Part shown: positions 1 to 64,000 of the stretch, one piece after another
Layout: each line of letters opens with the position of its first letter
How positions within the stretch are numbered: the first letter of the stretch is position 1
NCBI RefSeq assembly: GCF_000719865.1
Contig: NZ_JOID01000004.1
Coordinates: 186,001 to 250,000 of the forward strand
From: Streptomyces albus subsp. albus
GTDB taxonomy: Bacteria > Actinomycetota > Actinomycetes > Streptomycetales > Streptomycetaceae
DNA length: 64,000 bases
Reading direction: 5' to 3'
Made by a program: the position numbers and the translations under genes
Notes under the pieces: model-generated
Seen by the model: the letters and a program-made list of their open reading frames with translations, nothing else
What the model was told of the DNA's origin: nothing
Databases searched by the model: none

Positions 1-1
1 C

Positions 2-181
2 CGGGCCACCCTGTTCCGCGTGGAGTCCGCCACGAACGGCTCCACCGGATTCCGGCTCCGCCCGGCTCACAGCAGCCAGTGCATCGGTACCACCGGAGGC
101 GACGCCGTCGAGGGAGCCGAAGTCGTCCAGGAACCCTGCACGGGCGACGCCGACCAGTACTTCGTCATCCGGGCGAGCTGA
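2..181 (+). CDS. C-terminal end of a secreted ricin-type (beta-trefoil) protein, partial
   Basis: Only the last 59 codons lie in the window; the frame is open from the left edge to the TGA at 179-181. The tail contains a Cys pair (SSQCIG and QEPCTG) and ends DQYFVI, which resembles the final repeat of a ricin-type beta-trefoil, where QxW or QxF closes each lobe. Such lectin modules usually sit at the C-terminus of exported glycosidases and other hydrolases. The catalytic part is outside the window, so its substrate is unknown. It reads in the same direction as the CE2-type esterase that follows. Confidence 0.55.
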   Translation, partial: RATLFRVESATNGSTGFRLRPAHSSQCIGTTGGDAVEGAEVVQEPCTGDADQYFVIRAS

Positions 182-314
182 GCCGGGAGGGACGGTCGGC
201 GGCGACGCCGAACGACGGGAGCGCCGAGCTCCGGGACGTCTCCGGTCCGGCGAGCCCCGCCCCGAGCCCCGCCGTCTTGACGCCCACCGCGCCGCGACTG
301 ATGGTGTGCCGGTG

Positions 315-328
315 GGGGAGCGCTCCCA
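315..328. promoter_or_regulatory. CebR-type operator upstream of the esterase
   Basis: GGGGAGCGCTCCCA matches 13 of 14 positions of the Streptomyces CebR box TGGGAGCGCTCCCA, the operator of the cellobiose-responsive LacI-family repressor. Its core GGGAGCGCTCCC (316-327) is a perfect palindrome. It ends 54 bp before the esterase start, a position where repressor binding could block transcription. Confidence 0.7.
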
Positions 329-382
329 TGGGCCCGCCCGCACCCGGTCACGAGCAGTCCAGGACAGCGAAGGGAACCGCAC

Positions 383-1522
383 ATGCGCAGGTCTCGTCAC
401 CTCTCCCGGCGGACGTTCCTCACGGCCTCGGCGGCGGGCGTCGTCACCGCCGTGACTCCTCCGTCCCAGGCGTCCGCCGCCCGTGGGCCGCGGTCGTCCG
501 CCGCCCCGGCCGCGTACCGGACGGTGGGCCGGGTGAAGGAGGCGGCCGGCGGATACGTGGAGTACAGCTGGCCCGGCATCTCCTTCGAGGGCCGTTTCCG
601 CGGCACCGGCGTCGGAGTCGTGCTCGACGACGCCGTCAACGACTACGACGTCCGGATCGACGGGGAGACCGCCCGCACCCTGGTGACCCCGGGCCGCACC
701 ACCGCGTGGATCGACGGCCTGCCGGACGGCGAGCACAGCGTGCGGCTCGTCAAGCGGACGGAGAGCACCTGGGCCGCGGGCCGGTTCGGCGGGTTCACCA
801 CCGCCGGGGGAGGCGTGCTGCTGCCCGCCCCCAAGGCGCGGAGCCGGCAGATCGAGTTCATCGGGGACTCCTACACCGCCGGATACGGCAACACCTCGGA
901 CAGCCGCGACTGTTCCGCGGGCGGCGGTGTCGACCGGAACACCAACGCCGGCCTCGCCTTCCCCGCCCTCACCGCCGCGGCCCTCGGCGCCGACCATCAG
1001 CAGAACGCCTTCTCGGGCCGGGGCATGGTCCGCAACTACAACGGCGGCGAACCCGGCACCGACTACCGCACGTACTACGACCGGGCGTTGCTGCACGTCG
1101 CGGGCGACGTGTGGGAGAAGCCGGACTGCTGGAACCCGCAGGTCGTCGTCATCGGCCTGGGCATCAACGACTTCTCGACCCCGCTCCGCGCGGGCGAGCC
1201 CTGGGCCACGCAGGGCGAACTCATCGCCGCGTACGAGAGCGCTTACCACGGCTTCCTCGACAAGCTGCGCGCCCGCTACGGCTCCGGGACATACCTCGTG
1301 GTCAGCGCCACCTCCGTGTCCGGCACCACCGCCTTCGCCGACACCGCCGAGCGCATCGTCCGGGACCGCGCCGCGCGGGGCGACGACCGGGTGGGCCACT
1401 GGTACTACGACGACCCGGCCCTGGACCGCCTCGGCTGCGACTGGCACCCCTCCCTCAGCGACCACCGGATCATCGCCGGCCTGCTCGACCGGTACCTCGC
1501 CACGCTGCCGCTGGACTGGTGA
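383..1522 (+). CDS. Tat-exported SGNH/GDSL esterase, carbohydrate esterase family 2-like
   Basis: 379 aa. The N-terminus has a twin-arginine signal (SRRTFL, residues 8-13) followed by an Ala-rich hydrophobic stretch, so the protein is probably exported folded. Residues about 45-150 look like the beta-sandwich domain that precedes the hydrolase in CE2 enzymes. The SGNH domain follows: IEFIGDSYTAGYG places the catalytic Ser at 163, and CDWHP near the end supplies Asp353 and His355. CE2 enzymes remove acetyl groups from plant polysaccharides or cello-oligosaccharides. The upstream CebR-like box supports a role in plant cell-wall use. The exact substrate is inferred. Confidence 0.8.
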   Translation: MRRSRHLSRRTFLTASAAGVVTAVTPPSQASAARGPRSSAAPAAYRTVGRVKEAAGGYVEYSWPGISFEGRFRGTGVGVVLDDAVNDYDVRIDGETARTLVTPGRTTAWIDGLPDGEHSVRLVKRTESTWAAGRFGGFTTAGGGVLLPAPKARSRQIEFIGDSYTAGYGNTSDSRDCSAGGGVDRNTNAGLAFPALTAAALGADHQQNAFSGRGMVRNYNGGEPGTDYRTYYDRALLHVAGDVWEKPDCWNPQVVVIGLGINDFSTPLRAGEPWATQGELIAAYESAYHGFLDKLRARYGSGTYLVVSATSVSGTTAFADTAERIVRDRAARGDDRVGHWYYDDPALDRLGCDWHPSLSDHRIIAGLLDRYLATLPLDW

Positions 1523-1847
1523 GCGGCGCGGTGCGGTGACGGACGGGCCGTGCGCGGCGGCCCGTGTGCGGCGGCCCGTACGCGTTCCGGCTCGCTCGCG
1601 TGCGTCCCCCAAGGTCTACCGCGACGCGGCCCACCCGTCCCGGCTGGTCCTGCCGTTCACGGTGTCCGCGGCGCCCGCCGAGCGGCGTTGACGGGAGCGG
1701 ATACGGGAGTGCGCCGTACCGCTTGCGTGCCGCCGTGGGGGACCGGGGAACTACCCTGCGCGCGAACGAAGTTGTTACCGGTGGGCCGTCGCCGGGGCGT
1801 GGAACGGGGCGACCGCTCCGTGGACTTCGGCCGTGAAGGGAGACGCC
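1523..1847. other. Intergenic, 325 bp, no gene recognised
   Basis: GC-rich spacer between the esterase and the MerR regulator. Open frames here have shadow-type composition. The AT-richer patch around 1750-1780 is the likely MerR promoter region, but I cannot define its boxes. Confidence 0.4.
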
Positions 1848-2300
1848 GTGCAGATCGGGGAGCTGTCCGAGCGGACCGGGGTGAGCCGCCGGTCCCTCCG
1901 CTACTACGAGCAGAAGGGGCTTCTCCATGCCCACCGCACCGGCAAGGGGTGGCGGGAGTACGACCCGGAAGCCGTCAACAGGGTGCTCAACGTACGGGAG
2001 TTGCTGCGCTCCGGGCTGACCGTTGAGGACATCCGTCAGGTCGAGCCCTGTCTGTCCATGGAGGCGGCCGACTTCATGTCCTGCTCCGACGCCGGCCACG
2101 CGATCGCGATGTACGAGGAGCGGCTGGCCGTCCTCGACGAGAAGGCGGCGCTCCTCCAGCGGCACCGGGAGGAGCTGGTCCGCCGCATCGCCGTGCTGCG
2201 CACCCAGGGCCTGTTCCCGGGCGAGGGGCCCGGGGCGGCATCCCCCGGCGCGGCGGGCGCCGGGAACGGGCTTGACCTTGACACCGGTGTCACCACCTAG
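1848..2300 (+). CDS. MerR-family transcriptional regulator
   Basis: 150 aa. The N-terminus IGELSERTGVSRRSLRYYEQ is the classic MerR winged helix-turn-helix, followed by a long helix (about residues 75-115) for dimerisation. I chose GTG 1848 rather than GTG 1833 because AAGGGA (1836-1841) lies 6 nt before it and the MerR motif starts at once. The C-terminal part has two cysteines (EPCLSM, FMSCSD) but no recognised metal-binding pattern, so the effector is unknown. The gene's last codons overlap a MerR-type promoter reading into the MFS gene, so the two probably form a sensor-efflux pair. Confidence 0.85.
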   Translation: MQIGELSERTGVSRRSLRYYEQKGLLHAHRTGKGWREYDPEAVNRVLNVRELLRSGLTVEDIRQVEPCLSMEAADFMSCSDAGHAIAMYEERLAVLDEKAALLQRHREELVRRIAVLRTQGLFPGEGPGAASPGAAGAGNGLDLDTGVTT

Positions 2301-2303
2301 CGT
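2272..2303 (+). promoter_or_regulatory. MerR-type promoter with long spacer and central palindrome, driving the MFS gene
   Basis: TTGACC (2272-2277) and TAGCGT (2298-2303) are separated by 20 bp, and the spacer carries the perfect palindrome TGACACCGGTGTCA (2279-2292). An over-long 19-20 bp spacer with a dyad between -35 and -10 is characteristic of MerR-regulated promoters. It overlaps the 3' end of the MerR gene and lies about 170 bp upstream of the MFS start. Confidence 0.6.
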
Positions 2304-2471
2304 CCCGGGCGTACGTGATGCCGCGGCGCGGACCGGGCGCCCGAGGGCGCCCGGTGCCCGGCACCCGATGCCCATGACGACTACGAGCGCGCGCGTCCCC
2401 TGAACCCTGTGCCGGCTTCCCGGTTCGTCGGGTGCTCCGGAGCGCGCGACGGTGACGGAGGTTCGCCCGCC

Positions 2472-3719
2472 ATGACAACCGCCGGGAGGAGAAGCCTGCC
2501 GAGTTGGCTTCTCGTGCTGTTCCTGACCTTGCTGGCCACGGCCACGGACGAGTTCATCATCGCCGGTGTGCTCAGGACGATCGCGGCCGACCTGGACGTG
2601 AGCGTCCCGGCCGCCGGGCAGCTGGTGACGGTGTTCGCCGTCGTCTACGCGCTCGGGGCCCCGACGCTGGCCGTCGTGTTCGAGCGTTTCCCCAAGCGCA
2701 CCGTCATGGTCCTGGGACTGCTGGTCTTCGTCCTGGCCAACGCGGCCGCCGCGATCGCGCCGGGGTACTGGTGGCTGATGGCGGCCCGTGTGCTCGCGGC
2801 CCTGTCCGCGGCCGTCGTGACCGCGGCCGCCTTCACCACGACGGCCATGGGCGCGCCGGAGGGCATGCGGGGCCGCTACCTCGGTGTGGTCACGGCGGGC
2901 ATGACGGCGGCGCTCTTCACCGGTGTGCCGCTCGGGTCGTGGCTCGGTGGCGCCTTCGGCTGGCGGGCGACGTTCTGGCTGATCGCCGGAGTGGGAGTGG
3001 TCGCGGCGCTGGGCCTTCTGGCCACGGCGCCCCGGATCGGCGGCAGCGAGCCCGCACCGTTGAGGGAGCGGCTCAGCCCTCTGCGGAACGCCGCCGTCAT
3101 GCGCCTGGTGACGGTCACTTTCCTGGCGGCGAGCGGCGGGCTGATGTTCTACACCTATCTCGGGGTCTACACGGCCGAGGTCGCCGTCGGTTCCCCCGGG
3201 CTGCTTCCCTTGATGCTCCTGGTCGTCGGTGTCGCCGGCCTGTTCGGCGCCATGGCGGCGGGCCGTGCGGCTGACGCGCTGGGTCCTCGGCGCGGTCTCC
3301 GGCTGGTCATCGGCGGGCACGCCGTGGCTCTGGCGCTGGCCGCGGTCCTGGTCTTCAGTGGCGTGGGCAACCCGGTCGTGCTGGGCGCCGTCATCGCCTT
3401 CTGGGCCGTGTTCGCGTGGGGCCTCAACCCGCCCGTCCAGGGGAGCATCATGGGCGCGGCGGGCCCCCGGGCGGCGATGACCGCCCTCGCGCTGAACATC
3501 TGCGGTCTCTACCTCGGCACCGGAGTGGCGGGTGCTCTCGGCGGCGCAGTCATCGGTATCGCGGGTATCGGCTGGGTGCCCGTGGCGGCCACCGTGCTGA
3601 TGACCCTCTCCTTCCTCCTGACCCCGCGTGCGGTGCCCGGTGCACAGGCCGGGGACAGGAGTGAAACCCAGTCCGTCCGGGCCCGACCGGCTGTACCGGG
3701 GTCCCGGACGAGCGGCTGA
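2472..3719 (+). CDS. MFS transporter, drug-efflux type (AraJ/Cmx-like)
   Basis: 415 aa with about 12 hydrophobic segments. The segment ending AATDEFIIAGVLRTIAADLDVS and the following QLVTVFAVVYALGAPTL are typical of the DHA1 sugar/drug-efflux subfamily (AraJ, Cmx). ATG 2472 is preferred over the upstream in-frame start at 2409 because GGAGG (2457-2461) precedes it and the first membrane segment follows within 10 residues. It sits in the inner membrane and probably exports a small hydrophobic compound sensed by the upstream MerR protein. The substrate cannot be told from sequence. Confidence 0.85.
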   Translation: MTTAGRRSLPSWLLVLFLTLLATATDEFIIAGVLRTIAADLDVSVPAAGQLVTVFAVVYALGAPTLAVVFERFPKRTVMVLGLLVFVLANAAAAIAPGYWWLMAARVLAALSAAVVTAAAFTTTAMGAPEGMRGRYLGVVTAGMTAALFTGVPLGSWLGGAFGWRATFWLIAGVGVVAALGLLATAPRIGGSEPAPLRERLSPLRNAAVMRLVTVTFLAASGGLMFYTYLGVYTAEVAVGSPGLLPLMLLVVGVAGLFGAMAAGRAADALGPRRGLRLVIGGHAVALALAAVLVFSGVGNPVVLGAVIAFWAVFAWGLNPPVQGSIMGAAGPRAAMTALALNICGLYLGTGVAGALGGAVIGIAGIGWVPVAATVLMTLSFLLTPRAVPGAQAGDRSETQSVRARPAVPGSRTSG

Positions 3720-3741
3720 CCGGCTGAACCGGGACGGCGGC

Positions 3742-3777
3742 ACGGCCCCGGGCTCCGGCCTACGCCGGCCGGGCCGT
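3742..3777. terminator. Possible shared terminator between convergent genes
   Basis: ACGGCCC and GGGCCGT arms with an inner CGGCC/GGCCG stem form a GC-rich hairpin exactly where the MFS and SMI1 genes converge. It overlaps the last codons of the minus-strand gene. No T-tract follows. Confidence 0.35.
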
Positions 3778-5661
3778 GACCGTCACATATCCCTCCCCGG
3801 GGCCCGGTGGCCTGATCCACGGCCGGGTCGGGAGCACCGGCAGCCGGCCCTCGTCGAGGGCGAACCGCGGCAGTGAGACGCCGAACGCCGCCGCGATCGC
3901 GTCCAGAGCGCGGCCCTCGCCCGAGGCGTCGGCGGCGGGTCCGGCGGGGTCCGGGAACAGATGGTCCGGGGAGAGGGCACGGGGAAGCGTGCCCGTCCGG
4001 TGGCGCTCGGTCCCGCGGACCGTGAAGGCGTACCGCTGCTCACCGTCCTCGGCGCAGGCGAAGTGGAACAAGCCCGGCCCGGACCAGACCGTGAGGGCGC
4101 GGGTGCCGTCCGACAGCCCGGTGCCCGGGTCCGTCAGGCGGCCGGGGTCGAAGCCCAGTTGGCCTGCCGACTCGAAGGCGAAGCTCCATCCGTCCCGGGC
4201 GCCGATCCGCGCCATGGGGCCACGGTGCTCGCGCTGCCCCGAGAACCGCAGGTCCCAGAGGTCGGCCTCGCTCGCCACAGGCTCCAGCGGGCCGGTGCCG
4301 AACCGCTCAGCCAGATCCTCGGGGCGGACGCCCTCCACCAGGACGAACCGGTACCCTTCCCGGCGCGGTGCGGCGCTGGGGCGCCCCCGGGCCAGCCACC
4401 CGAGCCCGTCCCGCGCCGCCTCGCCTCCTTCCCTCCCTTCCGCCTCCGCGACGGGAGCGGGTATGTCCCCCGCCCGACCGGCCCGGGGTGTGGTCAGAAG
4501 CCGGCGGCCCCGCTCCGGTGTGACGACCGGCCCGAGCAGTGGATCCCCGAGCAGGCCGAAGGGGGCCAGATGGTCCTCCCGGTACGGCTCCCACCGCGGG
4601 ACCGCCGCCGCGAGGATCCGCCAGGCGCCGTCCGTGTCACCCCATCGCGCCAGCTCCCTGGCCTTCTTGACCGCCTGCCCGAAGGGGCCGGGTGAGCTGT
4701 ATTCGTAGGTGCGCTGCCTGATCCGTGCCAGGACGGCCGCGGCCCGCTCCCGGTCCGCCGCGTAGTCCTCCGTCACCGGGCCGAGCACCAGGGTGTCGTG
4801 TGTCCGGCGGTCGCGCAGGTGGTTGAGCACCTTCAGGGGCAGCACCTCGCCCGCGTACAGCGGATCGTCCATGCGCGGGTCGACCGGTACCCAGCCACGC
4901 CCACCGTCGAGCAGTGCCCGGAGCTGAGAGGCCAGCAGACCGGCACGCGGCCGGCCGAACTCCGCCGCCTCGCCGAAGACGGCGAGCGCCGCGTCCAACT
5001 CGCCCCGCAGACAGGCCGACCGGGCCTCCTCCACCTGGGCGTCGAGTCTCCGCGTCACGGAGTTCCCGAAGCCGGGGTGACCGCCGCCCAGGCTGTAGAA
5101 CTCCTTGTACATGTCCTCCATGAACGCGCGGAACGAGCCGTATCGCTCCGGCCGATCGCCGCCCCACCCGTGGTACACGTACACCGCCCACTCCCCGTCG
5201 GCGCCCACGTCACCCGGGTCGAGCAGCACATCCGTCATGTCCGAGTCGAGCGACAACTGCAGCGCCCGGCCCCACATGCCGGCAAGGACGACCTCCTCCT
5301 CGGCCGGGTCCTCGCCGAGGTTCTCCTCGTACATCGGCCGCAGATCGTACGGGTCGCCGTAGGGCGCGATGTCCTCCGCCCCGGCCAGCAGATGAACGAA
5401 GCCACCCGCATGCCGCCAGCCGTCCGATGTCTCCAGGAAGGAGCACAGGGACGGCGGCAGCGGCGCCGCGATGCCCAGTGCCCGGACCCGCTCCTCCAGA
5501 GCCGCCATCCGCGCCGGACCGGCCGGGGCGAATCCCAGCCAACGGTTCCGCACGATCTCCTCGTCCAGCTCCTGGAACTCCTCCGGATCCTCCGCGGCCC
5601 GCGCTTCCAGCCATTCCTCGCTCCACCGCTTGAGCAGCGGCCCCCACTCGGCGTTCCCCAT
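3760..5661 (-). CDS. SMI1/KNR4-domain protein with DUF6461-like C-terminus
   Basis: 633 aa. Near the N-terminus, LEERVRALGIAAPLPPSLCS and FLETSDGW match the SMI1/KNR4 (SUKH) fold, whose members include immunity proteins of polymorphic toxin systems. The middle is a helical, Arg- and Ala-rich stretch. The C-terminal third, from GYRFVLVEGVRPEDLAERFG, resembles DUF6461. ATG 5661 starts the recognisable protein; the same frame stays open for kilobases upstream only because of high GC. No signal peptide or membrane segment is visible, so it is probably cytoplasmic. No toxin gene is adjacent, so an immunity role is only a possibility. Confidence 0.75.
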   Translation of the reverse strand: MGNAEWGPLLKRWSEEWLEARAAEDPEEFQELDEEIVRNRWLGFAPAGPARMAALEERVRALGIAAPLPPSLCSFLETSDGWRHAGGFVHLLAGAEDIAPYGDPYDLRPMYEENLGEDPAEEEVVLAGMWGRALQLSLDSDMTDVLLDPGDVGADGEWAVYVYHGWGGDRPERYGSFRAFMEDMYKEFYSLGGGHPGFGNSVTRRLDAQVEEARSACLRGELDAALAVFGEAAEFGRPRAGLLASQLRALLDGGRGWVPVDPRMDDPLYAGEVLPLKVLNHLRDRRTHDTLVLGPVTEDYAADRERAAAVLARIRQRTYEYSSPGPFGQAVKKARELARWGDTDGAWRILAAAVPRWEPYREDHLAPFGLLGDPLLGPVVTPERGRRLLTTPRAGRAGDIPAPVAEAEGREGGEAARDGLGWLARGRPSAAPRREGYRFVLVEGVRPEDLAERFGTGPLEPVASEADLWDLRFSGQREHRGPMARIGARDGWSFAFESAGQLGFDPGRLTDPGTGLSDGTRALTVWSGPGLFHFACAEDGEQRYAFTVRGTERHRTGTLPRALSPDHLFPDPAGPAADASGEGRALDAIAAAFGVSLPRFALDEGRLPVLPTRPWIRPPGPGEGYVTVTARPA

Positions 5662-5991
5662 GCGCACCACCCTGGCATCCGCCACCGACAGCGGAGCGCA
5701 CGACTCACCCCCGCGCCCCAGGCGCGGCACGACCCCCGGGACCCGGAACCCGGCACCCCACGCACCCGGCACCGGCCCCGGACCTTCCGGCACCGGCACC
5801 GGGGAACTTCCGGGAGCTCCGACCGGGCAACGCGCCGAAGGCCGAAGGCCGAAGGCGGAATGCCGAACACCGAACACCCGATGCCGGGCAGCTCGGCCGG
5901 CCCGGGTGCCGGCAGGCGGGACGCATCCCGCCGCGGCCACCGCTCCGGCTGCCGGAGGAACCGTGCCCGGCTGCCCGGCGTGATCAGGGAC
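5662..5991. other. Divergent intergenic region with short repeats
   Basis: 330 bp separating the SMI1 gene from the plus-strand membrane-protein gene. It holds CCGGCACC-type and CGAAGGC-type short tandem repeats (about 5755-5870) and no convincing gene. Promoters for both flanking genes should lie here. Confidence 0.4.
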
Positions 5992-6918
5992 ATGACGCAG
6001 AAGCGGGAAGCGGCGCGACGCGCCATCGGCCACCTGGTGGCCGTCTGGCTGGCCGGATGCGCCCTGACCGGCATGCAGGTGACGGCCGTACTCGCCATGC
6101 TCTTCTCCGGCGGAGCGCCTCTGCTCACGGCCGTTCTCGCCTTCGTGGTGCTGCTGGCGGTGGCCGTGCTCGCGGTGCTCGGATCCGCCGTCCGCACGAT
6201 GGTGCCGCTCATGCGCGGGCGGGGTGGTCTGTGGGCCTGGACGGCGAGCGTCTATGCGCTCGGCACGGCCGCCGCGTCCGGAGTCACTGTGGTGAGTATC
6301 CAGATCGACCGCCTGGACGGCATCAGTTTGCTCTACCCGGCCGGGGGCGCCTGCTACGCGATCGCGGCCGCGCTCTTCCTGCCCGGCGTCCGCGTCAAGC
6401 TGGGTGCCGCCGGAGCGGCGGCGGCTCTCGCCGCGGGCGTGGCGTACGCCGCCTGGGCGGCCGCGCAGCCGCCCACGCTCGGCGAGTGGATCAGCGCCAA
6501 CGGCGTGGACCGGGGCATGCTCCGGGTCGGCGACCCGCCGCCGGGGTACACCCTGCGCGGCGTGGGCGCGAGCGAGGACGGCTTCGGTGCCCATTACGGG
6601 GGGCCGCACGCCGAGCCGCTGCGTCTCGGCGTGGAACGGGCGGGGCACGAGACCCGGCGCGTCGACGCGCGCGATTGCCCGGTGCCCCGCGGCGACCCGA
6701 TCCGCTGCACGGACGACGGCGGAGGCCGCCAACTGCGCGTCTACGAGGGGGACCACGAGCGCTGGGAGCTGCGTCTGCGCCGTGACGGCCTGGTGTACAC
6801 CGTGTCCGGGGACGGCTCCCCGACCGATCCGTCCGCGGCCCGCCACATCCTGTCGACGCTCAGGCCGGCGACCGGCACCGAACTCGCCGGCCTGGTGGAG
6901 TTGCCGATGCGGCGATGA
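5992..6918 (+). CDS. Membrane protein of unknown function
   Basis: 308 aa. Residues about 12-165 hold four to five hydrophobic segments with small-residue-rich helices. The remaining ~140 residues are soluble, with DCPVP and IRCTDD contributing two cysteines. I do not recognise a family. ATG 5992 was taken; GTG 5980 in the same frame is an alternative, and GGAGGAA (5954-5960) lies closer to it. The layout, a membrane anchor plus a C-terminal soluble domain, suggests a cell-surface protein. It is followed 48 bp later by the pentapeptide gene. Confidence 0.6.
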   Translation: MTQKREAARRAIGHLVAVWLAGCALTGMQVTAVLAMLFSGGAPLLTAVLAFVVLLAVAVLAVLGSAVRTMVPLMRGRGGLWAWTASVYALGTAAASGVTVVSIQIDRLDGISLLYPAGGACYAIAAALFLPGVRVKLGAAGAAAALAAGVAYAAWAAAQPPTLGEWISANGVDRGMLRVGDPPPGYTLRGVGASEDGFGAHYGGPHAEPLRLGVERAGHETRRVDARDCPVPRGDPIRCTDDGGGRQLRVYEGDHERWELRLRRDGLVYTVSGDGSPTDPSAARHILSTLRPATGTELAGLVELPMRR

Positions 6919-6966
6919 CAGCGAGGGGAATCCACCCCGGCCGAGGCTCAAGGTGACGGCGCCGTC

Positions 6967-7623
6967 GTGGCAGCACACATCCGGGGCCACCGATCCGCGG
7001 CGGACGGCGACCAGTTGACGGACCCCGTACACGGTGGCGGAGACCCCTCGCCGACGTTCCTGCCCGAGGATCTCAAGGCGGCGTTGTCCGTCATCGCCAG
7101 GCGGCCGGAACGGCACCTCTCCGACGAGTGGGTCGATCTGCGCAGCATGGACTTCCGGGGAGCGGATCTGCGTGAGGCGGATCTGCGGGCCGCGGACCTG
7201 AGGGAGACCACGTTCGAAGGGACCAGCCTTCGCGGCGCTGTGTTGAGCAAGGCGGATCTCCGCAGGGCGAATCTCCGGTTCGCCGACCTCAAGGGCGCCG
7301 ATCTGCGCGGTGCGGATCTCAGAGGCGCCGACCTTCAGGCCGCGGACCTCGAGGCGGCCAGCCTCCGGGAAGCCAAGCTCACCGGTGCCACGCTCCGCGG
7401 GGCGAGCTTCTTGTACACGGATCTCGGCGACGCCGACCTCATGTACGCGGACTTGAGAGAGGCAGACCTCGCCGTGACCAACGGGAAGTCGGAGTACGGA
7501 TACCTGGAACCCGCCCAGGTGGCCAAGGCGCGCGTCCACCGGTCGACACGGCTGCCGGCGGCGGTGGCCGGAAAGGCCGTGGTCCTGCGGCGGATCGAGA
7601 TGTCCGAGACGGGCAACCGGTGA
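6967..7623 (+). CDS. Pentapeptide-repeat protein
   Basis: 218 aa. Residues about 58-165 are a run of A(D/N)Lxx pentapeptides (FRGADLREADLRAADL and onward), which fold as a right-handed quadrilateral beta-helix. The N-terminal segment FLPEDLKAALSVIARRP is common before such repeats in actinobacterial proteins, which usually also carry an N-terminal membrane segment. None is seen here, so this may be a shorter version. Some pentapeptide proteins mimic DNA and protect gyrase, but nothing here indicates that target. The GTG 6967 start is uncertain. Confidence 0.75.
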   Translation: MAAHIRGHRSAADGDQLTDPVHGGGDPSPTFLPEDLKAALSVIARRPERHLSDEWVDLRSMDFRGADLREADLRAADLRETTFEGTSLRGAVLSKADLRRANLRFADLKGADLRGADLRGADLQAADLEAASLREAKLTGATLRGASFLYTDLGDADLMYADLREADLAVTNGKSEYGYLEPAQVAKARVHRSTRLPAAVAGKAVVLRRIEMSETGNR

Positions 7624-7701
7624 GCGCACTGGGCCGGCGGCGCCCCGGCGGGCGGCGGCCGGGGCACTGAACGGTCGTCCCCAGGCGGAAGCCGGCCCGG
7701 G

Positions 7702-7776
7702 TGCGCCCGGGACCGCGCGCGGCTCGTCATCATCGCCTGCGAGAGCGGACTGGCGGAGCGCGGGACGCCGTCGTGA
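7702..7776 (+). pseudogene. Remnant of a LuxR/NarL-type response regulator C-terminus
   Basis: The 24 codons before TGA 7774-7776 read CARDRARLVIIACESGLAER. They line up with the C-terminal helix of the intact response regulator at 9463-10146 (RARDRAQLVVLAYESGLV). No upstream helix-turn-helix is present in any frame. This looks like a leftover 3' end of a paralogous gene. Confidence 0.45.
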
Positions 7777-7889
7777 CCACAACCCCGCCGCCGCAGCACC
7801 CCTCTGCCCGCGGGTGAACGAGGGGACGCTGCCGCGCCGCCCCCCTAATCCGCTCGGCGGCACACGGCGGCACACGGCAGAGTGGCCCC

Positions 7890-8696
7890 GTGGACGAACG
7901 AGGACTGGACCGCGACGGAACGATCGCACGCGAAGGCGCACTCGCCCGGGTGCCGCCGGCGTTCGTCCCCGTCGTCGACGCCGCCCGCGCCCACATCGCC
8001 GAGACGTTCGGCAGCACGCGCCTGCACAGCGCCTACCTCTACGGCAGCGTCCCCCGTGGCACCGCCATCCCCGGAGTTTCCGACCTCGACCTCCAACTCG
8101 CCCTCCGCGACGAGCCGACCGAGGCCGACCGTGCCGACGCGCAAGCGATCGAGGCGGCACTCGACCGCGCGTTCCCGCAGATCGACGGCGTCGGGATCCT
8201 GCTGGCCGGCACGCGGCTCCTGCTCAGCGACATCGAGCGTCACGACGCCGGGTTCTTCATCGCCTGCCTCTGCACCCCGCTGCTGGGCCCCGACCTCGCG
8301 GAACGACTGCCCCGTTACCGGCCCACGGCTCTGCTCGCGCGGGAGACCAACGGTGACCTCGCCCGCGTGCTTCCGCGCTGGCGTGCCGCGGCGGCCGAAG
8401 CCACCACGGACGCCGATCGCCGGACCCTCGGCCGTGTCGTCGGCCGCCGCACCGTCCGCACGGGATTCACCCTGGTCATGCCCCGGTGGGGCGGCTGGAC
8501 CAGTGACCTCGACCGGTCCGCCGAACTCTTCGGCCGCTACTACCCGCGGCGCGCCCGGCAGATGCGTGCCGCCGCGTCCCTCGGCCGTGCCCCCTCACCG
8601 GACCCGGCGGTGCTCGGCATGCTCATCGACGACCTCGGCCCGTGGCTCGCGGCCGAATACACAGCCGTGCACGGCGAGAAGGCCCCGCGTCCCTGA
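7890..8696 (+). CDS. Nucleotidyltransferase-domain protein (aminoglycoside adenylyltransferase-like)
   Basis: 268 aa. YLYGSVPRGTAIPGVSDLDL (about residues 50-69) is the polymerase-beta-type nucleotidyltransferase motif: GS, then a DxD pair about ten residues on that binds Mg-NTP. The C-terminal ~120 residues are helical, as in the substrate-binding domain of ANT(3'')/ANT(9)-type enzymes, but no close match to a known resistance enzyme is apparent. It may modify a small molecule or another macromolecule. The start is GTG 7890, just downstream of the LuxR remnant. Confidence 0.7.
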   Translation: MDERGLDRDGTIAREGALARVPPAFVPVVDAARAHIAETFGSTRLHSAYLYGSVPRGTAIPGVSDLDLQLALRDEPTEADRADAQAIEAALDRAFPQIDGVGILLAGTRLLLSDIERHDAGFFIACLCTPLLGPDLAERLPRYRPTALLARETNGDLARVLPRWRAAAAEATTDADRRTLGRVVGRRTVRTGFTLVMPRWGGWTSDLDRSAELFGRYYPRRARQMRAAASLGRAPSPDPAVLGMLIDDLGPWLAAEYTAVHGEKAPRP

Positions 8697-8890
8697 CGGG
8701 CGGCCCACGCCACGCCACGGCCCGGGCCTGTTCGGCGACCACGGATCCTGCGGATGCCCGGCCGGGGGGCCCGCCCGCCGGCGGGACGCGTCGGCAGCCG
8801 ATGCCCGTTCACACCCGCGCGGTTGTCCGGCCGGCGGGCCGGTCCGACGGCCAGCCGGTCCGACGGTCCGCCGGTCAGCCGGAGCGCCGG

Positions 8891-9076
8891 TCAGCCGGTC
8901 GGCACGCTGCCCCGGGTGCGGGACAGGGCCGTGCCGCCGAGGACGGTGGAGACCAGTCCCAGCACCAGGGCCACGAAGGCCCCGCCCAGCCCGTTGCCGG
9001 TGCCGAGACCGCCGTCCGCTGTGGCGGCGAACAGCCCGCCGAGGGCCATGGCGATCGGCCCCGCGGTCAGGGCCAC
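8891..9076 (-). pseudogene. C-terminal fragment of a DUF6223 membrane protein
   Basis: 61 codons remain, with two GLGTGNG-type glycine turns and two hydrophobic helices (ADGGLGTGNGLGGAFVALV, then VSTVLGGTALSRTRG). This repeat is typical of the DUF6223 family, whose members are about twice as long and start with a signal-like helix. The homology stops abruptly at 9076, exactly where kinase homology starts on the other strand, so the N-terminal half is missing. Confidence 0.6.
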
Positions 9077-9466
9077 CTCCCCGAACTGGTGGAGCGGGCG
9101 GGCAGGGCGGGCCTGGAGGCGTCACTGACGATCGAGGGGCAACGGCAGGACGTACCGGCCGCGGTGGGCCGGACCGTCTACCGGATCGTCCAGGAGTCGC
9201 TGACGAACATCGCCCGGCACGCCGCCGCCGCGACGGCCTCGGTCCGGATCGACTGCGGCCCGGACGTCCTCGCGGTCCGCGTCGACGACGACGGCGAGGC
9301 CACCCCGGACGCCGCCCCGGTGCCCGGCGTCGGGCTGCTCGGGATGCGCGAACGCGTCACCGCCCTCGGCGGCCGGCTGCGCGCGGAGCCGCGCAGCGGG
9401 GGCGGCTTCACCGTGCGGGCCGAACTGCCCGTGGAACTGCCCGTGGACCGGGCGCCGGCGCCGTGA
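9077..9466 (+). pseudogene. C-terminal fragment of a NarL-type sensor histidine kinase
   Basis: About 130 codons survive, starting at LPELVERAGRAGL. They include most of the HATPase domain: the N box (VYRIVQESLTNIARHA), a G1-like VDDDGEA, and the G2 loop (GVGLLGMRERVTALGG). The membrane sensor and the HisKA_3 dimerisation/phosphoacceptor part are absent, and no ribosome-binding site or start fits. It cannot phosphorylate the regulator next door. Its TGA overlaps the response-regulator GTG by 4 nt, showing the two were once an operon. Confidence 0.7.
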
Positions 9467-10146
9467 TCCGCGTCCTGCTGGTCGACGACCAGCCGCTCGT
9501 GCGCAGCGGATTCCGCGCGCTCCTCGACCTGGAGGACGACATCGAGGTCGTGGGCGAGGCCGGCGACGGCCGGGAGGGCCTGGCCCTCGCGGGGGAGCAG
9601 CTGCCCGATGTCGCGCTCGTCGACATCCAGATGCCGGTCATGGACGGCATCGAGGCGACCCGGCGCATCGCCGCCGACCCGGCCCTGGCCCGGACGCACG
9701 TCGTGATCCTCACCAACTACGGCATGGACGAGTACGTCTTCCACGCGCTGCGCGCGGGCGCCGCCGGATTCCTCGTCAAGGACATCCTGCCGGAGGACCT
9801 GCTGCACGCGGTGCGCGTGGCCGCCCGCGGCGACGCCCTGCTCGCCCCGTCCCTCACCCGCAAGCTGATCAACCGGTACGTCTCCCAGCCGTTGCCCGGC
9901 AGCCCGGGCGGCGCCGGCCTGGAGGAGCTGACCAACCGGGAGCGCGAGGCCGTCGCCCTGGTCGCCCGGGGCCTGTCCAACGACCAGATCGCGGAGCACA
10001 TGGTGATCAGCTCGCTGACCGCGAAGACCCACGTCAACCGGGCCATGACCAAGCTCCGCGCCCGCGACCGCGCCCAGCTCGTCGTCCTCGCCTACGAATC
10101 GGGCCTGGTCACTCCGCGGAGCTCCGGAGGACAGCGGGGAGAATAA
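9463..10146 (+). CDS. NarL/LuxR-family response regulator, orphaned
   Basis: 227 aa. The receiver domain has DD at 8-9, phosphoacceptor Asp54 (VALVDIQMP) and the conserved Lys in GFLVKD. The C-terminal LuxR HTH begins LEELTNREREAVALVARGLS and ends in a dimerisation helix. GTG 9463 overlaps the kinase-fragment stop (GTGA), the usual coupling for kinase-regulator pairs. Because the kinase upstream is truncated, this regulator probably lacks its cognate partner and is translated poorly or activated by another donor. Its own sequence shows no frameshift. Confidence 0.8.
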   Translation: MIRVLLVDDQPLVRSGFRALLDLEDDIEVVGEAGDGREGLALAGEQLPDVALVDIQMPVMDGIEATRRIAADPALARTHVVILTNYGMDEYVFHALRAGAAGFLVKDILPEDLLHAVRVAARGDALLAPSLTRKLINRYVSQPLPGSPGGAGLEELTNREREAVALVARGLSNDQIAEHMVISSLTAKTHVNRAMTKLRARDRAQLVVLAYESGLVTPRSSGGQRGE

Positions 10147-10184
10147 TGATAGGTGCAACTATGATAGCTGTACCTATCATAGTT
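10146..10184. promoter_or_regulatory. AT-rich nested palindrome (operator) before the ATPase gene
   Basis: AACTATGATAG (10157-10167) and CTATCATAGTT (10174-10184) are perfect 11-bp inverted arms around CTGTAC. An outer pair, ATGATAGGT (10146-10154) and ACCTATCAT (10172-10180), overlaps them, giving three ATGATAG/CTATCAT half-sites. The block starts on the last base of the upstream stop codon and ends 3 bp before the GGAGG of the ATPase gene. It is far more AT-rich than its surroundings. Confidence 0.65.
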
Positions 10185-10201
10185 GACGGAGGTGTTGTGG
10201 G

Positions 10202-11668
10202 GTGGTCAAGCCGGAGCGGTTGTTCGCGCGGGACGCCGAGTGGCGGGAGCTGGACGGCTTCGCGGCGTCGGAGCAGCAGGGTGCCTCGCTGGGGCTTGTA
10301 TACGGGCGGCGGCGGCAGGGGAAGACGCTGATGCTGGAGCTGCTGGCGCGCGAGTCGGGAGGGTTTCTCTTCGCGGCGACGCAGCAGAGCGAGGCACAGA
10401 ACCTTGCTGATCTGGGCTCGGCGTACTCGGCGTTCCGCGGACTGCGGCGGCCGGTGGTGTTCGCCGACTGGCGGGACGCGCTGGACGAGCTGCTGCGGAT
10501 CGGTGAGGACACCCCGCTGCCGGTGGTGATCGACGAGTTTCCGTATCTGGTGTCGGCGTCCCCCGCCCTGCCCTCCTACCTGCAGCAGGCTCTCAGCCCG
10601 CTGAGCCATGCCAAGGAGCACACCAGGACCCGGCTGATCCTCTGCGGCAGCGCGCTGACCACGATGGCGCAGCTGCTGGGCGGAGGCGCCCCGCTGCGAG
10701 GGCGGGCGAGCATGGAGCTGGTGGTCCGGCCCTTCCGGTTCCGGGAGGCGGCCGCCTTCTGGGGCGTGGAGGACGACCCGGAGCTGGCGTTCCGGCTGCA
10801 CGCGCTGGTGGGCGGAACCCCGGCGTACAAGGAAATGTGCGGGGGCGCGGGGCCATCGGACCTGGCGGACTTCGACCCATGGGTGGCCCGTCGGCTGCTC
10901 AACCCGGCATCGGCCATGTTCCGTGAGGGCGGGCTGTTGCTGCGCGAGGAGCCGTCGATCTCGGACCCGACCTCGTACGCGGCGATCCTGGCGGCGGTCA
11001 GCGCCGGACACCACCGCAGATCCGAGATCGCGGGCGTGCTGGGGCGGCCGAGCAGCGCGCTGGCGCACCTGCTCGCCGGGCTTCAGGCCATCGGTCTGCT
11101 GGAGCAGGTCCAAGACGCCATAAGGGACAAGCGCAGTGTTTTCCGGGTAGCCGAGCCCGCGGTGCGGCTGCACCAGCTGTTGATCCAGCGGCACGAGCCG
11201 GAGTTGGTCGTGGGGCGGGCCGACCGGGTGTGGGCGGACAACGCCGACACTGTCGCCGGGAAGATCTACGGCCCGCACTTCGAGGAGCTGGCCCGCCAAT
11301 GGTGCTTCGAACACGCCGCGCCGGAGAGCCTGGGCGGCCGGGCGACCTGGGTGCGTCCGACCGAGATCGCCTGCCGGGAGCACCGGCGTGGGCACGAACT
11401 GGATCTCGTAGTGGCGGAATCGCCGGCGTTCGGGCCGGAGCGGATCACCGCGATCGGCGAGGCCAAGGGGACCGTCACCCCGGTCGGCCTTCCGCAGTTG
11501 GAACGTCTGGAACATCTGCGCGGACTGCTGCCCAGCGCCCGGGTGGGGGCCCTGCCCAAGCTTCTGCTCTTCGCCCGCTCCGGCTTCACCGGGGACCTCC
11601 GCCGCGAGGCCGGACGGCGGGGCGACGTCGAGCTCGTCGACCTGCGGCGGATGTACCGGGGAGAGTGA
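10202..11668 (+). CDS. Archaeal-type ATPase with C-terminal DUF234 nuclease-like domain
   Basis: 488 aa. Walker A is YGRRRQGKT (34-42) and Walker B is PVVIDEFPYL (Asp111, Glu112), the pattern of the STAND-like archaeal ATPase family. A winged-helix region follows (about 280-330). The C-terminus fits DUF234, a PD-(D/E)xK-like fold: GHELDLVV and AIGEAKG give the D and E-x-K positions. GTG 10202 follows GGAGG (10188-10192). The family's role is unsettled, with a nuclease-linked or mobile-element-linked NTPase suspected. The strong palindrome directly upstream suggests tight repression, perhaps by the protein itself. Confidence 0.8.
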   Translation: MVKPERLFARDAEWRELDGFAASEQQGASLGLVYGRRRQGKTLMLELLARESGGFLFAATQQSEAQNLADLGSAYSAFRGLRRPVVFADWRDALDELLRIGEDTPLPVVIDEFPYLVSASPALPSYLQQALSPLSHAKEHTRTRLILCGSALTTMAQLLGGGAPLRGRASMELVVRPFRFREAAAFWGVEDDPELAFRLHALVGGTPAYKEMCGGAGPSDLADFDPWVARRLLNPASAMFREGGLLLREEPSISDPTSYAAILAAVSAGHHRRSEIAGVLGRPSSALAHLLAGLQAIGLLEQVQDAIRDKRSVFRVAEPAVRLHQLLIQRHEPELVVGRADRVWADNADTVAGKIYGPHFEELARQWCFEHAAPESLGGRATWVRPTEIACREHRRGHELDLVVAESPAFGPERITAIGEAKGTVTPVGLPQLERLEHLRGLLPSARVGALPKLLLFARSGFTGDLRREAGRRGDVELVDLRRMYRGE

Positions 11669-11975
11669 CGCGCGGGGAGGCGGGCGGAACGGACGAGCGG
11701 TGACAGGAGCCGCGGTGTCCGGGGATCCCGGCTCCGGGGGTCCGGGAGACCCGGGCCCGGGGGTCCGCCAGTGGCCGCCCAGGCCCGGCAGGCAGGTTCC
11801 GTCAGCCGTGCGGCCGAAGACTTCCGCCTCGGCCGGCCCCGCGGCGTTGACGGTTCCGTTGACGCACACCCCGCTCTCCTCGCCGCCGACGGGCACGCCG
11901 CGGGGCGGGGTGAAGCGGACGGAGGCCCGTGCGCGCCGACGACCCCACGGCGGGCCGCCGGCCGCCGGAGCGCGC
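11669..11975. other. Intergenic, 307 bp, no gene recognised
   Basis: Short GGGTCC/CCGGG repeats lie at 11717-11770. On the minus strand a stretch at about 11760-11880 reads plausibly protein-like, with two cysteines, but has no recognisable family, start or stop context. It lies between the 3' ends of two convergent genes. Confidence 0.35.
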
Positions 11976-14069
<2,094 letters not shown>

Positions 14070-14108
14070 TCATTGCCGCCATGCCGGCCCGCTGCCAGGC
14101 TGAGCCGC

Positions 14109-15085
14109 ATGGAACCGCGACGCGTGGTCATCGTCCTCTTCGAGGGCGTGCAGAGCCTCGATGTGACGGGCCCCCTGGAGGTGTTCGCCGGCGCGGGCCC
14201 CCCCCGGCGGGGCGGCCGGACGCGTACCGGGTCACGACCGCCGGACTCGGCGGCGGACCGGTGCGCACGTGCAGCGGGCTGCGGCTCCTGCCGGACGACG
14301 ACCTCGCCCGCGTCGGCGCGGTCCACACCCTCGTGGTGCCCGGCGGCCGCGGGACGGCCGATCCCGATCCGGCCGTGGTGCGGCGGATCGGCGAACTGGC
14401 GCCCGCGGCCGAGCGCGTCGTCTCGGTGTGCACGGGCGCCTTCCTGCTCGCCGGGGCCGGCCTGCTGGCGGGGCGCCGCGCCACGACGCACTGGGCGTAC
14501 TGTGACGCGCTCGCCCGGCGCTTCCCGGACACCGACGTCACCTCCGAACCGATCTACGTCAGGGACGGGCCCATCGCCACCTCGGCCGGGGTCACGGCGG
14601 GCATCGACCTGGCCCTGGCGCTGGTCGAGGAGGACCTCGGCCGGGACGTCGCGCTGCTGGTGGCCCGGCACCTGGTGATGTTCCTCCGAAGGCCGGGCGG
14701 TCAGGCGCAGTTCAGCACGCAGCTGGCCGCCCAGCTCGCCGAACGGCACCCGCTGCGCGAGGTCCAGCGGTGGATCGCCGAGCACCCGGACGGCGACCTC
14801 TCGGTCGACGCCCTCGCCGCCCGCGCCGCGCTGTCGCCGCGCCATTTCGCCCGCGCCTTCGCCGCCGAGGTCGGGACCACACCCGGACGCTACGTGGACG
14901 GGGTCCGGCTGGAGGCGGCCCGGCGGCTCCTGGAGGACACCGGCGACGGTATCGAGGAGGTCGCCCGGTCCTGCGGCTACGGCACCCCGGAGGCGATGCG
15001 GCGCGCCTTCGTCCGTGCCCTGGCCGTACCGCCCGCCGAGTACCGGCGCCGCTTCCGCACCCACCGGACCGGCCGGGCCGGCTGA
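14109..15085 (+). pseudogene. GlxA-family regulator (DJ-1/PfpI + AraC HTH) with a frameshift in a C tract
   Basis: The N-terminus MEPRRVVIVLFEGVQSLDVT is in one frame (14109 to about 14205). The rest, from DAYRVTTAGLGGGPVRTC through the AraC-type helix-turn-helix pair to TGA 15085, is in the next. The break falls in a run of eight C at 14198-14205; nine C would restore one continuous ORF of about 325 aa. The PfpI-like half has the nucleophile-elbow motif VCTGAFLLA, and the AraC part has LAARAALSPRHFARAFAAEV. Either the gene is a recent pseudogene or the tract was miscalled or slips. The family regulates detoxification and NO-related genes. Confidence 0.75.
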
Positions 15086-15275
15086 ACCGACGAACCGGCT
15101 GAACGCGCGGGCCCAGTCGAACTGGCCGAACCGGCCGCACCCACCGAACCGGCCGCACCCACCGAACCGCCCGAACCCACCGAACCCACCGGACACGCCA
15201 ACCGGCCGAACTTGCCGAATCACCGAATCCGCCGCAGCCGCCGAACCGGCTGAACCGGCTGAACCGAGGAGAACG
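15086..15275. repeat. Degenerate GAACCGGC-type repeat tract
   Basis: 190 bp made almost wholly of CCGAACCGGC/CCGAACCCAC-like units, including an exact 18-bp duplication (15126-15143 and 15144-15161). It spans the gap between the GlxA-type gene and the DJ-1 gene, leaving only AGGAGA (about 15266-15271) as a recognisable ribosome-binding site. Confidence 0.7.
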
Positions 15276-15911
15276 ATGCAGATCGCCGTCCTGCTGTACG
15301 ACCGTTTCACGGCGCTGGACGCCGTCGGCCCCTACGAGATCCTGTCCCGCGTCCCCGGCGCGGAGGTGGTCTTCGCCGCCGCACGGCCGGGCCCCGTCCG
15401 CACCGACATGGGCAGCCTGGCCCTCACGGCGGACGCCGCGCTGTCCGAGGTGGCCGCGCCCGATGTCGTGCTCGTCCCGGGAGGCCCCGGCGTCACGGAC
15501 CTCCTCGCGGACGAGCCCGCCCTCGACTGGCTCCGCCGCGCCGACGCGGCCACCACGTGGACGGCCTCGGTCTGTTCGGGCTCCCTGCTGCTGGCCGCCG
15601 CCGGCCTGCTGGCCGGTCGCCGCGCCACCTCGCACTGGATCTGCCAGGATGTCCTCGCCGCCTTCGGCGCCGTCCCCGCCGCCGAACGGGTCGTCATCGA
15701 CGGCAAGTACGCGACCGCCGCGGGTGTTTCGGCCGGTATCGACCTCGCCCTCCAGCTGACCGGCCGCATGGCCGGCGACAGGGTGGCCGAGGCGGTGCAG
15801 CTCGTCGTCGAGTACGACCCGCAGCCGCCTTACACCACCGGTTCCACCGCCACGGCACCCGCCGCCCTCGTGGAGTCCCTGCGCGAGAGCAACCTCGTCG
15901 TCGGTGTCTGA
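15276..15911 (+). CDS. DJ-1/PfpI-family protein (isonitrile hydratase-like)
   Basis: 211 aa. The fold opens with MQIAVLLYDRFTALDAVGPYE, which carries the Asp used by isonitrile hydratase (InhA)-type members. The nucleophile elbow is ASVCSGSLLLAAAGLLAGRR, with the Cys in SVCSGS. Unlike the neighbouring GlxA-type gene there is no HTH, so this is probably an enzyme or chaperone-like protein rather than a regulator. ATG 15276 is preceded by AGGAGA. It lies in the same direction as the frameshifted PfpI-AraC gene, from whose N-terminal domain it may be related by duplication. The substrate is unknown. Confidence 0.8.
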   Translation: MQIAVLLYDRFTALDAVGPYEILSRVPGAEVVFAAARPGPVRTDMGSLALTADAALSEVAAPDVVLVPGGPGVTDLLADEPALDWLRRADAATTWTASVCSGSLLLAAAGLLAGRRATSHWICQDVLAAFGAVPAAERVVIDGKYATAAGVSAGIDLALQLTGRMAGDRVAEAVQLVVEYDPQPPYTTGSTATAPAALVESLRESNLVVGV

Positions 15912-15955
15912 CCCCGAGCGACCCCGAGCGGCCCCGAGCGGCCCGCCCTTCCAGG

Positions 15956-16681
15956 TCACCAGGGCACGGGCCCCGCGTCGTCGAAGAAGCCGCCGCGCGG
16001 TCCGTCGTCCGGCAGGGTGGCGAGCCGGATGGCGATGGCGGCGCCCTGCTCCGGCGTCCGTGGCGCGTTGAAGCCGGTGAAGTCGGTCGCCACGTGGCCG
16101 GGGCAGCAGGCGTTCACGATCACGCGCGTCTCGGCGAGCCGGCGGGCGTACTGGGCGGTGAGGCCGTTGAGCATGGTCTTGGACGGCGCGTACGCGGCCA
16201 TCACCGGGCCGGTCCGCAGCGTCAGTGAGCCCATGTTGCTGGACATGTTGACGATGCGCGGCGAGTCCGCGCGGCCGAGCAGCGGGAGCATCGCGTTCGT
16301 CACCCGGACGACCCCGAACACGTTGGTGTCGAGGACGGTGCGGACGACGTCGAGGTCGAGCGTCGTCGGGTCCTGCGCGCCGTCGTCGAACCGGCCGGAG
16401 ATGCCCGCGTTGTTGACGAGCACGTCGAGCCGTCCCGCCGTCCCCTCGATCGCTTCCGCCGCGGCAGCGGCGCTCTCCTCGGAGGTGACGTCGAGGGCGA
16501 CCCCGAAGGCGTCGACGCCCTCGGCGCGCAGCCGCTCGACGGCCTTCTCCCGCCGGCCGTCGTCGCGGGCCCCCACCGCGACCGTGAAGCCGAGCGCCCC
16601 GAGCCCCTGGGCGATGGCGAGACCGATTCCCTTGTTCGCGCCCGTGACCAGCGCTGTCTTCGTTTCCTTCACGCGCTCCAT
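15956..16681 (-). CDS. Short-chain dehydrogenase/reductase (SDR)
   Basis: 241 aa, a classical SDR. It has the cofactor motif TGANKGIG near residue 13, NNAG (LDVLVNNAGISG), the Ser in MSSNMGSL, and the catalytic YxxxK as YAPSKT. The TGANKGIG form and the length of the active-site region resemble carbonyl-reductase-type SDRs that use NADPH. It is transcribed divergently from a LysR-type gene across an 87-bp gap holding a LysR-type operator, so the regulator probably controls it. The substrate is unknown. Confidence 0.85.
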   Translation of the reverse strand: MERVKETKTALVTGANKGIGLAIAQGLGALGFTVAVGARDDGRREKAVERLRAEGVDAFGVALDVTSEESAAAAAEAIEGTAGRLDVLVNNAGISGRFDDGAQDPTTLDLDVVRTVLDTNVFGVVRVTNAMLPLLGRADSPRIVNMSSNMGSLTLRTGPVMAAYAPSKTMLNGLTAQYARRLAETRVIVNACCPGHVATDFTGFNAPRTPEQGAAIAIRLATLPDDGPRGGFFDDAGPVPW

Positions 16682-16728
16682 GCTCGGCGCGCCGCGTCCG
16701 CACCGTCCAATACCGGATGAGTCCGCTG

Positions 16729-16747
16729 TGATACCCACCGGGTATCA
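16729..16747. promoter_or_regulatory. LysR-type operator between divergent genes
   Basis: TGATACCC and GGGTATCA are perfect 8-bp arms separated by ACC. The inner ATAC...GTAT fits the T-N11-A rule of LysR-type regulators. A related ATACCGG half-site lies at about 16710. The dyad is 22 bp upstream of the LysR gene and 48 bp upstream of the SDR gene. Confidence 0.75.
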
Positions 16748-16768
16748 GCACGCCGGTAGGCTGCTCGC

Positions 16769-17635
16769 GTGGACGATCTGGAGACCCGCGAGCTGCGCTA
16801 CTTCGTCGCCGTCGCCGAGGAGTTGCACTTCGGGCGCGCCGCCGTCCGGCTCGGCATCGCCCAGCCTCCGCTCTCGCGCGCGATCGGACGGCTGGAGCGG
16901 CGGCTCGGCGTCCGGCTCCTCGACCGGGACCGCCGCGGCGTGGCGCTCACCGACGCCGGCCGGGTGCTGCTCCGGGAGGCCGGGGCGGCGCTCGACGCGA
17001 TCGCAGCCGCCGCGCGCCGGACGCGGCGGGCCGGGGACCCGCGGCGGCCACTGGTGCTCGCGACCAAGGCCGGGGCGTCCCACGAGCTGCTGCGGAGGCT
17101 CCTCGACGCGGTCGCGGACGAACCCGGCGCGGCACCGGTCGAGGTCCTCCTGTGCGAGGTCGGCGAGCAGGCGGGGCTGCTGCGCGACGGGCGCGCCGAC
17201 GTGGCGCTCATGCACCGGCCGTTCGACGACCTCGCCGGGTTCGACACCGAGGACCTCCGCGTCGAGGGCCAGGTCGCGATCCTTCCCGCCGCGCATCCGC
17301 TCGCGTCACGCGACCGGCTCACACTGGCGGAGGTCAGCGACGTGCCGGACCTGCCGATCGCCCGGTGGCCCCGGCTCGACGGGTCGTACCCGGACGGGCC
17401 CGGACCGGAGGTGCGCACGCAGTCGCAGCTCGCCCAACTCGTGGCGCTCGGGCGGACGCTGCTCGTCATCCCCGCCTCCAGCCGTGCCTGGCAGTGGCCG
17501 GAACACGTCGCCGTACCCGTGGTCGACGCGCCGGACGTCACCACGGTGATCGCCTGGCCGCCGAACAGCCGCTCCCCGGCGGTCGCCGCACTCGTCCGCG
17601 TGGCGGCCGGGCTCCGCGGCGCGGTGACGGCGTAG
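16769..17635 (+). CDS. LysR-family transcriptional regulator
   Basis: 288 aa. The N-terminal winged HTH is LRYFVAVAEELHFGRAAVRL followed by PPLSRAIGRLERRLGVRLL, canonical for LysR. The C-terminal substrate-binding domain runs from about residue 95 to the end and lacks any recognisable effector signature. GTG 16769 gives the standard N-terminus. The gene is divergent from the SDR gene and next to a perfect dyad of T-N11-A type, the usual arrangement for autorepression and ligand-dependent activation of the divergent gene. Confidence 0.88.
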   Translation: MDDLETRELRYFVAVAEELHFGRAAVRLGIAQPPLSRAIGRLERRLGVRLLDRDRRGVALTDAGRVLLREAGAALDAIAAAARRTRRAGDPRRPLVLATKAGASHELLRRLLDAVADEPGAAPVEVLLCEVGEQAGLLRDGRADVALMHRPFDDLAGFDTEDLRVEGQVAILPAAHPLASRDRLTLAEVSDVPDLPIARWPRLDGSYPDGPGPEVRTQSQLAQLVALGRTLLVIPASSRAWQWPEHVAVPVVDAPDVTTVIAWPPNSRSPAVAALVRVAAGLRGAVTA

Positions 17636-18096
17636 CCGGTCCCGGACGCACGCTGCCGCCTCCCGGGCGGGAAGAGTTCACTTCCCGCTCGCCCGCCGGA
17701 TGCCGAACGGCCGGCCTGGTGAAAGCGCGCGGTCATGAACCGGGCCGTTTCGTGCGGTGTGCCGGGGACTTTCGCTCGCCGGGAAGTGCCCGAAAGTACC
17801 CGTGCCTTTTCAGCGGACATGTGTTTCCGGGAAAGGGAGTGGCGTGGAGACCCGGGCCATGCGATGGGACGGAGAACAGCGAGGATTTTCGACGGCTGAT
17901 TCTGGTCTGGGACGGCGATGAAGGCTCTGTTTGACTGGCCGTCACCGCGCGAACGCCTCCGTGGCCGATCGGCACGGACGCAGGGGCGCCACCGGCGGTG
18001 CCGGCACCGGATTCATCGCCGGATCAGCCCCGTTCCCCGTTGAGCGGGGCGTTTCCTCCACAGCACAGTGGTCCGCAGCATGGAAGTGGGTTTTCA
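17636..18096. other. Intergenic, 461 bp, upstream of the GH18 gene
   Basis: No gene recognised. GC falls somewhat towards the GH18 start (17750-18090), where the promoter should lie, but I could not define boxes. Confidence 0.4.
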
Positions 18097-21000
18097 GTGG
18101 GTGTTTCGTCGGATTACCCTGACGTTCCCGAGTGGGTTGCGAAACCCGAGGGATATCAGGCAGGGGCCGTCACCAAGTACAAGGGCAACATCTTCCGCGC
18201 CGCTTTCTGGGCCGATGAGCCGGGGGTGGGCGATGCCAACACGAATGGCTGGCGGTTCTTCGACGAACTGTACGACCAGACCTCGGACATGCCGGCCCAG
18301 CAGTCGAAAATCATCGCCTATATCCCCACCTGGCGAAGGGCGGAGGGATTCGACTACGGCAATGGCGAGATGTATCAGTACATCACGCACGGCATCATCG
18401 CGTTCCTGACGTTCAGCGAGACCAACCCCGGCGAGTTCGACCCGAAGTCGGTCTCGGACATCGGTCACATCATCCGGGACGTGGTCGTCGCCGCGCATCT
18501 GTACGACACCAAGATCATGGTCGCGCTGGGCGGCGCGAACGACTACGCCTTCCTGGACCTGATGACGACGATCGGGAACAACCCGGCCGCCCCGGAACTC
18601 GACCAGACCGTGCGCAAGGTGGTGGACTTCGTCACCACCCACCGTCTGGACGGCGTCGACCTGGATCTGGAGTGCTGGTGGGGCAGGCCGGGTGAGCCGG
18701 ACCAGGGCGGCCGGACGAAGGCCGACGGGCCGCATCCCGCGGGGCGGGGCCTGACGCTGTTCGCCCGGAAACTGAAGCAGGCCATGCCCGACAAGGTCGT
18801 ATCGGCGGCCGTCTTCGGCACCTCCTGGTACGGGAACAACTACGACCCCGAGGTCGCGGAACACGTCGACTGGCTCGGGGTCATGACGTATGACTTCACC
18901 GGTTCGTGGGACCGTTCCCCGGTGGGCCCGCACTCCGCCCTGCTCAAGATCCGCAGCGAGGACACCTCGGACATTCGCGAGGCGGATGTCTACCAGGAGA
19001 CGTACCTTCCGGAACAGCACGGCAGTTGGCCGGGCCCCAGAACGGGCACTGGCGGTACGGAAGCGGACAACATCGAGAACAATCCGATCCTGTCCGTCGA
19101 GGACTCCCTCTGGTACTGGACGAACCCCCTCTTCGTGAACCATCAGGGAGCGGGACAGAAGGTGGCCCGCGACAAGATCGCGGCAGGGGTTCCGGTCTAC
19201 GGCTACGACTTCTCCGCGGCCAAGGACCCGGACGACCTGACCGGGGAGGTTCCCCCGGGTTACAAGGTGCTGCGGCACAAGGACCTCATGGCCGAGTTCC
19301 CCGACGCCCACCGAGCCGAGAACGGGAACATCAAGGTGCGCGGGAGCACCCCCCGGCCCACCCTCACCGAACCCCTGCCTCCGGGCGACTACCCGTACGC
19401 CCACAACATCTATTTCGAGACACCGGGCACCGCCGTCACCAAGCTCCAGTTCCTCAGGAACGTGGGAGCCCAGGGCGTCATCATCTGGGAACTCTCCAAT
19501 GACGTCTGGGAAGACGGCAAGAGCGTCATCAAGGCCCTCTACCGCGCCTCCGGCCATCCCGAGCCCGAGCCCGTCACCCAGCCGCCGACCGTGACGGGTA
19601 CCCACTGCCTGTGGGACTCCGTCGGGTTCCTGGGCTTCGCGACCGACGACCTGCAATTCAAGGACGACGGCATCATCCGGCCCGGTGTGCGGCAGTTCTC
19701 GGCCAGGCTGTGGAACATCCCCGACGGCGCGGACTGGAAGGACGTGGCCCGGCGTTCGCCGGCCGTGGTCAAGAGGCAGTACTTCACCAGGCCCACCCGC
19801 ATCGTCGACAAGGGCGCTCTGGGCCTGTGGGGAGAGTTCGACGTCCTCGAATCGGTCGACACCCCGGCCTGGTACTGGGGCCACATGGAACCGGAGGAGG
19901 GCGGTCCGTCCGGGCACACGCGGTACCGCTCACGCCTGTGGGGCCTCTCCCTCAGCGACGACTGGCAAGCCGCCGCGAAGAAGACCCCGGCGCTCATCGA
20001 AGGCCAGTACTTCGACCAGCCGTCGGAAATCGACGACCAGGGAGTCGGCGGCCTCTACGGCCTGTTCGACGTCAGCCATGAGCCGCGCACCGTGCCCGCG
20101 CCGGTGACGGAGGCCCTGGGGCGCAACGACTGCTCCTACTGCCTGATCGGCTCCATCCCCTCGCAGGGCGACAACGTGACGATGGTGCACGTGACGGCCC
20201 CGATGGTCGTCAGGGACGGCACGCCCTACCTCTACTCGGCGGTCACGCGGGCCGATGACTCGGTCGACTTCCCCGAGGGGGCCGTCATGTCCCTCCAGGA
20301 CCCCGGCGGAACCACCTACGACCACGAAGTCGAGGACGAGAACACCTTCGTCATGATGTCCGGCTCCTCGATCCGGTGCCTGGTCGTCAAGGACCCCCAA
20401 CCCGGTAACTGGACCATGCACATGAGCGCGCCGGCCGGTACCGGCTTCCGCTGCGAGTGCAACACCGTTCCGAGCGCGGATGTCTACGACACCATGGTGG
20501 AAACCTGGCAGAAGCTCGGCGCGACGCAGGGCATCGAGCCCCGGGACGTCACCGGCGGCCAGGTCGCGGCCTTCCTGGCCGTGGCGGCGATCACGCTCTT
20601 GGTCCCCTTCCCGCTGAACATGGTCACCCGAGGCCTGATCCTGGCCGTCACCGGAGTCGGATGGCTGGGGTTCGCGAGCCAGGACACCAAGGACGCCGCG
20701 TCACGGAGCATGGCGGCGGCCGCGAAAATCCTGTCCAAGCTGATGAAGGACCTGTGGGAGGAAGGCTTCTCCGCCCTGGGGAAGTACAGGGACCTGGTCG
20801 GAAAGAACATCTCCAAGGAGGAGGTCGAGGTCATTCGCCGCTATCCCCGGAATCTCGCCACCTGGCTCGGAGTGCACTGCGACGTGTACAAGGTCGTCGA
20901 GCACATGACGGACGTGGAGGAGCAGAACTCCGTACGCCATGTGTACTGGCAGTGCCTGCTCAAGAAGCGGCTGGGCGAGGAGTTCGCCGTCGCGATGGGC

Positions 21001-21186
21001 GACGCCCACGAGCGCGGACGCCCGGGCACCGAAGCGGACAACAGGGCGGACGAGCTCAACAACGTCATCGGTCTCCGGCTCGCGGACGAAGTGGACTCCG
21101 ACGAGGACTGCCTGAAACGCGCCCGCGAGATGTGGGCGGCGGGCGAACTGGCCACCCGCGTCGACCTGGAGGGCGACCCGACCTGA
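18097..21186 (+). CDS. Chitinase-like (GH18) multidomain protein with toxin-like C-terminal domain
   Basis: 1029 aa. Order: a CBM5/12-like chitin-binding segment (about 7-60, aromatic-rich, ending NGWRFF); a GH18 barrel (about 68-470) with the catalytic motif DGVDLDLE, residues 185-192, Glu192 the acid/base; two beta-rich repeats sharing RLW, QYF and GLWGEFDV/GLYGLFDV blocks (about 510-670); a Cys-rich beta region; a hydrophobic hairpin (about 823-862); and a helical C-terminus (about 930-1029) with RHVYW, DAHERG and NN, resembling DUF6973. No signal peptide is visible. GTG 18097 follows GGAAG; GTG 17998 is an alternative. A chitin-targeted toxin delivered by a non-Sec route would explain the layout; this is inference. 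Confidence 0.7.
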   Translation: MGVSSDYPDVPEWVAKPEGYQAGAVTKYKGNIFRAAFWADEPGVGDANTNGWRFFDELYDQTSDMPAQQSKIIAYIPTWRRAEGFDYGNGEMYQYITHGIIAFLTFSETNPGEFDPKSVSDIGHIIRDVVVAAHLYDTKIMVALGGANDYAFLDLMTTIGNNPAAPELDQTVRKVVDFVTTHRLDGVDLDLECWWGRPGEPDQGGRTKADGPHPAGRGLTLFARKLKQAMPDKVVSAAVFGTSWYGNNYDPEVAEHVDWLGVMTYDFTGSWDRSPVGPHSALLKIRSEDTSDIREADVYQETYLPEQHGSWPGPRTGTGGTEADNIENNPILSVEDSLWYWTNPLFVNHQGAGQKVARDKIAAGVPVYGYDFSAAKDPDDLTGEVPPGYKVLRHKDLMAEFPDAHRAENGNIKVRGSTPRPTLTEPLPPGDYPYAHNIYFETPGTAVTKLQFLRNVGAQGVIIWELSNDVWEDGKSVIKALYRASGHPEPEPVTQPPTVTGTHCLWDSVGFLGFATDDLQFKDDGIIRPGVRQFSARLWNIPDGADWKDVARRSPAVVKRQYFTRPTRIVDKGALGLWGEFDVLESVDTPAWYWGHMEPEEGGPSGHTRYRSRLWGLSLSDDWQAAAKKTPALIEGQYFDQPSEIDDQGVGGLYGLFDVSHEPRTVPAPVTEALGRNDCSYCLIGSIPSQGDNVTMVHVTAPMVVRDGTPYLYSAVTRADDSVDFPEGAVMSLQDPGGTTYDHEVEDENTFVMMSGSSIRCLVVKDPQPGNWTMHMSAPAGTGFRCECNTVPSADVYDTMVETWQKLGATQGIEPRDVTGGQVAAFLAVAAITLLVPFPLNMVTRGLILAVTGVGWLGFASQDTKDAASRSMAAAAKILSKLMKDLWEEGFSALGKYRDLVGKNISKEEVEVIRRYPRNLATWLGVHCDVYKVVEHMTDVEEQNSVRHVYWQCLLKKRLGEEFAVAMGDAHERGRPGTEADNRADELNNVIGLRLADEVDSDEDCLKRAREMWAAGELATRVDLEGDPT

Positions 21187-21203
21187 CCGGACGTCAGTGT
21201 TGC

Positions 21204-21238
21204 GGTAGCCGGTAGCCGGTAGCCGGTAGCCGGTAGCC
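21204..21238. repeat. Five exact GGTAGCC tandem repeats
   Basis: Seven-bp units directly after the GH18 stop codon. This is a simple repeat without spacers and may vary in copy number. Confidence 0.9.
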
Positions 21239-21371
21239 CGCAGCGCGGGGCGCCCACCGGCGCGCAGCGCGGTGCGGACGGAACACGAGCAGAATGCCGG
21301 CGGGCCGGGCGGCGCGCCGCACGGGGATGCGGTGCGCCGCACCGGGAAGAGGAGACCAAGGGCGTGATGCC

Positions 21372-21731
21372 ATGAGGAAGCGAACCCTGACGTTCGGCCT
21401 GTACGCGGACGGGGAGGGGGTGGCCCGGGTCAGGGGAATCGTCGGGGACGCCGTGGCCGCGCCGCGGAGGGCGAGAATCCTCGCGGAGGACGTCTCGCAC
21501 ACCGCCTTCGGCTGCGATGCGCCGACCGCTGACGTCTACGACTATCTCGCCGAGCAGTGGGATCTGGAGCATCCCGGCCTGGACAGCGGTGCGCGCGAAT
21601 CCGTCGAGCTGCGCGTGCAGTTGAGGTGTTCACTCCGTACGTGGAGAGCCATCCGCAAGGAAGTGATCGGGTCACTGTGCCCGGAGGGCATGGCGCCGCA
21701 CGTCTGTCGTGTCCCCTGGAGTGCCGGCTGA
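21372..21731 (+). CDS. Small protein of unknown function, possible partner of the GH18 protein
   Basis: 119 aa starting MRKRTLTFGLYADGEGVARV. It has four Cys (FGCDA, LRCSL, SLCPE, HVCRV) and a mixed alpha/beta look, with no membrane segment. I do not recognise a family. It follows the GH18 gene by 185 bp in the same direction. That is where an immunity protein would be expected if the GH18 C-terminus is a toxin, but this is inferred from position alone. AAGAGGAG about 20 nt upstream is a possible Shine-Dalgarno, though the spacing is long. Confidence 0.5.
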   Translation: MRKRTLTFGLYADGEGVARVRGIVGDAVAAPRRARILAEDVSHTAFGCDAPTADVYDYLAEQWDLEHPGLDSGARESVELRVQLRCSLRTWRAIRKEVIGSLCPEGMAPHVCRVPWSAG

Positions 21732-21841
21732 GCCCCGCTCCGCCGTCGTGCGACCGGCTTCCGTGGTGTGCACGCGGTCCCCGGACCGGCCCCGGCCTGC
21801 ACAGCAGTGTCCGGGGCCTGTCCTGAGGACCCGTGGACCCG

Positions 21842-22486
21842 TCACTTCCGCCAGAAGAGGTGATGCGTCACGCCGCTCGGGCTGGGCACGACCTCCAGGT
21901 GGAAGCGGTCGAGCAGTTCGTCGGGCGACTCCCAGAGCCGCAGGCCCGACCCGAGCTTCACCGGCGAGACCGCCACATGCAGCGTGTCGACGAGGTCGGC
22001 GTCCAGGAATTCCCGGATGGTCGTGACCCCGCCGCCGAGCCGGACGTCCTTGCCCCGCGCCGCCTCCCGGGCCTGTTCCAGGACCGTGGCCGGATCGCCG
22101 TCGACGAAGTGGAACGTGGTGTCGGACAGGGTGAACGACGGACGCTTGTGGTGTGTCATGACGAACACCGGTGTGTGGAAAGGCGGTTCGTCTCCCCACC
22201 AGCCGCGCCACTCGTGGTCCTTCCAGGGGCCTCGCTGGGGACCGAACTTGTTGCGGCCCATGATCTCGGCACCGATGTTGTGCGCGAAGTCCCGGGTGAA
22301 GTAGTCGTCGAGACCCCGGCTCCCCCCGGGATCGGTGCGCCCGGGCCAGCTCGCCGTGGCACCGGCCCAGGCGAACATCGGCCCGGGATCGACATGCCCG
22401 AACGGTCTCTCGAGGGTCTGGTCCTCACCGGCCCCGATCCCGTCACTGGAGACGGTGAAGTTCTGGACTCTCAGCAGCTGAGTCAT
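21842..22486 (-). CDS. Dihydrofolate reductase family protein (RibD C-terminal type)
   Basis: 214 aa. The sequence opens QNFTVSSDGIGAGEDQTLE, includes EIMGRNKFGP and VFVMTHHKRPSF, and ends with VDTLHVAVSPVKLGSGLRLW, the pattern of the RibD_C/DHFR-like family common in Streptomyces. Members use NAD(P)H and mostly have unknown substrates. There is no sign that this one makes tetrahydrofolate or riboflavin. It is divergent from the NACHT gene across 259 bp. Confidence 0.8.
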   Translation of the reverse strand: MTQLLRVQNFTVSSDGIGAGEDQTLERPFGHVDPGPMFAWAGATASWPGRTDPGGSRGLDDYFTRDFAHNIGAEIMGRNKFGPQRGPWKDHEWRGWWGDEPPFHTPVFVMTHHKRPSFTLSDTTFHFVDGDPATVLEQAREAARGKDVRLGGGVTTIREFLDADLVDTLHVAVSPVKLGSGLRLWESPDELLDRFHLEVVPSPSGVTHHLFWRK

Positions 22487-22745
22487 GTGTTCCTCCTGTG
22501 TCGTCGACGACGGTGGTGTGACTCTCCGGACCGCGGAAACTCATCGCCGCACCCGTGAACCGGTCACCGTCCCGGGCCGCCCCGGCCGCCCGGTCCTCAT
22601 CCGTGACCGTCCTCCCAGAGCGGCAAACCCACCCGGCAGGCGACTTCACGCGGGCGTCGGTCCGCGCACGGCGCCCGACCGGCGCGCCCTCGCGGCCGCT
22701 GAATGTCACAGCGGGATCGATTACGCTCGGGCCGGGGGTGCTGAC

Positions 22746-25700
22746 GTGGATTCCGTGACGGTGGCTCTGCGGGTCGGATCGGCGGCGATCACACCGTTGG
22801 TCAGGAAGCTGTTCCGCGGTGATCAGCCGGGGGCCGGTCTGGTGGCCGGGCCGGTACGCATCGGCTCGCTGGTCTCGTTCCGGGGAGAGAAGAGTTCCCT
22901 CACCCGCCGGGATCTCGAGAAACTCGTGCGGCGGCTGGTGGACCGGGCCGTTGAGACCGCGGGACCCCACGAGACCCCGGCCTCCGGAGAGCACGAGGCG
23001 GTGGTCCAGGCCCTGGCGGATTCCCTGTCCGGGCTCGGAGACCTGGACATGGACGACGTACAAGCCGTGGCACTGGGGCCCGAGAAGCTGGCCGCGGCTC
23101 TGAGCCCCCGGCGGCCGGACGGATTGTCGTCCGACGCCGAGCGCCTGCACCACCAGCTGCTCCAGGTGTCCTGTCTGCACATCGTCGACTTCTTCGCCAA
23201 GCGCTCCACGTTCGTGGCCCGCACCCTGGTGGAGGAGGCCCGGCGGACCCAACACCTGGTCGAGGCAGTCGACTTACTCGTTCAGCGTCTTCCCGCGCGG
23301 TACGCCGAGGACGCCGCCTTCGAGGAGCGCTACCGCCGCCATCTCGTCCACCGGCACGGGCGTCTCACCATCTTCGGCATCGACGTCGACGACGACTGGC
23401 CCCTGGACGACGCGTACTTGAGCCTGCACACCCTCGACAGCGAGGCTCAGCGGTCGACCGCCGGGCTGGAAGGCGAACACGGCCGCCGGGCCGCCCTGCC
23501 GCAGCGCGCCGAGCAGGCCCTCGCGGACCGGGAGAGGGTGTTGCTGCGCGGTGTGGCCGGGGCGGGGAAGACCACCCTGGTGCAATGGCTGGCCGTCACC
23601 ACCGCGGAGTGGCGGCCGTGCAGGGACCTGGCGCACCTCTTCGGGCGCGTCCCCTTCGTCCTGCCCCTGCGCGCCCTGACCCGCGCGGGCCGGGAACTCC
23701 CCACCCCGGGGGACTTCCTGAGCGCGGTCGGATGCCCGCACACGCCCCCGCCGGGCTGGGCCGAGCGGATCCTCACGGCCGGCCGGGCTCTCCTCTTGGT
23801 GGACGGCATCGACGAAGTGCCGGAACCACAGCGGGACGGCACCCGCCGCTGGCTCCGGGATCTTCTCCGCGAGTTTCCGGGCAACGCCTGCCTGGTGACC
23901 GGACGGCCTTCGGCGATCCGTGAGAACTGGCTGGAGGCCGATGGCTTCCACGAGATGTCACTGGCGCCGATGAGCGGTGAGGACGTCACCACCTTCGTCA
24001 ACCGCTGGCATGCCGCGGCCGGGACCGGCCAGGAGGAGGCGGAGGCCCTGGTCACCGCGGTCCGCAGCAGACAGGACCTCTCCAGACTGGCGACCAATCC
24101 CCTGATGTGCGGCCTGATCTGCGCGCTGCACCGGGCGGGGCGGGGGTTCCTGCCCCGTGGCCGGGAGGAGTTGTACGAGGCGGGCCTGCGGATGCTGCTG
24201 GAGCGGCGCGACCGGCAGCGGAGCATCGACGACGGCCTGCGGATGGACTTCCGGTCCCAGGTCGTGCTGCTGGAACGACTGGCCTACTGGCTGATCCGCA
24301 ACGGCCACTCGCAGATGGAGCGGGCCGACGCGATCGCCCTGATCGACCAGGCGCTGCCGGCCATGAACCGCGACGCGCTGGGGACCACCGACGCCGAGGA
24401 GATCTACCGGCGCCTGCTGACCCGCTCGGGGCTGCTGCGCGAACCGTCCGCGGGCGTGGTCGACTTCGTACACCGCACCTTTCAGGACTATCTCGCGGCC
24501 AGGGCCGTGATCGAGCACCGCGACTTCCCCCTCCTGGTCCGGAACGCACACCTGGACCAGTGGGAGGACGTCGTCCGCATGGCCGTGGCGCACGCCAGGG
24601 CCGACGAACGGAAGCGTCTGCTGACGCAGTTGGTCAAGCGCGGGGACAAGGTGCGCAAGCACCGGGTCCGGCTCCACCTGCTCGCCATGGCCTGCCTGGA
24701 ACACGCCACCGAGCTGGACCTGGAGGTCCGGCGCGAGGTGGAGCAACGGGCGGCCGCCCTGCTGCCGCCCAGGACCTACGACGAGGCCCAAGCTCTCGCG
24801 GCGGCCGGGCACGTGGCTCTGGAACTCCTCCCGGGACCCGAGGGGCTGACGGACGACGAGGCCCAGGCAGTGGTGTCGGCAGCCACCTTGGTGGGAACGG
24901 ATGCCGCGCTGCCCAAGCTGGCCGAATTCCGCGAACACCCCTCCCTCGCGGTGCGGGCCAGGATGTTCTCCGGGTGGGGCGACTTCGACCACGCCCGGTA
25001 TTACGCGGCCATCCTGTCCGGGCTGCCGCCGGAGGACGGATCCCGTCTCGTGGTGCATACGCGTACCGAGCTGGCCGCCTTGGCCGGCTTCCCGGACCAT
25101 CCCTTCCTGTCCCTGTTCGGTGACTTCACGGAAAGCGAAGTCGTCGGCGCGTTGCGAGACCGGCAGACCAAAGAGCTGTCACTGAGCTGCACACGCCTCA
25201 CCGACCTCGGATTCCTGCGGCGTTACCGCGACCTGACCCACCTCGCACTCATCGAATCGACGGGAATCACGGACCTTTCCCCCGTCGCGGAGCTCCCTCT
25301 CCGCAGCCTGCTGCTGCGACAGATGCCCGGCGTGCGCGACTACCGCTGCCTGAACGCACTCACCGGCCTGCGCACCCTCTTCGTGGGAGACGGAATGAAC
25401 TGTCACGATCTCGAGGAACTCCCGGCTCATGCCCCCCTCGATGATCTGGGCATCCCCAGTACAGTCACCGACTTCACCGGCATCCGGGCGTGGCCGGGGC
25501 TGACCACCCTGCGGATCACCGACTCGGAGGACGCGGCGTCACCACTGCCGCGCGGTCTGGAGGTACTGGCCGGCATGCGGTCGATGACCACCATGCTGGT
25601 GCCCCGGCGTCTTTGCCGGGCGCTCTGCGACAGCGGCACGCCACTGCCCCAGGTGGAGACGCTCCGGCTCTTGGGCCCTGAGGACGGCGAGGATCTGCGG

Positions 25701-25901
25701 GAGGTCGTGGCCGGGTTCCCGGGTCTCCGGAACCTGGTGCTCTCGCCGATGTCGGGCAAGCCGCCGGTGACCGTGGATCTCGCACCGCTGCGCGAGGCCG
25801 GCCGGCTGCGTTCCGTGAGAGCCGAGGGCGGGGTGCGGCTGGCGAACGAAGCCGCCGTCCCCCGGGCGACGGTTCACCAGCCGCCGGGGTCCCGGTACTG
25901 A
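22746..25901 (+). CDS. NACHT NTPase with C-terminal leucine-rich-like repeats (bacterial NLR)
   Basis: 1051 aa. The first ~230 residues are helical, like the N-terminal helical domain of bacterial NACHT proteins. Walker A is GVAGAGKTT (about 268-276), Walker B LLLVDGIDE (about 350-358), and NPLMCGLICAL with VDFVHRTFQDYLAA are typical of the NACHT helical region. From about residue 800 the chain has LxxLxL-type repeats (THLALIESTGITDLSPV, LTTLRITDSED), consistent with a ligand-sensing LRR. Bacterial NACHT proteins are anti-phage sensors that trigger abortive responses. The effector is probably the N-terminal domain. GTG 22746 has a weak GGGGG ahead; GTG 22755 is possible. Confidence 0.82.
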   Translation: MDSVTVALRVGSAAITPLVRKLFRGDQPGAGLVAGPVRIGSLVSFRGEKSSLTRRDLEKLVRRLVDRAVETAGPHETPASGEHEAVVQALADSLSGLGDLDMDDVQAVALGPEKLAAALSPRRPDGLSSDAERLHHQLLQVSCLHIVDFFAKRSTFVARTLVEEARRTQHLVEAVDLLVQRLPARYAEDAAFEERYRRHLVHRHGRLTIFGIDVDDDWPLDDAYLSLHTLDSEAQRSTAGLEGEHGRRAALPQRAEQALADRERVLLRGVAGAGKTTLVQWLAVTTAEWRPCRDLAHLFGRVPFVLPLRALTRAGRELPTPGDFLSAVGCPHTPPPGWAERILTAGRALLLVDGIDEVPEPQRDGTRRWLRDLLREFPGNACLVTGRPSAIRENWLEADGFHEMSLAPMSGEDVTTFVNRWHAAAGTGQEEAEALVTAVRSRQDLSRLATNPLMCGLICALHRAGRGFLPRGREELYEAGLRMLLERRDRQRSIDDGLRMDFRSQVVLLERLAYWLIRNGHSQMERADAIALIDQALPAMNRDALGTTDAEEIYRRLLTRSGLLREPSAGVVDFVHRTFQDYLAARAVIEHRDFPLLVRNAHLDQWEDVVRMAVAHARADERKRLLTQLVKRGDKVRKHRVRLHLLAMACLEHATELDLEVRREVEQRAAALLPPRTYDEAQALAAAGHVALELLPGPEGLTDDEAQAVVSAATLVGTDAALPKLAEFREHPSLAVRARMFSGWGDFDHARYYAAILSGLPPEDGSRLVVHTRTELAALAGFPDHPFLSLFGDFTESEVVGALRDRQTKELSLSCTRLTDLGFLRRYRDLTHLALIESTGITDLSPVAELPLRSLLLRQMPGVRDYRCLNALTGLRTLFVGDGMNCHDLEELPAHAPLDDLGIPSTVTDFTGIRAWPGLTTLRITDSEDAASPLPRGLEVLAGMRSMTTMLVPRRLCRALCDSGTPLPQVETLRLLGPEDGEDLREVVAGFPGLRNLVLSPMSGKPPVTVDLAPLREAGRLRSVRAEGGVRLANEAAVPRATVHQPPGSRY

Positions 25902-25974
25902 CGAGCCACCCGAGGACCGGTTGGCCTGGTTCTCGCCGTACGCGGGCGGGCTCCGGCGGGCGGTGCGCGGGCGG

Positions 25975-26250
25975 GAAGGCGACGCCCGCCGCCACACCCG
26001 TCGCTGCCACGAACTCGACCCAGCCGGGACGCTTGGCGACCGTCTTCTCGTACTCCTCGTGCGTCTTGAGGTTCGTGGCCTCGACCTGGTCGGCGCGTGA
26101 CTGGTCGAGCATGCCTTGCACCTCGGCGCAGACGTGCACCGTCGACCGCGCCGCGCCCGTGTCGATCTTCCCGTCCGGGCCGACCTGCGTCTCCGGCACG
26201 CTGCGGGTGCAGACCTGCTCCGCACAAGTCGGTACTGCGCATGGCGCGGG
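25975..26250 (-). pseudogene. Remnant of an unidentified protein between the NACHT and PIN genes
   Basis: This minus-strand stretch reads like real protein (AEQVCTRSVPETQVGPDGKI and THEEYEKTVAKRPGWVEFVA), with balanced Glu/Lys/Asp use unlike GC shadow frames. But the frame runs on unchecked into the antisense of the NACHT gene, and no ribosome-binding site is clear. I read it as a degraded or truncated gene of unknown family. The wider gap 25902-26299 holds nothing else I can identify. Confidence 0.35.
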
Positions 26251-26299
26251 ATGAAGAGAGCGGGGCGCCCCCGGGTGAGGGCGCTGGTGCAAGGCCTCC

Positions 26300-26746
26300 T
26301 CACAGATCCTCGGGCAGCAGCCGGAACGCCTTGTGGCCGGTCAGTGGACGCAGTATGCGGAAGTGCCGGTCCGTGGTGAACATGGCGTCTGTCCGGTGGG
26401 CGGCGGCGAGAGCGACGTTCATGGCGTCTGTCAGGCCGACTCCCTTGCCCGCGTCGGCGTCCTGGTAGCCCTCGGCGACCGCGAGAGCTGTCGGGAGGTG
26501 CGGAGCGACATCGGGGACGGAAAATCTCCGCAGTGAGGTCTGCACACCGATGAAACGCAGGGCGACCAGGGACGCCTTCGGCCCGTTCCGGCTGGAGATC
26601 AGATGATCCAGTTCGGCGAGCACGAGGGGGGAGACCACAAGGTGCTCGATACGGGACAACGCCTCGGCGTGCTCCTTGTGCCCGGACTGGCGCGGGTCCA
26701 GGAGCCGGAGGAGCGCGTTGGTGTCGGCGATGACGATGTGGTTCAC
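26300..26746 (-). CDS. PIN-domain toxin (VapC-like)
   Basis: 148 aa. The acidic nuclease residues of the PIN fold are visible: Asp8 (IVIADTNALLRLL), Glu45 (LVLAELDHL), and Asp residues in GLTDAMNVALA and TTDRHF. PIN toxins cleave RNA, usually tRNA or rRNA, using Mg2+. The GTG start overlaps the antitoxin stop by 4 nt (GTGA), so the toxin is translated only after the antitoxin. All active-site acids are present, so it is probably functional. Confidence 0.85.
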   Translation of the reverse strand: MNHIVIADTNALLRLLDPRQSGHKEHAEALSRIEHLVVSPLVLAELDHLISSRNGPKASLVALRFIGVQTSLRRFSVPDVAPHLPTALAVAEGYQDADAGKGVGLTDAMNVALAAAHRTDAMFTTDRHFRILRPLTGHKAFRLLPEDL

Positions 26747-26997
26747 GCACCCATTCCCTTGAGAATGTCCTCGATGTCGTCGTTGGTCAGATCGCCTCCC
26801 AGGTCGATCTGCGGGAGCTCGATGTCCCCGATGGGTCCCGGCGGATAAGGGGGCACCTCTGCGGGGTCGTACGGCACCACGCGGGCGACGGGGCGGCCGT
26901 TCTTGGTGACGGTGACGGTCTCGCCGCGTTCGGCGGCGGCGAGGATCTGGGAGGAATTGTGGTTGAACTCGCGAGCCGTGGCTTCCATGTAGTACAT
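26743..26997 (-). CDS. Phd/YefM-type antitoxin
   Basis: 84 aa from ATG 26997, or 81 aa from ATG 26988. The motif MEATAREFNHNSSQILAAAE plus GETVTVTKNGRPVARVVPY is the Phd/YefM DNA-binding domain. The acidic C-terminus (DLGGDLTNDDIEDIL) should wrap around the PIN toxin. It is the first gene of the pair and overlaps it by 4 nt. A 13-bp palindrome covers the two candidate start codons, consistent with autorepression. Confidence 0.85.
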   Translation of the reverse strand: MYYMEATAREFNHNSSQILAAAERGETVTVTKNGRPVARVVPYDPAEVPPYPPGPIGDIELPQIDLGGDLTNDDIEDILKGMGA

Positions 26998-26998
26998 G
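26986..26998. promoter_or_regulatory. Palindrome CATGTA-G-TACATG over the antitoxin start
   Basis: Six-bp perfect arms around one base, followed by an AT-rich GTTATTACA tract in an otherwise GC-rich region. The position at the antitoxin start suggests the operator through which the Phd-PIN complex represses its own promoter. Confidence 0.45.
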
Positions 26999-27001
26999 TT
27001 A

Positions 27002-27268
27002 TTACACTTGCCGTTCGCGGAGCGCTCGCAGGCTGCGGGCGTTGGCCTCCGCGACCTGGGCGCGGAGCAGTTCGGCCGGGTCGAGGGGGCGGACGCCGGC
27101 CGGATCGGCTGCCCACTCCCGGCCACCGGAGAGGGGACGCAGCCGGAGATACGGGCCCTCGTGGCCCGTGACGATCCCGACCCGGGCCCGGGCGGTGTCG
27201 TGGACGGCCGTGCCGGGCGGGGGAGGGGCGGGCTCGGGTACGGGAGCGGCTGGGTGCGGTGTGGTCAC
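27002..27268 (-). CDS. Small hypothetical protein
   Basis: 88 aa, Pro-rich at the N-terminus, then RARVGIVTGHEGPYLRLRPL and a C-terminal helix AELLRAQVAEANARSLRALRE. I do not know its function. The GTG start overlaps the stop of the preceding gene (GTGA), with GGAG about 10 nt before it, so the two are translationally coupled. In this strand order it follows the 152-aa gene and ends just before the Phd gene. Confidence 0.6.
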   Translation of the reverse strand: MTTPHPAAPVPEPAPPPPGTAVHDTARARVGIVTGHEGPYLRLRPLSGGREWAADPAGVRPLDPAELLRAQVAEANARSLRALRERQV

Positions 27269-27723
27269 CGGGCGGCGCTCCGTGCGGCTCCCCGGGCGAT
27301 GACGGCGGCCAGTGCGAGGGCGACGGGGGCCGAGCAGACGCCGAGGTGGACGAGGGCGTAGCGGGCGCTCTCCGGGATGCGGTACGCGTCGTCGTCCGGG
27401 GCGGGCTTCGCCGGGGCCTCGCCCGTCCGCCGCGTCCGGGACGGCTCCGCCGAGCCGTCGGCGTCGTCGGCGTCGTCGGGGAGCGCGTCGCCCCAGGGGG
27501 TGCGGACGTCCATGGCCGGGAGCTGGATGCCGGCGTCGGTGAGGGCGACGGCGAGGGCGTCCCGGGCGGCCAGGGCCTCTTGGAGCTTCGGGGCGAGGAA
27601 CTGGGGCCCGGTGCGCCGGGTGCGCTTCGGGAGCGGGATGCGCTCCGGGGTGGGGGCGTGGTCGGGGCCGGCGCCGTGGCAGGGGTTGAGACCGGCGGCG
27701 GGGCGGGGTGTGGGGTTCGGCAC
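27265..27723 (-). CDS. Hypothetical protein with C-terminal hydrophobic helix
   Basis: 152 aa. It begins MPNPTPRPAAGLNPC, has a helical middle (FLAPKLQEALAARDALAVAL), an acidic low-complexity stretch, and a C-terminal hydrophobic segment (YALVHLGVCSAPVALALAAV) that could anchor it in the membrane. GTG 27723 is preceded by GGAAGGAAA, a strong ribosome-binding site. The family is not recognised. It is coupled to the 88-aa gene and divergent from the XRE-DUF397 pair, with copy 1 of a 68-bp repeat 39 bp upstream. Confidence 0.6.
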   Translation of the reverse strand: MPNPTPRPAAGLNPCHGAGPDHAPTPERIPLPKRTRRTGPQFLAPKLQEALAARDALAVALTDAGIQLPAMDVRTPWGDALPDDADDADGSAEPSRTRRTGEAPAKPAPDDDAYRIPESARYALVHLGVCSAPVALALAAVIARGAARSAAR

Positions 27724-27761
27724 GGGGGTTTCCTTCCGGCGGGATGGTGGGGGAGCGGATG

Positions 27762-27829
27762 CGTGATGCGGCCATCGCGCCCACGTTCACTGAATCACCG
27801 TGTGTAGTCGGCGCATTACGAGAATGCCG
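27762..27829. repeat. 68-bp imperfect direct repeat, copy 1
   Basis: It aligns without gaps to 28053-28120, with 57 of 68 positions identical by eye. The best-kept part is GCATTACGAGAATG (27812-27825). It lies 39 bp upstream of the minus-strand 152-aa gene. Confidence 0.8.
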
Positions 27830-28052
27830 CCGGGGCGGGCCCGGTCGGAGCGTGCACGCGGTCGGGCTCCCCTGTCCTCGGGGCACGTTCCACACCTTCC
27901 ACTTCGACACGGGGGCGGTGGGTGCGGGCGTGTGCCGTGTGTGAGAGACCGCCAGTCGCCTGTTGCCCTGTGCGCAGGTGCGGGCCCGCACCAGGAGCAG
28001 CGCGTTGGTCCGGTGATCCAGACGAAACGGCTGAGGTGGGCAGCGGACGATT

Positions 28053-28120
28053 CGTGATCCGGCCACCGCGCCCACATGCGCTGCATTACCGTATGTAGCC
28101 GGTGCATTACGAGAATGGCG
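28053..28120. repeat. 68-bp imperfect direct repeat, copy 2
   Basis: Second copy, same orientation, 65 bp before the XRE start. The whole gap 27724-28184 holds no convincing gene. Each copy would encode a short M(R/H)RLHTV(I/M)Q on the minus strand, which is probably incidental. Confidence 0.8.
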
Positions 28121-28184
28121 TGGGTGTGAAGGGTTTCCGGGGCGGTCGGGGACGGCCGGTCCGGGGCGCCGGAGGGGAGTTGCC

Positions 28185-29027
28185 TTGCCGCAGCGACGTC
28201 TTGTCACGGGCCGCAGCCGGGAGCCGCGTCAGCGGTTCGCCGAGGAGTTACGGCAGTTGCGGGCCGGCAAGGGTGTGAGCCTGCGGCAGCTCGGGGAGCG
28301 GCTGGGCTGGGACTGGTCGTTGTTCGGGAAGATGGAGAAGGGCGAGACGCTGGGCGGCCCGGAGGTCGTCCAGGCCCTGGACACGTACTTCGGGACGCCG
28401 GGGATGCTGCTCGCCCTGTGGGAGCTGGCACGGGCGGACCACACCCAGTTCCGCGAGCAGTACCGGCGCTACATGGAGCTGGAGGCGGAGGCCACCAGCT
28501 TGTGGCACTTCGCGGTAAGTGTGCTGCCGGGGCTCTTGCAGACGCCCGGGTATGCGCGAGAACTCCTGGCGGCCGGTGGGCTCAGGGGAGACGAACTGGA
28601 GCACCAGGTGGACGCCCGTATGGGGCGGAGAGAACTGCTGGACGGCGAGGAACCGCCGCCGTTCCGGTCGATGATCTCCGAAGCGGTCCTCCGTGCACCA
28701 CTGCGTGACGTGGGCGAATGGCGCACACAGCTTGAGCATCTGCTGGCGATGGGAGACCGGCTGGACGTGACGCTTCAGGTGCTGCCGCTCAGTGTCGGGC
28801 CGCATGGCTTGATGAACGCCACCGTCATGTTCCTGCGCCTGCCCGACGGACGTACTGTGGCGTACACGGAGAACGGCTACCGGGGTGAACTGATCGAAGA
28901 AACCTGCCCTGTTGACCGTTTGCAGCGTGCGTACGATGCAGTGCGCGACTTGGCCCTGACCCCCGTTGAGTCGCGGAAGTTCGTCCTGCGCCTCTTGGAG
29001 GAGAGACCGTGCGATCCCTCGACCTGA
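28185..29027 (+). CDS. XRE-family regulator with DUF5753
   Basis: 280 aa. The N-terminal HTH is LRQLRAGKGVSLRQLGERLGWDWSLFGKME (about residues 21-50). The rest is DUF5753, recognisable from LPGLLQTPGYARELL, the MGRRELLDGEEPPPF block and LEHLLAMGDRLDVTLQVLPLS. Start TTG 28185 follows GGAGGGG (28171-28177). The 3' end overlaps the DUF397 gene by 19 nt. Such pairs are very common in Streptomyces, often near development or defence genes, with DUF397 proteins thought to partner the regulator. Confidence 0.9.
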   Translation: MPQRRLVTGRSREPRQRFAEELRQLRAGKGVSLRQLGERLGWDWSLFGKMEKGETLGGPEVVQALDTYFGTPGMLLALWELARADHTQFREQYRRYMELEAEATSLWHFAVSVLPGLLQTPGYARELLAAGGLRGDELEHQVDARMGRRELLDGEEPPPFRSMISEAVLRAPLRDVGEWRTQLEHLLAMGDRLDVTLQVLPLSVGPHGLMNATVMFLRLPDGRTVAYTENGYRGELIEETCPVDRLQRAYDAVRDLALTPVESRKFVLRLLEERPCDPST

Positions 29028-29218
29028 CCGTGGCTACGTGGCGCAAGAGCAGCTACAGCAACCAGGACGGAGGCGAATGCGTGGAGGTTTCCGACGACTT
29101 CGCCGCAGCGGTGCCAGTGCGCGACAGCAAGAACCCACACGGCCCCGTGCTCATCTTCCCGCTGGACTGCTGGGCCTCTTTCATAGCCTCGGTCAAGCAG
29201 GGGCGGCCGGGGGCCTGA
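29009..29218 (+). CDS. DUF397 protein
   Basis: 69 aa. WRKSSYSNQDGGECVEV and VPVRDSKNPHGPVLIFPLDCWASFI are the two conserved blocks of DUF397. It overlaps the upstream XRE gene and should be made with it. Function is inferred from the pairing only: an antagonist or cofactor of the XRE protein, as for the WhiJ-type pairs. Confidence 0.9.
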   Translation: MRSLDLTVATWRKSSYSNQDGGECVEVSDDFAAAVPVRDSKNPHGPVLIFPLDCWASFIASVKQGRPGA

Positions 29219-29232
29219 ACCCCTGGACAGTC

Positions 29233-29264
29233 CGGCCCCGCGATCCAGCTCGATCGCGGGGCCG
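29233..29264 (+). terminator. Rho-independent-type hairpin after the DUF397 gene
   Basis: CGGCCCCGCGAT and ATCGCGGGGCCG are perfect 12-bp arms with an 8-nt loop, starting 15 nt after the stop codon and followed by TCGTGTTG. It separates the XRE-DUF397 unit from the kinase. Confidence 0.8.
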
Positions 29265-29354
29265 TCGTGTTGCCGACCAGGGCCGTGAACACCGCTCTCA
29301 CCCAAGTCACCGACATCGGTCACATCCGTGCATGTTCAAAGTCAAACGAATCTC

Positions 29355-29383
29355 CTGACGTTACGTCAGTCACGCGATAGAGT
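29355..29383 (+). promoter_or_regulatory. Probable sigma70-type promoter of the kinase gene, with dyad at -35
   Basis: CTGACG (29355-29360) and TAGAGT (29378-29383) are 17 bp apart. The palindrome TGACG-TTA-CGTCA (29356-29368) overlaps the -35 box, a possible repressor site. The kinase start is 61 bp downstream. Confidence 0.55.
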
Positions 29384-29444
29384 GAGCCGCCGGTGAAAGT
29401 GTGACGTGCCGGGACAGGTCGGCACGAGAGGGTGACGCGGCGAC

Positions 29445-30695
29445 ATGATCGAAGTGCCCACGCAGATCGGCCGGTACACGGTCGAGCGCGAACTGGGCGC
29501 CGGCGGCATGGGCCAGGTCTATCTGGCCTACTCACCCGGCGGCGACCCGGTCGCCGTGAAGGTGATCCGGAACGACAGGCTGGACCAGGCGACGAGAGCC
29601 CGCTTCGAGCGCGAGGCTCTGATCGCCCGGACGGTCGTCGGGACCAACCGGGTGGCCCGCTTCCTCGACGCCGATCCGTATGCCGACCAGCCGTGGATGG
29701 CCGTCGAGTATGTGCCCGGCCGCACCGTTCAGGCGCACGTGGACGATGCCGGGGTCCTCCCCGTGCCGCTGGTCGCCAGTCTCGGCGCGCTGCTCGCCGA
29801 GGGCCTGGAGGCGGTGCACGCCGTCGATCTGCTGCACCGCGACCTCAAGCCGCAGAACGTCATGCTCGGTGAATACGGCCCGATACTGATCGACTTCGGG
29901 CTCGGGGCCTTCATGGACGCCGGCAAGGACACCCTCACCCAGGTGGGCGTGATCATCGGTACGGTGCGCTGCATGCCCCCGGAGCAGGCGCTCGGCCGCT
30001 CCCGGGTGAAGGCCCCGGCCGATGTGTACGGCCTGGGCACGGTGCTGCTCTACGCGGCGACCGGCCACTATCCGTACGAGGCCAACGGCTGGCCGGCGAT
30101 CGTCGCCAGGGTGACCGACGAGAAGCAGTCGCCGGACCTCTCCGGACTACCCGGCGCGCTCGCCCCGTTGATCTCGGGGATGCTCGCCCACGCGCCGGAG
30201 GAGCGCCCCGGGCTCCCGGAGGTCACCGGTCAGTGCGTGGCTCTCATGAGGGCGGCGGGACTCACCCCGGCCGAGGCGCGGCACGCCCTGATCGATGCCA
30301 CGGCCCTGCCCGGCGGGAAGACCGGAGCGCACGGCCGGGCGGCGCCTTCCCCCGGCGTGTGGGAACGCCTCACCACGCGGTACGCCGAGGCCCTCGCCAT
30401 GCACACCGTCGCCGTGGACGAAGAGGGCCAGGACAGCCCGCTGGACAGTCCGGCCCCATCCGGCCCGGCCGAGGACGAGGCGCAACCGCCTTCCGAAGGA
30501 CCGGCGTTGACCGGGAACGCCGACGGTCGGTCCGCCGCCGCGCCGCCGGACGAGGGCGGCGGGGACGGCCGGCCGGAGCCCCGTCCCACGGACCGGACGC
30601 CGCCCGCGCCTCCCCGCAGACCCGGCCGGAAACCGGCCTCGCAGAAGGTGGCCGAGGACCTGAGGGCCAGGTACGCGATGCAACCGGCCCTCTGA
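29445..30695 (+). CDS. Cytosolic Ser/Thr protein kinase
   Basis: 416 aa. All Hanks kinase landmarks are present: GAGGMGQVY glycine loop (18-26), Lys39 (VAVKV), HRDLKPQN with Asp133, DFG at 150-152, and the APE-equivalent PPEQ. After the kinase domain (to about 275) comes an acidic, Pro-rich, disordered tail ending RPGRKPASQKVAEDLRARYA. No membrane segment or extracellular sensor exists, unlike most Streptomyces kinases. It lies 142 bp upstream of the large defence operon in the same direction. Kinases accompany some phage systems (PglW in Pgl), so it may regulate the operon proteins, but this is not proven. Confidence 0.85.
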   Translation: MIEVPTQIGRYTVERELGAGGMGQVYLAYSPGGDPVAVKVIRNDRLDQATRARFEREALIARTVVGTNRVARFLDADPYADQPWMAVEYVPGRTVQAHVDDAGVLPVPLVASLGALLAEGLEAVHAVDLLHRDLKPQNVMLGEYGPILIDFGLGAFMDAGKDTLTQVGVIIGTVRCMPPEQALGRSRVKAPADVYGLGTVLLYAATGHYPYEANGWPAIVARVTDEKQSPDLSGLPGALAPLISGMLAHAPEERPGLPEVTGQCVALMRAAGLTPAEARHALIDATALPGGKTGAHGRAAPSPGVWERLTTRYAEALAMHTVAVDEEGQDSPLDSPAPSGPAEDEAQPPSEGPALTGNADGRSAAAPPDEGGGDGRPEPRPTDRTPPAPPRRPGRKPASQKVAEDLRARYAMQPAL

Positions 30696-30837
30696 CGGAG
30701 CGGGCGGGCGGCACCCGGATGCGGTGCCGTCGTCAGCCTGCGGCAAGCGGCAACGGATCAGGCGGCGACCGCGTGATGGCGCCGCCCGGCACGGCCCGTG
30801 ACGGGCGGGAACTACCCGGAGGAAGTGGTGGGGCGTT

Positions 30838-33800
30838 ATGCAGGACATCCCGGATGACATAGGGACGGAGCCCGTGGCGGCCGGTGGCGTCACCATGGTG
30901 CAGGGGACCCTCGACTCGGCCGGGGCCGGGACCGGGACCCGGAGCGACACCCATGCCGAGACCCAGACCGGGACCCGGACCGGGACCGAGGCCGACCAGG
31001 CCGCGGCGGACACCACCACCGGCGCCCCCTCCGCGGCCGCGCCGCGCTCGGAGAGGCCCCGGTTCGCCCCCGGCTCCCAGGTCCTGGTGCGCGACGAGCA
31101 GTGGCTGGTGAAGAAGGTCGCCCGGACCGCCTACGACGGCTGGATGGTCGAGGTCACCGGCGTCTCCTCCCTGGTGCGCGGCACGGACGCCGTCTTCTAC
31201 GAGGAGCTGGACCGGATCGAGCCGCTCGACCCGGTCAGGACCCGGCTGGTGCCCGACCCTTCCCCGAACCACCGCAAGGCGCGCCTCTATCTGGAGGCCG
31301 TCATCCGCAAGACGGCCCTGCCGCAGACCGAGCACGGGCTCGCGCTGGCCGGCAACTTCCTCATGGACGAGCAGACGCACCAGCTCCGCCCCGCCGAGCT
31401 GGCCCTGTCCATGAAGAACCCCCAGCCCCGCATCCTCATCGCGGACGTGGTGGGCCTCGGCAAGACCCTGGAGATCGGCGTCCTCCTCGCCGAGCTGATC
31501 CGCCGGGGCCGCGGCGAGCGCATCCTCGTGGTGACCCCCGCGCACGTCCTGGAGCAGTTCCAGCGCGAGCTGTGGACCCGCTTCTCCATACCGCTCGTCC
31601 GTCTCGACTCCACCGGCATCCAGCGGATCCAGCAGGACATCCCGGCCGGCCGGAACCCGTTCGCCTACTTCAAGCGGGCGATCATCTCCGTGGACACCCT
31701 CAAGAGCGACGTCTACGCCCACCACCTGAAGAACACCGACTGGGACGCCGTCGTCATCGACGAGTCCCACAACCTGGTCAACCGAGGCACGAAGAACAAC
31801 GACCTGGCCCGTCTCCTCGCCCGCCGCACCGACGCCCTCATCCTGGCCTCCGCCACCCCGCACAACGGCGACGGCGAGTCCTTCGCCGAGCTGATCCGCA
31901 TGCTCGACGAGGCAGCGATCGCGGACGCCTCCGCGTACGACGTGAAGGACCTGGGGCACCTCTACATCCGGCGCACCAAGACGGACCGCGAGGTGCGCGA
32001 TTCCCTCAAGGGCGCCTGGGCGGACCGCGGCCCGTCCCGTCCGGTGCCGGTCCGGGCCACCGCGAAGGAGCGGGCCGTCCTGGAGGAGCTGGCCGCGCGC
32101 TGGATTCCCCGCGACCCGGCGGCCTCGTCCGTGTGCGCGGACCCGATGGTCGCCTACAACCTGCTGAAGGGCTTCCTCTCCTCCCACCGGGCGTTCCAGG
32201 ACTCGGTCGCGGCACGGGTCAAGACCCTCGACAAGCCCCTGAAGGGCCGCAGGAACCAGGACCCGGCCGCGCTGGAGGCCGCGCGCCGGACCGAGCGGGA
32301 GGCGATTTCCGACCTGGCCCGCCTCGCGGGCGGCCTCGGCGACGACGACTCGTCCAAACTCGACGCCTTGGTCGCGCAGTTGAGGGAGACCGGTGTCGGG
32401 CCCGGGTCGGACACCCGGGTCGTGGTCTTCTCCGAGCGCGTTCCCACCCTGAAGTGGCTGGCCGAGACGGTCCCGGCCCGGCTCGGCTTCCCCGTGACGC
32501 GGCGACTGGAGCCGGAGGAGCGGAAGGCGAGGCCGTGGAAGGCGTACGGCGGCGCCGTCGAGGTCATGCACGGCGACGCCACCGGTGAGGACGAACAGAA
32601 GCGCATCGTCGAGGAGTTCGGCCTGCGCACCGCACCCGTCCGGCTCCTGTTCACCGGCGACGTCGCCTCCGAAGGCGTCAACCTGCACCAGCAGTGCCAC
32701 GAGCTGATCCACTACGACCTGCCCTGGTCGCTGATCCGGATCGAGCAGCGCAACGGCCGGATCGACCGCTACGGCCAGGAGACGAGCCCCCGGTTCCGGG
32801 CCCTGGTGCTCACCGGCGACGTGGAGTGGCGCACCGACGACAAGACCGGTGAACCCCTGTGGCTGGACGACCGCCTGGTGGGCGCCAAGCTCCTCGCCCG
32901 CGAGGAGGAGGCCCACCGCATCGAGGGCAGCGCGGAGGCGGTCACCGGCATCTACCGGGCCAAGGAGGAAGATGAGCGGCTCACCCGCGACCTCATAGCC
33001 GGCCGTACCGTCGAGGAGTCGATCGAGAAGTCCTCGACGGGCGGTGGCGCCAAGGCCCTGCTCGGCCGGCTCATGGGCAACGTCGGGTCGAAGAAGCCGA
33101 CGGACGACATCCCGCGCGCCACCGTGCCCGGCCTGTTCGGCCCGGGCGGCGGCACGGCCGCGACCGCCGCCTACTTCGACGAGGCCCTCCGCCAGGTCTG
33201 CCACCCCATCAGCCCGGACATCGCCCTCAAGCTGCGGCGCGAGGAGGACGGCACCCTCGCCTTCGAGCCGCCGCCGGACCTCCTCCACCGGCTCAAGGCC
33301 CTGCCCAAGTCGTATCTGACCGAGCAGCACATCCTGCCGACCGCCCAAAGGGAAGGGCGTATCCGGCTCACCTTCGACAAGGGCCTCGCCGCCAGGCGCC
33401 TCAAGGCGGCACGCGAGGACTCCGCGAGCCAGTGGCCCAACGTCGGTTACGTCTCCGACGTGCACCCCGTGCTGGACTGGGTCACCGACAAGGCCCTCGC
33501 GGCGCTCCGCCACGACGAGGCCTTCGTGCTCGCCTTCGACCCCGACAAGGAGAAGGCGGCCGAGATCGACCCGGCACTGCCCGGCGCGCTCGACGGCCCC
33601 GTCTACCTCCTCCAGGGCAGCTACTCGAACAAGGCCGGGCGTCCCACCGTCGTCGAGTGGATGGCCGTCACCGGCCTCCCCGGCGCCCCCCGCGTCCACC
33701 GGATCGACAACGCCTTCCTGGCCGCCTGCGGGGTCGGCCCCGCCATGCCCGGCCGCGCCGCCCCGGTGAACCGCGGACTCCTCCAGTCCCGGGTGCCGGA

Positions 33801-34188
33801 CGCGGTCGAGGAGGCGCGGCGCTTCCTCACCGACCGCCAGGCCGAGTACGCGCGGCAGATCGACGCCGTCCTCGCGCCGTACGAGAAGCGCGTCACGGAG
33901 TGGCGGCAGGCTGCGCTGTTCACACCGGCGGCCCGCCGTTCGCGGAAGGCCAAGCAGGACGTCGACCTCACGGCGAGCAGGCGCACGACGCTGATCCGCT
34001 CCCTGCGGACCTCCGGCGCCCCGCTGCTGCGGCTCCTCGCCGTCCTCGAACCGCTCGCCGCCACCCCGGCACCGCCCACCGCCTTATCCGCCGCGACCGC
34101 CGAATCCGCCGCGACCGCCGAATCCGCCGCGACCGCCGAATCCGCCGCGACCGCCGTGCCCGACGCCGGGGAGACGACCGAACGATGA
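30838..34188 (+). CDS. SNF2-family helicase, DrmD-like (operon gene 1)
   Basis: 1116 aa. After a low-complexity leader (1-75) comes an SH3-like segment (RFAPGSQVLVRDEQWLVKKV). The helicase core has Walker A ADVVGLGKT (202-210), IDESH (Asp308), SATPH, and the C-terminal motifs GDVASEGVNLHQ and RIEQRNGRIDRYGQ (about 608-650). Length and motif spelling fit DrmD, the SNF2 translocase of class 1 DISARM. It should use ATP to move along DNA. ATG 30838 is preceded by GGAGGAAG. The C-terminus carries four 18-bp repeats. Its stop overlaps the methyltransferase start (ATGA). Confidence 0.85.
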   Translation: MQDIPDDIGTEPVAAGGVTMVQGTLDSAGAGTGTRSDTHAETQTGTRTGTEADQAAADTTTGAPSAAAPRSERPRFAPGSQVLVRDEQWLVKKVARTAYDGWMVEVTGVSSLVRGTDAVFYEELDRIEPLDPVRTRLVPDPSPNHRKARLYLEAVIRKTALPQTEHGLALAGNFLMDEQTHQLRPAELALSMKNPQPRILIADVVGLGKTLEIGVLLAELIRRGRGERILVVTPAHVLEQFQRELWTRFSIPLVRLDSTGIQRIQQDIPAGRNPFAYFKRAIISVDTLKSDVYAHHLKNTDWDAVVIDESHNLVNRGTKNNDLARLLARRTDALILASATPHNGDGESFAELIRMLDEAAIADASAYDVKDLGHLYIRRTKTDREVRDSLKGAWADRGPSRPVPVRATAKERAVLEELAARWIPRDPAASSVCADPMVAYNLLKGFLSSHRAFQDSVAARVKTLDKPLKGRRNQDPAALEAARRTEREAISDLARLAGGLGDDDSSKLDALVAQLRETGVGPGSDTRVVVFSERVPTLKWLAETVPARLGFPVTRRLEPEERKARPWKAYGGAVEVMHGDATGEDEQKRIVEEFGLRTAPVRLLFTGDVASEGVNLHQQCHELIHYDLPWSLIRIEQRNGRIDRYGQETSPRFRALVLTGDVEWRTDDKTGEPLWLDDRLVGAKLLAREEEAHRIEGSAEAVTGIYRAKEEDERLTRDLIAGRTVEESIEKSSTGGGAKALLGRLMGNVGSKKPTDDIPRATVPGLFGPGGGTAATAAYFDEALRQVCHPISPDIALKLRREEDGTLAFEPPPDLLHRLKALPKSYLTEQHILPTAQREGRIRLTFDKGLAARRLKAAREDSASQWPNVGYVSDVHPVLDWVTDKALAALRHDEAFVLAFDPDKEKAAEIDPALPGALDGPVYLLQGSYSNKAGRPTVVEWMAVTGLPGAPRVHRIDNAFLAACGVGPAMPGRAAPVNRGLLQSRVPDAVEEARRFLTDRQAEYARQIDAVLAPYEKRVTEWRQAALFTPAARRSRKAKQDVDLTASRRTTLIRSLRTSGAPLLRLLAVLEPLAATPAPPTALSAATAESAATAESAATAESAATAVPDAGETTER
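34087..34158 (+). repeat. Four tandem 18-bp coding repeats
   Basis: TCCGCCGCGACCGCCGAA repeated four times (the last copy diverges at its end) encodes (SAATAE)3-SAATAV at the C-terminus of the SNF2 helicase. The repeat number can probably change without shifting the frame. Confidence 0.9.
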
Positions 34189-37100
34189 GCACCGACTTCG
34201 ACTCCTTCTCCAACCGCGGCGAGTACCTGTCCGCGCACTACTTCGCCGAGCAGCTCGCCGACGGCCTGAAGAAGGGCGTCTTCGCGGCCTGGACGGACCG
34301 CGAGTCCGACGAGAACGACCAGCGGACCACACCCCGCGCCGCCCTCCGCGGCCTGCGGCCGGTCTATCTCGACGAGCAGTACCGCGGCTTCTTCGCCGAG
34401 CGCGCGAAGGAGGACGCCGAGGACGACGAGTACCCCTCCAACGAGGGCTTCGAGCAGCGCCGCAACACCTACGGGGACGAGGAGTGGCGCGAACGCGTCA
34501 CCGCCTGGCACCGCAAGGTGCTCGCCGCCCTCGGCTACCCGGACGCCGACCCGGAGCCCGACGCCGACGAGGCGGACCGGGAGGCCGCCTCCGCCCGGCG
34601 TGAACTGACCGTCCACCGCGCCGGCCGCGACCACACCCTCAAGGTCGCCTGGCACGGCGACGGCATCGTCGCCGTGGACTGCGGCTGGTCAGCGAGCAAC
34701 GACACCGCCCTGGACACCGACGCCTACGGCCGGCTGCTCCACCCCCTGCGGGCCGGGAGCGGCGAGACCTACGGGTCGGGGCACGCGCTCGCCACCTGGC
34801 TGTTCCAGAGCGAGCTGGGAGGCGAGGGCGGCAGCGCCCCGCGCTTCGTCCTGCTGCTCTGCGGCGGCGTCATCGTCCTCGCCGACCGGCAGGTGTGGGG
34901 CGAGGGCCGCTACCTGGCCGCGAACCTCGACGCGGCCCTGGAGCGCCACGACCGCCGGCAGACCGGCGAACTCGCCACCATCGCCGGGCTGTTCAGCCAT
35001 GACGCGCTCGCCCCGGCCGAGGACGGCAAGGGCCCGGCCATCGACGCGCTCGTCAAGGAGTCCCGCGACCACGCGGTCGGCGTCTCCGGCGAGCTGCGCC
35101 AGGGCCTCCAGAAGTCCGTCGAGATCATCGCCAACGAGGTCCTGGCCCGCTTGGATAAGACCGGCGTCGAACCACGCGCTCTCGAAACCCCCGGCGACCC
35201 CTTCGCCCGGCAGCTCACCCGCGAGGCGCTGCGCTACCTCTACCGGATCCTCTTCCTGCTGTACGCGGAGGCCCGCCCCGAACTGGGCATCCTCCCGGCC
35301 GACGACGGCACCTACGAGGCCGGCTACTCGGTGGCGCGCCTCCGCGAACTCGTCTCCCATGAAGCTCAGTTGACGGACGAGACCGCCCGCAACAGATTCC
35401 ACTTGTACGAGTCCCTGGACCTTCTGTTCGACAAGGTCAACCACGGCCACCGGATCATCGGCACCGAGCCGTGGGACGAGCGTCCCGGCGACGACGAGGA
35501 GACGCGCAAGCGGAAGGCCAAGCAGCGCAGCGAGGACCGGGGCCTGCGCTTCGAACCCCTGCGCAGCGATCTCTTCGAACCCGCGGCGGTGACGCTCATC
35601 GGCCGCGGCACCCGCGACCCGCGCCGCGACGGGGAGAGCCAGGACGGCCGGGCGGCCCGGCTCGACCTGCGGCTGCGCAACCACGCCCTGCACCAGGTGC
35701 TGCGCCTGCTCACCATGAAGAAGGCCAGGCGGCGCGGCGAACGCGGCGGCTTCATCTCGTACCGCAACCTCGGCATCAACCAGCTCGGCGCGGTCTACGA
35801 GGGCCTGATGTCGTACACCGGCATCATCGCCGAGGAGGAGCTGTGCGAGGTCGCCAAGGGCGGCGACCCGGAGAAGGGCTCCTGGCTGGTCCCCTCGCAC
35901 CGTCTCAAGGAGTACCCGGAGAACACCTGGGTGCAGTACGACGAGCGGGACCGTGAGGAGAAGGGCCTGCGCGGGCCGAAGAAGTACCCGCCGGGGACCT
36001 TCGTCTACCGCCTGGCGGGCCGCGACCGGGAGACCTCGGCCTCGTACTACACCCCCGAGTCGCTGACCCGGGTCACGGTCGAACTGGCCCTCAAGCACCG
36101 CCTCGACCAGGAGAAGGACGCGGAGGGGAACGTCGTCCGGACCCGCGCGGCGGAGCTGCTGAAGTACCGCATCTGCGAGCCGGCGCTCGGTTCCGGCGCG
36201 TTCCTCAACGAGGCCATCAACCAGGTCGCGGAGGAGTATCTGCGGCGGCGGCAGGACGAGCTGGGCACGTCGATCCCGACCGCCCAGGCCCTGACGGAGA
36301 AGCAGAAGGTCAAGGCGTACATCGCGCTGCACAACGCGTACGGCGTGGACCTCAATCGGACCGGTGTCGAGCTCGCCGAGGTGTCGCTGTGGCTCAACAC
36401 CATGCACCCGGGGATGCGGGCGCCGTGGTTCGGCCTCCACCTGCGGCGCGGCAACTCGCTGATCGGCGGCAGGCGGGCGGTGTACGCGGCGGAGGACGTC
36501 GCGCCGTGGAAGGGCAAGCCCCAGTGGCTGAGCGGGAAGGACACGCAGGCGCCGACGCCGCTGCCGTTCCGCGACAACGAGGCGGGCGGCAAGCCGCAGC
36601 CGCTGCCGGAGGGGGCGGTGCACCAGTTCCTGCTGCCGACACCGGGCTGGGCGGCCGTGACGGGCGCGAGCGGTGACGCGAAGAAGCTGCTCGGGCAGTT
36701 GGCGGGGGAGGGCGTCGAGCAGCTCAGGCAGTGGAAGAAGGGCATCCTCCAGAAGCCGAAGCGGCGGCTGAACGCCAAGACGGGCGAGCCGATCCGCGAC
36801 CGCAAGACGGGCCGGGAGGCCACGTCCCAGTACACGAGGCTGCGAGACGCGGCGCAGCGGGCCGAGTTCCTGTGGAAGCTCGTCGTCAAGCGGATGGAAC
36901 TGTCGGAGCGGGAGATCGCCCGGACCATCGATGTGTGGGGCGCGGACCCGGAGAAGGACGAGGAGTTCGCCTTCCTGCGCCGGGAGGCGGGCGGTGCGGC
37001 GGAGGACAGTGCAACCCGGCTCTCGAAGGAGAAGGTCTACGCCGAGCTCTTCAGGGCCGTCGGATCGCCGTACTGGCGGCTGAAGCAGGTCATGGACGCC

Positions 37101-39929
37101 TGGTGCGCGCTGTGGTTCTGGCCGACGGGCGAGGCGTCGCTCCTGGACGGCAGCGCGGCACAGTACGACCCGGCGGAGGTGGTGAACGCCACCGAGGTCG
37201 TGAAGGAGCTGTTCGGGGCCGGAGCGGTGGCCGGTGGCGGCGGCGAGCCGGAGGTGACGGACGCGGGGGCGGCCCGGCGGCCCGAGGCTGGTCCGGCATC
37301 CGGTTCGGTGGCTGAACCAGAGCCTGAACCGGCGGCTGAACGGGTCAGGCCGAACGCCATCCCGGCCCAGCGTTTCGCCGAGCAGACGGCGCTGTTCGCG
37401 ACGAGTTCCGGTGTCCAGGAGTCTCTGCTCTTCACGGACTCCGACAGCGGTGACGGCGAGCCGCTCATCGACCGCAAGGAGATCGGCAAGCCGGCACTGC
37501 CGCGCCAGAGGAAGCCGGCGGCGAGGCGGGCCCCGCGCGTCTGGCGGGACGCGATCCCGCTGGCGGACCTCGACGACTGGATCGACTTCCTGGAAGCCAT
37601 GCTCGGCACCGCCGACGTGGACCAGCCGGACCTGATCACCGAGTTCGACAACCTCGAAGCACTCAAGGACTTCGAGGACAACCTTCCGGGCCTGCTCGGG
37701 ATGGATCACAAGGAGGACCCGGAGGATCGCTTTCCCTGGATGCGCGTGGTCAAGGAGATCGCGGAGGGACAGGGTTTCCTGCACTGGGAGTTGGACTTCG
37801 CGCTGGCATTCGCGGAAGGCGGGGGATTCGACTTGCAGGTGGGGAACCCGCCGTGGGTGCGCCCGGAATGGAAGGAAGATCCCGTGCTCGCGGAGCATGA
37901 ACCGTGGTTCATGCTTGCGGAGAGGCAAACTGCGACTGAAAGGCAACGTCGGCGCGCGGCCGCACTTGCCGGGGAGGCTGCCTCCTACGCTGTGCAGGAA
38001 GCAACGACAGTAGTGACGATGAGTGACTACCTGGCGGGGCCGCAAACCTATCCGCTAGTTGCCGGAAGTCAACCGGATCTGTACCGGGCCTTCATGTGTC
38101 AGACGTGGGACCACGCCGCCCTCGGTGGCATGGTCGGACTCCTTCACCGAGACAGCCACTTCAGCGGGAAGCGAGAGGCAAATCTCCGAGAGGCGGCCTA
38201 TAAGAGACTTCGCGTGCATGGCGGATTTTTCAACGCGGGGAATAGATTCTTCCCCGTGCCCGTCAGTAGAGCCCTCACCTTTGGTGTGCATATCTACGGC
38301 GAGTCGGGAGAGATTGGTTTCGACCATCTGTCGTGGTTGTTCTCCGCGGACGTGCTGCGCTTGTCCGGCCAGGACGACGGGTCGGCTCCCGATCCCGGAG
38401 TTAAGTTCGGCAACAGTTGGGATGCGCGTCCTCACCGCAAGCGAATTGTCCGGGTAACCCCGGAAGTGCTCACTCAATGGCAGCGTCTGACTGGTGAGGA
38501 CGGGCGTCCCACCACAACGCGGTTGCTGTCTCCAGTAGGGACTACTGAATCCCAGGCAATCGCCGCGCTCGCCGAATATCCAGTGCGACTCGGGGATTTC
38601 ACTCCCAGGATTTGCAGCGGGTTCCACGAGAGTGGAGCGAGGGCGTCCGGACTGATTGATCACAACCTGATGGCTGGGCAGAAGACGAGGTTTCGTCCAG
38701 AAACCTGGGACTCGGTTATTCTTAAGGGTCCCCAACTCGGCGTCTCTAATCCGCTGCTCAAAAGTCCCGGTTCAGTGCCCGGCGAGATGGAGCCAGTTGA
38801 CCTGCGCTTGATCGATAATGCCTACGTCCCTGGGACCGAGTACGTCAGAACGGCAGTCAAGGAAAAGTTCGCCGAGTCCCAAGACAGGTGGTTCGACCTA
38901 GCGTACTTCGAAGATGCGCTTGGTGATTCCCGTCGGCTCTTGTCCATCCGCCAGTCGATCGCTGAGGCAAGGGAGATCGAACTTGGGGCGGTGGCCGATA
39001 GTGAGGTCCGCGACCGGTTGCGTGTCGAGTCGACTCGCCTGTACTCGTCTTTTTACCGGATCGCTTGGCGAGAGATGATCTCCTCCAACCGTGAGCAGGT
39101 GCTCTGTGCGTCCCTCGTCCCACCTGGTCCTACGCATATCCACGCAGTGCGCAGTGGAGCGCTTCTCGGGAACCGGCACACGGTCCTCTGGGCTGGTTTT
39201 TGGTCTTCCATGCCGCTCGATTACCTGCTCCGGACCATCGGAGTAGGTCATCTCGATGTGTCTGGAGCGCGCAACCTGCCGGCTCCGGCGCCAGACCATC
39301 CTCTTGCTCCTGCGTTGCTCCTTCGAACACTCCGGCTCAATTGCCTTACTGATGCGTACTCCGATATCTGGGAGGAATTGTTCGATGCCGCCTGGGCCGT
39401 TCATGAGCCATGGGCCCGTGTCTGGCCACTGATGACCACTCAGCTTCATGAAGTCGGTCCGAACTGGTGCCGTAACACGCCGCTCCGAACTGAGTACGCG
39501 CGCCGATCCGCGCTTGTGGAGATTGATGCTCTTGTCGCCGTGTGGTTGGGGGTGTCGGCTGACGCGCTGGCGACCATGTTCAATTCCCGGCTTCCGATCA
39601 TGCGAGGCTTTGACGAGGTGACCTGGTTCGACGCCGCCGAACGCAAGATCGCCGGTGACCGCTACACGTACGGCCACGGACAAACCAAGGACCACTGGAA
39701 GCAGTTCGAGGCGTACATGGCCGACCCCGCCTTCGCGGCCCACCAGGCCGACCCCGTCAACAACCCAGCCCCCGCAACCCCCGCCCCCGACGGCTACACC
39801 GCGCCCTTCTACAAGGCCGACCGCGAGACCGAGATGCGCGAGGCGCACGCCTACTTCCAGCAGCGCCTCGACGCCGCCGTGGCCGCCGGTGAGTGGGACC
39901 CGGTGCGGCAGGAGGTGCCGAAGCCGTGA
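34185..39929 (+). CDS. Large adenine-specific DNA methyltransferase, Eco57I/PglX/DrmMI type (operon gene 2)
   Basis: 1914 aa. A helical N-terminal third precedes the SAM-binding motif CEPALGSGAFL (about 664-674) and the catalytic NPPW at 1221-1224 (LQVGNPPWVRPEW). Between them lie YYTPESLTRVTVELAL and NAYGVDLNRTGVELAEVSLWL, both typical of this gamma-class N6-adenine family. The C-terminal 600 residues should hold the target-recognition domain. It probably marks host DNA so the partner helicases spare it. Codon use from about 37870 to 39640 is far less GC-biased than the rest. Starts and stops overlap both neighbours by 4 nt. Confidence 0.87.
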   Translation: MSTDFDSFSNRGEYLSAHYFAEQLADGLKKGVFAAWTDRESDENDQRTTPRAALRGLRPVYLDEQYRGFFAERAKEDAEDDEYPSNEGFEQRRNTYGDEEWRERVTAWHRKVLAALGYPDADPEPDADEADREAASARRELTVHRAGRDHTLKVAWHGDGIVAVDCGWSASNDTALDTDAYGRLLHPLRAGSGETYGSGHALATWLFQSELGGEGGSAPRFVLLLCGGVIVLADRQVWGEGRYLAANLDAALERHDRRQTGELATIAGLFSHDALAPAEDGKGPAIDALVKESRDHAVGVSGELRQGLQKSVEIIANEVLARLDKTGVEPRALETPGDPFARQLTREALRYLYRILFLLYAEARPELGILPADDGTYEAGYSVARLRELVSHEAQLTDETARNRFHLYESLDLLFDKVNHGHRIIGTEPWDERPGDDEETRKRKAKQRSEDRGLRFEPLRSDLFEPAAVTLIGRGTRDPRRDGESQDGRAARLDLRLRNHALHQVLRLLTMKKARRRGERGGFISYRNLGINQLGAVYEGLMSYTGIIAEEELCEVAKGGDPEKGSWLVPSHRLKEYPENTWVQYDERDREEKGLRGPKKYPPGTFVYRLAGRDRETSASYYTPESLTRVTVELALKHRLDQEKDAEGNVVRTRAAELLKYRICEPALGSGAFLNEAINQVAEEYLRRRQDELGTSIPTAQALTEKQKVKAYIALHNAYGVDLNRTGVELAEVSLWLNTMHPGMRAPWFGLHLRRGNSLIGGRRAVYAAEDVAPWKGKPQWLSGKDTQAPTPLPFRDNEAGGKPQPLPEGAVHQFLLPTPGWAAVTGASGDAKKLLGQLAGEGVEQLRQWKKGILQKPKRRLNAKTGEPIRDRKTGREATSQYTRLRDAAQRAEFLWKLVVKRMELSEREIARTIDVWGADPEKDEEFAFLRREAGGAAEDSATRLSKEKVYAELFRAVGSPYWRLKQVMDAWCALWFWPTGEASLLDGSAAQYDPAEVVNATEVVKELFGAGAVAGGGGEPEVTDAGAARRPEAGPASGSVAEPEPEPAAERVRPNAIPAQRFAEQTALFATSSGVQESLLFTDSDSGDGEPLIDRKEIGKPALPRQRKPAARRAPRVWRDAIPLADLDDWIDFLEAMLGTADVDQPDLITEFDNLEALKDFEDNLPGLLGMDHKEDPEDRFPWMRVVKEIAEGQGFLHWELDFALAFAEGGGFDLQVGNPPWVRPEWKEDPVLAEHEPWFMLAERQTATERQRRRAAALAGEAASYAVQEATTVVTMSDYLAGPQTYPLVAGSQPDLYRAFMCQTWDHAALGGMVGLLHRDSHFSGKREANLREAAYKRLRVHGGFFNAGNRFFPVPVSRALTFGVHIYGESGEIGFDHLSWLFSADVLRLSGQDDGSAPDPGVKFGNSWDARPHRKRIVRVTPEVLTQWQRLTGEDGRPTTTRLLSPVGTTESQAIAALAEYPVRLGDFTPRICSGFHESGARASGLIDHNLMAGQKTRFRPETWDSVILKGPQLGVSNPLLKSPGSVPGEMEPVDLRLIDNAYVPGTEYVRTAVKEKFAESQDRWFDLAYFEDALGDSRRLLSIRQSIAEAREIELGAVADSEVRDRLRVESTRLYSSFYRIAWREMISSNREQVLCASLVPPGPTHIHAVRSGALLGNRHTVLWAGFWSSMPLDYLLRTIGVGHLDVSGARNLPAPAPDHPLAPALLLRTLRLNCLTDAYSDIWEELFDAAWAVHEPWARVWPLMTTQLHEVGPNWCRNTPLRTEYARRSALVEIDALVAVWLGVSADALATMFNSRLPIMRGFDEVTWFDAAERKIAGDRYTYGHGQTKDHWKQFEAYMADPAFAAHQADPVNNPAPATPAPDGYTAPFYKADRETEMREAHAYFQQRLDAAVAAGEWDPVRQEVPKP
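37870..39640 (+). other. Compositionally foreign segment inside the methyltransferase gene
   Basis: Within this ~1.8-kb part, many codons end in A or T and AT-rich words appear (for example GGATTTTTCAACGCGGGG near 38222), whereas sequence on both sides has almost only G/C third positions. The reading frame is continuous. The segment begins just after NPPW and covers the expected target-recognition region. Confidence 0.7.
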
Positions 39930-42900
39930 GGCCGACGCTCGAAGCGGAAGGGCTCAAGGAGAGCCTGCTCCAGTATCTGTCCACCACCTACGCCCTGACC
40001 GACGAGGGCGCGCGGAAGGCGCTGCACCGGTTCCTCGGGGACGACAACTCCGGTATGTTCCGGGGCCCGTTCCTCCGCGTGCGCACACCCTTCGTCACGG
40101 CGGACCCGTCGTGGGAGACGCACCTGGACTGGCGGCGCACCGACGGCTGGACGCCGTACGAGCACCAGGCCGCCGCCTTCGAGCGGCTGTCGTCCGCCGG
40201 CGGCCGCACGCCCCGGCCGACGCTCGTCACCACCGGTACCGGTTCCGGCAAGACGGAGTCGTTCCTCTACCCGGTCCTGGACCACTGCGCGCGGGAGCGG
40301 GCGGCGGGCCGCGCCGGGGTGAAGGCCGTGCTCCTGTATCCGATGAACGCGCTGGCCACCGACCAGGCGCAGCGCATCAACGGGCTGCTGACCGAGCACC
40401 CCGAACTGCACAAAATACGGGCCGGGCTCTACATCGGCGACCGGGCCGCCACCCGCTACGGCCGCGTGTTCACCGCCCGTTCCGATATGCAGGTGACGCC
40501 GCCGGACATCCTGATCACCAACTACAAGATGCTGGACCTGCTGCTCCAGCGCGCGGCCGACGCCCCGCTGTGGGACGAGGCCGACATCCGCTACGTCGTG
40601 GTCGACGAGTTCCACAGCTACGACGGCGCGCAGGCCACGGATGTGGCGATGCTGCTCCGCCGCCTCGCCTCCGCCGTCGGCGCCTCGGAGAAGGGGCGCC
40701 CCCTGGGCCGCATCTGCCCGGTCGCCACCTCGGCGACCCTCGCCTCGGGCACGGACGAGGATGGATTACGGCAACTGCTCGACGTGGCCACGCAGGTGTT
40801 CGGCACCGAGTTCCCCTCCGACGCGATCCTCGGTGAAAAGCGGCTCAGCGTTGACCAGTTCGTGCCGCGCGCGGACTTCGACCCGCTGGTGCCGATCCCG
40901 AGTCCGGACGAGCTTGCGGCCCTGCCCGACCCCACGCTGGGCGAGGAGGAGTTCGCCGCGCTCGCCGAGGCCGTCACCGGCAGCCGGGACACCGATCCGC
41001 ACGCGCTCGGCGAAGTCCTGAAGCGGCATCCGCTGACCTCCGCCGTGCTGCACGCCCTGGACGGGCAGGTGCGTTCCGTGCCGGAGGTCCTCGACCTGAT
41101 GTGGCGCAGCGGCGCCCAGTCCTGGGGCCGCACCATCACGCTGCGGCCCGAGGTGGCGGCGAAGGCGTTCGCCCGCCTCGTCGCGCTGCTGTCGGTGGCC
41201 CACGACCCGGCGTCCGCCCCGGAGATGCCGCGCCCCTTCGTGCAGGTCGAGGTGCACCAGTGGGCGCGGTCGGTGTCCCGTCTGGTGCGCGGTGTACTGC
41301 CGTGGCCGAAGGCCGAGTTCCAGTGGGACGCGGCCGGGGCGGCGGAGAGCCCGGAGGGCGGCGCGGCGGGTACCGCGCCGGTGACCACGGCCACCGCCGG
41401 GCAGAACGCGAACCTGTTCCTGCCCGCCGTGTACTGCCGCGACTGCGGCCGCTCCGGCTGGGCCGTCTTCACCCCCGAGTCGGACGATCTGGACGTCGAG
41501 GTCGACACGCACAAGATCCGGCGGGCCTCCGTCAGCCAGGACAAGATGCGGGTCCGCAATCTGATCGCCGCCACCGATGGCGAGGCGATGGAGGGCTCGG
41601 GGGCCGCCCCGATGGACGGCGCGGGCCGGGCCGCCGGGCGTGCCGACGCGAACGCCCTCAGCGTGACCGGGGCCGGTCAGCTCCGCGTGCTGGACGGCCC
41701 CCGGCGCAGGCTGCGGCTGCCCGACCCGGTCGCGGACTACGACCCGGAGACCGGCGGTCCCCGCCTGGCCGGCGCGGATTCCGCGTTCGTCCTCGTGTTC
41801 CTGGGGGAGACCGCCACCACGGCGGCCGAGGACGACTGGTGCCCGGCCTGCGGCACGCGCAACGCGATCCGCTTCCTCGGCACCGGCGCCGCCGCGCTCG
41901 CCGCCGCCTCCGTCACCCAGCTCTTCACCGGCGGGGAACTCGACGAGCGGCAGGGCGAGACGAAGACCCTGATGTTCAACGACTCGGTGCAGGACGCCGC
42001 GCACCGCGCCGGATTCGTGGCGAGCCGCTCGTACACCTTCTCGCTGCGCGCCCTGTTCAAGAGCCATCTGTCGGAGGACGCCCCCACCGCGCTGAACGAT
42101 CTGATAGCCGACGTGGTCGCCGCGACCACCGACCGTTCGACCCTCGCCGCCGTCGTCCCCACCGACCTGCACGACGTCGAGGGCGTGAAGCGGCTGCTGT
42201 CCGGCAAGGGCCGCGGCGGGGACCGGAGGACGTGGGAGCTGATCGGGGAGCGGTTCGCGTTCGAGGCGCTGATGGAGTTCGGGTTCCGGTCCCGCAACGG
42301 CCGCACCCTGGAACTCACCCGGACCGCCGCCGCCCAGGTGCGCATATCCGACCCGGTGGCCGCCGCCGCGATCGTCCGGGCGGCCCACACCGAGCCCTAC
42401 GCAAAGGGCGGCCGGCTGCCCGTCCCCGACGCCCTGGACGACGCGCGGTACCTCGGCTTCCTGCGGATCTTCCTGGAACGGCTGCGGACCCGGGGCGCCA
42501 TCGGCCACCGCTGGCTGGAGGGATATCTGCGGGAGGCCGGCACCAGCCGGTACCACATCTGGGGCGGGCGGCCCCCCGGTATGCGGGCCTTCCCCAAGGG
42601 CATCGCCGCGCCCGTGTTCCTGCTGAACGCGCCGAAGACCAGAAGCGAGTTCGACTTCGCCACCGGGCGCCTCTCCTGGTACGAGCGGTGGGCGCAGCGC
42701 GCCCTCGGGCTGCCGCGCGAGCAGGCCGCCGAGTTCTGGTCCCGGCTGCTGCCCGCACTCGTCACCGCCGGGCTGCTGGCCGTGCGCACCCCGGAGGACA
42801 GCGGTCTGCGGATCTACGGGCTCAAGCCGGGCGCCGTCGACGTCCAGCTCCTGAAGGACGACGAGGTGGGCGAGGCGTTCGTCCGCTGCCCCTCCTGCTT

Positions 42901-45900
42901 CTGGGAGCAGACCGTCCACCCCGCCCTGCTCGGCCAGTGGGACGGGCAGAAGTGCCCCGCCTACCGCTGCCGCACCGGACGCCTCGTCGCCGGGACCCGG
43001 CCGGAGGGGCTCGGCCGGCACCAGCGCGACCGGGACTACCGCGAGGACTACTACCGCAGGCTCTACCGCAAGGCCGGCACGTACCAGGTCGTCACCGCCG
43101 AGCACACCGGCATGCTCACCCGGCCCGAGCGGGAGCGGGTCGAGGCGGCGTTCCGCGACGGCAGCGGGTTCAAGGACCCCAACGTGCTCTCCTGCACCCC
43201 GACCCTGGAGATGGGCATCGACATCGGCGACCTGTCGGCCGTCGTGCTCGCCGCGCTGCCCCGCCGGCCCGCCAACTACGCCCAGCAGACCGGTCGCGCG
43301 GGCCGGCGCACCGGCAACGCCTTCCTGCTCACCATCCCCGACCGCAGCCGCCGCGACCTGTACTACCTGGACCAGCCGCGGGAGATGATCGCCGGGCGGA
43401 TCGTGCCGCCGGGCAGTCATCTGTCGGCCATCGAGATCCTCCGCCGCCAGTACGTCGCCCATCTGCTCGACCTCGCCGCGCGGGGCCGCCTGCGGCGCCC
43501 CGACGGGCAGCCGCTCGCCGCGATCCCGCGCGAGGCGCCCGCCCTGTTCGGGCCCTCCGGCTACCTCGCCGACCTCGTGGAGGCGGCGATCGGCGGCGCC
43601 GCCGGACTCGTCGAGGCCTTCCTCGGCCTCTTCCCCGCCGGTATCACCCCCAAGGCCGCGGACGAGCTGCGCGCCTATGCCGCCGGCGGGCTGCGCGGCG
43701 ACGTCGAGAGAGCGGCACGGCGGTGGAAGCGGGGCGAGGAGGAACTGCGGCGCAGGCTCAACCTCATCGACGAGGCCGTCCATGAGCTCCACGAGGACGA
43801 CGCCGAACAGCGCAGCCGCAAGGCGGAACTCGAAGCGGAGCACCGGGCCGTCGGCAAACGCCTGATGAAACGCGGCCTCGTCACCGCCCAGCAGGCCCTC
43901 TGCGACCTCGGCCTGCTGCCGAACTACGCGCTCATCGACGCCGTCACCACCCTCAACGCCACCCTGTACTGGCCCACCGGGCCCGACCCGGAGACCGGCC
44001 GGGAACGCTTCAAGTCCACGATGCGCCCCTACGAGCGGCCCCGCCGCTACGCGCTGTCCGAACTCGCGCCCGGCAACACGTTCTACGTGGGCGGCTACAA
44101 GCACCAGGTCACCGGCATCGAGATCGGCAGCTCCACCGAACCCGACTGGGCCCTGTGGCGCTTCTGCCGCCAGTGCGGCTACGTCCGCACCGAGAACGCC
44201 GCCGAGGACCGCGGCCCCTGCCCGCGCTGCCACAGCACCGGCATCGCCGATGACGGGTCCTGCCTGCACCAGGTGATCGAACCCACCGTCGTCACCTCCC
44301 GCGGCAAGCGCGACGACGCCCGGATCGGCGACGACAAGGACGAACGCGAGCAGCGCTTCTACACCGTCATCGACGCCGTCGACATCCCCGCGGAGCACAT
44401 CGAGACCGGGGCGTCCTGGCGGCACGCCCGCGAGACCTTCGGCGTCGACTACTCCCGCAAGGCCGTCATCCGGAGGATCAACGTCGGCCCGCTCCGCTTC
44501 GACGCCCGCCCCGAGGACGAACTGGCCGGAAACAGCGTCCGGCTGGCGCCGTTCCATGTGTGCACCGCCTGCGGAGCGGCCACCGCCGACGGCAGACCCG
44601 TCTTCGACCACGACACCGACGCCCTCGACACCTCCGCCGCACGCAACCCGGCCGTCAAGCACCACCAGCCCTGGTGCCCCCTGCGCCGGGGCAGGAAGGG
44701 CACGGAAACGCCGAAGCAGGAACCGGTGCTCCTCGCCCACCAGCTCACCACCGAGGCCCTGCGCATCCTGCTCCCCGCCGCCACCGTGCTCGTCGACGAG
44801 AAGGTCCACTCCTTCCGGGCCGCGCTCCGCCTCGGCGTCGACCGGCACTTCGGCGGCGACCCGGCCCACCTGGACACCACCCTCGCCTCGATGCCCGACA
44901 AGGCCACCGGCGAGAGACGGCACTTCCTCGTCCTCTACGACCGCCTCCCCGGCGGCACCGGCTACCTCGACCGGCTCACCCGGCCCGACGCCTTCCGCGA
45001 CACCCTCGCCGAGGCGCGCCGCGTGCTGATCGCGTGCCCCTGCAAGGACGAGGGGCGCCGCGCCTGCCACCGCTGCCTGCACCGCCACACCGAGGAGCGC
45101 CACCAGGACGACGTCTCCCGTCGCGCGGCCCTGGAACTCGTCAACAGCCTCCTCGGCCCCGTCGACGAGCACGGCCGCCCGGTGAAAGACGACGAGGGCA
45201 ACGCCGTCGACCACTGGCAGGTCGAGAACGTCCCGACCACCGCGGCGATCGGCTTGGACCGGCAGGTCGAATCCGACCTGGAGGCCCGCTTCCTCGCCGC
45301 CCTCCGCACCTGGAGCACCGGGCAGGACGACGCCTCCCTGGAGGAAAGCGGCACACACAGCGGCAACCTGCGATTCGCCGGGGCCGCGACCTGGAGGCTG
45401 ACCGCCCAGCGGGACGAGGAGTTCACCCGCACCGACTTCACCTTCGAACGGACCGACGGCAGCCCCCAGAAGGTCCACGTCTTTCTCGACGGCCACCGCT
45501 ACCACGCCACCCGCGAGCACAACCGCATCGCCGACGACTGCCGGAAGCGGGACGAACTGCGGGCCGGCGGAGCCCTCGTCTTCCAGATCACCTGGGACGA
45601 CCTCGAACTCTTCGAGACGGGCGAACGCGCCCGGGCCCGGCCGGTGTGGCCGCCCTACCGGCGCACCGGACAGGAGGCCGCCAAGGACTGGTACGAGCAG
45701 CTCGGCGGCAACCGCGCCCACCTCGCCGGGGCCGTCTTCGGCAATCCCATCGACACCCTCCTCGGCTACCTCCGCGATCCCTCCCGCACCCGGTGGGGGC
45801 GGCGGGCCGGCGCCCTGGTCGGCGGACTCCTCAGCGCCCCCGAGCCGCTGGCGGAGAACGCCGGCCGCGCGCAGGCGCGGGAGACGCTGCGCGGCGCCCT

Positions 45901-46813
45901 CCGCTCCCTCGCCGAGGGCGGCAGCCCGGCGGCCGGCCTGGAACCGGCCGCCGGGGACGGGGAGATCCTCGTGCTGTCCGCCACCGACGAGCACGGCCTG
46001 GCGCTGCTCTACACCGTCCACCCCACCGCGGGGCCGGACGGGGCCGAGCGAGTCGGCTGGGGCGCCATCGCCGTACTCGACGACCACGACAGCGGCCGGC
46101 TCGGCACCCCCGAACACAAGCTGCGCTGGCGGTCCTGGCTCTACTGGTCCAACCTCCTCCAGTTCCTCTCCTTCACCGGCGGCGACGGCGTGCAGCTCGC
46201 GACCAGCCGGGCCGCCGGCTTCCCCGTGGAGATCCTCCGCGTCGGCGGCGGCGCGGGCGAACTGGAGAGCCTCAGCGGCCGGCTGCGTCCGGAGCCGGCC
46301 GCTGAGGCGGCCGAGGAGGCGGGCCGGCCGGAGCGCCCGGAACCCCCGGCGCGGGCTCCGGGCGGCGAACGTCCGGCGAGCCGCCCGGCCGCGTCCGCCC
46401 CACGGTCGTCCTCGCTGTCCGCCCCGCCGCCCTCCGCCGCCGAGCGGGCCCTCCGGGAACAGCTCCGGGACGCGGCCTGGGACGAGGACATCCTGGGGCT
46501 CCTCGAAGAGGACGAGCCGGACTCCGACCTGACCCGGCTCGCCCGGCACCTGGCCGAACGGGGCAAGAAGGCCCCCGTCTTCGGCTACGAACTCGGCGAC
46601 CGCGGCTGGCCGGCCGACTTCGCCTGGCCCGGCTCCGGCCTGAAGATCGCCGTCGTCATGGACGCCCCCGGCCACGACGGCGAGGAAGGCCGCAAGCGCG
46701 ACGCCGCGTACGCCGGTGACGGCTGGACCGTGCACACGGCCGCCCACTGGCTCGACCACCTCGACACCCTGCTCGACCTGCTCCCCGACACGGAAGGCCC
46801 GATCCGCCGATGA
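39926..46813 (+). CDS. Giant DEAD-box/DUF1998 helicase with C-terminal nuclease-like domains (operon gene 3)
   Basis: 2295 aa. The helicase core has Walker A TGTGSGKTE (about 104), DEFH (227-230) and motif VI QQTGRAGRRTGN (about 1116). Zinc-ribbon Cys clusters sit at about 504, 640, 1414-1433 and 1550. The DUF1998 (MZB) part includes LYDRLPGGTGYLDRL (about 1668) and CPCKDEGRRACHRCL (about 1704). Then come a Vsr-like block (VFLDGHRYHATREHNRIADD, about 1850) and, at the very end, a second one (PADFAWPGSGLKIAVVMDAP, about 2230). It may combine roles split between DrmA and DrmB in DISARM and add DNA cleavage. GTG 39926 follows GGAGG and overlaps the upstream stop. Confidence 0.83.
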   Translation: MRPTLEAEGLKESLLQYLSTTYALTDEGARKALHRFLGDDNSGMFRGPFLRVRTPFVTADPSWETHLDWRRTDGWTPYEHQAAAFERLSSAGGRTPRPTLVTTGTGSGKTESFLYPVLDHCARERAAGRAGVKAVLLYPMNALATDQAQRINGLLTEHPELHKIRAGLYIGDRAATRYGRVFTARSDMQVTPPDILITNYKMLDLLLQRAADAPLWDEADIRYVVVDEFHSYDGAQATDVAMLLRRLASAVGASEKGRPLGRICPVATSATLASGTDEDGLRQLLDVATQVFGTEFPSDAILGEKRLSVDQFVPRADFDPLVPIPSPDELAALPDPTLGEEEFAALAEAVTGSRDTDPHALGEVLKRHPLTSAVLHALDGQVRSVPEVLDLMWRSGAQSWGRTITLRPEVAAKAFARLVALLSVAHDPASAPEMPRPFVQVEVHQWARSVSRLVRGVLPWPKAEFQWDAAGAAESPEGGAAGTAPVTTATAGQNANLFLPAVYCRDCGRSGWAVFTPESDDLDVEVDTHKIRRASVSQDKMRVRNLIAATDGEAMEGSGAAPMDGAGRAAGRADANALSVTGAGQLRVLDGPRRRLRLPDPVADYDPETGGPRLAGADSAFVLVFLGETATTAAEDDWCPACGTRNAIRFLGTGAAALAAASVTQLFTGGELDERQGETKTLMFNDSVQDAAHRAGFVASRSYTFSLRALFKSHLSEDAPTALNDLIADVVAATTDRSTLAAVVPTDLHDVEGVKRLLSGKGRGGDRRTWELIGERFAFEALMEFGFRSRNGRTLELTRTAAAQVRISDPVAAAAIVRAAHTEPYAKGGRLPVPDALDDARYLGFLRIFLERLRTRGAIGHRWLEGYLREAGTSRYHIWGGRPPGMRAFPKGIAAPVFLLNAPKTRSEFDFATGRLSWYERWAQRALGLPREQAAEFWSRLLPALVTAGLLAVRTPEDSGLRIYGLKPGAVDVQLLKDDEVGEAFVRCPSCFWEQTVHPALLGQWDGQKCPAYRCRTGRLVAGTRPEGLGRHQRDRDYREDYYRRLYRKAGTYQVVTAEHTGMLTRPERERVEAAFRDGSGFKDPNVLSCTPTLEMGIDIGDLSAVVLAALPRRPANYAQQTGRAGRRTGNAFLLTIPDRSRRDLYYLDQPREMIAGRIVPPGSHLSAIEILRRQYVAHLLDLAARGRLRRPDGQPLAAIPREAPALFGPSGYLADLVEAAIGGAAGLVEAFLGLFPAGITPKAADELRAYAAGGLRGDVERAARRWKRGEEELRRRLNLIDEAVHELHEDDAEQRSRKAELEAEHRAVGKRLMKRGLVTAQQALCDLGLLPNYALIDAVTTLNATLYWPTGPDPETGRERFKSTMRPYERPRRYALSELAPGNTFYVGGYKHQVTGIEIGSSTEPDWALWRFCRQCGYVRTENAAEDRGPCPRCHSTGIADDGSCLHQVIEPTVVTSRGKRDDARIGDDKDEREQRFYTVIDAVDIPAEHIETGASWRHARETFGVDYSRKAVIRRINVGPLRFDARPEDELAGNSVRLAPFHVCTACGAATADGRPVFDHDTDALDTSAARNPAVKHHQPWCPLRRGRKGTETPKQEPVLLAHQLTTEALRILLPAATVLVDEKVHSFRAALRLGVDRHFGGDPAHLDTTLASMPDKATGERRHFLVLYDRLPGGTGYLDRLTRPDAFRDTLAEARRVLIACPCKDEGRRACHRCLHRHTEERHQDDVSRRAALELVNSLLGPVDEHGRPVKDDEGNAVDHWQVENVPTTAAIGLDRQVESDLEARFLAALRTWSTGQDDASLEESGTHSGNLRFAGAATWRLTAQRDEEFTRTDFTFERTDGSPQKVHVFLDGHRYHATREHNRIADDCRKRDELRAGGALVFQITWDDLELFETGERARARPVWPPYRRTGQEAAKDWYEQLGGNRAHLAGAVFGNPIDTLLGYLRDPSRTRWGRRAGALVGGLLSAPEPLAENAGRAQARETLRGALRSLAEGGSPAAGLEPAAGDGEILVLSATDEHGLALLYTVHPTAGPDGAERVGWGAIAVLDDHDSGRLGTPEHKLRWRSWLYWSNLLQFLSFTGGDGVQLATSRAAGFPVEILRVGGGAGELESLSGRLRPEPAAEAAEEAGRPERPEPPARAPGGERPASRPAASAPRSSSLSAPPPSAAERALREQLRDAAWDEDILGLLEEDEPDSDLTRLARHLAERGKKAPVFGYELGDRGWPADFAWPGSGLKIAVVMDAPGHDGEEGRKRDAAYAGDGWTVHTAAHWLDHLDTLLDLLPDTEGPIRR

Positions 46814-49242
46814 CCGCACGGCTCAGCCTGTACGAGAAGGCCGAACAGGAGCTGTACAAGCTCGACCGCTCGGTCAAGGGCAAGTTCTACGACTTCTGCC
46901 ACCGCTTCCGGCAGAACCCCGACCACCCCGGCCTCGACCTCAAGCCGCTCAAGGGCGACAGCCGCGTGTACCGGGCCAAGATCGACCAGTCCTACCGGGC
47001 GCTCCTCGCCAGGATCGGTGTCGACGGCGACGGCCGCCAGAAGTGGCTCGTCGTCGCCGTACGGCACCGCAGGCACGTCTACGAGGAACTGTCCGTCGCG
47101 ATCAACCGCGTCACCGGGGAGATCGAGTTCGTCGACCTGTCCGTGGTCGGCCAGAGCGTTCTCCAGCGGGCGGGAATGACGCTCACCCCGGCCGAGCAGC
47201 CCGAGGCCGCGGCGGAGCCCGAAACCCCGGCGGAGCCGGAGACGCCGGCCCCCGCACCGGACACGACGCGACCGGCGGCGGCAACGCCCGCGGCGGAGCG
47301 GACGGAGCGGACCGAGCGGACCAAGCAGGCAGAGCGGACAGAGCAGGAGACCGTGCAGGCCGGGCAGGCGGAGCGGGCCGAGCCGCTCCTGGCCGGTCTC
47401 CGCGCGGACGACCTCCGCGAACTCGGCGTCGCCGAGCAGCTCATCGACCTCGCCCTCGCGGTCACCGAGAGCGGTGAACTCGACGCCCTCGTCTCCGGAG
47501 CCCCCCTCCTCACCAAGGACATCCTGTACGGCCTCGCCGCCGGGCTGCCCATCGACGAGGTCCGCAAGGAGATCACCGCCCCGGTCGAGGTGGAACTCGA
47601 CGAGTCCGAGCGGCACGACCTGGACGCGGCACTCGCCCGCACCACCGTCACCACCATCGACGACGCCCTCAAGGACGTCCTCGAAGAGGGCGACTTCCGG
47701 GCCTGGAAGGTCTTCCTCCACCCGGCCCAGGCCAAGCTCGTGGGCCGCCGCTACAGCGGGCCCTTCCGCGTGTCCGGCGGACCCGGCACGGGCAAGACCA
47801 TCGTCGCCCTGCACCGCGTCAAGCACCTCGCCGCACAACTCTCGTCCGGCCACGACAAGCCGATCCTGCTCACCACCTTCACCAAGAACCTCACCACCGA
47901 CCTGCGCGCCCGCCTCGCCTCCCTGCTGGAACCGGAGCAGTTCGCCCGCGTCGACATCACGCACATCGACCAGCTCGCCACCCGCGTCCTCAACGAGAAC
48001 AGCCCGTCCGGCGGCGGAAAACAGCGCGTCTACGACAGCGTCGCCCTGAACATCCTCCGCCAGGTCCTGGCCGAACTCGACGAGCGGCGCTGGGACGCCG
48101 AATTCCTCTACGAGGAATGGGAGCAGGTGATCCTCGGCCAGTCGCTCGGTACCCGCAGGGCCTACTTCGACGCCCGCCGCGCGGGCCGCGGCCGCTCCCT
48201 CACCCGCCCCGACCGCGCCCGGATCTGGAAGATCCTGGAGCAGTTCACCACCCGCCTGGACAAGGACAACCGCGAAACCTGGGCCCAGGCCGCCGAACGC
48301 GCGGCCCGCTTCGAGATGGAGCGCGCCGCCAGGATCGAGGCGCGCCAGGAGTACAAGGAGGACGTCGGCGGGAAGGACCTCATCCACCGCGACAACAGCT
48401 CCGGCATGTACTACCTCGGACACCGCTTCCGGCACGTCGTCGTCGACGAGTCACAGGACCTCCGCCCCGCCCACTGGAAGATGCTCCGCGCCATGGTGGC
48501 CCCTGGCGAGGACGACATGTTCATCGCCGGCGACACCCACCAGCGCATCTACGACCAGCACGTCACCCTGGGCACCGTCGGCGTGCACATCCGGGGCCGC
48601 GCGGCCCGCCTCACCCTCAGCTACCGCACCACCCGCGAGATCCTGAACCGCGCCATGGAAGTGGTGAACCCGAAGAGCGCCCAGATCACCTTCGACGACC
48701 TCGACGACGGCACCGACGACCTCAACGGCTACCGCTCGGTTCTCCGTGGCCCGGCCCCGGAATTCGTCCCGTGCGATTCCTGGGACGACGAACTCGCCCG
48801 GCTCGCCACCGCCCTCCGGACCTGGCGCGAGGAACTCGCCACCGGTGGAACCGACGGCCGGCCGCGCGACCCGCGGGGCAACATCGCCGTCTGCGTCGCC
48901 GACCGCGAAGCCGTCAACCAGGTCATGTACCACCTGGTGACCGAGGCCGGCCTCACGGTCGCCGAACTCACCAAGGAGGGCGTCAAGGGCGACGGCGACA
49001 TCCACGTGGGCACCATGCACCGCTTCAAGGGCCTCGAATACCAGAAGCTCGCCATCGTCGGTGCCCGGGACGGCGTCATCCCCCGCGCCTCCCTGATGCG
49101 GCGGTACCGCGACACGGACCCCCACCGCCTGGCCCGGGAGGAAACCAAGGCCCGCTCCCTGCTCTTCGTGGCGGCCACCCGCGCGCGCGACACCCTGCGC
49201 ATCAGCTGGCACGGCAAACCGAGCCCGTATCTGCCGGTTTAG
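46810..49242 (+). CDS. UvrD/Rep-type helicase with RelE/ParE-like N-terminal domain (operon gene 4)
   Basis: 810 aa. Residues 1-100 look like a RelE/ParE-type domain (LYEKAEQELYKLDRSVKGKF, then VYRAKIDQSYRALLARI and VVAVRHRRHVYEEL). A charged low-complexity linker follows (about 120-195). The superfamily 1 core has Walker A SGGPGTGKT (about 320), VVDESQDLRPAHW (about 544), the Gln-rich TH-Q motif and the motif VI-like LFVAATRARDTLRISWHG near the end. ATG 46810 overlaps the DUF1998 gene stop. It is the last gene of the operon and would unwind DNA in a repair- or degradation-type role. Confidence 0.85.
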   Translation: MTARLSLYEKAEQELYKLDRSVKGKFYDFCHRFRQNPDHPGLDLKPLKGDSRVYRAKIDQSYRALLARIGVDGDGRQKWLVVAVRHRRHVYEELSVAINRVTGEIEFVDLSVVGQSVLQRAGMTLTPAEQPEAAAEPETPAEPETPAPAPDTTRPAAATPAAERTERTERTKQAERTEQETVQAGQAERAEPLLAGLRADDLRELGVAEQLIDLALAVTESGELDALVSGAPLLTKDILYGLAAGLPIDEVRKEITAPVEVELDESERHDLDAALARTTVTTIDDALKDVLEEGDFRAWKVFLHPAQAKLVGRRYSGPFRVSGGPGTGKTIVALHRVKHLAAQLSSGHDKPILLTTFTKNLTTDLRARLASLLEPEQFARVDITHIDQLATRVLNENSPSGGGKQRVYDSVALNILRQVLAELDERRWDAEFLYEEWEQVILGQSLGTRRAYFDARRAGRGRSLTRPDRARIWKILEQFTTRLDKDNRETWAQAAERAARFEMERAARIEARQEYKEDVGGKDLIHRDNSSGMYYLGHRFRHVVVDESQDLRPAHWKMLRAMVAPGEDDMFIAGDTHQRIYDQHVTLGTVGVHIRGRAARLTLSYRTTREILNRAMEVVNPKSAQITFDDLDDGTDDLNGYRSVLRGPAPEFVPCDSWDDELARLATALRTWREELATGGTDGRPRDPRGNIAVCVADREAVNQVMYHLVTEAGLTVAELTKEGVKGDGDIHVGTMHRFKGLEYQKLAIVGARDGVIPRASLMRRYRDTDPHRLAREETKARSLLFVAATRARDTLRISWHGKPSPYLPV

Positions 49243-49630
49243 ACGCGCGCGTTGCCGATCGAGCGGCGGAGGATACGTGCGCCCTCGTCCAGATGCGCTC
49301 CCCCGGCCTGTAGTGCGCCGCGCCCCTCCATATGAACGGAGAGCTACTGGCTGGTGCGGCCCGGGCAGAAGCCGGATGTGCTCGGACGGTGATCTCAATG
49401 AAGGCCGGGGGCCGCTGTGGGGGCACCCACAGCACTTCTGCGGAGACTTCGTCCTGAGCATCCTCACGGGACAGGCGGAAACGGAGTGGTTTCCCGAACT
49501 TCCCGCCGATGAGCACCGGTTCGACTCCAACGACGAACATCCTGGGGTAACCCGGGTAGCCCCGGCCCGCATGCCGGCCCCCCGGTTCCCCGGTGCGTGA
49601 CACCGGGGAACCGGGGCTCTGGCGTCGGGG
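49243..49630. other. Downstream of the defence operon: no confident gene, ends in a terminator
   Basis: Open frames on both strands (for example 49277-49600 plus) lack ribosome-binding sites and family resemblance. Part of 49380-49550 is AT-richer than the surroundings and may be a decayed gene. The strong hairpin at 49580-49616 closes the stretch. Confidence 0.4.
49580..49616. terminator. Strong bidirectional hairpin terminator
   Basis: CCCCGGTTCCCCGGTG and CACCGGGGAACCGGGG are perfect 16-bp arms around a 5-nt loop. It lies between the end of the plus-strand operon and the minus-strand antitoxin-like gene, so it can serve both. Confidence 0.85.
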
Positions 49631-49825
49631 CTACCGCTCCTTCGGCTCGTCGCCTCCGTAGGAGCGGCGGGCCGCGTCGGCGGCCTTGTCGGTCTGGGCG
49701 TCGTACTTGTCGCCCGTCCGCTCATCGATCATGCGCTCGGACCTCTCGACGCCCTTGTCGGCCTGGTCCGGGTGGCCCTTCGCAGCCTGCTTGGCCTTCT
49801 TCGCCATGTCGCCCAACTTCCCCAT
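49631..49825 (-). CDS. MT0933-like antitoxin family protein
   Basis: 64 aa, rich in Lys, Asp and Ala. MGKLGDMAKKAKQAAKGHPD and ERMIDERTGDKYDAQTDKA match the Rv0909/MT0933-type antitoxin family. In mycobacteria such proteins pair with a toxin, but here no toxin gene is adjacent, and solitary copies are widespread in Streptomyces. GGAGGT precedes the ATG at 49825. Confidence 0.8.
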   Translation of the reverse strand: MGKLGDMAKKAKQAAKGHPDQADKGVERSERMIDERTGDKYDAQTDKAADAARRSYGGDEPKER

Positions 49826-49998
49826 GGGACACCTCCCGGGGTCTCGCGTACGTCGTGCCAAGCCCTCGGGTACCCGCCGCAGCCCGCACCTCACCTCCGC
49901 GTTTCGGCAGGGGGAGGCAGGCGGCACAAGTCCCCGGACGGGGAGAGCCCCGCCGGTCCGCAAGGGACGGCGGGGCTCTCGTGTACGCGGCGTGATCG

Positions 49999-50214
49999 TC
50001 AGGCGCCCCGCTGCGACGAGGCCATCCCGACGAACCCCGTCCATGCCTCACGCGATACGCGGATGACCGGCCCGGCCACGTCCTTGGAGTCCCGGACGTG
50101 CATAACTCCCGCACCGGCGGCGACCTCGACGCACTGGCCACCCTCGGTTCCGCTGTAGCTGCTCTTGAACCAGGTGAGGTCGGATGCGGTGGCCGAGCAC
50201 TCAGCGTTGTTCAT
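49999..50214 (-). CDS. DUF397 protein
   Basis: 71 aa. LTWFKSSYSGTEGGQCVEVA and MHVRDSKDVAGPVIRVSREA are the DUF397 blocks, ending WTGFVGMA. Its ATG overlaps the XRE gene stop by 4 nt (ATGA), so the pair is coupled. It is the second XRE-DUF397 pair in the window, on the opposite strand and flanking the defence operon on its other side. Confidence 0.9.
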   Translation of the reverse strand: MNNAECSATASDLTWFKSSYSGTEGGQCVEVAAGAGVMHVRDSKDVAGPVIRVSREAWTGFVGMASSQRGA

Positions 50215-51089
50215 AGCGATCCCAGCAACCCTTCGATGAGTTCCAGCGACTCTCGGGGAGTGAGAGCCTGGGATCGGATAATCCCATAGCGGGCGGCGGC
50301 GAGGACCGTCTGTTCCGGGTCGGTCTCCAGCGTGCTGGTGGCGTGGGCCTCGGAGTACACGAACTTCTTGCCGTCCTTTCGCGTGGCCACGGTGAAGGGC
50401 CCGTTCACCCCCGCGTTGTCCTCGCAGTCGAGCGGCATGACCTGGATCTCGACGTTGCGCTGCTGACCGATCAGCAGAAGGTGTTCCAGCTGTCCCCGGA
50501 GCACCTCCTTGCCGCCGTAGCGGTGCCGCAGCACGGCCTCGTCCATGACGAAGCTCAGGAGTGGCGCCGGCCGGCGGTCGAAGATGGCCTGCCGGGCCAG
50601 CCGCGCGGTCACCCGCTGATCGATGGTCTCCTGGTCCAGAGTCGGGCGCCGCATGGCGAGCAGCGCCCTCATGTACTCCTCGGTCTGGAGAAGCCCGTTG
50701 ACGACGTGCGTGTCGTACATGAGCAGTTCGACGCACTTCTTCTCCAGCGCCGCCATCCCCTGGAAGAACACCGGGAACTGCGCCCGCTCCATCTGTTCCT
50801 TCCACACGGACAGGAGCCCGCCCGCCTCCAGCACCTCGTCCGCCCGGTCGATCGTCCGGGGCGACGGAATCCTCCGGCCCTGCTCGAAGGACGCCACGGT
50901 GGAGGCCGTGTACCCCAACTGCTGTCCGAACTCGGCGCGTTCCATGCCGCTCCGCAGCCGCAGCATCTTCATGCTCCGCCCGAACGCGTTGATCACGCCC
51001 TGGCCGGACCTGTCCGCCGGCCGCGCGGCCGTGCCCTCGTCGTTGTCCCCGTCGTCTCCGAAACTCACCGACGCTTCATCGACCGCCAT
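50211..51089 (-). CDS. XRE-family regulator with DUF5753
   Basis: 292 aa. The HTH is LRLRSGMERAEFGQQLGYTASTVASFEQGRR (about residues 43-73). DUF5753 blocks follow: VVNGLLQTEEYMRALLAMRR, ARLARQAIFDRRPAPLL, and a C-terminal LTPRESLELIEGLL. ATG 51089 was chosen over an upstream in-frame start at 51116 because the family starts close to here. The N-terminal ~35 residues are acidic and disordered. It is coupled to the DUF397 gene. Confidence 0.88.
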   Translation of the reverse strand: MAVDEASVSFGDDGDNDEGTAARPADRSGQGVINAFGRSMKMLRLRSGMERAEFGQQLGYTASTVASFEQGRRIPSPRTIDRADEVLEAGGLLSVWKEQMERAQFPVFFQGMAALEKKCVELLMYDTHVVNGLLQTEEYMRALLAMRRPTLDQETIDQRVTARLARQAIFDRRPAPLLSFVMDEAVLRHRYGGKEVLRGQLEHLLLIGQQRNVEIQVMPLDCEDNAGVNGPFTVATRKDGKKFVYSEAHATSTLETDPEQTVLAAARYGIIRSQALTPRESLELIEGLLGSL

Positions 51090-51408
51090 CGCAGTTCCCC
51101 GCCTCCCTGTCCGCACGCCACTCGCGCCAGTCGCGACAGTTGCCTGTCCCGCCTCCCTGGCTCAACGCGGACGCCGGGGCGTCGTCACGCCGCTTGTCGC
51201 GTACCCGTATCGGCATCGCGCGTACAAACGGCCATTGACGGTGGTCACCGGGTTGCGTTGTGGCTGATCACGCCGTGCGGTCGCCGGGCCGCATGCTCCG
51301 CTCGGCGGTCACGAGCACACGCCGGGCCGGGGCCGGGGCCGGGGCCGGGGCTGGAGGGATCGGCGGAGGGCAAGCCCGAGTCTCCGGGCCGGTCAGCCGG
51401 TCAGCCGG
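51090..51408. other. Intergenic with short GC repeats
   Basis: No gene. It holds four GGGGCC units (about 51327-51352) and GGTCAGCC repeats (about 51390-51415). The XRE promoter should lie near 51100-51240, where AT content rises. Confidence 0.45.
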
Positions 51409-51786
51409 TCAGCCGTCCCGGCGGCTCGTCCACGGGATGGTCGGCTGGAGCACGGCTTCCGTCAAGGACTGGCTGCGCAAGGCGGTGACCTGCTGGTATT
51501 CGGGGTCGGCGACCATGCGGCTGAAGACCTCACGGCTGGGGTAGCGGACCAGCAGGACCGCGTCCCACGCCTGTCCCTCCTCCGCGACCAGCGGCGTGGT
51601 GCCGTCACCGGCGTAGAGCAGCTCGGCTCCGTAGCGTTCCAGGAAGACCTGCGTCCGCCGGGCGTATTCGGCGTACGAGGAGCGGCCGTCCTCCGTGAAC
51701 CGGAGCAGGTTGAGCATGACGACGGGGCCGCCCGGGTCCTCCGCCACCATCCGCGCGAGGTCGGCTCCCGAGGGATCGACTGCCAT
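51409..51786 (-). CDS. DUF1330-family protein
   Basis: 125 aa. VVMLNLLRFTEDGRSSYAEY and DAVLLVRYPSREVFSRMVAD are typical of DUF1330, a dimeric alpha-beta-barrel (ferredoxin-like) family of unknown function. The C-terminus ends with QPTIPWTSRR. ATG 51786 gives the full domain with GGAAG upstream. It is single-gene in this strand context. Confidence 0.82.
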   Translation of the reverse strand: MAVDPSGADLARMVAEDPGGPVVMLNLLRFTEDGRSSYAEYARRTQVFLERYGAELLYAGDGTTPLVAEEGQAWDAVLLVRYPSREVFSRMVADPEYQQVTALRSQSLTEAVLQPTIPWTSRRDG

Positions 51787-52094
51787 CCTGCTTCCCCTTC
51801 CCGTGCTCCTGTGTTCCCGCTCCGTCGAGGGCGGTTTCCCGCGCCCCGCACGGCCCCGCCGCGCGGCGGGCGGAGGACCATCCGCTCCCGCCAAGCCACG
51901 GCGCGCCCAGCAGCCTAGGCGGATCACACCCGTCTTGCATACCGCCCGGTCGGTTTTGAGGGTGTGTGTGTGGTGTTCATGCCGAGCCAAGGGGGTCCGG
52001 TGCGCCAGGGCGGGTGCGCAATGCGGTGGCCATGACCGTGCGCCAAGCCCGCTCGCGGCTCCCTTGCCGGCGCTGCGGCCGCGTCCCCCCGGGC
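51787..52094. other. Intergenic, 308 bp, no gene recognised
   Basis: Promoter space for the DUF1330 gene. AT content rises around 51930-51980 (TTTTGAGGGTGTGTGTGTGG). No other structure seen. Confidence 0.35.
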
Positions 52095-52547
52095 TCAGCG
52101 CTGATAGAGCCCGTACAGCGTGCCGCTCGCGAGCTGCCGGTCGTCCACCGCGGCGTGCACCTCGCCGGCCGTCGCGCCGTCGCGGAGGGAGACCGGCTCC
52201 GGAAGGGCGTAGAGGCGGAAGAAGTAGCGGTGCGCCCGGTCGCCGGGCGGGGGCTGCGGGCCTCCCCAGCCCCGTTCCCCGAAGCCGTTCGTCAGGGGTG
52301 TGCCGCCCGGGGGAGTCCGCCCGGCCTCCACGCCGTCGGACGCCGGGTCGATGCCGGTGACCAGCCAGTGGAGGAAGGTGCCCCTCGGCGCGTCCGGGTC
52401 CTCGCACAGCAGCAGGAGTTCCGCCGCTTCCGCCGGTACGCCCGACCAGCTCAGCGGCGGCGAGAGGTTGTCGCCGTCTCTTGCGTACGTGCGCGGGAGG
52501 AAGGACTCGCTGCTGAACGCGGTGCTGCGCAGGTCGATACCAGTCAT
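52095..52547 (-). CDS. YbhB/YbcL-type Raf-kinase-inhibitor-like protein (PEBP family)
   Basis: 150 aa. LSPPLSWSGVPAEAAELLLL, CEDPDAPRGTFLHWLV and RYFFRLYAL are the conserved PEBP blocks, with the DPDAP and H residues of the anion-binding pocket. Bacterial members are cytosolic or periplasmic and have no firmly known substrate. ATG 52547 fits the family N-terminus (FLPRTYARDGDNLSPP). Confidence 0.88.
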   Translation of the reverse strand: MTGIDLRSTAFSSESFLPRTYARDGDNLSPPLSWSGVPAEAAELLLLCEDPDAPRGTFLHWLVTGIDPASDGVEAGRTPPGGTPLTNGFGERGWGGPQPPPGDRAHRYFFRLYALPEPVSLRDGATAGEVHAAVDDRQLASGTLYGLYQR

Positions 52548-52740
52548 GCCGCGCCGGGTACCCGCATGCGCGCCGGATGCGCACGGACGTGCGGCATTTG
52601 TCCGCCGTCCGTCCCGGATGCGGCCCGAGCGGGGCCGGAACAGACTGGCAACGAGCCGGCTCGTCACGGCCGGGCCCTCGCGGCCCGGACGCGGCACCGG
52701 CCGGTACGGATCCGGCAGGACGGGGTGAGAGGGCGTGATC

Positions 52741-52854
52741 ATGAAGAAGAACGAGGAGCGCGAGGCGGCGTACCTGCGGCAGAGCGGACGCAAGGAGCTC
52801 ACTCCGCGCCAGCGGCGGCGGCTGGAGAAGAAGGCCGGCCAGGGCAAGGGCTGA
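52741..52854 (+). CDS. Small basic protein, 37 aa
   Basis: MKKNEEREAAYLRQSGRKEL followed by TPRQRRRLEKKAGQGKG. The sequence is very rich in Lys, Arg and Glu and resembles a short conserved Streptomyces protein with an LTPRQRRRL core, which may bind nucleic acid. GAGAGGG lies 7 nt before the ATG. GTG 52735 in the same frame is an alternative start. Function is unknown. Confidence 0.55.
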   Translation: MKKNEEREAAYLRQSGRKELTPRQRRRLEKKAGQGKG

Positions 52855-52924
52855 CCGGCCGGCCGGACGTGCGCCGGCCCGGGCGGCCGGAGCCCTCCGG
52901 GCCGGGCCGGCGGGAGCGTCCCCC

Positions 52925-52976
52925 GTCACCGCCTGGAGCCGAGCCGGCCCGTCACCGCCTGGAGCCGAGCCGGCCC
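52925..52976. repeat. Exact 26-bp tandem duplication
   Basis: Positions 52925-52950 and 52951-52976 are identical. It lies in the 294-bp gap after the small basic protein gene, which otherwise contains nothing recognisable. Confidence 0.9.
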
Positions 52977-53148
52977 GCGGTCCGGCCCCTCCTCGCCCCC
53001 GCCACCCGGTGGAGCGGGCGGATTCCGGGAGGACGGGCGCCCGGAGAGGTGCCGGGCAGGGCACACGGTTGGGAAGGGAAGGCGCCGGGCCGGGCCGATG
53101 AGGGGCCTCGGCCCGGCGCCGGGCGATCACTGCCGGATCACTGCCCGC

Positions 53149-53955
53149 TCACTGCTCGTTCAGGCCGCAGGAGGCCAGGCCGCCGAGCCCCGCGGGCGGC
53201 TGTCCTCCTCCCCGTTCGACGGCCTGGCCGATGCGGTCGATGACGGCACGGCGCTTGCCTTCCAGCGGGCCGAGGATGGCGTTCTGCACGAAGTTGGGCC
53301 CGCCCTCGCCCTGGGAGCGCGCCAGCCGCCCGTTGGCCTCGTCGATCTGGTTCCGCAGTTGCGCCAGTTCCCTGTCGATCCGGGCCTGCGCCTCCGCCGG
53401 CACGGCTCCGAGCTGTGAGGCGACATCGGCGCAGTCGACGGTGGGCGCGCCCGCCGCCGCGCCCTGCTCCTCGCCGTCGCCGCCGGCTCCCTCCGCCGGA
53501 GGCGCCGCCTCACCGGCGGCCGCCTGCCCGCCGAGGGCGCACGTGGCCAGCGCCTCCAGCCCTTCGGGCTTCTCCGCGAGGCGCCCGATGGCCGTCTCGA
53601 TCCGGTTCAGCGCCGCGGTGCGCTTGTCCTCCAGCGGGCCGAGGATGGCGTTCTGGACGAAGTTGGGTCCGCCCTCGCCCCGGGAGCGCGCCAGCCGGTC
53701 GTTGGCCTCCGCGAGTTGCTTGTCGAGCTGGGCCAGATTCCGTTCGACCTCGTCCTGGGCCCCGGCGGGGATCTCCGGCAGTTTCCCGTCCGCCGACGGG
53801 CACGAGATGGTCTGCGCCGACGCCCCGCCCGCGGCGGATCCGCTCTCGCCGGCGAACGCGCCCGCCGTGGCCAGACCGCCCGCGATCAGCCCCGCTCCCA
53901 CCAGGCCGATCCCGATGACTCGGTGCTTCCTGTGTGTCTTCCTCGCTCGCGACAT
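53149..53955 (-). CDS. Secreted protein with internally duplicated helical domain
   Basis: 268 aa. A basic N-terminus (MSRARKTHRKHR) and the hydrophobic stretch VIGIGLVGAGLIAGGLATAG form a signal peptide. Two ~90-residue repeats follow, each with a Cys pair, a helix NLAQLDKQLAEANDRLARSR or the related ELAQLRNQIDEANGRLARSQ, and the shared block GEGGPNFVQNAILGPLE. They are joined by an acidic Gly/Ala/Glu linker. I do not recognise a named family. Each repeat is probably a disulfide-tied helical bundle. The start ATG 53955 follows AGAGGTGAG. Confidence 0.7.
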   Translation of the reverse strand: MSRARKTHRKHRVIGIGLVGAGLIAGGLATAGAFAGESGSAAGGASAQTISCPSADGKLPEIPAGAQDEVERNLAQLDKQLAEANDRLARSRGEGGPNFVQNAILGPLEDKRTAALNRIETAIGRLAEKPEGLEALATCALGGQAAAGEAAPPAEGAGGDGEEQGAAAGAPTVDCADVASQLGAVPAEAQARIDRELAQLRNQIDEANGRLARSQGEGGPNFVQNAILGPLEGKRRAVIDRIGQAVERGGGQPPAGLGGLASCGLNEQ

Positions 53956-54671
53956 GCTCACCTCTCTGGTGTGACAAAGAGAACTGGAGGTGGGAGCCGC
54001 CTTCCGGTCGGCAGCGGCCTGCGCTGCCCGCGCGCCGGCCCTCGCTCCCCGGGGGGGATGCGGGGCCCGTCCTTCGGATTCTCCCGGAGCGCCGCACCGA
54101 CCGGGTGCCGGGACGGTGTGCACCGGCCGACGCGTCACTCACCGGGCAAGTACGCACGGAAGGCCGCGCACACTCAATCGCCGCGCGTTTTCGTGGAAGC
54201 CGGTGCCCACCGCGCGCGCCTCCGGGGCCCGATGCCCGTGCGGCACTCCGGCTCGCGGGGGACGGGACGGCACGGGTTGCCGCCTGCGAGCCGGGGGATA
54301 CGGGCCCCTCTCGTCGGCGGCCCGGGAGACGGCGCGCGGAGCGTCTCCCGGACCGCAGGTGCGGGCGAGCGGGCACGGCCCGCCCCCGCCGCCGGATTCC
54401 GGCAGCGGGGCCCGGTGGAGTCCGCCGTCCCATGACGGAGTCCTCCGGGACCGGGGCCGTGCGCGGCCCCAGGAAGGAAGGGGAAAGGCCGCGAAACCGC
54501 TCGTGCCGCGTGGACGGCGGCGAGTCCGGTCCTCCCGTGCCGGCGGGCCGGCCGACTGCGGGGGGACCGCCGGCTGCCCGGGCTCCGGGGAAGCCGGTCC
54601 GCCGCCGATCCGCGATCCACCGTGTACGGAACCGGGGGCCGGATCAACGTCTGCGGATGCCGGGAAGGCGC

Positions 54672-54700
54672 GGCCAAGCGGTGGATAAACGTCCCTTAAC
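54672..54700 (+). repeat. Bipartite motif, copy A
   Basis: GGCCAAGCG, nine variable bases, CGTCCCTTAAC. The copy is enclosed by the inverted repeat GGATGCCGGG/CCCGGCATCC. Confidence 0.6.
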
Positions 54701-54819
54701 CTGCCCGGCATCCGGCCCGGTCGTCCCGCCGGGGCGAGCAGCGCCCGCAGGACCGCGCCATGTGAAAGGGGTCTCCTGCGGCGGAACGAAGCAGCGGCCA
54801 AACGGTGCCGGGGCCGGAA

Positions 54820-54858
54820 CCCCGCGCGGGTCTTGTCCCAAGCCGGACCCGCGCGGGG
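54820..54858. terminator. GC-rich hairpin in the non-coding region
   Basis: CCCCGCGCGGGTC and GACCCGCGCGGGG, 13-bp perfect arms around a 13-nt loop. It may be a terminator or part of a structured RNA. No T-tract follows. Confidence 0.5.
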
Positions 54859-55023
54859 AACCAGGGGTGGCGCCGCTCGTCCCGGAAACGGCACCGCGCG
54901 TGATGCGCTCACGCCGCGCGGACGGCGGCGGCGCCGGACCTCCCCGGGCGGCCACCACCGTCCTTGATCCACCCTGAACGGGGCGGTGAGCCCTTTCAAG
55001 GGGCGGGGAGGCTGGAAAGACCA

Positions 55024-55052
55024 GGCCAAGCGTGACATCACCGTCCCTTAAC
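55024..55052 (+). repeat. Bipartite motif, copy B
   Basis: Same nine-base and eleven-base conserved ends as copy A with an unrelated nine-base centre, 352 bp downstream of copy A and 231 bp before the radical SAM start. Confidence 0.6.
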
Positions 55053-55283
55053 GCACCCCGGCCGAGTGGAGTCCCCGCGCCCGGGAAGCGGCGGAGCGAG
55101 CGCCCGTCCCCCGGCGGAGCGAGCGCCCGGGAACCGACGGCGCGGGCCCGCAGCGCCGGTACGCGGCGCCGAGCATCACGGCCCGCGCCTCACCGAGGTC
55201 GTCCGGGGCCGGGCCGCGGTTCCGGCGCGGGTGGGAACGGAGCCCCGGGAACCGGCCCGCCGCCCCGCGCGGTCCGAGCAGTC

Positions 55284-56696
55284 ATGCGCGTGACGATGAT
55301 CCTCCCGGCTCTGACCGAAGCGACCAGCCCGCTCTTCCGGCCCGTGAAGTACTCGCTCTTCCCGCCGCTCGGGCTGGCGACCCTCGCCGGATACCTCGGC
55401 CCGGACGACGAGGTGACGCTGTACGACGAACACGTGGAGCGCATCCGCCTCGACGCGCTCGACACCCCCGACCTGCTCGTCCTCCAGCCGTACATCACCT
55501 CCGCGAGACGCAGCTACGAGATAGCCGACCACTTCCGGGCCCGCGGCGTCCACGTCGCCATGGGCGGTCTGCACGTGACGTCGCTCCCCGACGAGGCCGC
55601 CGCGCACGCCGACACCGTCTTCACCGGCCCGGGCGAGGACACCTGGCCGCAGTTCCTCCAGGACTTCCGCGACGGCGTCCCGGCGCGGCGCTACGACTCC
55701 GCCCGCCGGACCCTCGCCGGTCTGCCGCCCGTCCGCCGGGACCTCATCAAGCGGCACCTCTACCTCGTACCCAACTCCCTGGTCGTGTCGCGTGGTTGCC
55801 CGCACCACTGCGACTTCTGCTACAAGGACGCCTTCTTCGAGGGCGGGAAGTCCTTCTACACCCAGGCCGTGGACGACGCCCTCGCCGAGATCGAGCGGCT
55901 GCCCGGCCGGCATCTCTACTTCCTCGACGACCACCTCTTCGGCAACCGGCGCTTCGCGGAGGCCCTCTTCGACGGCATGGCCGGCATGAACCGGGTGTGG
56001 CAGGCGGCCGGGACGGTCACGTCGGTGCTGGATCCGGGGCTGCTGGAGAAGGCCGCCGGCGCGGGCCTGCGCAGCCTGTTCGTCGGCTTCGAGACCGTCA
56101 ACGGGGCGAACCTGGCGGAGCGGAGGAAGGACCAGAACATCGGCCGCGACTACGACGAGGCCGTCCGCCGCCTGCACGGCGCGGGCGTCATGGTCAACGC
56201 CAGCTTCGTCTTCGGGCTCGACCAGGACGGGCCCGACGTCTTCGACCGGACGGTGGAGTGGGCCGTCGGGCAGGGCATCGAGACGGCCACGTTCCACATC
56301 ATGACGCCGTACCCGTCGACCGGGCTGTGGAAGCAACTGGAGGCCGAGGACCGGATCGTCCACCGCGACTGGGACCTCTACGACACCCGCCACGTCGTGT
56401 ACCGGCCCCGCAATATGACGGCCCGGCAGCTGGAGGACGGCTACTGGCGGGCCTACCGCGACTTCTACCGCTGGCCGAACATCTGGCGGGGCGCGGCCGC
56501 CCAGCCCGGCGGCCACGAGCGGCTCCGGCATCTCGCCTACGCGGGCGGCTGGAAGAAGTTCGAGCCCGTCTGGGATGCGCTGATCCGCTCCCGCCGCGTG
56601 GTCCGCGCCCTCCCCCTGCTGGAACACACCCTCGCCGCCTTCCAGGGCCCGGTCGCCCGCACGCGCGGGGCGAGGACGCCCGAAACGACGCCGTAG
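55284..56696 (+). CDS. B12-binding-type radical SAM protein
   Basis: 470 aa. The N-terminal half is a Rossmann-like B12-binding fold (MRVTMILPALTEATSPLFRP, then LGLATLAGYLGPDDEVTLYD). The radical SAM cluster motif CPHHCDFC (CxxxCxxC; GCPHHCDFCYKD) follows at about residue 172, and LLEKAAGAGLRSLFVGFETV lies in the barrel. Such enzymes catalyse methylations, ring changes or other radical reactions on natural products, lipids or hopanoids. None of the neighbouring genes points to a pathway, so the substrate is open. ATG 55284 has no good Shine-Dalgarno, consistent with a leaderless or weakly translated message. Confidence 0.83.
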   Translation: MRVTMILPALTEATSPLFRPVKYSLFPPLGLATLAGYLGPDDEVTLYDEHVERIRLDALDTPDLLVLQPYITSARRSYEIADHFRARGVHVAMGGLHVTSLPDEAAAHADTVFTGPGEDTWPQFLQDFRDGVPARRYDSARRTLAGLPPVRRDLIKRHLYLVPNSLVVSRGCPHHCDFCYKDAFFEGGKSFYTQAVDDALAEIERLPGRHLYFLDDHLFGNRRFAEALFDGMAGMNRVWQAAGTVTSVLDPGLLEKAAGAGLRSLFVGFETVNGANLAERRKDQNIGRDYDEAVRRLHGAGVMVNASFVFGLDQDGPDVFDRTVEWAVGQGIETATFHIMTPYPSTGLWKQLEAEDRIVHRDWDLYDTRHVVYRPRNMTARQLEDGYWRAYRDFYRWPNIWRGAAAQPGGHERLRHLAYAGGWKKFEPVWDALIRSRRVVRALPLLEHTLAAFQGPVARTRGARTPETTP

Positions 56697-56813
56697 AGGT
56701 CGCCACCGAGACGGAGGCGGCGCCCGCACCCGGCGCACCGCACCACGGCGGTGCGCCGGGCACGGCCCGGACCGGCCGGACCGGCCGGACCAGCCGGGTC
56801 GGCCGGCGCCGGC

Positions 56814-57614
56814 TCAGCCGCCGGCGGCCTCTCCCGGACCCGGCACGTTCCGGAAGCGGAACGGCTCCGGTTCGCGGCCGGGCTGGATGAACCAGCACTC
56901 CCCGGTGGCGTCGCCGGTGAGGATGCGCAGCACCGTGTCGGCCACGACCTGCGCCGGGATGATCGGCAGCTGCTGCGAGGAGAGCATGTCGCGGATCGGG
57001 TCGATGATCCGCGACTCCGCGAAGCCCGGGCAGATGGCGTTGAAGCGGACGCCCTCCGGCGCCAGGGCCGGGCCCAGCGAACGCGCCAGGCCCACCACGG
57101 CGTGCTTGTTGGCCGCGTACAGCGGGTCGAACGGCACCGCCGTCAGACCCGCCAGGGAGGCGGTCGCCACGATCGACCCGCCGCCGCGGGCCCGCAGCGC
57201 CGGCAGCACCGCGTGCGCGCCGTAGACGACGCCGTCGAGGTTGGCGCCCATCGCCCGCCGGTACCGGACCGGGTCGAAGTCGTCACCGATGCCGCAGCCC
57301 GTCGCCACACCCGCGTTCAGGAAGGCGATGTCGACACCGCCGCAGCGCTCCACGGCGAAGTCCACCAGGGCGCGGTTGGCGTCCAGGTCCGAGACGTCGC
57401 AGCTGCGGAAGTGGCCGCCGACGAGCCGGGCCACCTCCTCGCCGCCCGCCGCGTCCAGGTCGGCGACGACCACCTCGGCGCCCGCCTCCGCCAGCGTCAG
57501 CGCGGTGGCGCGGCCCAGGCCGGACGCGCCTCCGGTGACGATGGCGACCTTGCCGCTCAGCGGCTTCCCCGGCCGCCCCTCCGCCCGGCCGCCCCCGGCC
57601 CCCGCGGCCGTCAC
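56814..57614 (-). CDS. Short-chain dehydrogenase/reductase (SDR), operon gene 2
   Basis: 266 aa. Signature motifs are TGGASGLG (cofactor), NAG (FLNAGVATG), Ser in ATASLAGL and YAANK. The C-terminus is extended and ends ECWFIQPGREPEPFRFRNVP. The GTG start overlaps the stop of the upstream oxidoreductase by 4 nt (GTGA), so the two are translated together and probably act on related carbonyl substrates. The specific reaction is unknown. Confidence 0.87.
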   Translation of the reverse strand: MTAAGAGGGRAEGRPGKPLSGKVAIVTGGASGLGRATALTLAEAGAEVVVADLDAAGGEEVARLVGGHFRSCDVSDLDANRALVDFAVERCGGVDIAFLNAGVATGCGIGDDFDPVRYRRAMGANLDGVVYGAHAVLPALRARGGGSIVATASLAGLTAVPFDPLYAANKHAVVGLARSLGPALAPEGVRFNAICPGFAESRIIDPIRDMLSSQQLPIIPAQVVADTVLRILTGDATGECWFIQPGREPEPFRFRNVPGPGEAAGG

Positions 57615-58618
57615 GCCAGCTCCAGCACGAGCTTGCCGACGTTCTCCCCGCGGAACAGCATCTGCAGCGTCTCCGGGAAGTCGTCCACGGTGCCCTTGAC
57701 CACGTGCTCCTTCACCTTCAGCCGGCCCTCGCCGATCCAGCCGGCGATGTCCCGCGCGGCCTCCGCGTAGCGCTTGGCGTAGTCGAAGACGACGAAGCCC
57801 TCCATGCGCGCCCGGCGCACGAGCAGCGTGAGGTAGTTCGAGGGGCCGCTCACCGCCGTCTCGTTGTTGTACTGGCTGATGGCGCCGCAGATCACCACGC
57901 GCGCGTGCATCGCCAGCCGGGTGAGCGCCGCGTCGAGGATCTCGCCGCCGACGTTGTCGAAGTAGACGTCGATGCCGTCCGGCGTCTGCTCGCGCAGGGC
58001 CCGCTTCACGTCCCCGGCGCGGTAGTCGATCGCCGCGTCGAACCCGAGCTCGTCGGTCAGCAGGGCGCACTTCTCCGCGCCGCCCGCGATGCCGACGACC
58101 CGGCAGCCCTTCACCTTGGCGATCTGGCCCACGATGGAGCCGACCGCGCCCGCCGCGCCGGAGACCACGACGGTCTCGCCCTCCTTGAGGGCGCCGACGT
58201 CCAGCAGGCCGAAGTAGGCGGTCATGCCGGGCATGCCCAGCGCGCCCAGGTAGGTCGAGGCCGGCGCGAGAGCGGTGTCGATCTTCAGGGCGCCCTTGCC
58301 GTCGGAGACGACGTGCTCCTGGACGCCGAAGGTGCCGACGACGTGGTCGCCGGGCTGGTAGCCGGGGTGGTTCGAGGCGGTCACCTCGATCACCGAGCCC
58401 GCCCGCATCACCTCGCCGAGGCCGACGGGCGGCAGATAGGAGGGCCGGTCGTCCAGCCAGCCGCGCATCGCGGGGTCCAGCGAGATGAAGCGGGTCCGCC
58501 CGGCGAACTGGCCCTCCCCGGGCTCCTCGACGGGCGCCGTGGCGTGCTCCCAGTCCCCGGGCTTGACCTCGCCGACGGGACGGGCTGCCAGGCGGATCTG
58601 GCGGTTGGTCGCTGACAT
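57611..58618 (-). CDS. NADP-dependent oxidoreductase (MDR, prostaglandin-reductase/CurA-like), operon gene 1
   Basis: 335 aa. It is a zinc-free medium-chain reductase: the N-terminus has RTRFISLDPAMRGWLDDRPS, the cofactor motif is SGAAGAVGSIVGQIAKVKG, and YFDNVGGEILDAAL and ISQYNNE are typical of the leukotriene B4/CurA/YncB group that reduces alpha,beta-unsaturated ketones with NADPH. It leads a two-gene operon with the SDR. ATG 58618 is preceded by AGGAGG. A TetR-like dyad lies about 36 bp upstream. Confidence 0.88.
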   Translation of the reverse strand: MSATNRQIRLAARPVGEVKPGDWEHATAPVEEPGEGQFAGRTRFISLDPAMRGWLDDRPSYLPPVGLGEVMRAGSVIEVTASNHPGYQPGDHVVGTFGVQEHVVSDGKGALKIDTALAPASTYLGALGMPGMTAYFGLLDVGALKEGETVVVSGAAGAVGSIVGQIAKVKGCRVVGIAGGAEKCALLTDELGFDAAIDYRAGDVKRALREQTPDGIDVYFDNVGGEILDAALTRLAMHARVVICGAISQYNNETAVSGPSNYLTLLVRRARMEGFVVFDYAKRYAEAARDIAGWIGEGRLKVKEHVVKGTVDDFPETLQMLFRGENVGKLVLELA

Positions 58619-58652
58619 GAAGCCTCCTGTTGAGTGCCGCGCAACCAGCACC

Positions 58653-58666
58653 ATACCGACCGGTAC
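58653..58666. promoter_or_regulatory. TetR-like operator upstream of the oxidoreductase-SDR operon
   Basis: TACCG-AC-CGGTA within ATACCGACCGGTAC is a near-palindrome of the type seen at TetR-regulated oxidoreductase promoters in Streptomyces. No TetR gene lies in the window next to it. Confidence 0.5.
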
Positions 58667-58786
58667 GTACGATGCGGTGTGTGCCGTGCGCCACACGGTA
58701 TGCCGACGCCCCCGCCCGCCGGGACGGCGGACGGGGGCGAGGGTGGAGGGAGGGGAGGGGAGCGGCGGGCGCGCCGCCCGCGCGGC

Positions 58787-60232
58787 TCAGGCCGCCGGGG
58801 CCGGGTAGGTCGGGTACTCCACCCCGGAGACGTACTGGACGACGCGGACGACCTGGCAGGAGTAGCCGAACTCGTTGTCGTACCAGAGGTAGAGGATGGC
58901 GTTGTCGCCCTCGACCTTGGTGGCGCCGGCGTCGACGATCGAGGCGTGGCGCGAGCCGATGAAGTCGTTCGAGACCGCGTCGGGGGCGCTCGTGAAGTCG
59001 ATCTGGCGCTTGAGCGGCGAGGTCAGCGACACCTCGCGCAGGTGGTCGAGGACCTCCTGGCGGGTGGTCTCGCGGGCGAGCTGCAGATTCAGGATCGCGA
59101 TCGAGACGTCCGGCACCGGGACGCGGATCGAGCTGCCGGTGATCTTCGCCTGGAGGTCCGGCAGCGCCTTGGCGACGGCGGAGGCGGCACCGGTCTCGGT
59201 GATCACCATGTTGAGCGGCGCCGAGCGGCCGCGGCGGTCCGACTTGTGGTAATTGTCCAGCAGATTCTGGTCGTTGGTGAACGAGTGGACCGTCTCCACG
59301 TGGCCGCGCAGCACGCCGTACTCGTCCGCCATCGCCTTCAGCGGCGGGACGATCGCGTTGGTGGTGCAGGAGGCGCAGGACAGGATCTGCTCGTCCGGCT
59401 TGATCGTGTCGTGGTTGACGCCGTGGACGATGTTGGGCACGTCGCCCTTGCCGGGGGCCGTCAGGACGACCTTGTCGATACCGGGGCGCAGGTGCTTCGA
59501 CAGGCCCTCGCGGTCGCGCCAGCGGCCGGTGTTGTCGATGAGGATGGCGTCCTTGATGCCGTACGCCGTGTAGTCGATCGCCGTCGGGTCGTCGGAGTAG
59601 ATGACCTTGATCTCGTTGCCGTTGGCGACGATCGTGCTGTTCGCCTCGTCGACGGTGATCGTGCCCTGGAACTGGCCGTGGATGGAGTCGCGGCGCAGCA
59701 GCGAGGCGCGCTTGACGAGGTCCTGGCCGCCGCCGTTGCGGACGACGATGGCGCGCAGCCGCAGCCCGTTGCCGGAACCGGCCTTCTCGATGAGCAGACG
59801 GGCGACGAGGCGGCCGATGCGGCCGAACCCGTAGAGGACGACATCGCGGGGCTCGCGGCGCTCGATCTTGTTCGCGCCCGCGGCCCCGGCGACGGCCTGG
59901 GCGGTGAACTCCTCCACCGACAGGCCGCGGTCGTCCGCCTTGTACGTGGCGGCGAGCATGCCGATGTCGATCTGGGACGGGCCGAGGTCGAGCGTGGTCA
60001 GCGTCCGCAGGAACGGCATCGTCTCGGTGACCGAGAGTTCCGCGCCGGCGATCTGGCGGGCGAAGCGGTGGGTCTTGAGGATGCTCACCACCGACTTGTT
60101 CACCAGGGAGCGGCTGTGCAGCAGGACCGTGACGTCCCGCTCCCGGTGCAACTTCCCGATCATCGGGATCATCGATTCCGCGATCTCTTCGCGGTTTTTC
60201 CAGTTGGTGAACGAGTCCACGGTCGCAGTCAC
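58787..60232 (-). CDS. gap: Glyceraldehyde-3-phosphate dehydrogenase, long form
   Basis: 481 aa, about 140 residues longer than the classical enzyme because of an N-terminal helical extension (MTATVDSFTNWKNREEIAES and on). The NAD(P)-binding motif is YGFGRIGRLVARLL, the catalytic Cys is in SCASCTTNAIVPPLK, and HSFTNDQNLLDNYHKSDRRG is the substrate loop. It oxidises glyceraldehyde 3-phosphate to 1,3-bisphosphoglycerate or runs the reverse in gluconeogenesis. Streptomyces carry such long-form paralogues besides the glycolytic gap1. The GTG start at 60232 follows GAAAG and is overlapped by a three-codon ATG-GAC-CAG-TGA frame. Confidence 0.9.
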   Translation of the reverse strand: MTATVDSFTNWKNREEIAESMIPMIGKLHRERDVTVLLHSRSLVNKSVVSILKTHRFARQIAGAELSVTETMPFLRTLTTLDLGPSQIDIGMLAATYKADDRGLSVEEFTAQAVAGAAGANKIERREPRDVVLYGFGRIGRLVARLLIEKAGSGNGLRLRAIVVRNGGGQDLVKRASLLRRDSIHGQFQGTITVDEANSTIVANGNEIKVIYSDDPTAIDYTAYGIKDAILIDNTGRWRDREGLSKHLRPGIDKVVLTAPGKGDVPNIVHGVNHDTIKPDEQILSCASCTTNAIVPPLKAMADEYGVLRGHVETVHSFTNDQNLLDNYHKSDRRGRSAPLNMVITETGAASAVAKALPDLQAKITGSSIRVPVPDVSIAILNLQLARETTRQEVLDHLREVSLTSPLKRQIDFTSAPDAVSNDFIGSRHASIVDAGATKVEGDNAILYLWYDNEFGYSCQVVRVVQYVSGVEYPTYPAPAA

Positions 60233-60540
60233 TGGTCCATCTTTCGAGCTAGGCGGTGCTCATATGCTAACCGGCTGCTCGTTCGACCCTGCGGGCGGTA
60301 TGCCTGGTCGGACGGGGTGTGAGCGGGGCCACTGCGGGGCGGGGCGGGGGAGAGGAGGGGAGGGAGCGCCGCTCGGGGTGAAGAGGCCCGGGGCGGCCGG
60401 GAGTTGTACCGGCGCCCTTCGCGATGGCAGGTGCGGAGCTCGGCGCCGCGGTCCTCCGCGACGGCGGGTCCCGGGAGAGCGCCGGGGGGGAGGGGGAGGG
60501 GAGGGCGGAGGGGAGGGCGGTACGGCCGGTCCGCCCGCTC
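60233..60540. other. Intergenic, 308 bp, upstream of gap
   Basis: AT content rises at 60243-60290 (GCTCATATGCTAACC), the likely gap promoter zone. The remainder is low-complexity GC sequence (GGGGAGGG-type purine runs near 60345-60370 and 60480-60520). No gene seen. Confidence 0.4.
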
Positions 60541-61365
60541 CTACTCGGGGCGCGCGGTGGCGTGATCCCCGTCCGGGGACGGGTCCCGGTCCCGGTCCCG
60601 GCCGCCGCCGAGGGCCTCGTCGCCGTCCCGGTCGCCGCCGGCAGGCGCACCGTCGCCGTCGGCGGACTCACCGGCGGACGCATCGCCATCGCCGCCGCTG
60701 CCGTCGCCGTCCTGCCGCCCGTTCCGGCCCCGCCTCCGGTGACGCACGACGAGGTGGACCACGAGAGCCACCACCGCGGCGCCCAGCACGATCTTGGAGG
60801 AGAGGCCGACATACGTCTCCACCACATGCCAGCGGTCCCCGAGCCAGTAACCCGCCATGATCAGGGCCGAGTTCCACAGCAGGCTGCCCAGGGCGGTCAG
60901 CAGGACGAACGTCCGGAAGGGCATGCGCTCGACACCGGCCGGTACGGAGACCAGGCTGCGGAAGACCGGCACCATCCGGCCCAGGAAGACCGCCTTCGTG
61001 CCGTGCCGGGCGAACCACGCCTCCGTGCGCTCGAGATCCGCGGGCTTCAGCAGCGGAACCCGCACCCACAGCCTGTGCAGACGCTCACGGCCGAGCCACG
61101 TCCCGGCCCAGTACAGAAGCACCGCGCCCGCCACCGAACCGAACGTCGTCCAGAAGATCGCCGAGGGCAGCCCGAGCACGCCCCGCCCGGCCGCGAAGCC
61201 GGTGAGGGGCAGCACGACCTCGCTGGGCAGCGGTGGGAAGAGGTTCTCCAGGGCGATCGCCAGACCGGCCCCCGGCCCGCCCATCGTCTCGACGAGATCC
61301 GTGGCCCAGCCCGCGAGGCCGCCGGGGGACTGCTGCGCCTGGGCCGAGGCGGTCATGCCGTGCAT
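60541..61365 (-). CDS. DedA-family membrane protein
   Basis: 274 aa. The DedA/SNARE-associated core is clear: ENLFPPLPSEVVLPLTGFAA, YWAGTWLGRERL, FLGRMVPVFRSLVSVPAGVE and PFRTFVLLTALGSLLWNSAL. DedA proteins are membrane-embedded lipid-carrier or undecaprenyl-phosphate flippase-related transporters needed for envelope homeostasis. The last ~60 residues are a charged Gly/Asp/Arg tail with no fold. ATG 61365 has GGGAG 7 nt ahead; ATG 61356 is less likely. Confidence 0.87.
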   Translation of the reverse strand: MHGMTASAQAQQSPGGLAGWATDLVETMGGPGAGLAIALENLFPPLPSEVVLPLTGFAAGRGVLGLPSAIFWTTFGSVAGAVLLYWAGTWLGRERLHRLWVRVPLLKPADLERTEAWFARHGTKAVFLGRMVPVFRSLVSVPAGVERMPFRTFVLLTALGSLLWNSALIMAGYWLGDRWHVVETYVGLSSKIVLGAAVVALVVHLVVRHRRRGRNGRQDGDGSGGDGDASAGESADGDGAPAGGDRDGDEALGGGRDRDRDPSPDGDHATARPE

Positions 61366-61734
61366 ACGTGGTCTCCCGTCATCGGCCCGGCCGCGGCGGC
61401 TCGGGCCCGTCCCCTCGACTTGAGGTCTCCCGCGGCGAGGCCCCCCTCGCCGGGCCCCGGCGCGGACCGGCGCCCCATGGAGGGGGCGCCCGGGTGCGGT
61501 CGTGCGCCGGGGGTCCGCCGGCCACGCGGTCCGTCGGCCCGCGCGGGCCGGCCGGCGACCTGTCCGGTATGGGCTGGTCGATGGCCCATGGGGCGACTTC
61601 TTGCCCGTCCGGGGTTTCCGAAACCGCTGGCCACCGGAACACCACCCCCACCCCCACCCGGGCCCGCCCTGTGCGTGCCGACGGCGAGAACCGGAGCTCT
61701 CCCGCGGATCACTCGGCGGAGGTCCGGTCCCCGG
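61366..61734. other. Intergenic, 369 bp, no gene recognised
   Basis: Between the ArsR-type gene end and the DedA start, both on the minus strand. GC-rich with C-runs near 61650. A dyad TGGGC/GCCCA around 61570-61590 is possibly regulatory. Confidence 0.35.
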
Positions 61735-62739
61735 TCACTCCACCGGGCCCGCGGCGCGCAGCAAGGACGCCCCCGCCGGGGTGAGGGTGTGCAGCACGGT
61801 CGGGCCGTTCCGGATGGTGGTGATGAGGCCCGCGTCACGCAGCACGGTGGCGTGTCTGCTGGCGGAGGACGCCGAGACTCCGGCGGCACGGGCGATCTCG
61901 CAGGTCGTGGCACCGGCCGACGCGGCGCGCAGGGCGACCGCCCGGGCGCGCCCGAGCAGGGTGACCAAGGACTTCCCGGGGGCGTCGACGCCCTGCGGGG
62001 CATCCGGAGGGCTCGGCTCGTGGAGGAGCGAGTACCAGAGCACGGGCGGCATCTCCGGGTCGGCGTAGGCGACCGGCTCACCCCAGTTGAAGTACGAAGG
62101 GACGAGCGTGAGCCCACGTCCGTTCAGATACAGGTCCCGGTCCTCGACCTGCCTGGGATAGGCGGCCTCCAGGACCGGAGGGCGCCAGCGCAGCATCGGC
62201 CCGAGTCCCGAGAGCATGCCCTCGACCCCGCCGTCCAGAAGCCCGCGGGCGCGCGCCGCTCGCTCCGCCTCGATCCGGGCCTGTGCCCGTTCCTCGTACG
62301 GGGCGATCACCGCGTCGTGGTACGTCCGCAGCATCCCCACGAACTCCTTGCGCACCTCCAGCCGGGCCAGCTGCCCGGCCCACGCGGGCGCTCCGACGGT
62401 GCGGTCGAGGATGGTCACTTCTTGCAGGACCCGCCGCGGAGGCGTGGCCAGAATTGCCTCCAGTCCGGCGCCCAGATCACCCACCGCGTCAGCGGGCGTC
62501 AGAAAGTCCGGAAAATAGGCGGCCCTTGGATACAAGGGCTGGAAGACGCTCCGCAGGACACGCCCCAGCCCCCTCTCCCGCGTCTGCTGCCTGGCCATGC
62601 GGTACCACCCCGCGTAGGCCCACCGTCCGCTGCGCGACTGCAACCGGTGCAGACTCGCGGCGACTTCCCAGAGCGGATCAGGCGCGGCGGCGATCCTGGT
62701 TCTCGCCAGATCCGTATCGCTGAAATGAATGCGGAGCAT
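61735..62739 (-). CDS. ArsR-family transcriptional regulator with long N-terminal domain
   Basis: 334 aa. The C-terminal winged helix is CEIARAAGVSASSASRHATV followed by LRDAGLITTIRNGPTVLHTL, typical ArsR. The N-terminal ~230 residues begin MLRIHFSDTDLARTRIAAAP, a layout common in Streptomyces ArsR-like regulators (DUF5937-type sensor domain). No metal-binding Cys pattern is present, so it probably senses something other than a metal. ATG 62739 has GGGGA upstream and starts the recognisable domain; an in-frame start 54 bp further up (62793) is weaker. Confidence 0.87.
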   Translation of the reverse strand: MLRIHFSDTDLARTRIAAAPDPLWEVAASLHRLQSRSGRWAYAGWYRMARQQTRERGLGRVLRSVFQPLYPRAAYFPDFLTPADAVGDLGAGLEAILATPPRRVLQEVTILDRTVGAPAWAGQLARLEVRKEFVGMLRTYHDAVIAPYEERAQARIEAERAARARGLLDGGVEGMLSGLGPMLRWRPPVLEAAYPRQVEDRDLYLNGRGLTLVPSYFNWGEPVAYADPEMPPVLWYSLLHEPSPPDAPQGVDAPGKSLVTLLGRARAVALRAASAGATTCEIARAAGVSASSASRHATVLRDAGLITTIRNGPTVLHTLTPAGASLLRAAGPVE

Positions 62740-63321
62740 GTCGTCTCCCCGTTCGGCATGGCCGGCTGGGAGATCGTAGGTCGCGCAGATCAATACGCAA
62801 TAAACAGGGGCTCAACGGACATGGCGGGCCTGTCGGGTTCCGCCCGGGACGCGAAGGGTCGCGCCTCCGTTTGCGTGTCCGTCGCTGCCTGCCGGGCGCC
62901 CTGATCCCGGTGACGGGCCGCCCGCATCACCGCCCCGGTCAGGGCATCCACCTGCGGTCAGCAGCTTGAAGCGGCACGGCCTGTTCTTGCGCAAGAGACT
63001 GAAAACAGTTTCAGGTCAACTTGCCTGTTGCCGGGACGAGTTGTCGCTAAAAGCGTCTTTCGGCGGCTTATCGCCTGGCCCTGCGCGGCTCCAATCGGGC
63101 CGGTCGTGGCACGGCGTGCGGTGGTCGCGCGGTGCCGCACGCAAGCCCTTGTGGCTGTTCGGACCGCCATGACCTGCACGGCAAGAAGCCCTGCCCGTTC
63201 GTCGCGCGGTGGCCCGGGAAGCGCGATCGGCCTTGCGCAAGTGGCGAAATTTCTTTCAGACTCCATGCGTCACTCCTACGCTCGGGCTCGTTCCATTCGG
63301 CACGCTTGGAGGAGGGTCCTC
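62740..63321. other. Intergenic, 582 bp, no gene recognised
   Basis: Divergent between the ArsR gene and the secreted inhibitor-like gene. AT-richer patches at 62780-62815, 62990-63070 and 63240-63270 are likely promoter areas. I see no RNA gene or protein frame I can support. Confidence 0.45.
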
Positions 63322-63666
63322 ATGTTCACCCTGTCGCGCTCGATCGCCCGGGCCTCGGTTCCGGTGCTGCTCATCGTTGCCGCGGGGCTCGCGCAGCCCG
63401 GCGCCGCGTACGGCGTCACCGCCGGCGAGCCGGATGGGCCGGTGTCCGTGCCGGCTCCCGCCTGCGTCCAGTACGAGGCGAGCCGGCGCTACACCTTCGT
63501 CACCAACCACTGCGACACCTCCCAGCGGCTCACCGTCAGCTACCGCGACGGCGCCACCCCGCCCTGCCGGAGCGCCGCCCCCGGCGACACCGTGACCTTC
63601 CCCGGCCACGGCTTCGGTGGCGACGAGGTGCTGGGGGTCAACCTCTGCTCGTGCGAGGCCGGTTGA
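63322..63666 (+). CDS. Secreted tendamistat-like (alpha-amylase inhibitor family) protein
   Basis: 114 aa. A signal peptide (MFTLSRSIARASVPVLLIVA to about residue 31) precedes a small Cys-rich domain. Spacing of Cys48, Cys64, Cys82 and Cys109 (16, 18, 27) matches tendamistat (16, 18, 28), and PAPACV, the RY pair, SYRDG and APGDTVT align. The amylase-binding Trp-Arg-Tyr of tendamistat is replaced by Arg55-Arg56-Tyr57 at the exact same distance from the first Cys. A fifth Cys (111) sits near the end. GGAGGAGGG precedes the ATG. It is probably exported, but amylase inhibition is doubtful without the Trp. Confidence 0.7.
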   Translation: MFTLSRSIARASVPVLLIVAAGLAQPGAAYGVTAGEPDGPVSVPAPACVQYEASRRYTFVTNHCDTSQRLTVSYRDGATPPCRSAAPGDTVTFPGHGFGGDEVLGVNLCSCEAG

Positions 63667-64000
63667 GAGCCGGCAGGGTGTGGCGGGCGGGCGAGTCCCA
63701 CCGGACCGCCGCACGGCGGGGGCGGCACCACCGCGGTGAAGCCGGGCTGTCGCGTCTCTTCCCCGACGGGGTCCGCGCCCTTAGCATGGGAGCGCTCCCA
63801 CCCCGGTCGGCCGGAACCGGAGCGTGCGACACCCCACGCCCGAGCCCCGAGCCGGCCGCCCTCCTTCGCCCGCCCGCGCGGACACCAGCTTCTCCCTCAT
63901 ACCGAGGCTGACCGCCTCGACCGGACTTCGCGGGCGCGGCGGACGCGCGTACGGCATCGCCGGGAGCGCCGCACGCGCCGGCAGTGACCGGCCGGGAGCC
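63667..64000. other. Right edge, 334 bp, no complete gene
   Basis: Apart from the CebR box at 63787-63800, no gene is recognised. The frame at 63736-63987 looks like a shadow. A gene transcribed rightwards beyond the window is expected. Confidence 0.4.
63787..63800. promoter_or_regulatory. Perfect CebR box
   Basis: TGGGAGCGCTCCCA matches the Streptomyces CebR consensus at all 14 positions. No gene within the window starts just after it, so its target is most likely a gene to the right of position 64000. Confidence 0.85.

Follow-up and report, generated by a model that had tools for sequence, protein, structure and literature searches.

Judged by its gene order, homology and catalytic residues, the four-gene operon on the forward strand of the window is an actinobacterial form of ARMADA Type II. 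The window is the whole 64,000-nucleotide stretch of the Streptomyces albus subsp. albus contig NZ_JOID01000004.1 (positions 186,001 to 250,000) that was analysed. The operon is linked to an upstream gene for a Ser/Thr protein kinase. We consider it fairly probable that this set destroys or stalls phage DNA and that the kinase switches the machinery by Arm phosphorylation.

Gene organization of the operon

The first gene, armA (30838..34188, + strand), encodes a SNF2/BrxHII-like helicase of 1116 residues with the Walker residues K209 and D308. It is followed on the same strand by armB (34185..39929), a PglX-like adenine methyltransferase of 1914 residues with G669 in the SAM motif and an NPPW motif at N1221. 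armC (39926..46813) starts with GTG and encodes 2295 residues of a YprA-family helicase with an MZB/DUF1998 region, K109 and D227, the C-terminal part being a predicted nuclease region. In armD (46810..49242, 810 residues, K329 and D546), a putative RelE-like N-terminus is fused to a GajB/UvrD-like helicase. The joins armA–armB, armB–armC and armC–armD are 4-nt overlaps each. These ORFs, their coordinates and overlaps are as the first-pass annotation gave them, and profile searches bore out the domain types it had read from the sequence (SNF2, adenine methyltransferase, DUF1998 helicase, UvrD helicase).

The hairpin that was proposed to close the operon does exist, as a perfect 16-bp stem with a 5-nt loop at 49580..49616. 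Its role as a terminator is uncertain. It starts about 340 bp past the last operon stop and has no T run alongside, so that 'closing' is a loose description of its position. The window gave no matches in Rfam and tRNA scans. A sigma-70-type promoter and terminator scan of 29200–31000 returned none either, and such scans fit Streptomyces poorly.

Assignment to ARMADA Type II

ARMADA Type II was introduced as an anti-phage system of E. coli in a 2025 preprint by Bell et al. (PMC12458937). As described in its main text, the genes stand in the strict order A-B-C-D and encode ArmA, a BrxHII-like helicase, ArmB, a PglX-like methyltransferase, ArmC, a YprA-like helicase with a C-terminal Vsr nuclease, and ArmD, a RelE domain on a GajB-like helicase. 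The E. coli system protects against 13 of 80 phages, requires all four Arm genes and is non-abortive, the cells surviving (PMC12458937). The residues mutated there were K136 and D236 in ArmA, G605 and N971 in ArmB, K110 and D234 in ArmC, and K266 and D454 in ArmD (PMC12458937). The window matches the order of BrxHII-like helicase, PglX-like methyltransferase, YprA-like helicase and (putative RelE)-GajB-like helicase, and all eight mutated residues are identical in it, as they are in each of the 29 aligned kinase-bearing rows. The Tsukamurella set keeps seven of the eight, and its ArmC is split near the eighth.

The comparison was made with the four Arm genes carried by an E. coli plasmid (L118). 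The window protein is 33% identical to E. coli ArmA over 890 columns, 36% over 779 and 29% over 653 columns to ArmB, 30% over 1956 columns to ArmC, and 31% over 630 columns to ArmD, whose N-terminal domain aligns at 25% over 122 columns. These alignments cover most of the length of all four proteins. In pairwise comparison with the window ArmC, E. coli ArmC scores 647 bits, and the DruE encoded beside it reaches 115 bits in its best stretch. The two systems thus share the A-B-C-D order, the domain types, the predicted RelE–UvrD fusion and the eight tested residues, but differ in sequence (25–36% identity) and in the upstream region, where the window has a Ser/Thr kinase with a private tail and the two E. 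coli copies have Druantia III-like genes instead. The earlier description of the operon as a DISARM-related but distinct anti-phage system holds as to the kind of system; its novelty does not, since the set matches the named ARMADA Type II (PMC12458937).

The first-pass annotation had also raised the co-occurrence of the four genes in other genomes, and this we could follow in 75 related loci, found by scanning genome contigs with six peptide patterns from the window's ArmC. All four genes stand in order on one strand in 62 of them (some loci are cut by contig ends), and 3 more hold the order once upstream DNA is fetched, giving 65 of 75. This is far beyond chance. The other ten (L009, L025, L028, L049, L052, L060, L062, L069, L071 and L075) are fragments, remnants, contig-end starts or, for L062, a locus whose upstream DNA was outside the count; L075 holds an ArmC remnant alone, without ArmA or ArmB. 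Among phage records searched for ArmC, one weak partial match was obtained in 50,697, and a phage home for the gene was rejected on this ground.

Linkage of the kinase gene

The kinase gene (29445..30695, + strand) lies outside the coordinates of the first-pass annotation and was missed there. It encodes 416 residues with a Pkinase match at 1e-33, and the kinase motifs are intact (K39, D133 and D150). Its stop is separated from ArmA by a gap of 142 bp, and the gene, which does not overlap ArmA, may have its own promoter.

In 61 of the 62 loci that include ArmA, the kinase is found directly 5' on the same strand, its stop lying 97–273 bp before the start of the conserved ArmA core. The 62nd (L042) is cut by the locus edge, and the fetched upstream DNA shows the kinase. 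The same was observed for L064, L066 and L073, which form a subclade with only 47% identity in ArmC. A kinase directly upstream of ArmA is therefore present in 65 of 65 testable loci from several actinobacterial genera, a figure that describes a close clade and not ARMADA II at large, because the loci were found with the window's own ArmC patterns. All three Streptomyces plasmid copies carry the kinase; in CP146838.1, armA and the kinase lie at the other end of the record because the record was opened inside armB. The plasmid matches in Mycobacterium riyadhense and Rhodococcus jostii, being remnants, are uninformative on the kinase. The genomes of L042, L064, L066 and L073 contain 16, 19, 33 and 33 kinase matches, respectively, and in all four the one next to ARMADA matches the window kinase best. 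In the window's own genome, the runner-up of 20 kinase matches is 47% identical.

Phylogeny and C-terminal tail of the kinase

A quick maximum-likelihood tree was calculated from 65 linked kinases, namely that of the window and those of 64 loci other than L114, together with 35 further kinases, of which 19 come from the window's genome and 16 from four relatives. The linked kinases fall on one side of a branch with an SH-aLRT of 99 against a background that is small and has long branches. From this tree, the linked kinases are one clade of common descent. Kinase-domain distances track those of ArmA, ArmB, ArmC and ArmD with correlations of 0.92, 0.86, 0.90 and 0.93 over 54 rows, compared with a permutation maximum of 0.19, and the correlations among Arm proteins are similar (0.80–0.95); vertical descent alone would yield such a correlation as well. 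The Lentzea ArmC is 70% identical to that of the window and many Streptomyces copies are 62–66% identical. For the kinase, the values in the same alignment are 65% for Lentzea versus 55–57% for the Streptomyces kinases of L011, L013 and L070. With both Lentzea proteins nearer to the window than these Streptomyces copies are, the set departs from a simple host phylogeny.

Beyond a linker of variable sequence, the C-terminus of the kinase is a short conserved tail (residues 395–416, 30627..30692, + strand), helical in the structure model and a putative docking element. Leaving the window aside, 58 of 65 linked kinases carry the pattern R-x(2-9)-[IV]A-x2-[IL]R-x2-YA at their C-terminal end, and 6 more differ from it at one position, which gives 64 of 65 when one change is allowed. 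The linked kinase of L114 is without the pattern. It was not seen in any of the 35 background kinases, of which at least 6 are open at a locus edge, so that not every C-terminus was in view; the complete ones are also without it. The 47 aligned kinases all share R395, R407 and Y410. In the AlphaFold2 model (mean pLDDT 75) the kinase domain is good, the linker 312–389 has a pLDDT below 50 and the helix 398–410 reaches about 70–78. This suggests that the tail is a docking helix for a partner.

These data bear on the view that the kinase is an independent fellow traveller, a signalling or defence gene of its own that moves with ARMADA without acting on it. The separate ORF with its 142-bp gap would fit, the kinase finds its best defence profiles among generic kinase models, for example PD-T4-6 (179 bits), and by the preprint's main text the E. 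coli system works without a kinase (PMC12458937). We nevertheless regard this view as unlikely, given linkage in all 65 testable loci across several genera including the subclade of 47% identity, a single clade with a private tail, and a co-divergence as high as that between Arm proteins.

Copies without the kinase

A query spanning armA-armB-armC, without armD, was recovered over at least 80% of its length in 513 of 5426 E. coli genomes. On the plasmid L118, the ARMADA set stands beside a STY4851-family gene and a DEAD/DEAH gene, which we read as the DruH–DruE pair of the island in the preprint, as far as its main text describes it (PMC12458937). The same arrangement is found in a chromosomal copy close to a tRNA-Phe gene. 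In the stretches shown, neither of these two E. coli copies has a kinase upstream of ARMADA, and a DruE-like gene is found there. The fetched stretch of E. coli ATCC 8739 does not include the ARMADA locus. The Tsukamurella tyrosinosolvens plasmid L117 contains an ARMADA-like set with ArmC in two ORFs and a second UvrD gene downstream; in the upstream stretch shown there is a trio of UvrD, helicase and DUF1998 genes instead of a kinase. For the Microvirga copy 436 bp before armA are in view, and it stands outside the comparison of kinase presence and absence.

As far as the sampled copies go, the kinase appears confined to one actinobacterial branch. It does not belong to the minimal machinery, since the E. 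coli system works without it in the account of the preprint's main text (PMC12458937) and no kinase accompanies the set in the E. coli and Tsukamurella stretches compared here. The words 'kinase' and 'Streptomyces' have no occurrence in that main text, and an ARMADA-linked kinase was not found in the literature searched, including the sections consulted of PMC13192584, PMC10482375, PMC12839542 and PMC12904381. Within the reach of this limited search, we have not found the linked kinase in print and take it to be new.

Comparison with other defence systems

BREX type 2, or Pgl, likewise encodes a protein kinase with an adenine methyltransferase defence system. In the sections of PMC12839542 consulted, PglW has 1400–1600 residues and several domains, compared with the single-domain window kinase of 416 residues. 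At the NCBIfam cut-off for PglW the window kinase is below, with 38 of 990 bits, and PglZ has no match among the scanned genes. Pgl/BREX 2 membership was rejected on the PglW score and the missing partners. A related idea concerns the function of the kinase, which could be an effector or back-up weapon in the manner of PglW that, after infection has been sensed, phosphorylates host or phage proteins and halts growth rather than gating ArmC. A suicidal kinase role was proposed for Pgl in the same sections (PMC12839542). Still, we hold this for the Arm-linked kinase to be quite improbable, in view of the different size and architecture of PglW, the non-abortive E. coli ARMADA described in the preprint's main text (PMC12458937) and the tail, which suggests partner docking. 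MADS also combines kinase and methyltransferase within one defence set, but the matches are below the NCBIfam cut-offs (108 of 460 bits for the MAD6 kinase, 17 of 720 bits for the MAD2 methyltransferase), and membership was rejected by these scores.

Individually, the four genes resemble parts of several systems. Gene 1 matches SNF2 (PF00176) with DrmD as its top defence profile, and gene 2, an Eco57I-type adenine methyltransferase, has type IIG (800 bits) and DrmMI (169 bits) as top profiles. Gene 3 combines a DEAD helicase with MZB/DUF1998 and matches DruE best (304 bits), while the UvrD helicase of gene 4 has GajB (85 bits) as its top profile, equal with a NERD-UvrD profile. With 2023 defence profiles tagging these genes as DrmD, type IIG, DruE and GajB, such loci may be taken for other systems. 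The likeness to Druantia lies in the YprA-family helicase of gene 3, but this protein is far closer to E. coli ArmC than to the DruE adjacent to it. The partners DruH, DruA-D and DruM/F/G are not found in the other four scanned proteins among the matches listed (the best 25 for some). Druantia membership was rejected, the DruE-like similarity being confined to gene 3 and the partners missing.

Class 1 DISARM is similar in having a SNF2 helicase and a PglX-like methyltransferase beside a DUF1998-family helicase. The window set is without a separate DrmB, its DUF1998/MZB region lying inside gene 3, and without DrmC. Neither DrmB nor DrmC is matched as a separate gene among the four Arm proteins and the kinase in profile searches. 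DrmD reaches 274 of 610 bits and DrmA 17 of 999 bits at NCBIfam cut-offs. With scores far under cut-off and these partners missing among the scanned proteins, the operon is not DISARM, and membership in class 1 was rejected. We give next to no credence to a class 1 variant with DrmA and DrmB fused in the 2295-residue protein and DrmC replaced, for which the DrmD and DrmMI profile matches of genes 1 and 2 speak, and against which stand these scores, the absence of DrmB and DrmC matches, and gene 3 itself, which is far closer to DruE profiles and nearest to E. coli ArmC.

Sequence details of ArmB, ArmC and ArmD

The first Vsr-like/PD-(D/E)xK nuclease domain of ArmC (residues 1781–1954, 45266..45787, + strand) is predicted to be active and has the conserved residues E1786, D1837, D/E1855-G1856 and H1860. 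A second nuclease-like domain (residues 2198–2288, 46517..46789, + strand) is predicted to be inactive. Structure matches of both domains are middling, and Foldseek with the ArmC C-terminus gave no match with E below 0.001. The putative RelE-like domain of ArmD (residues 1–118, 46810..47163, + strand) rests on a weak profile match, the N-terminus profile reaching 2khe and 1wmi in the PDB at E 0.0067; Pfam has no RelE match in the 810-residue protein. Both the RelE reading of ArmD and the Vsr reading of ArmC are weakly supported by these searches.

ArmB (ORF 34185–39929) contains at residues ~1060–1085 a lineage-specific linker with a recurring motif of F/W, then LF, then Q-x-S/T, which is absent from the aligned E. 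coli, Microvirga and Tsukamurella proteins. The pattern matches 47 of 69 rows (S in 33, T in 7), the window being among the 22 unmatched. Though variable, the motif is a possible docking or phosphorylation site. A sliding-clamp-type motif in this linker (QTALF and QESLLF at 1067 and 1078) was dropped, as it is not kept in most relatives. The Q-x-S/T element of the linker and a T-rich segment of ArmC (TTA in 44 of 78 rows) are too variable to be claimed as phosphosites, and none conserved across the clade was found among the aligned Arm rows.

Inserts and neighbouring genes

Five of the 72 loci with matches to both ArmB and ArmC have an insert between the two; the window has none. L064, L066 and L073 share a similar, NsnABC-like cassette at this site, within ~4.6–10 kb of each locus. 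Two L066 proteins match NsnA (413 bits) and NsnB (384 bits) of PADLOC and one L073 protein matches NsnC (319 bits), Nsn being what we take to be the Menshen system. The insert of L042 (7970–9906) encodes a HEC-01A/HEC-01B pair (612 and 268 bits, PADLOC); HEC presumably denotes candidates first found embedded in Hma loci. In L062, about 5 kb lie between ArmB and ArmC. The ARMADA operon may have a fixed internal position at which entire additional defence systems are carried.

In the window, a 1138-residue protein that combines an NNH1 domain at its N-terminus with a NACHT NTPase domain (22485–25901, +) is encoded a few kb upstream of the kinase and is possibly another defence gene. HTH_31/DUF5753 regulators are found on both flanks of the operon (28185–29218, +, and 50211–51116, −), the upstream one followed by a DUF397 protein. 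An HTH–DUF397 pair also precedes the kinase in two of the three Streptomyces plasmid copies and is absent in the third. Further upstream, at 17998–21186 (+), there is a 1062-residue protein with a glycosyl hydrolase family 18 domain and a C-terminal DUF6973.

Proposed role of the kinase

For the actinobacterial ARMADA II with its linked kinase we propose the following mechanism. ArmB would mark or inspect host DNA, and ArmA would remodel or travel along DNA. The Arm proteins would attack phage replication DNA. ArmC may load on single-stranded phage intermediates, as for the related DruE, a helicase-nuclease that in the sections of PMC13192584 consulted is loaded onto 3' single-stranded DNA and acts at a late stage of infection. 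ArmC would cut through its first Vsr-like domain, and ArmD would process the products. The C-terminal helix of the kinase, at the end of a flexible linker of ~100 residues, would hold it on the complex. The kinase would self-activate via the activation loop and would phosphorylate an Arm protein, setting the activity threshold or timing of the ArmC attack. Such a kinase-set threshold could keep a helicase-nuclease that is aimed at DNA intermediates quiet in uninfected cells. In its full form, this reading describes a kinase-gated immunity of five components, in which a tail-docked, dedicated kinase phosphorylates an Arm protein and so licenses ArmC, as a built-in safety switch of a YprA-family defence. 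For this full form we see even chances.

According to the sections of a 2026 review consulted, the restriction mechanism of ARMADA, DISARM and Druantia is unknown (PMC12904381). How these systems restrict phage DNA yet spare host DNA is unsettled, and a dedicated kinase with a private tail offers a direct handle on that threshold question. If the proposed reading is true, the pairing of protein kinases with adenine-methyltransferase defences would have occurred at least twice in actinobacteria, in Pgl and in ARMADA II.
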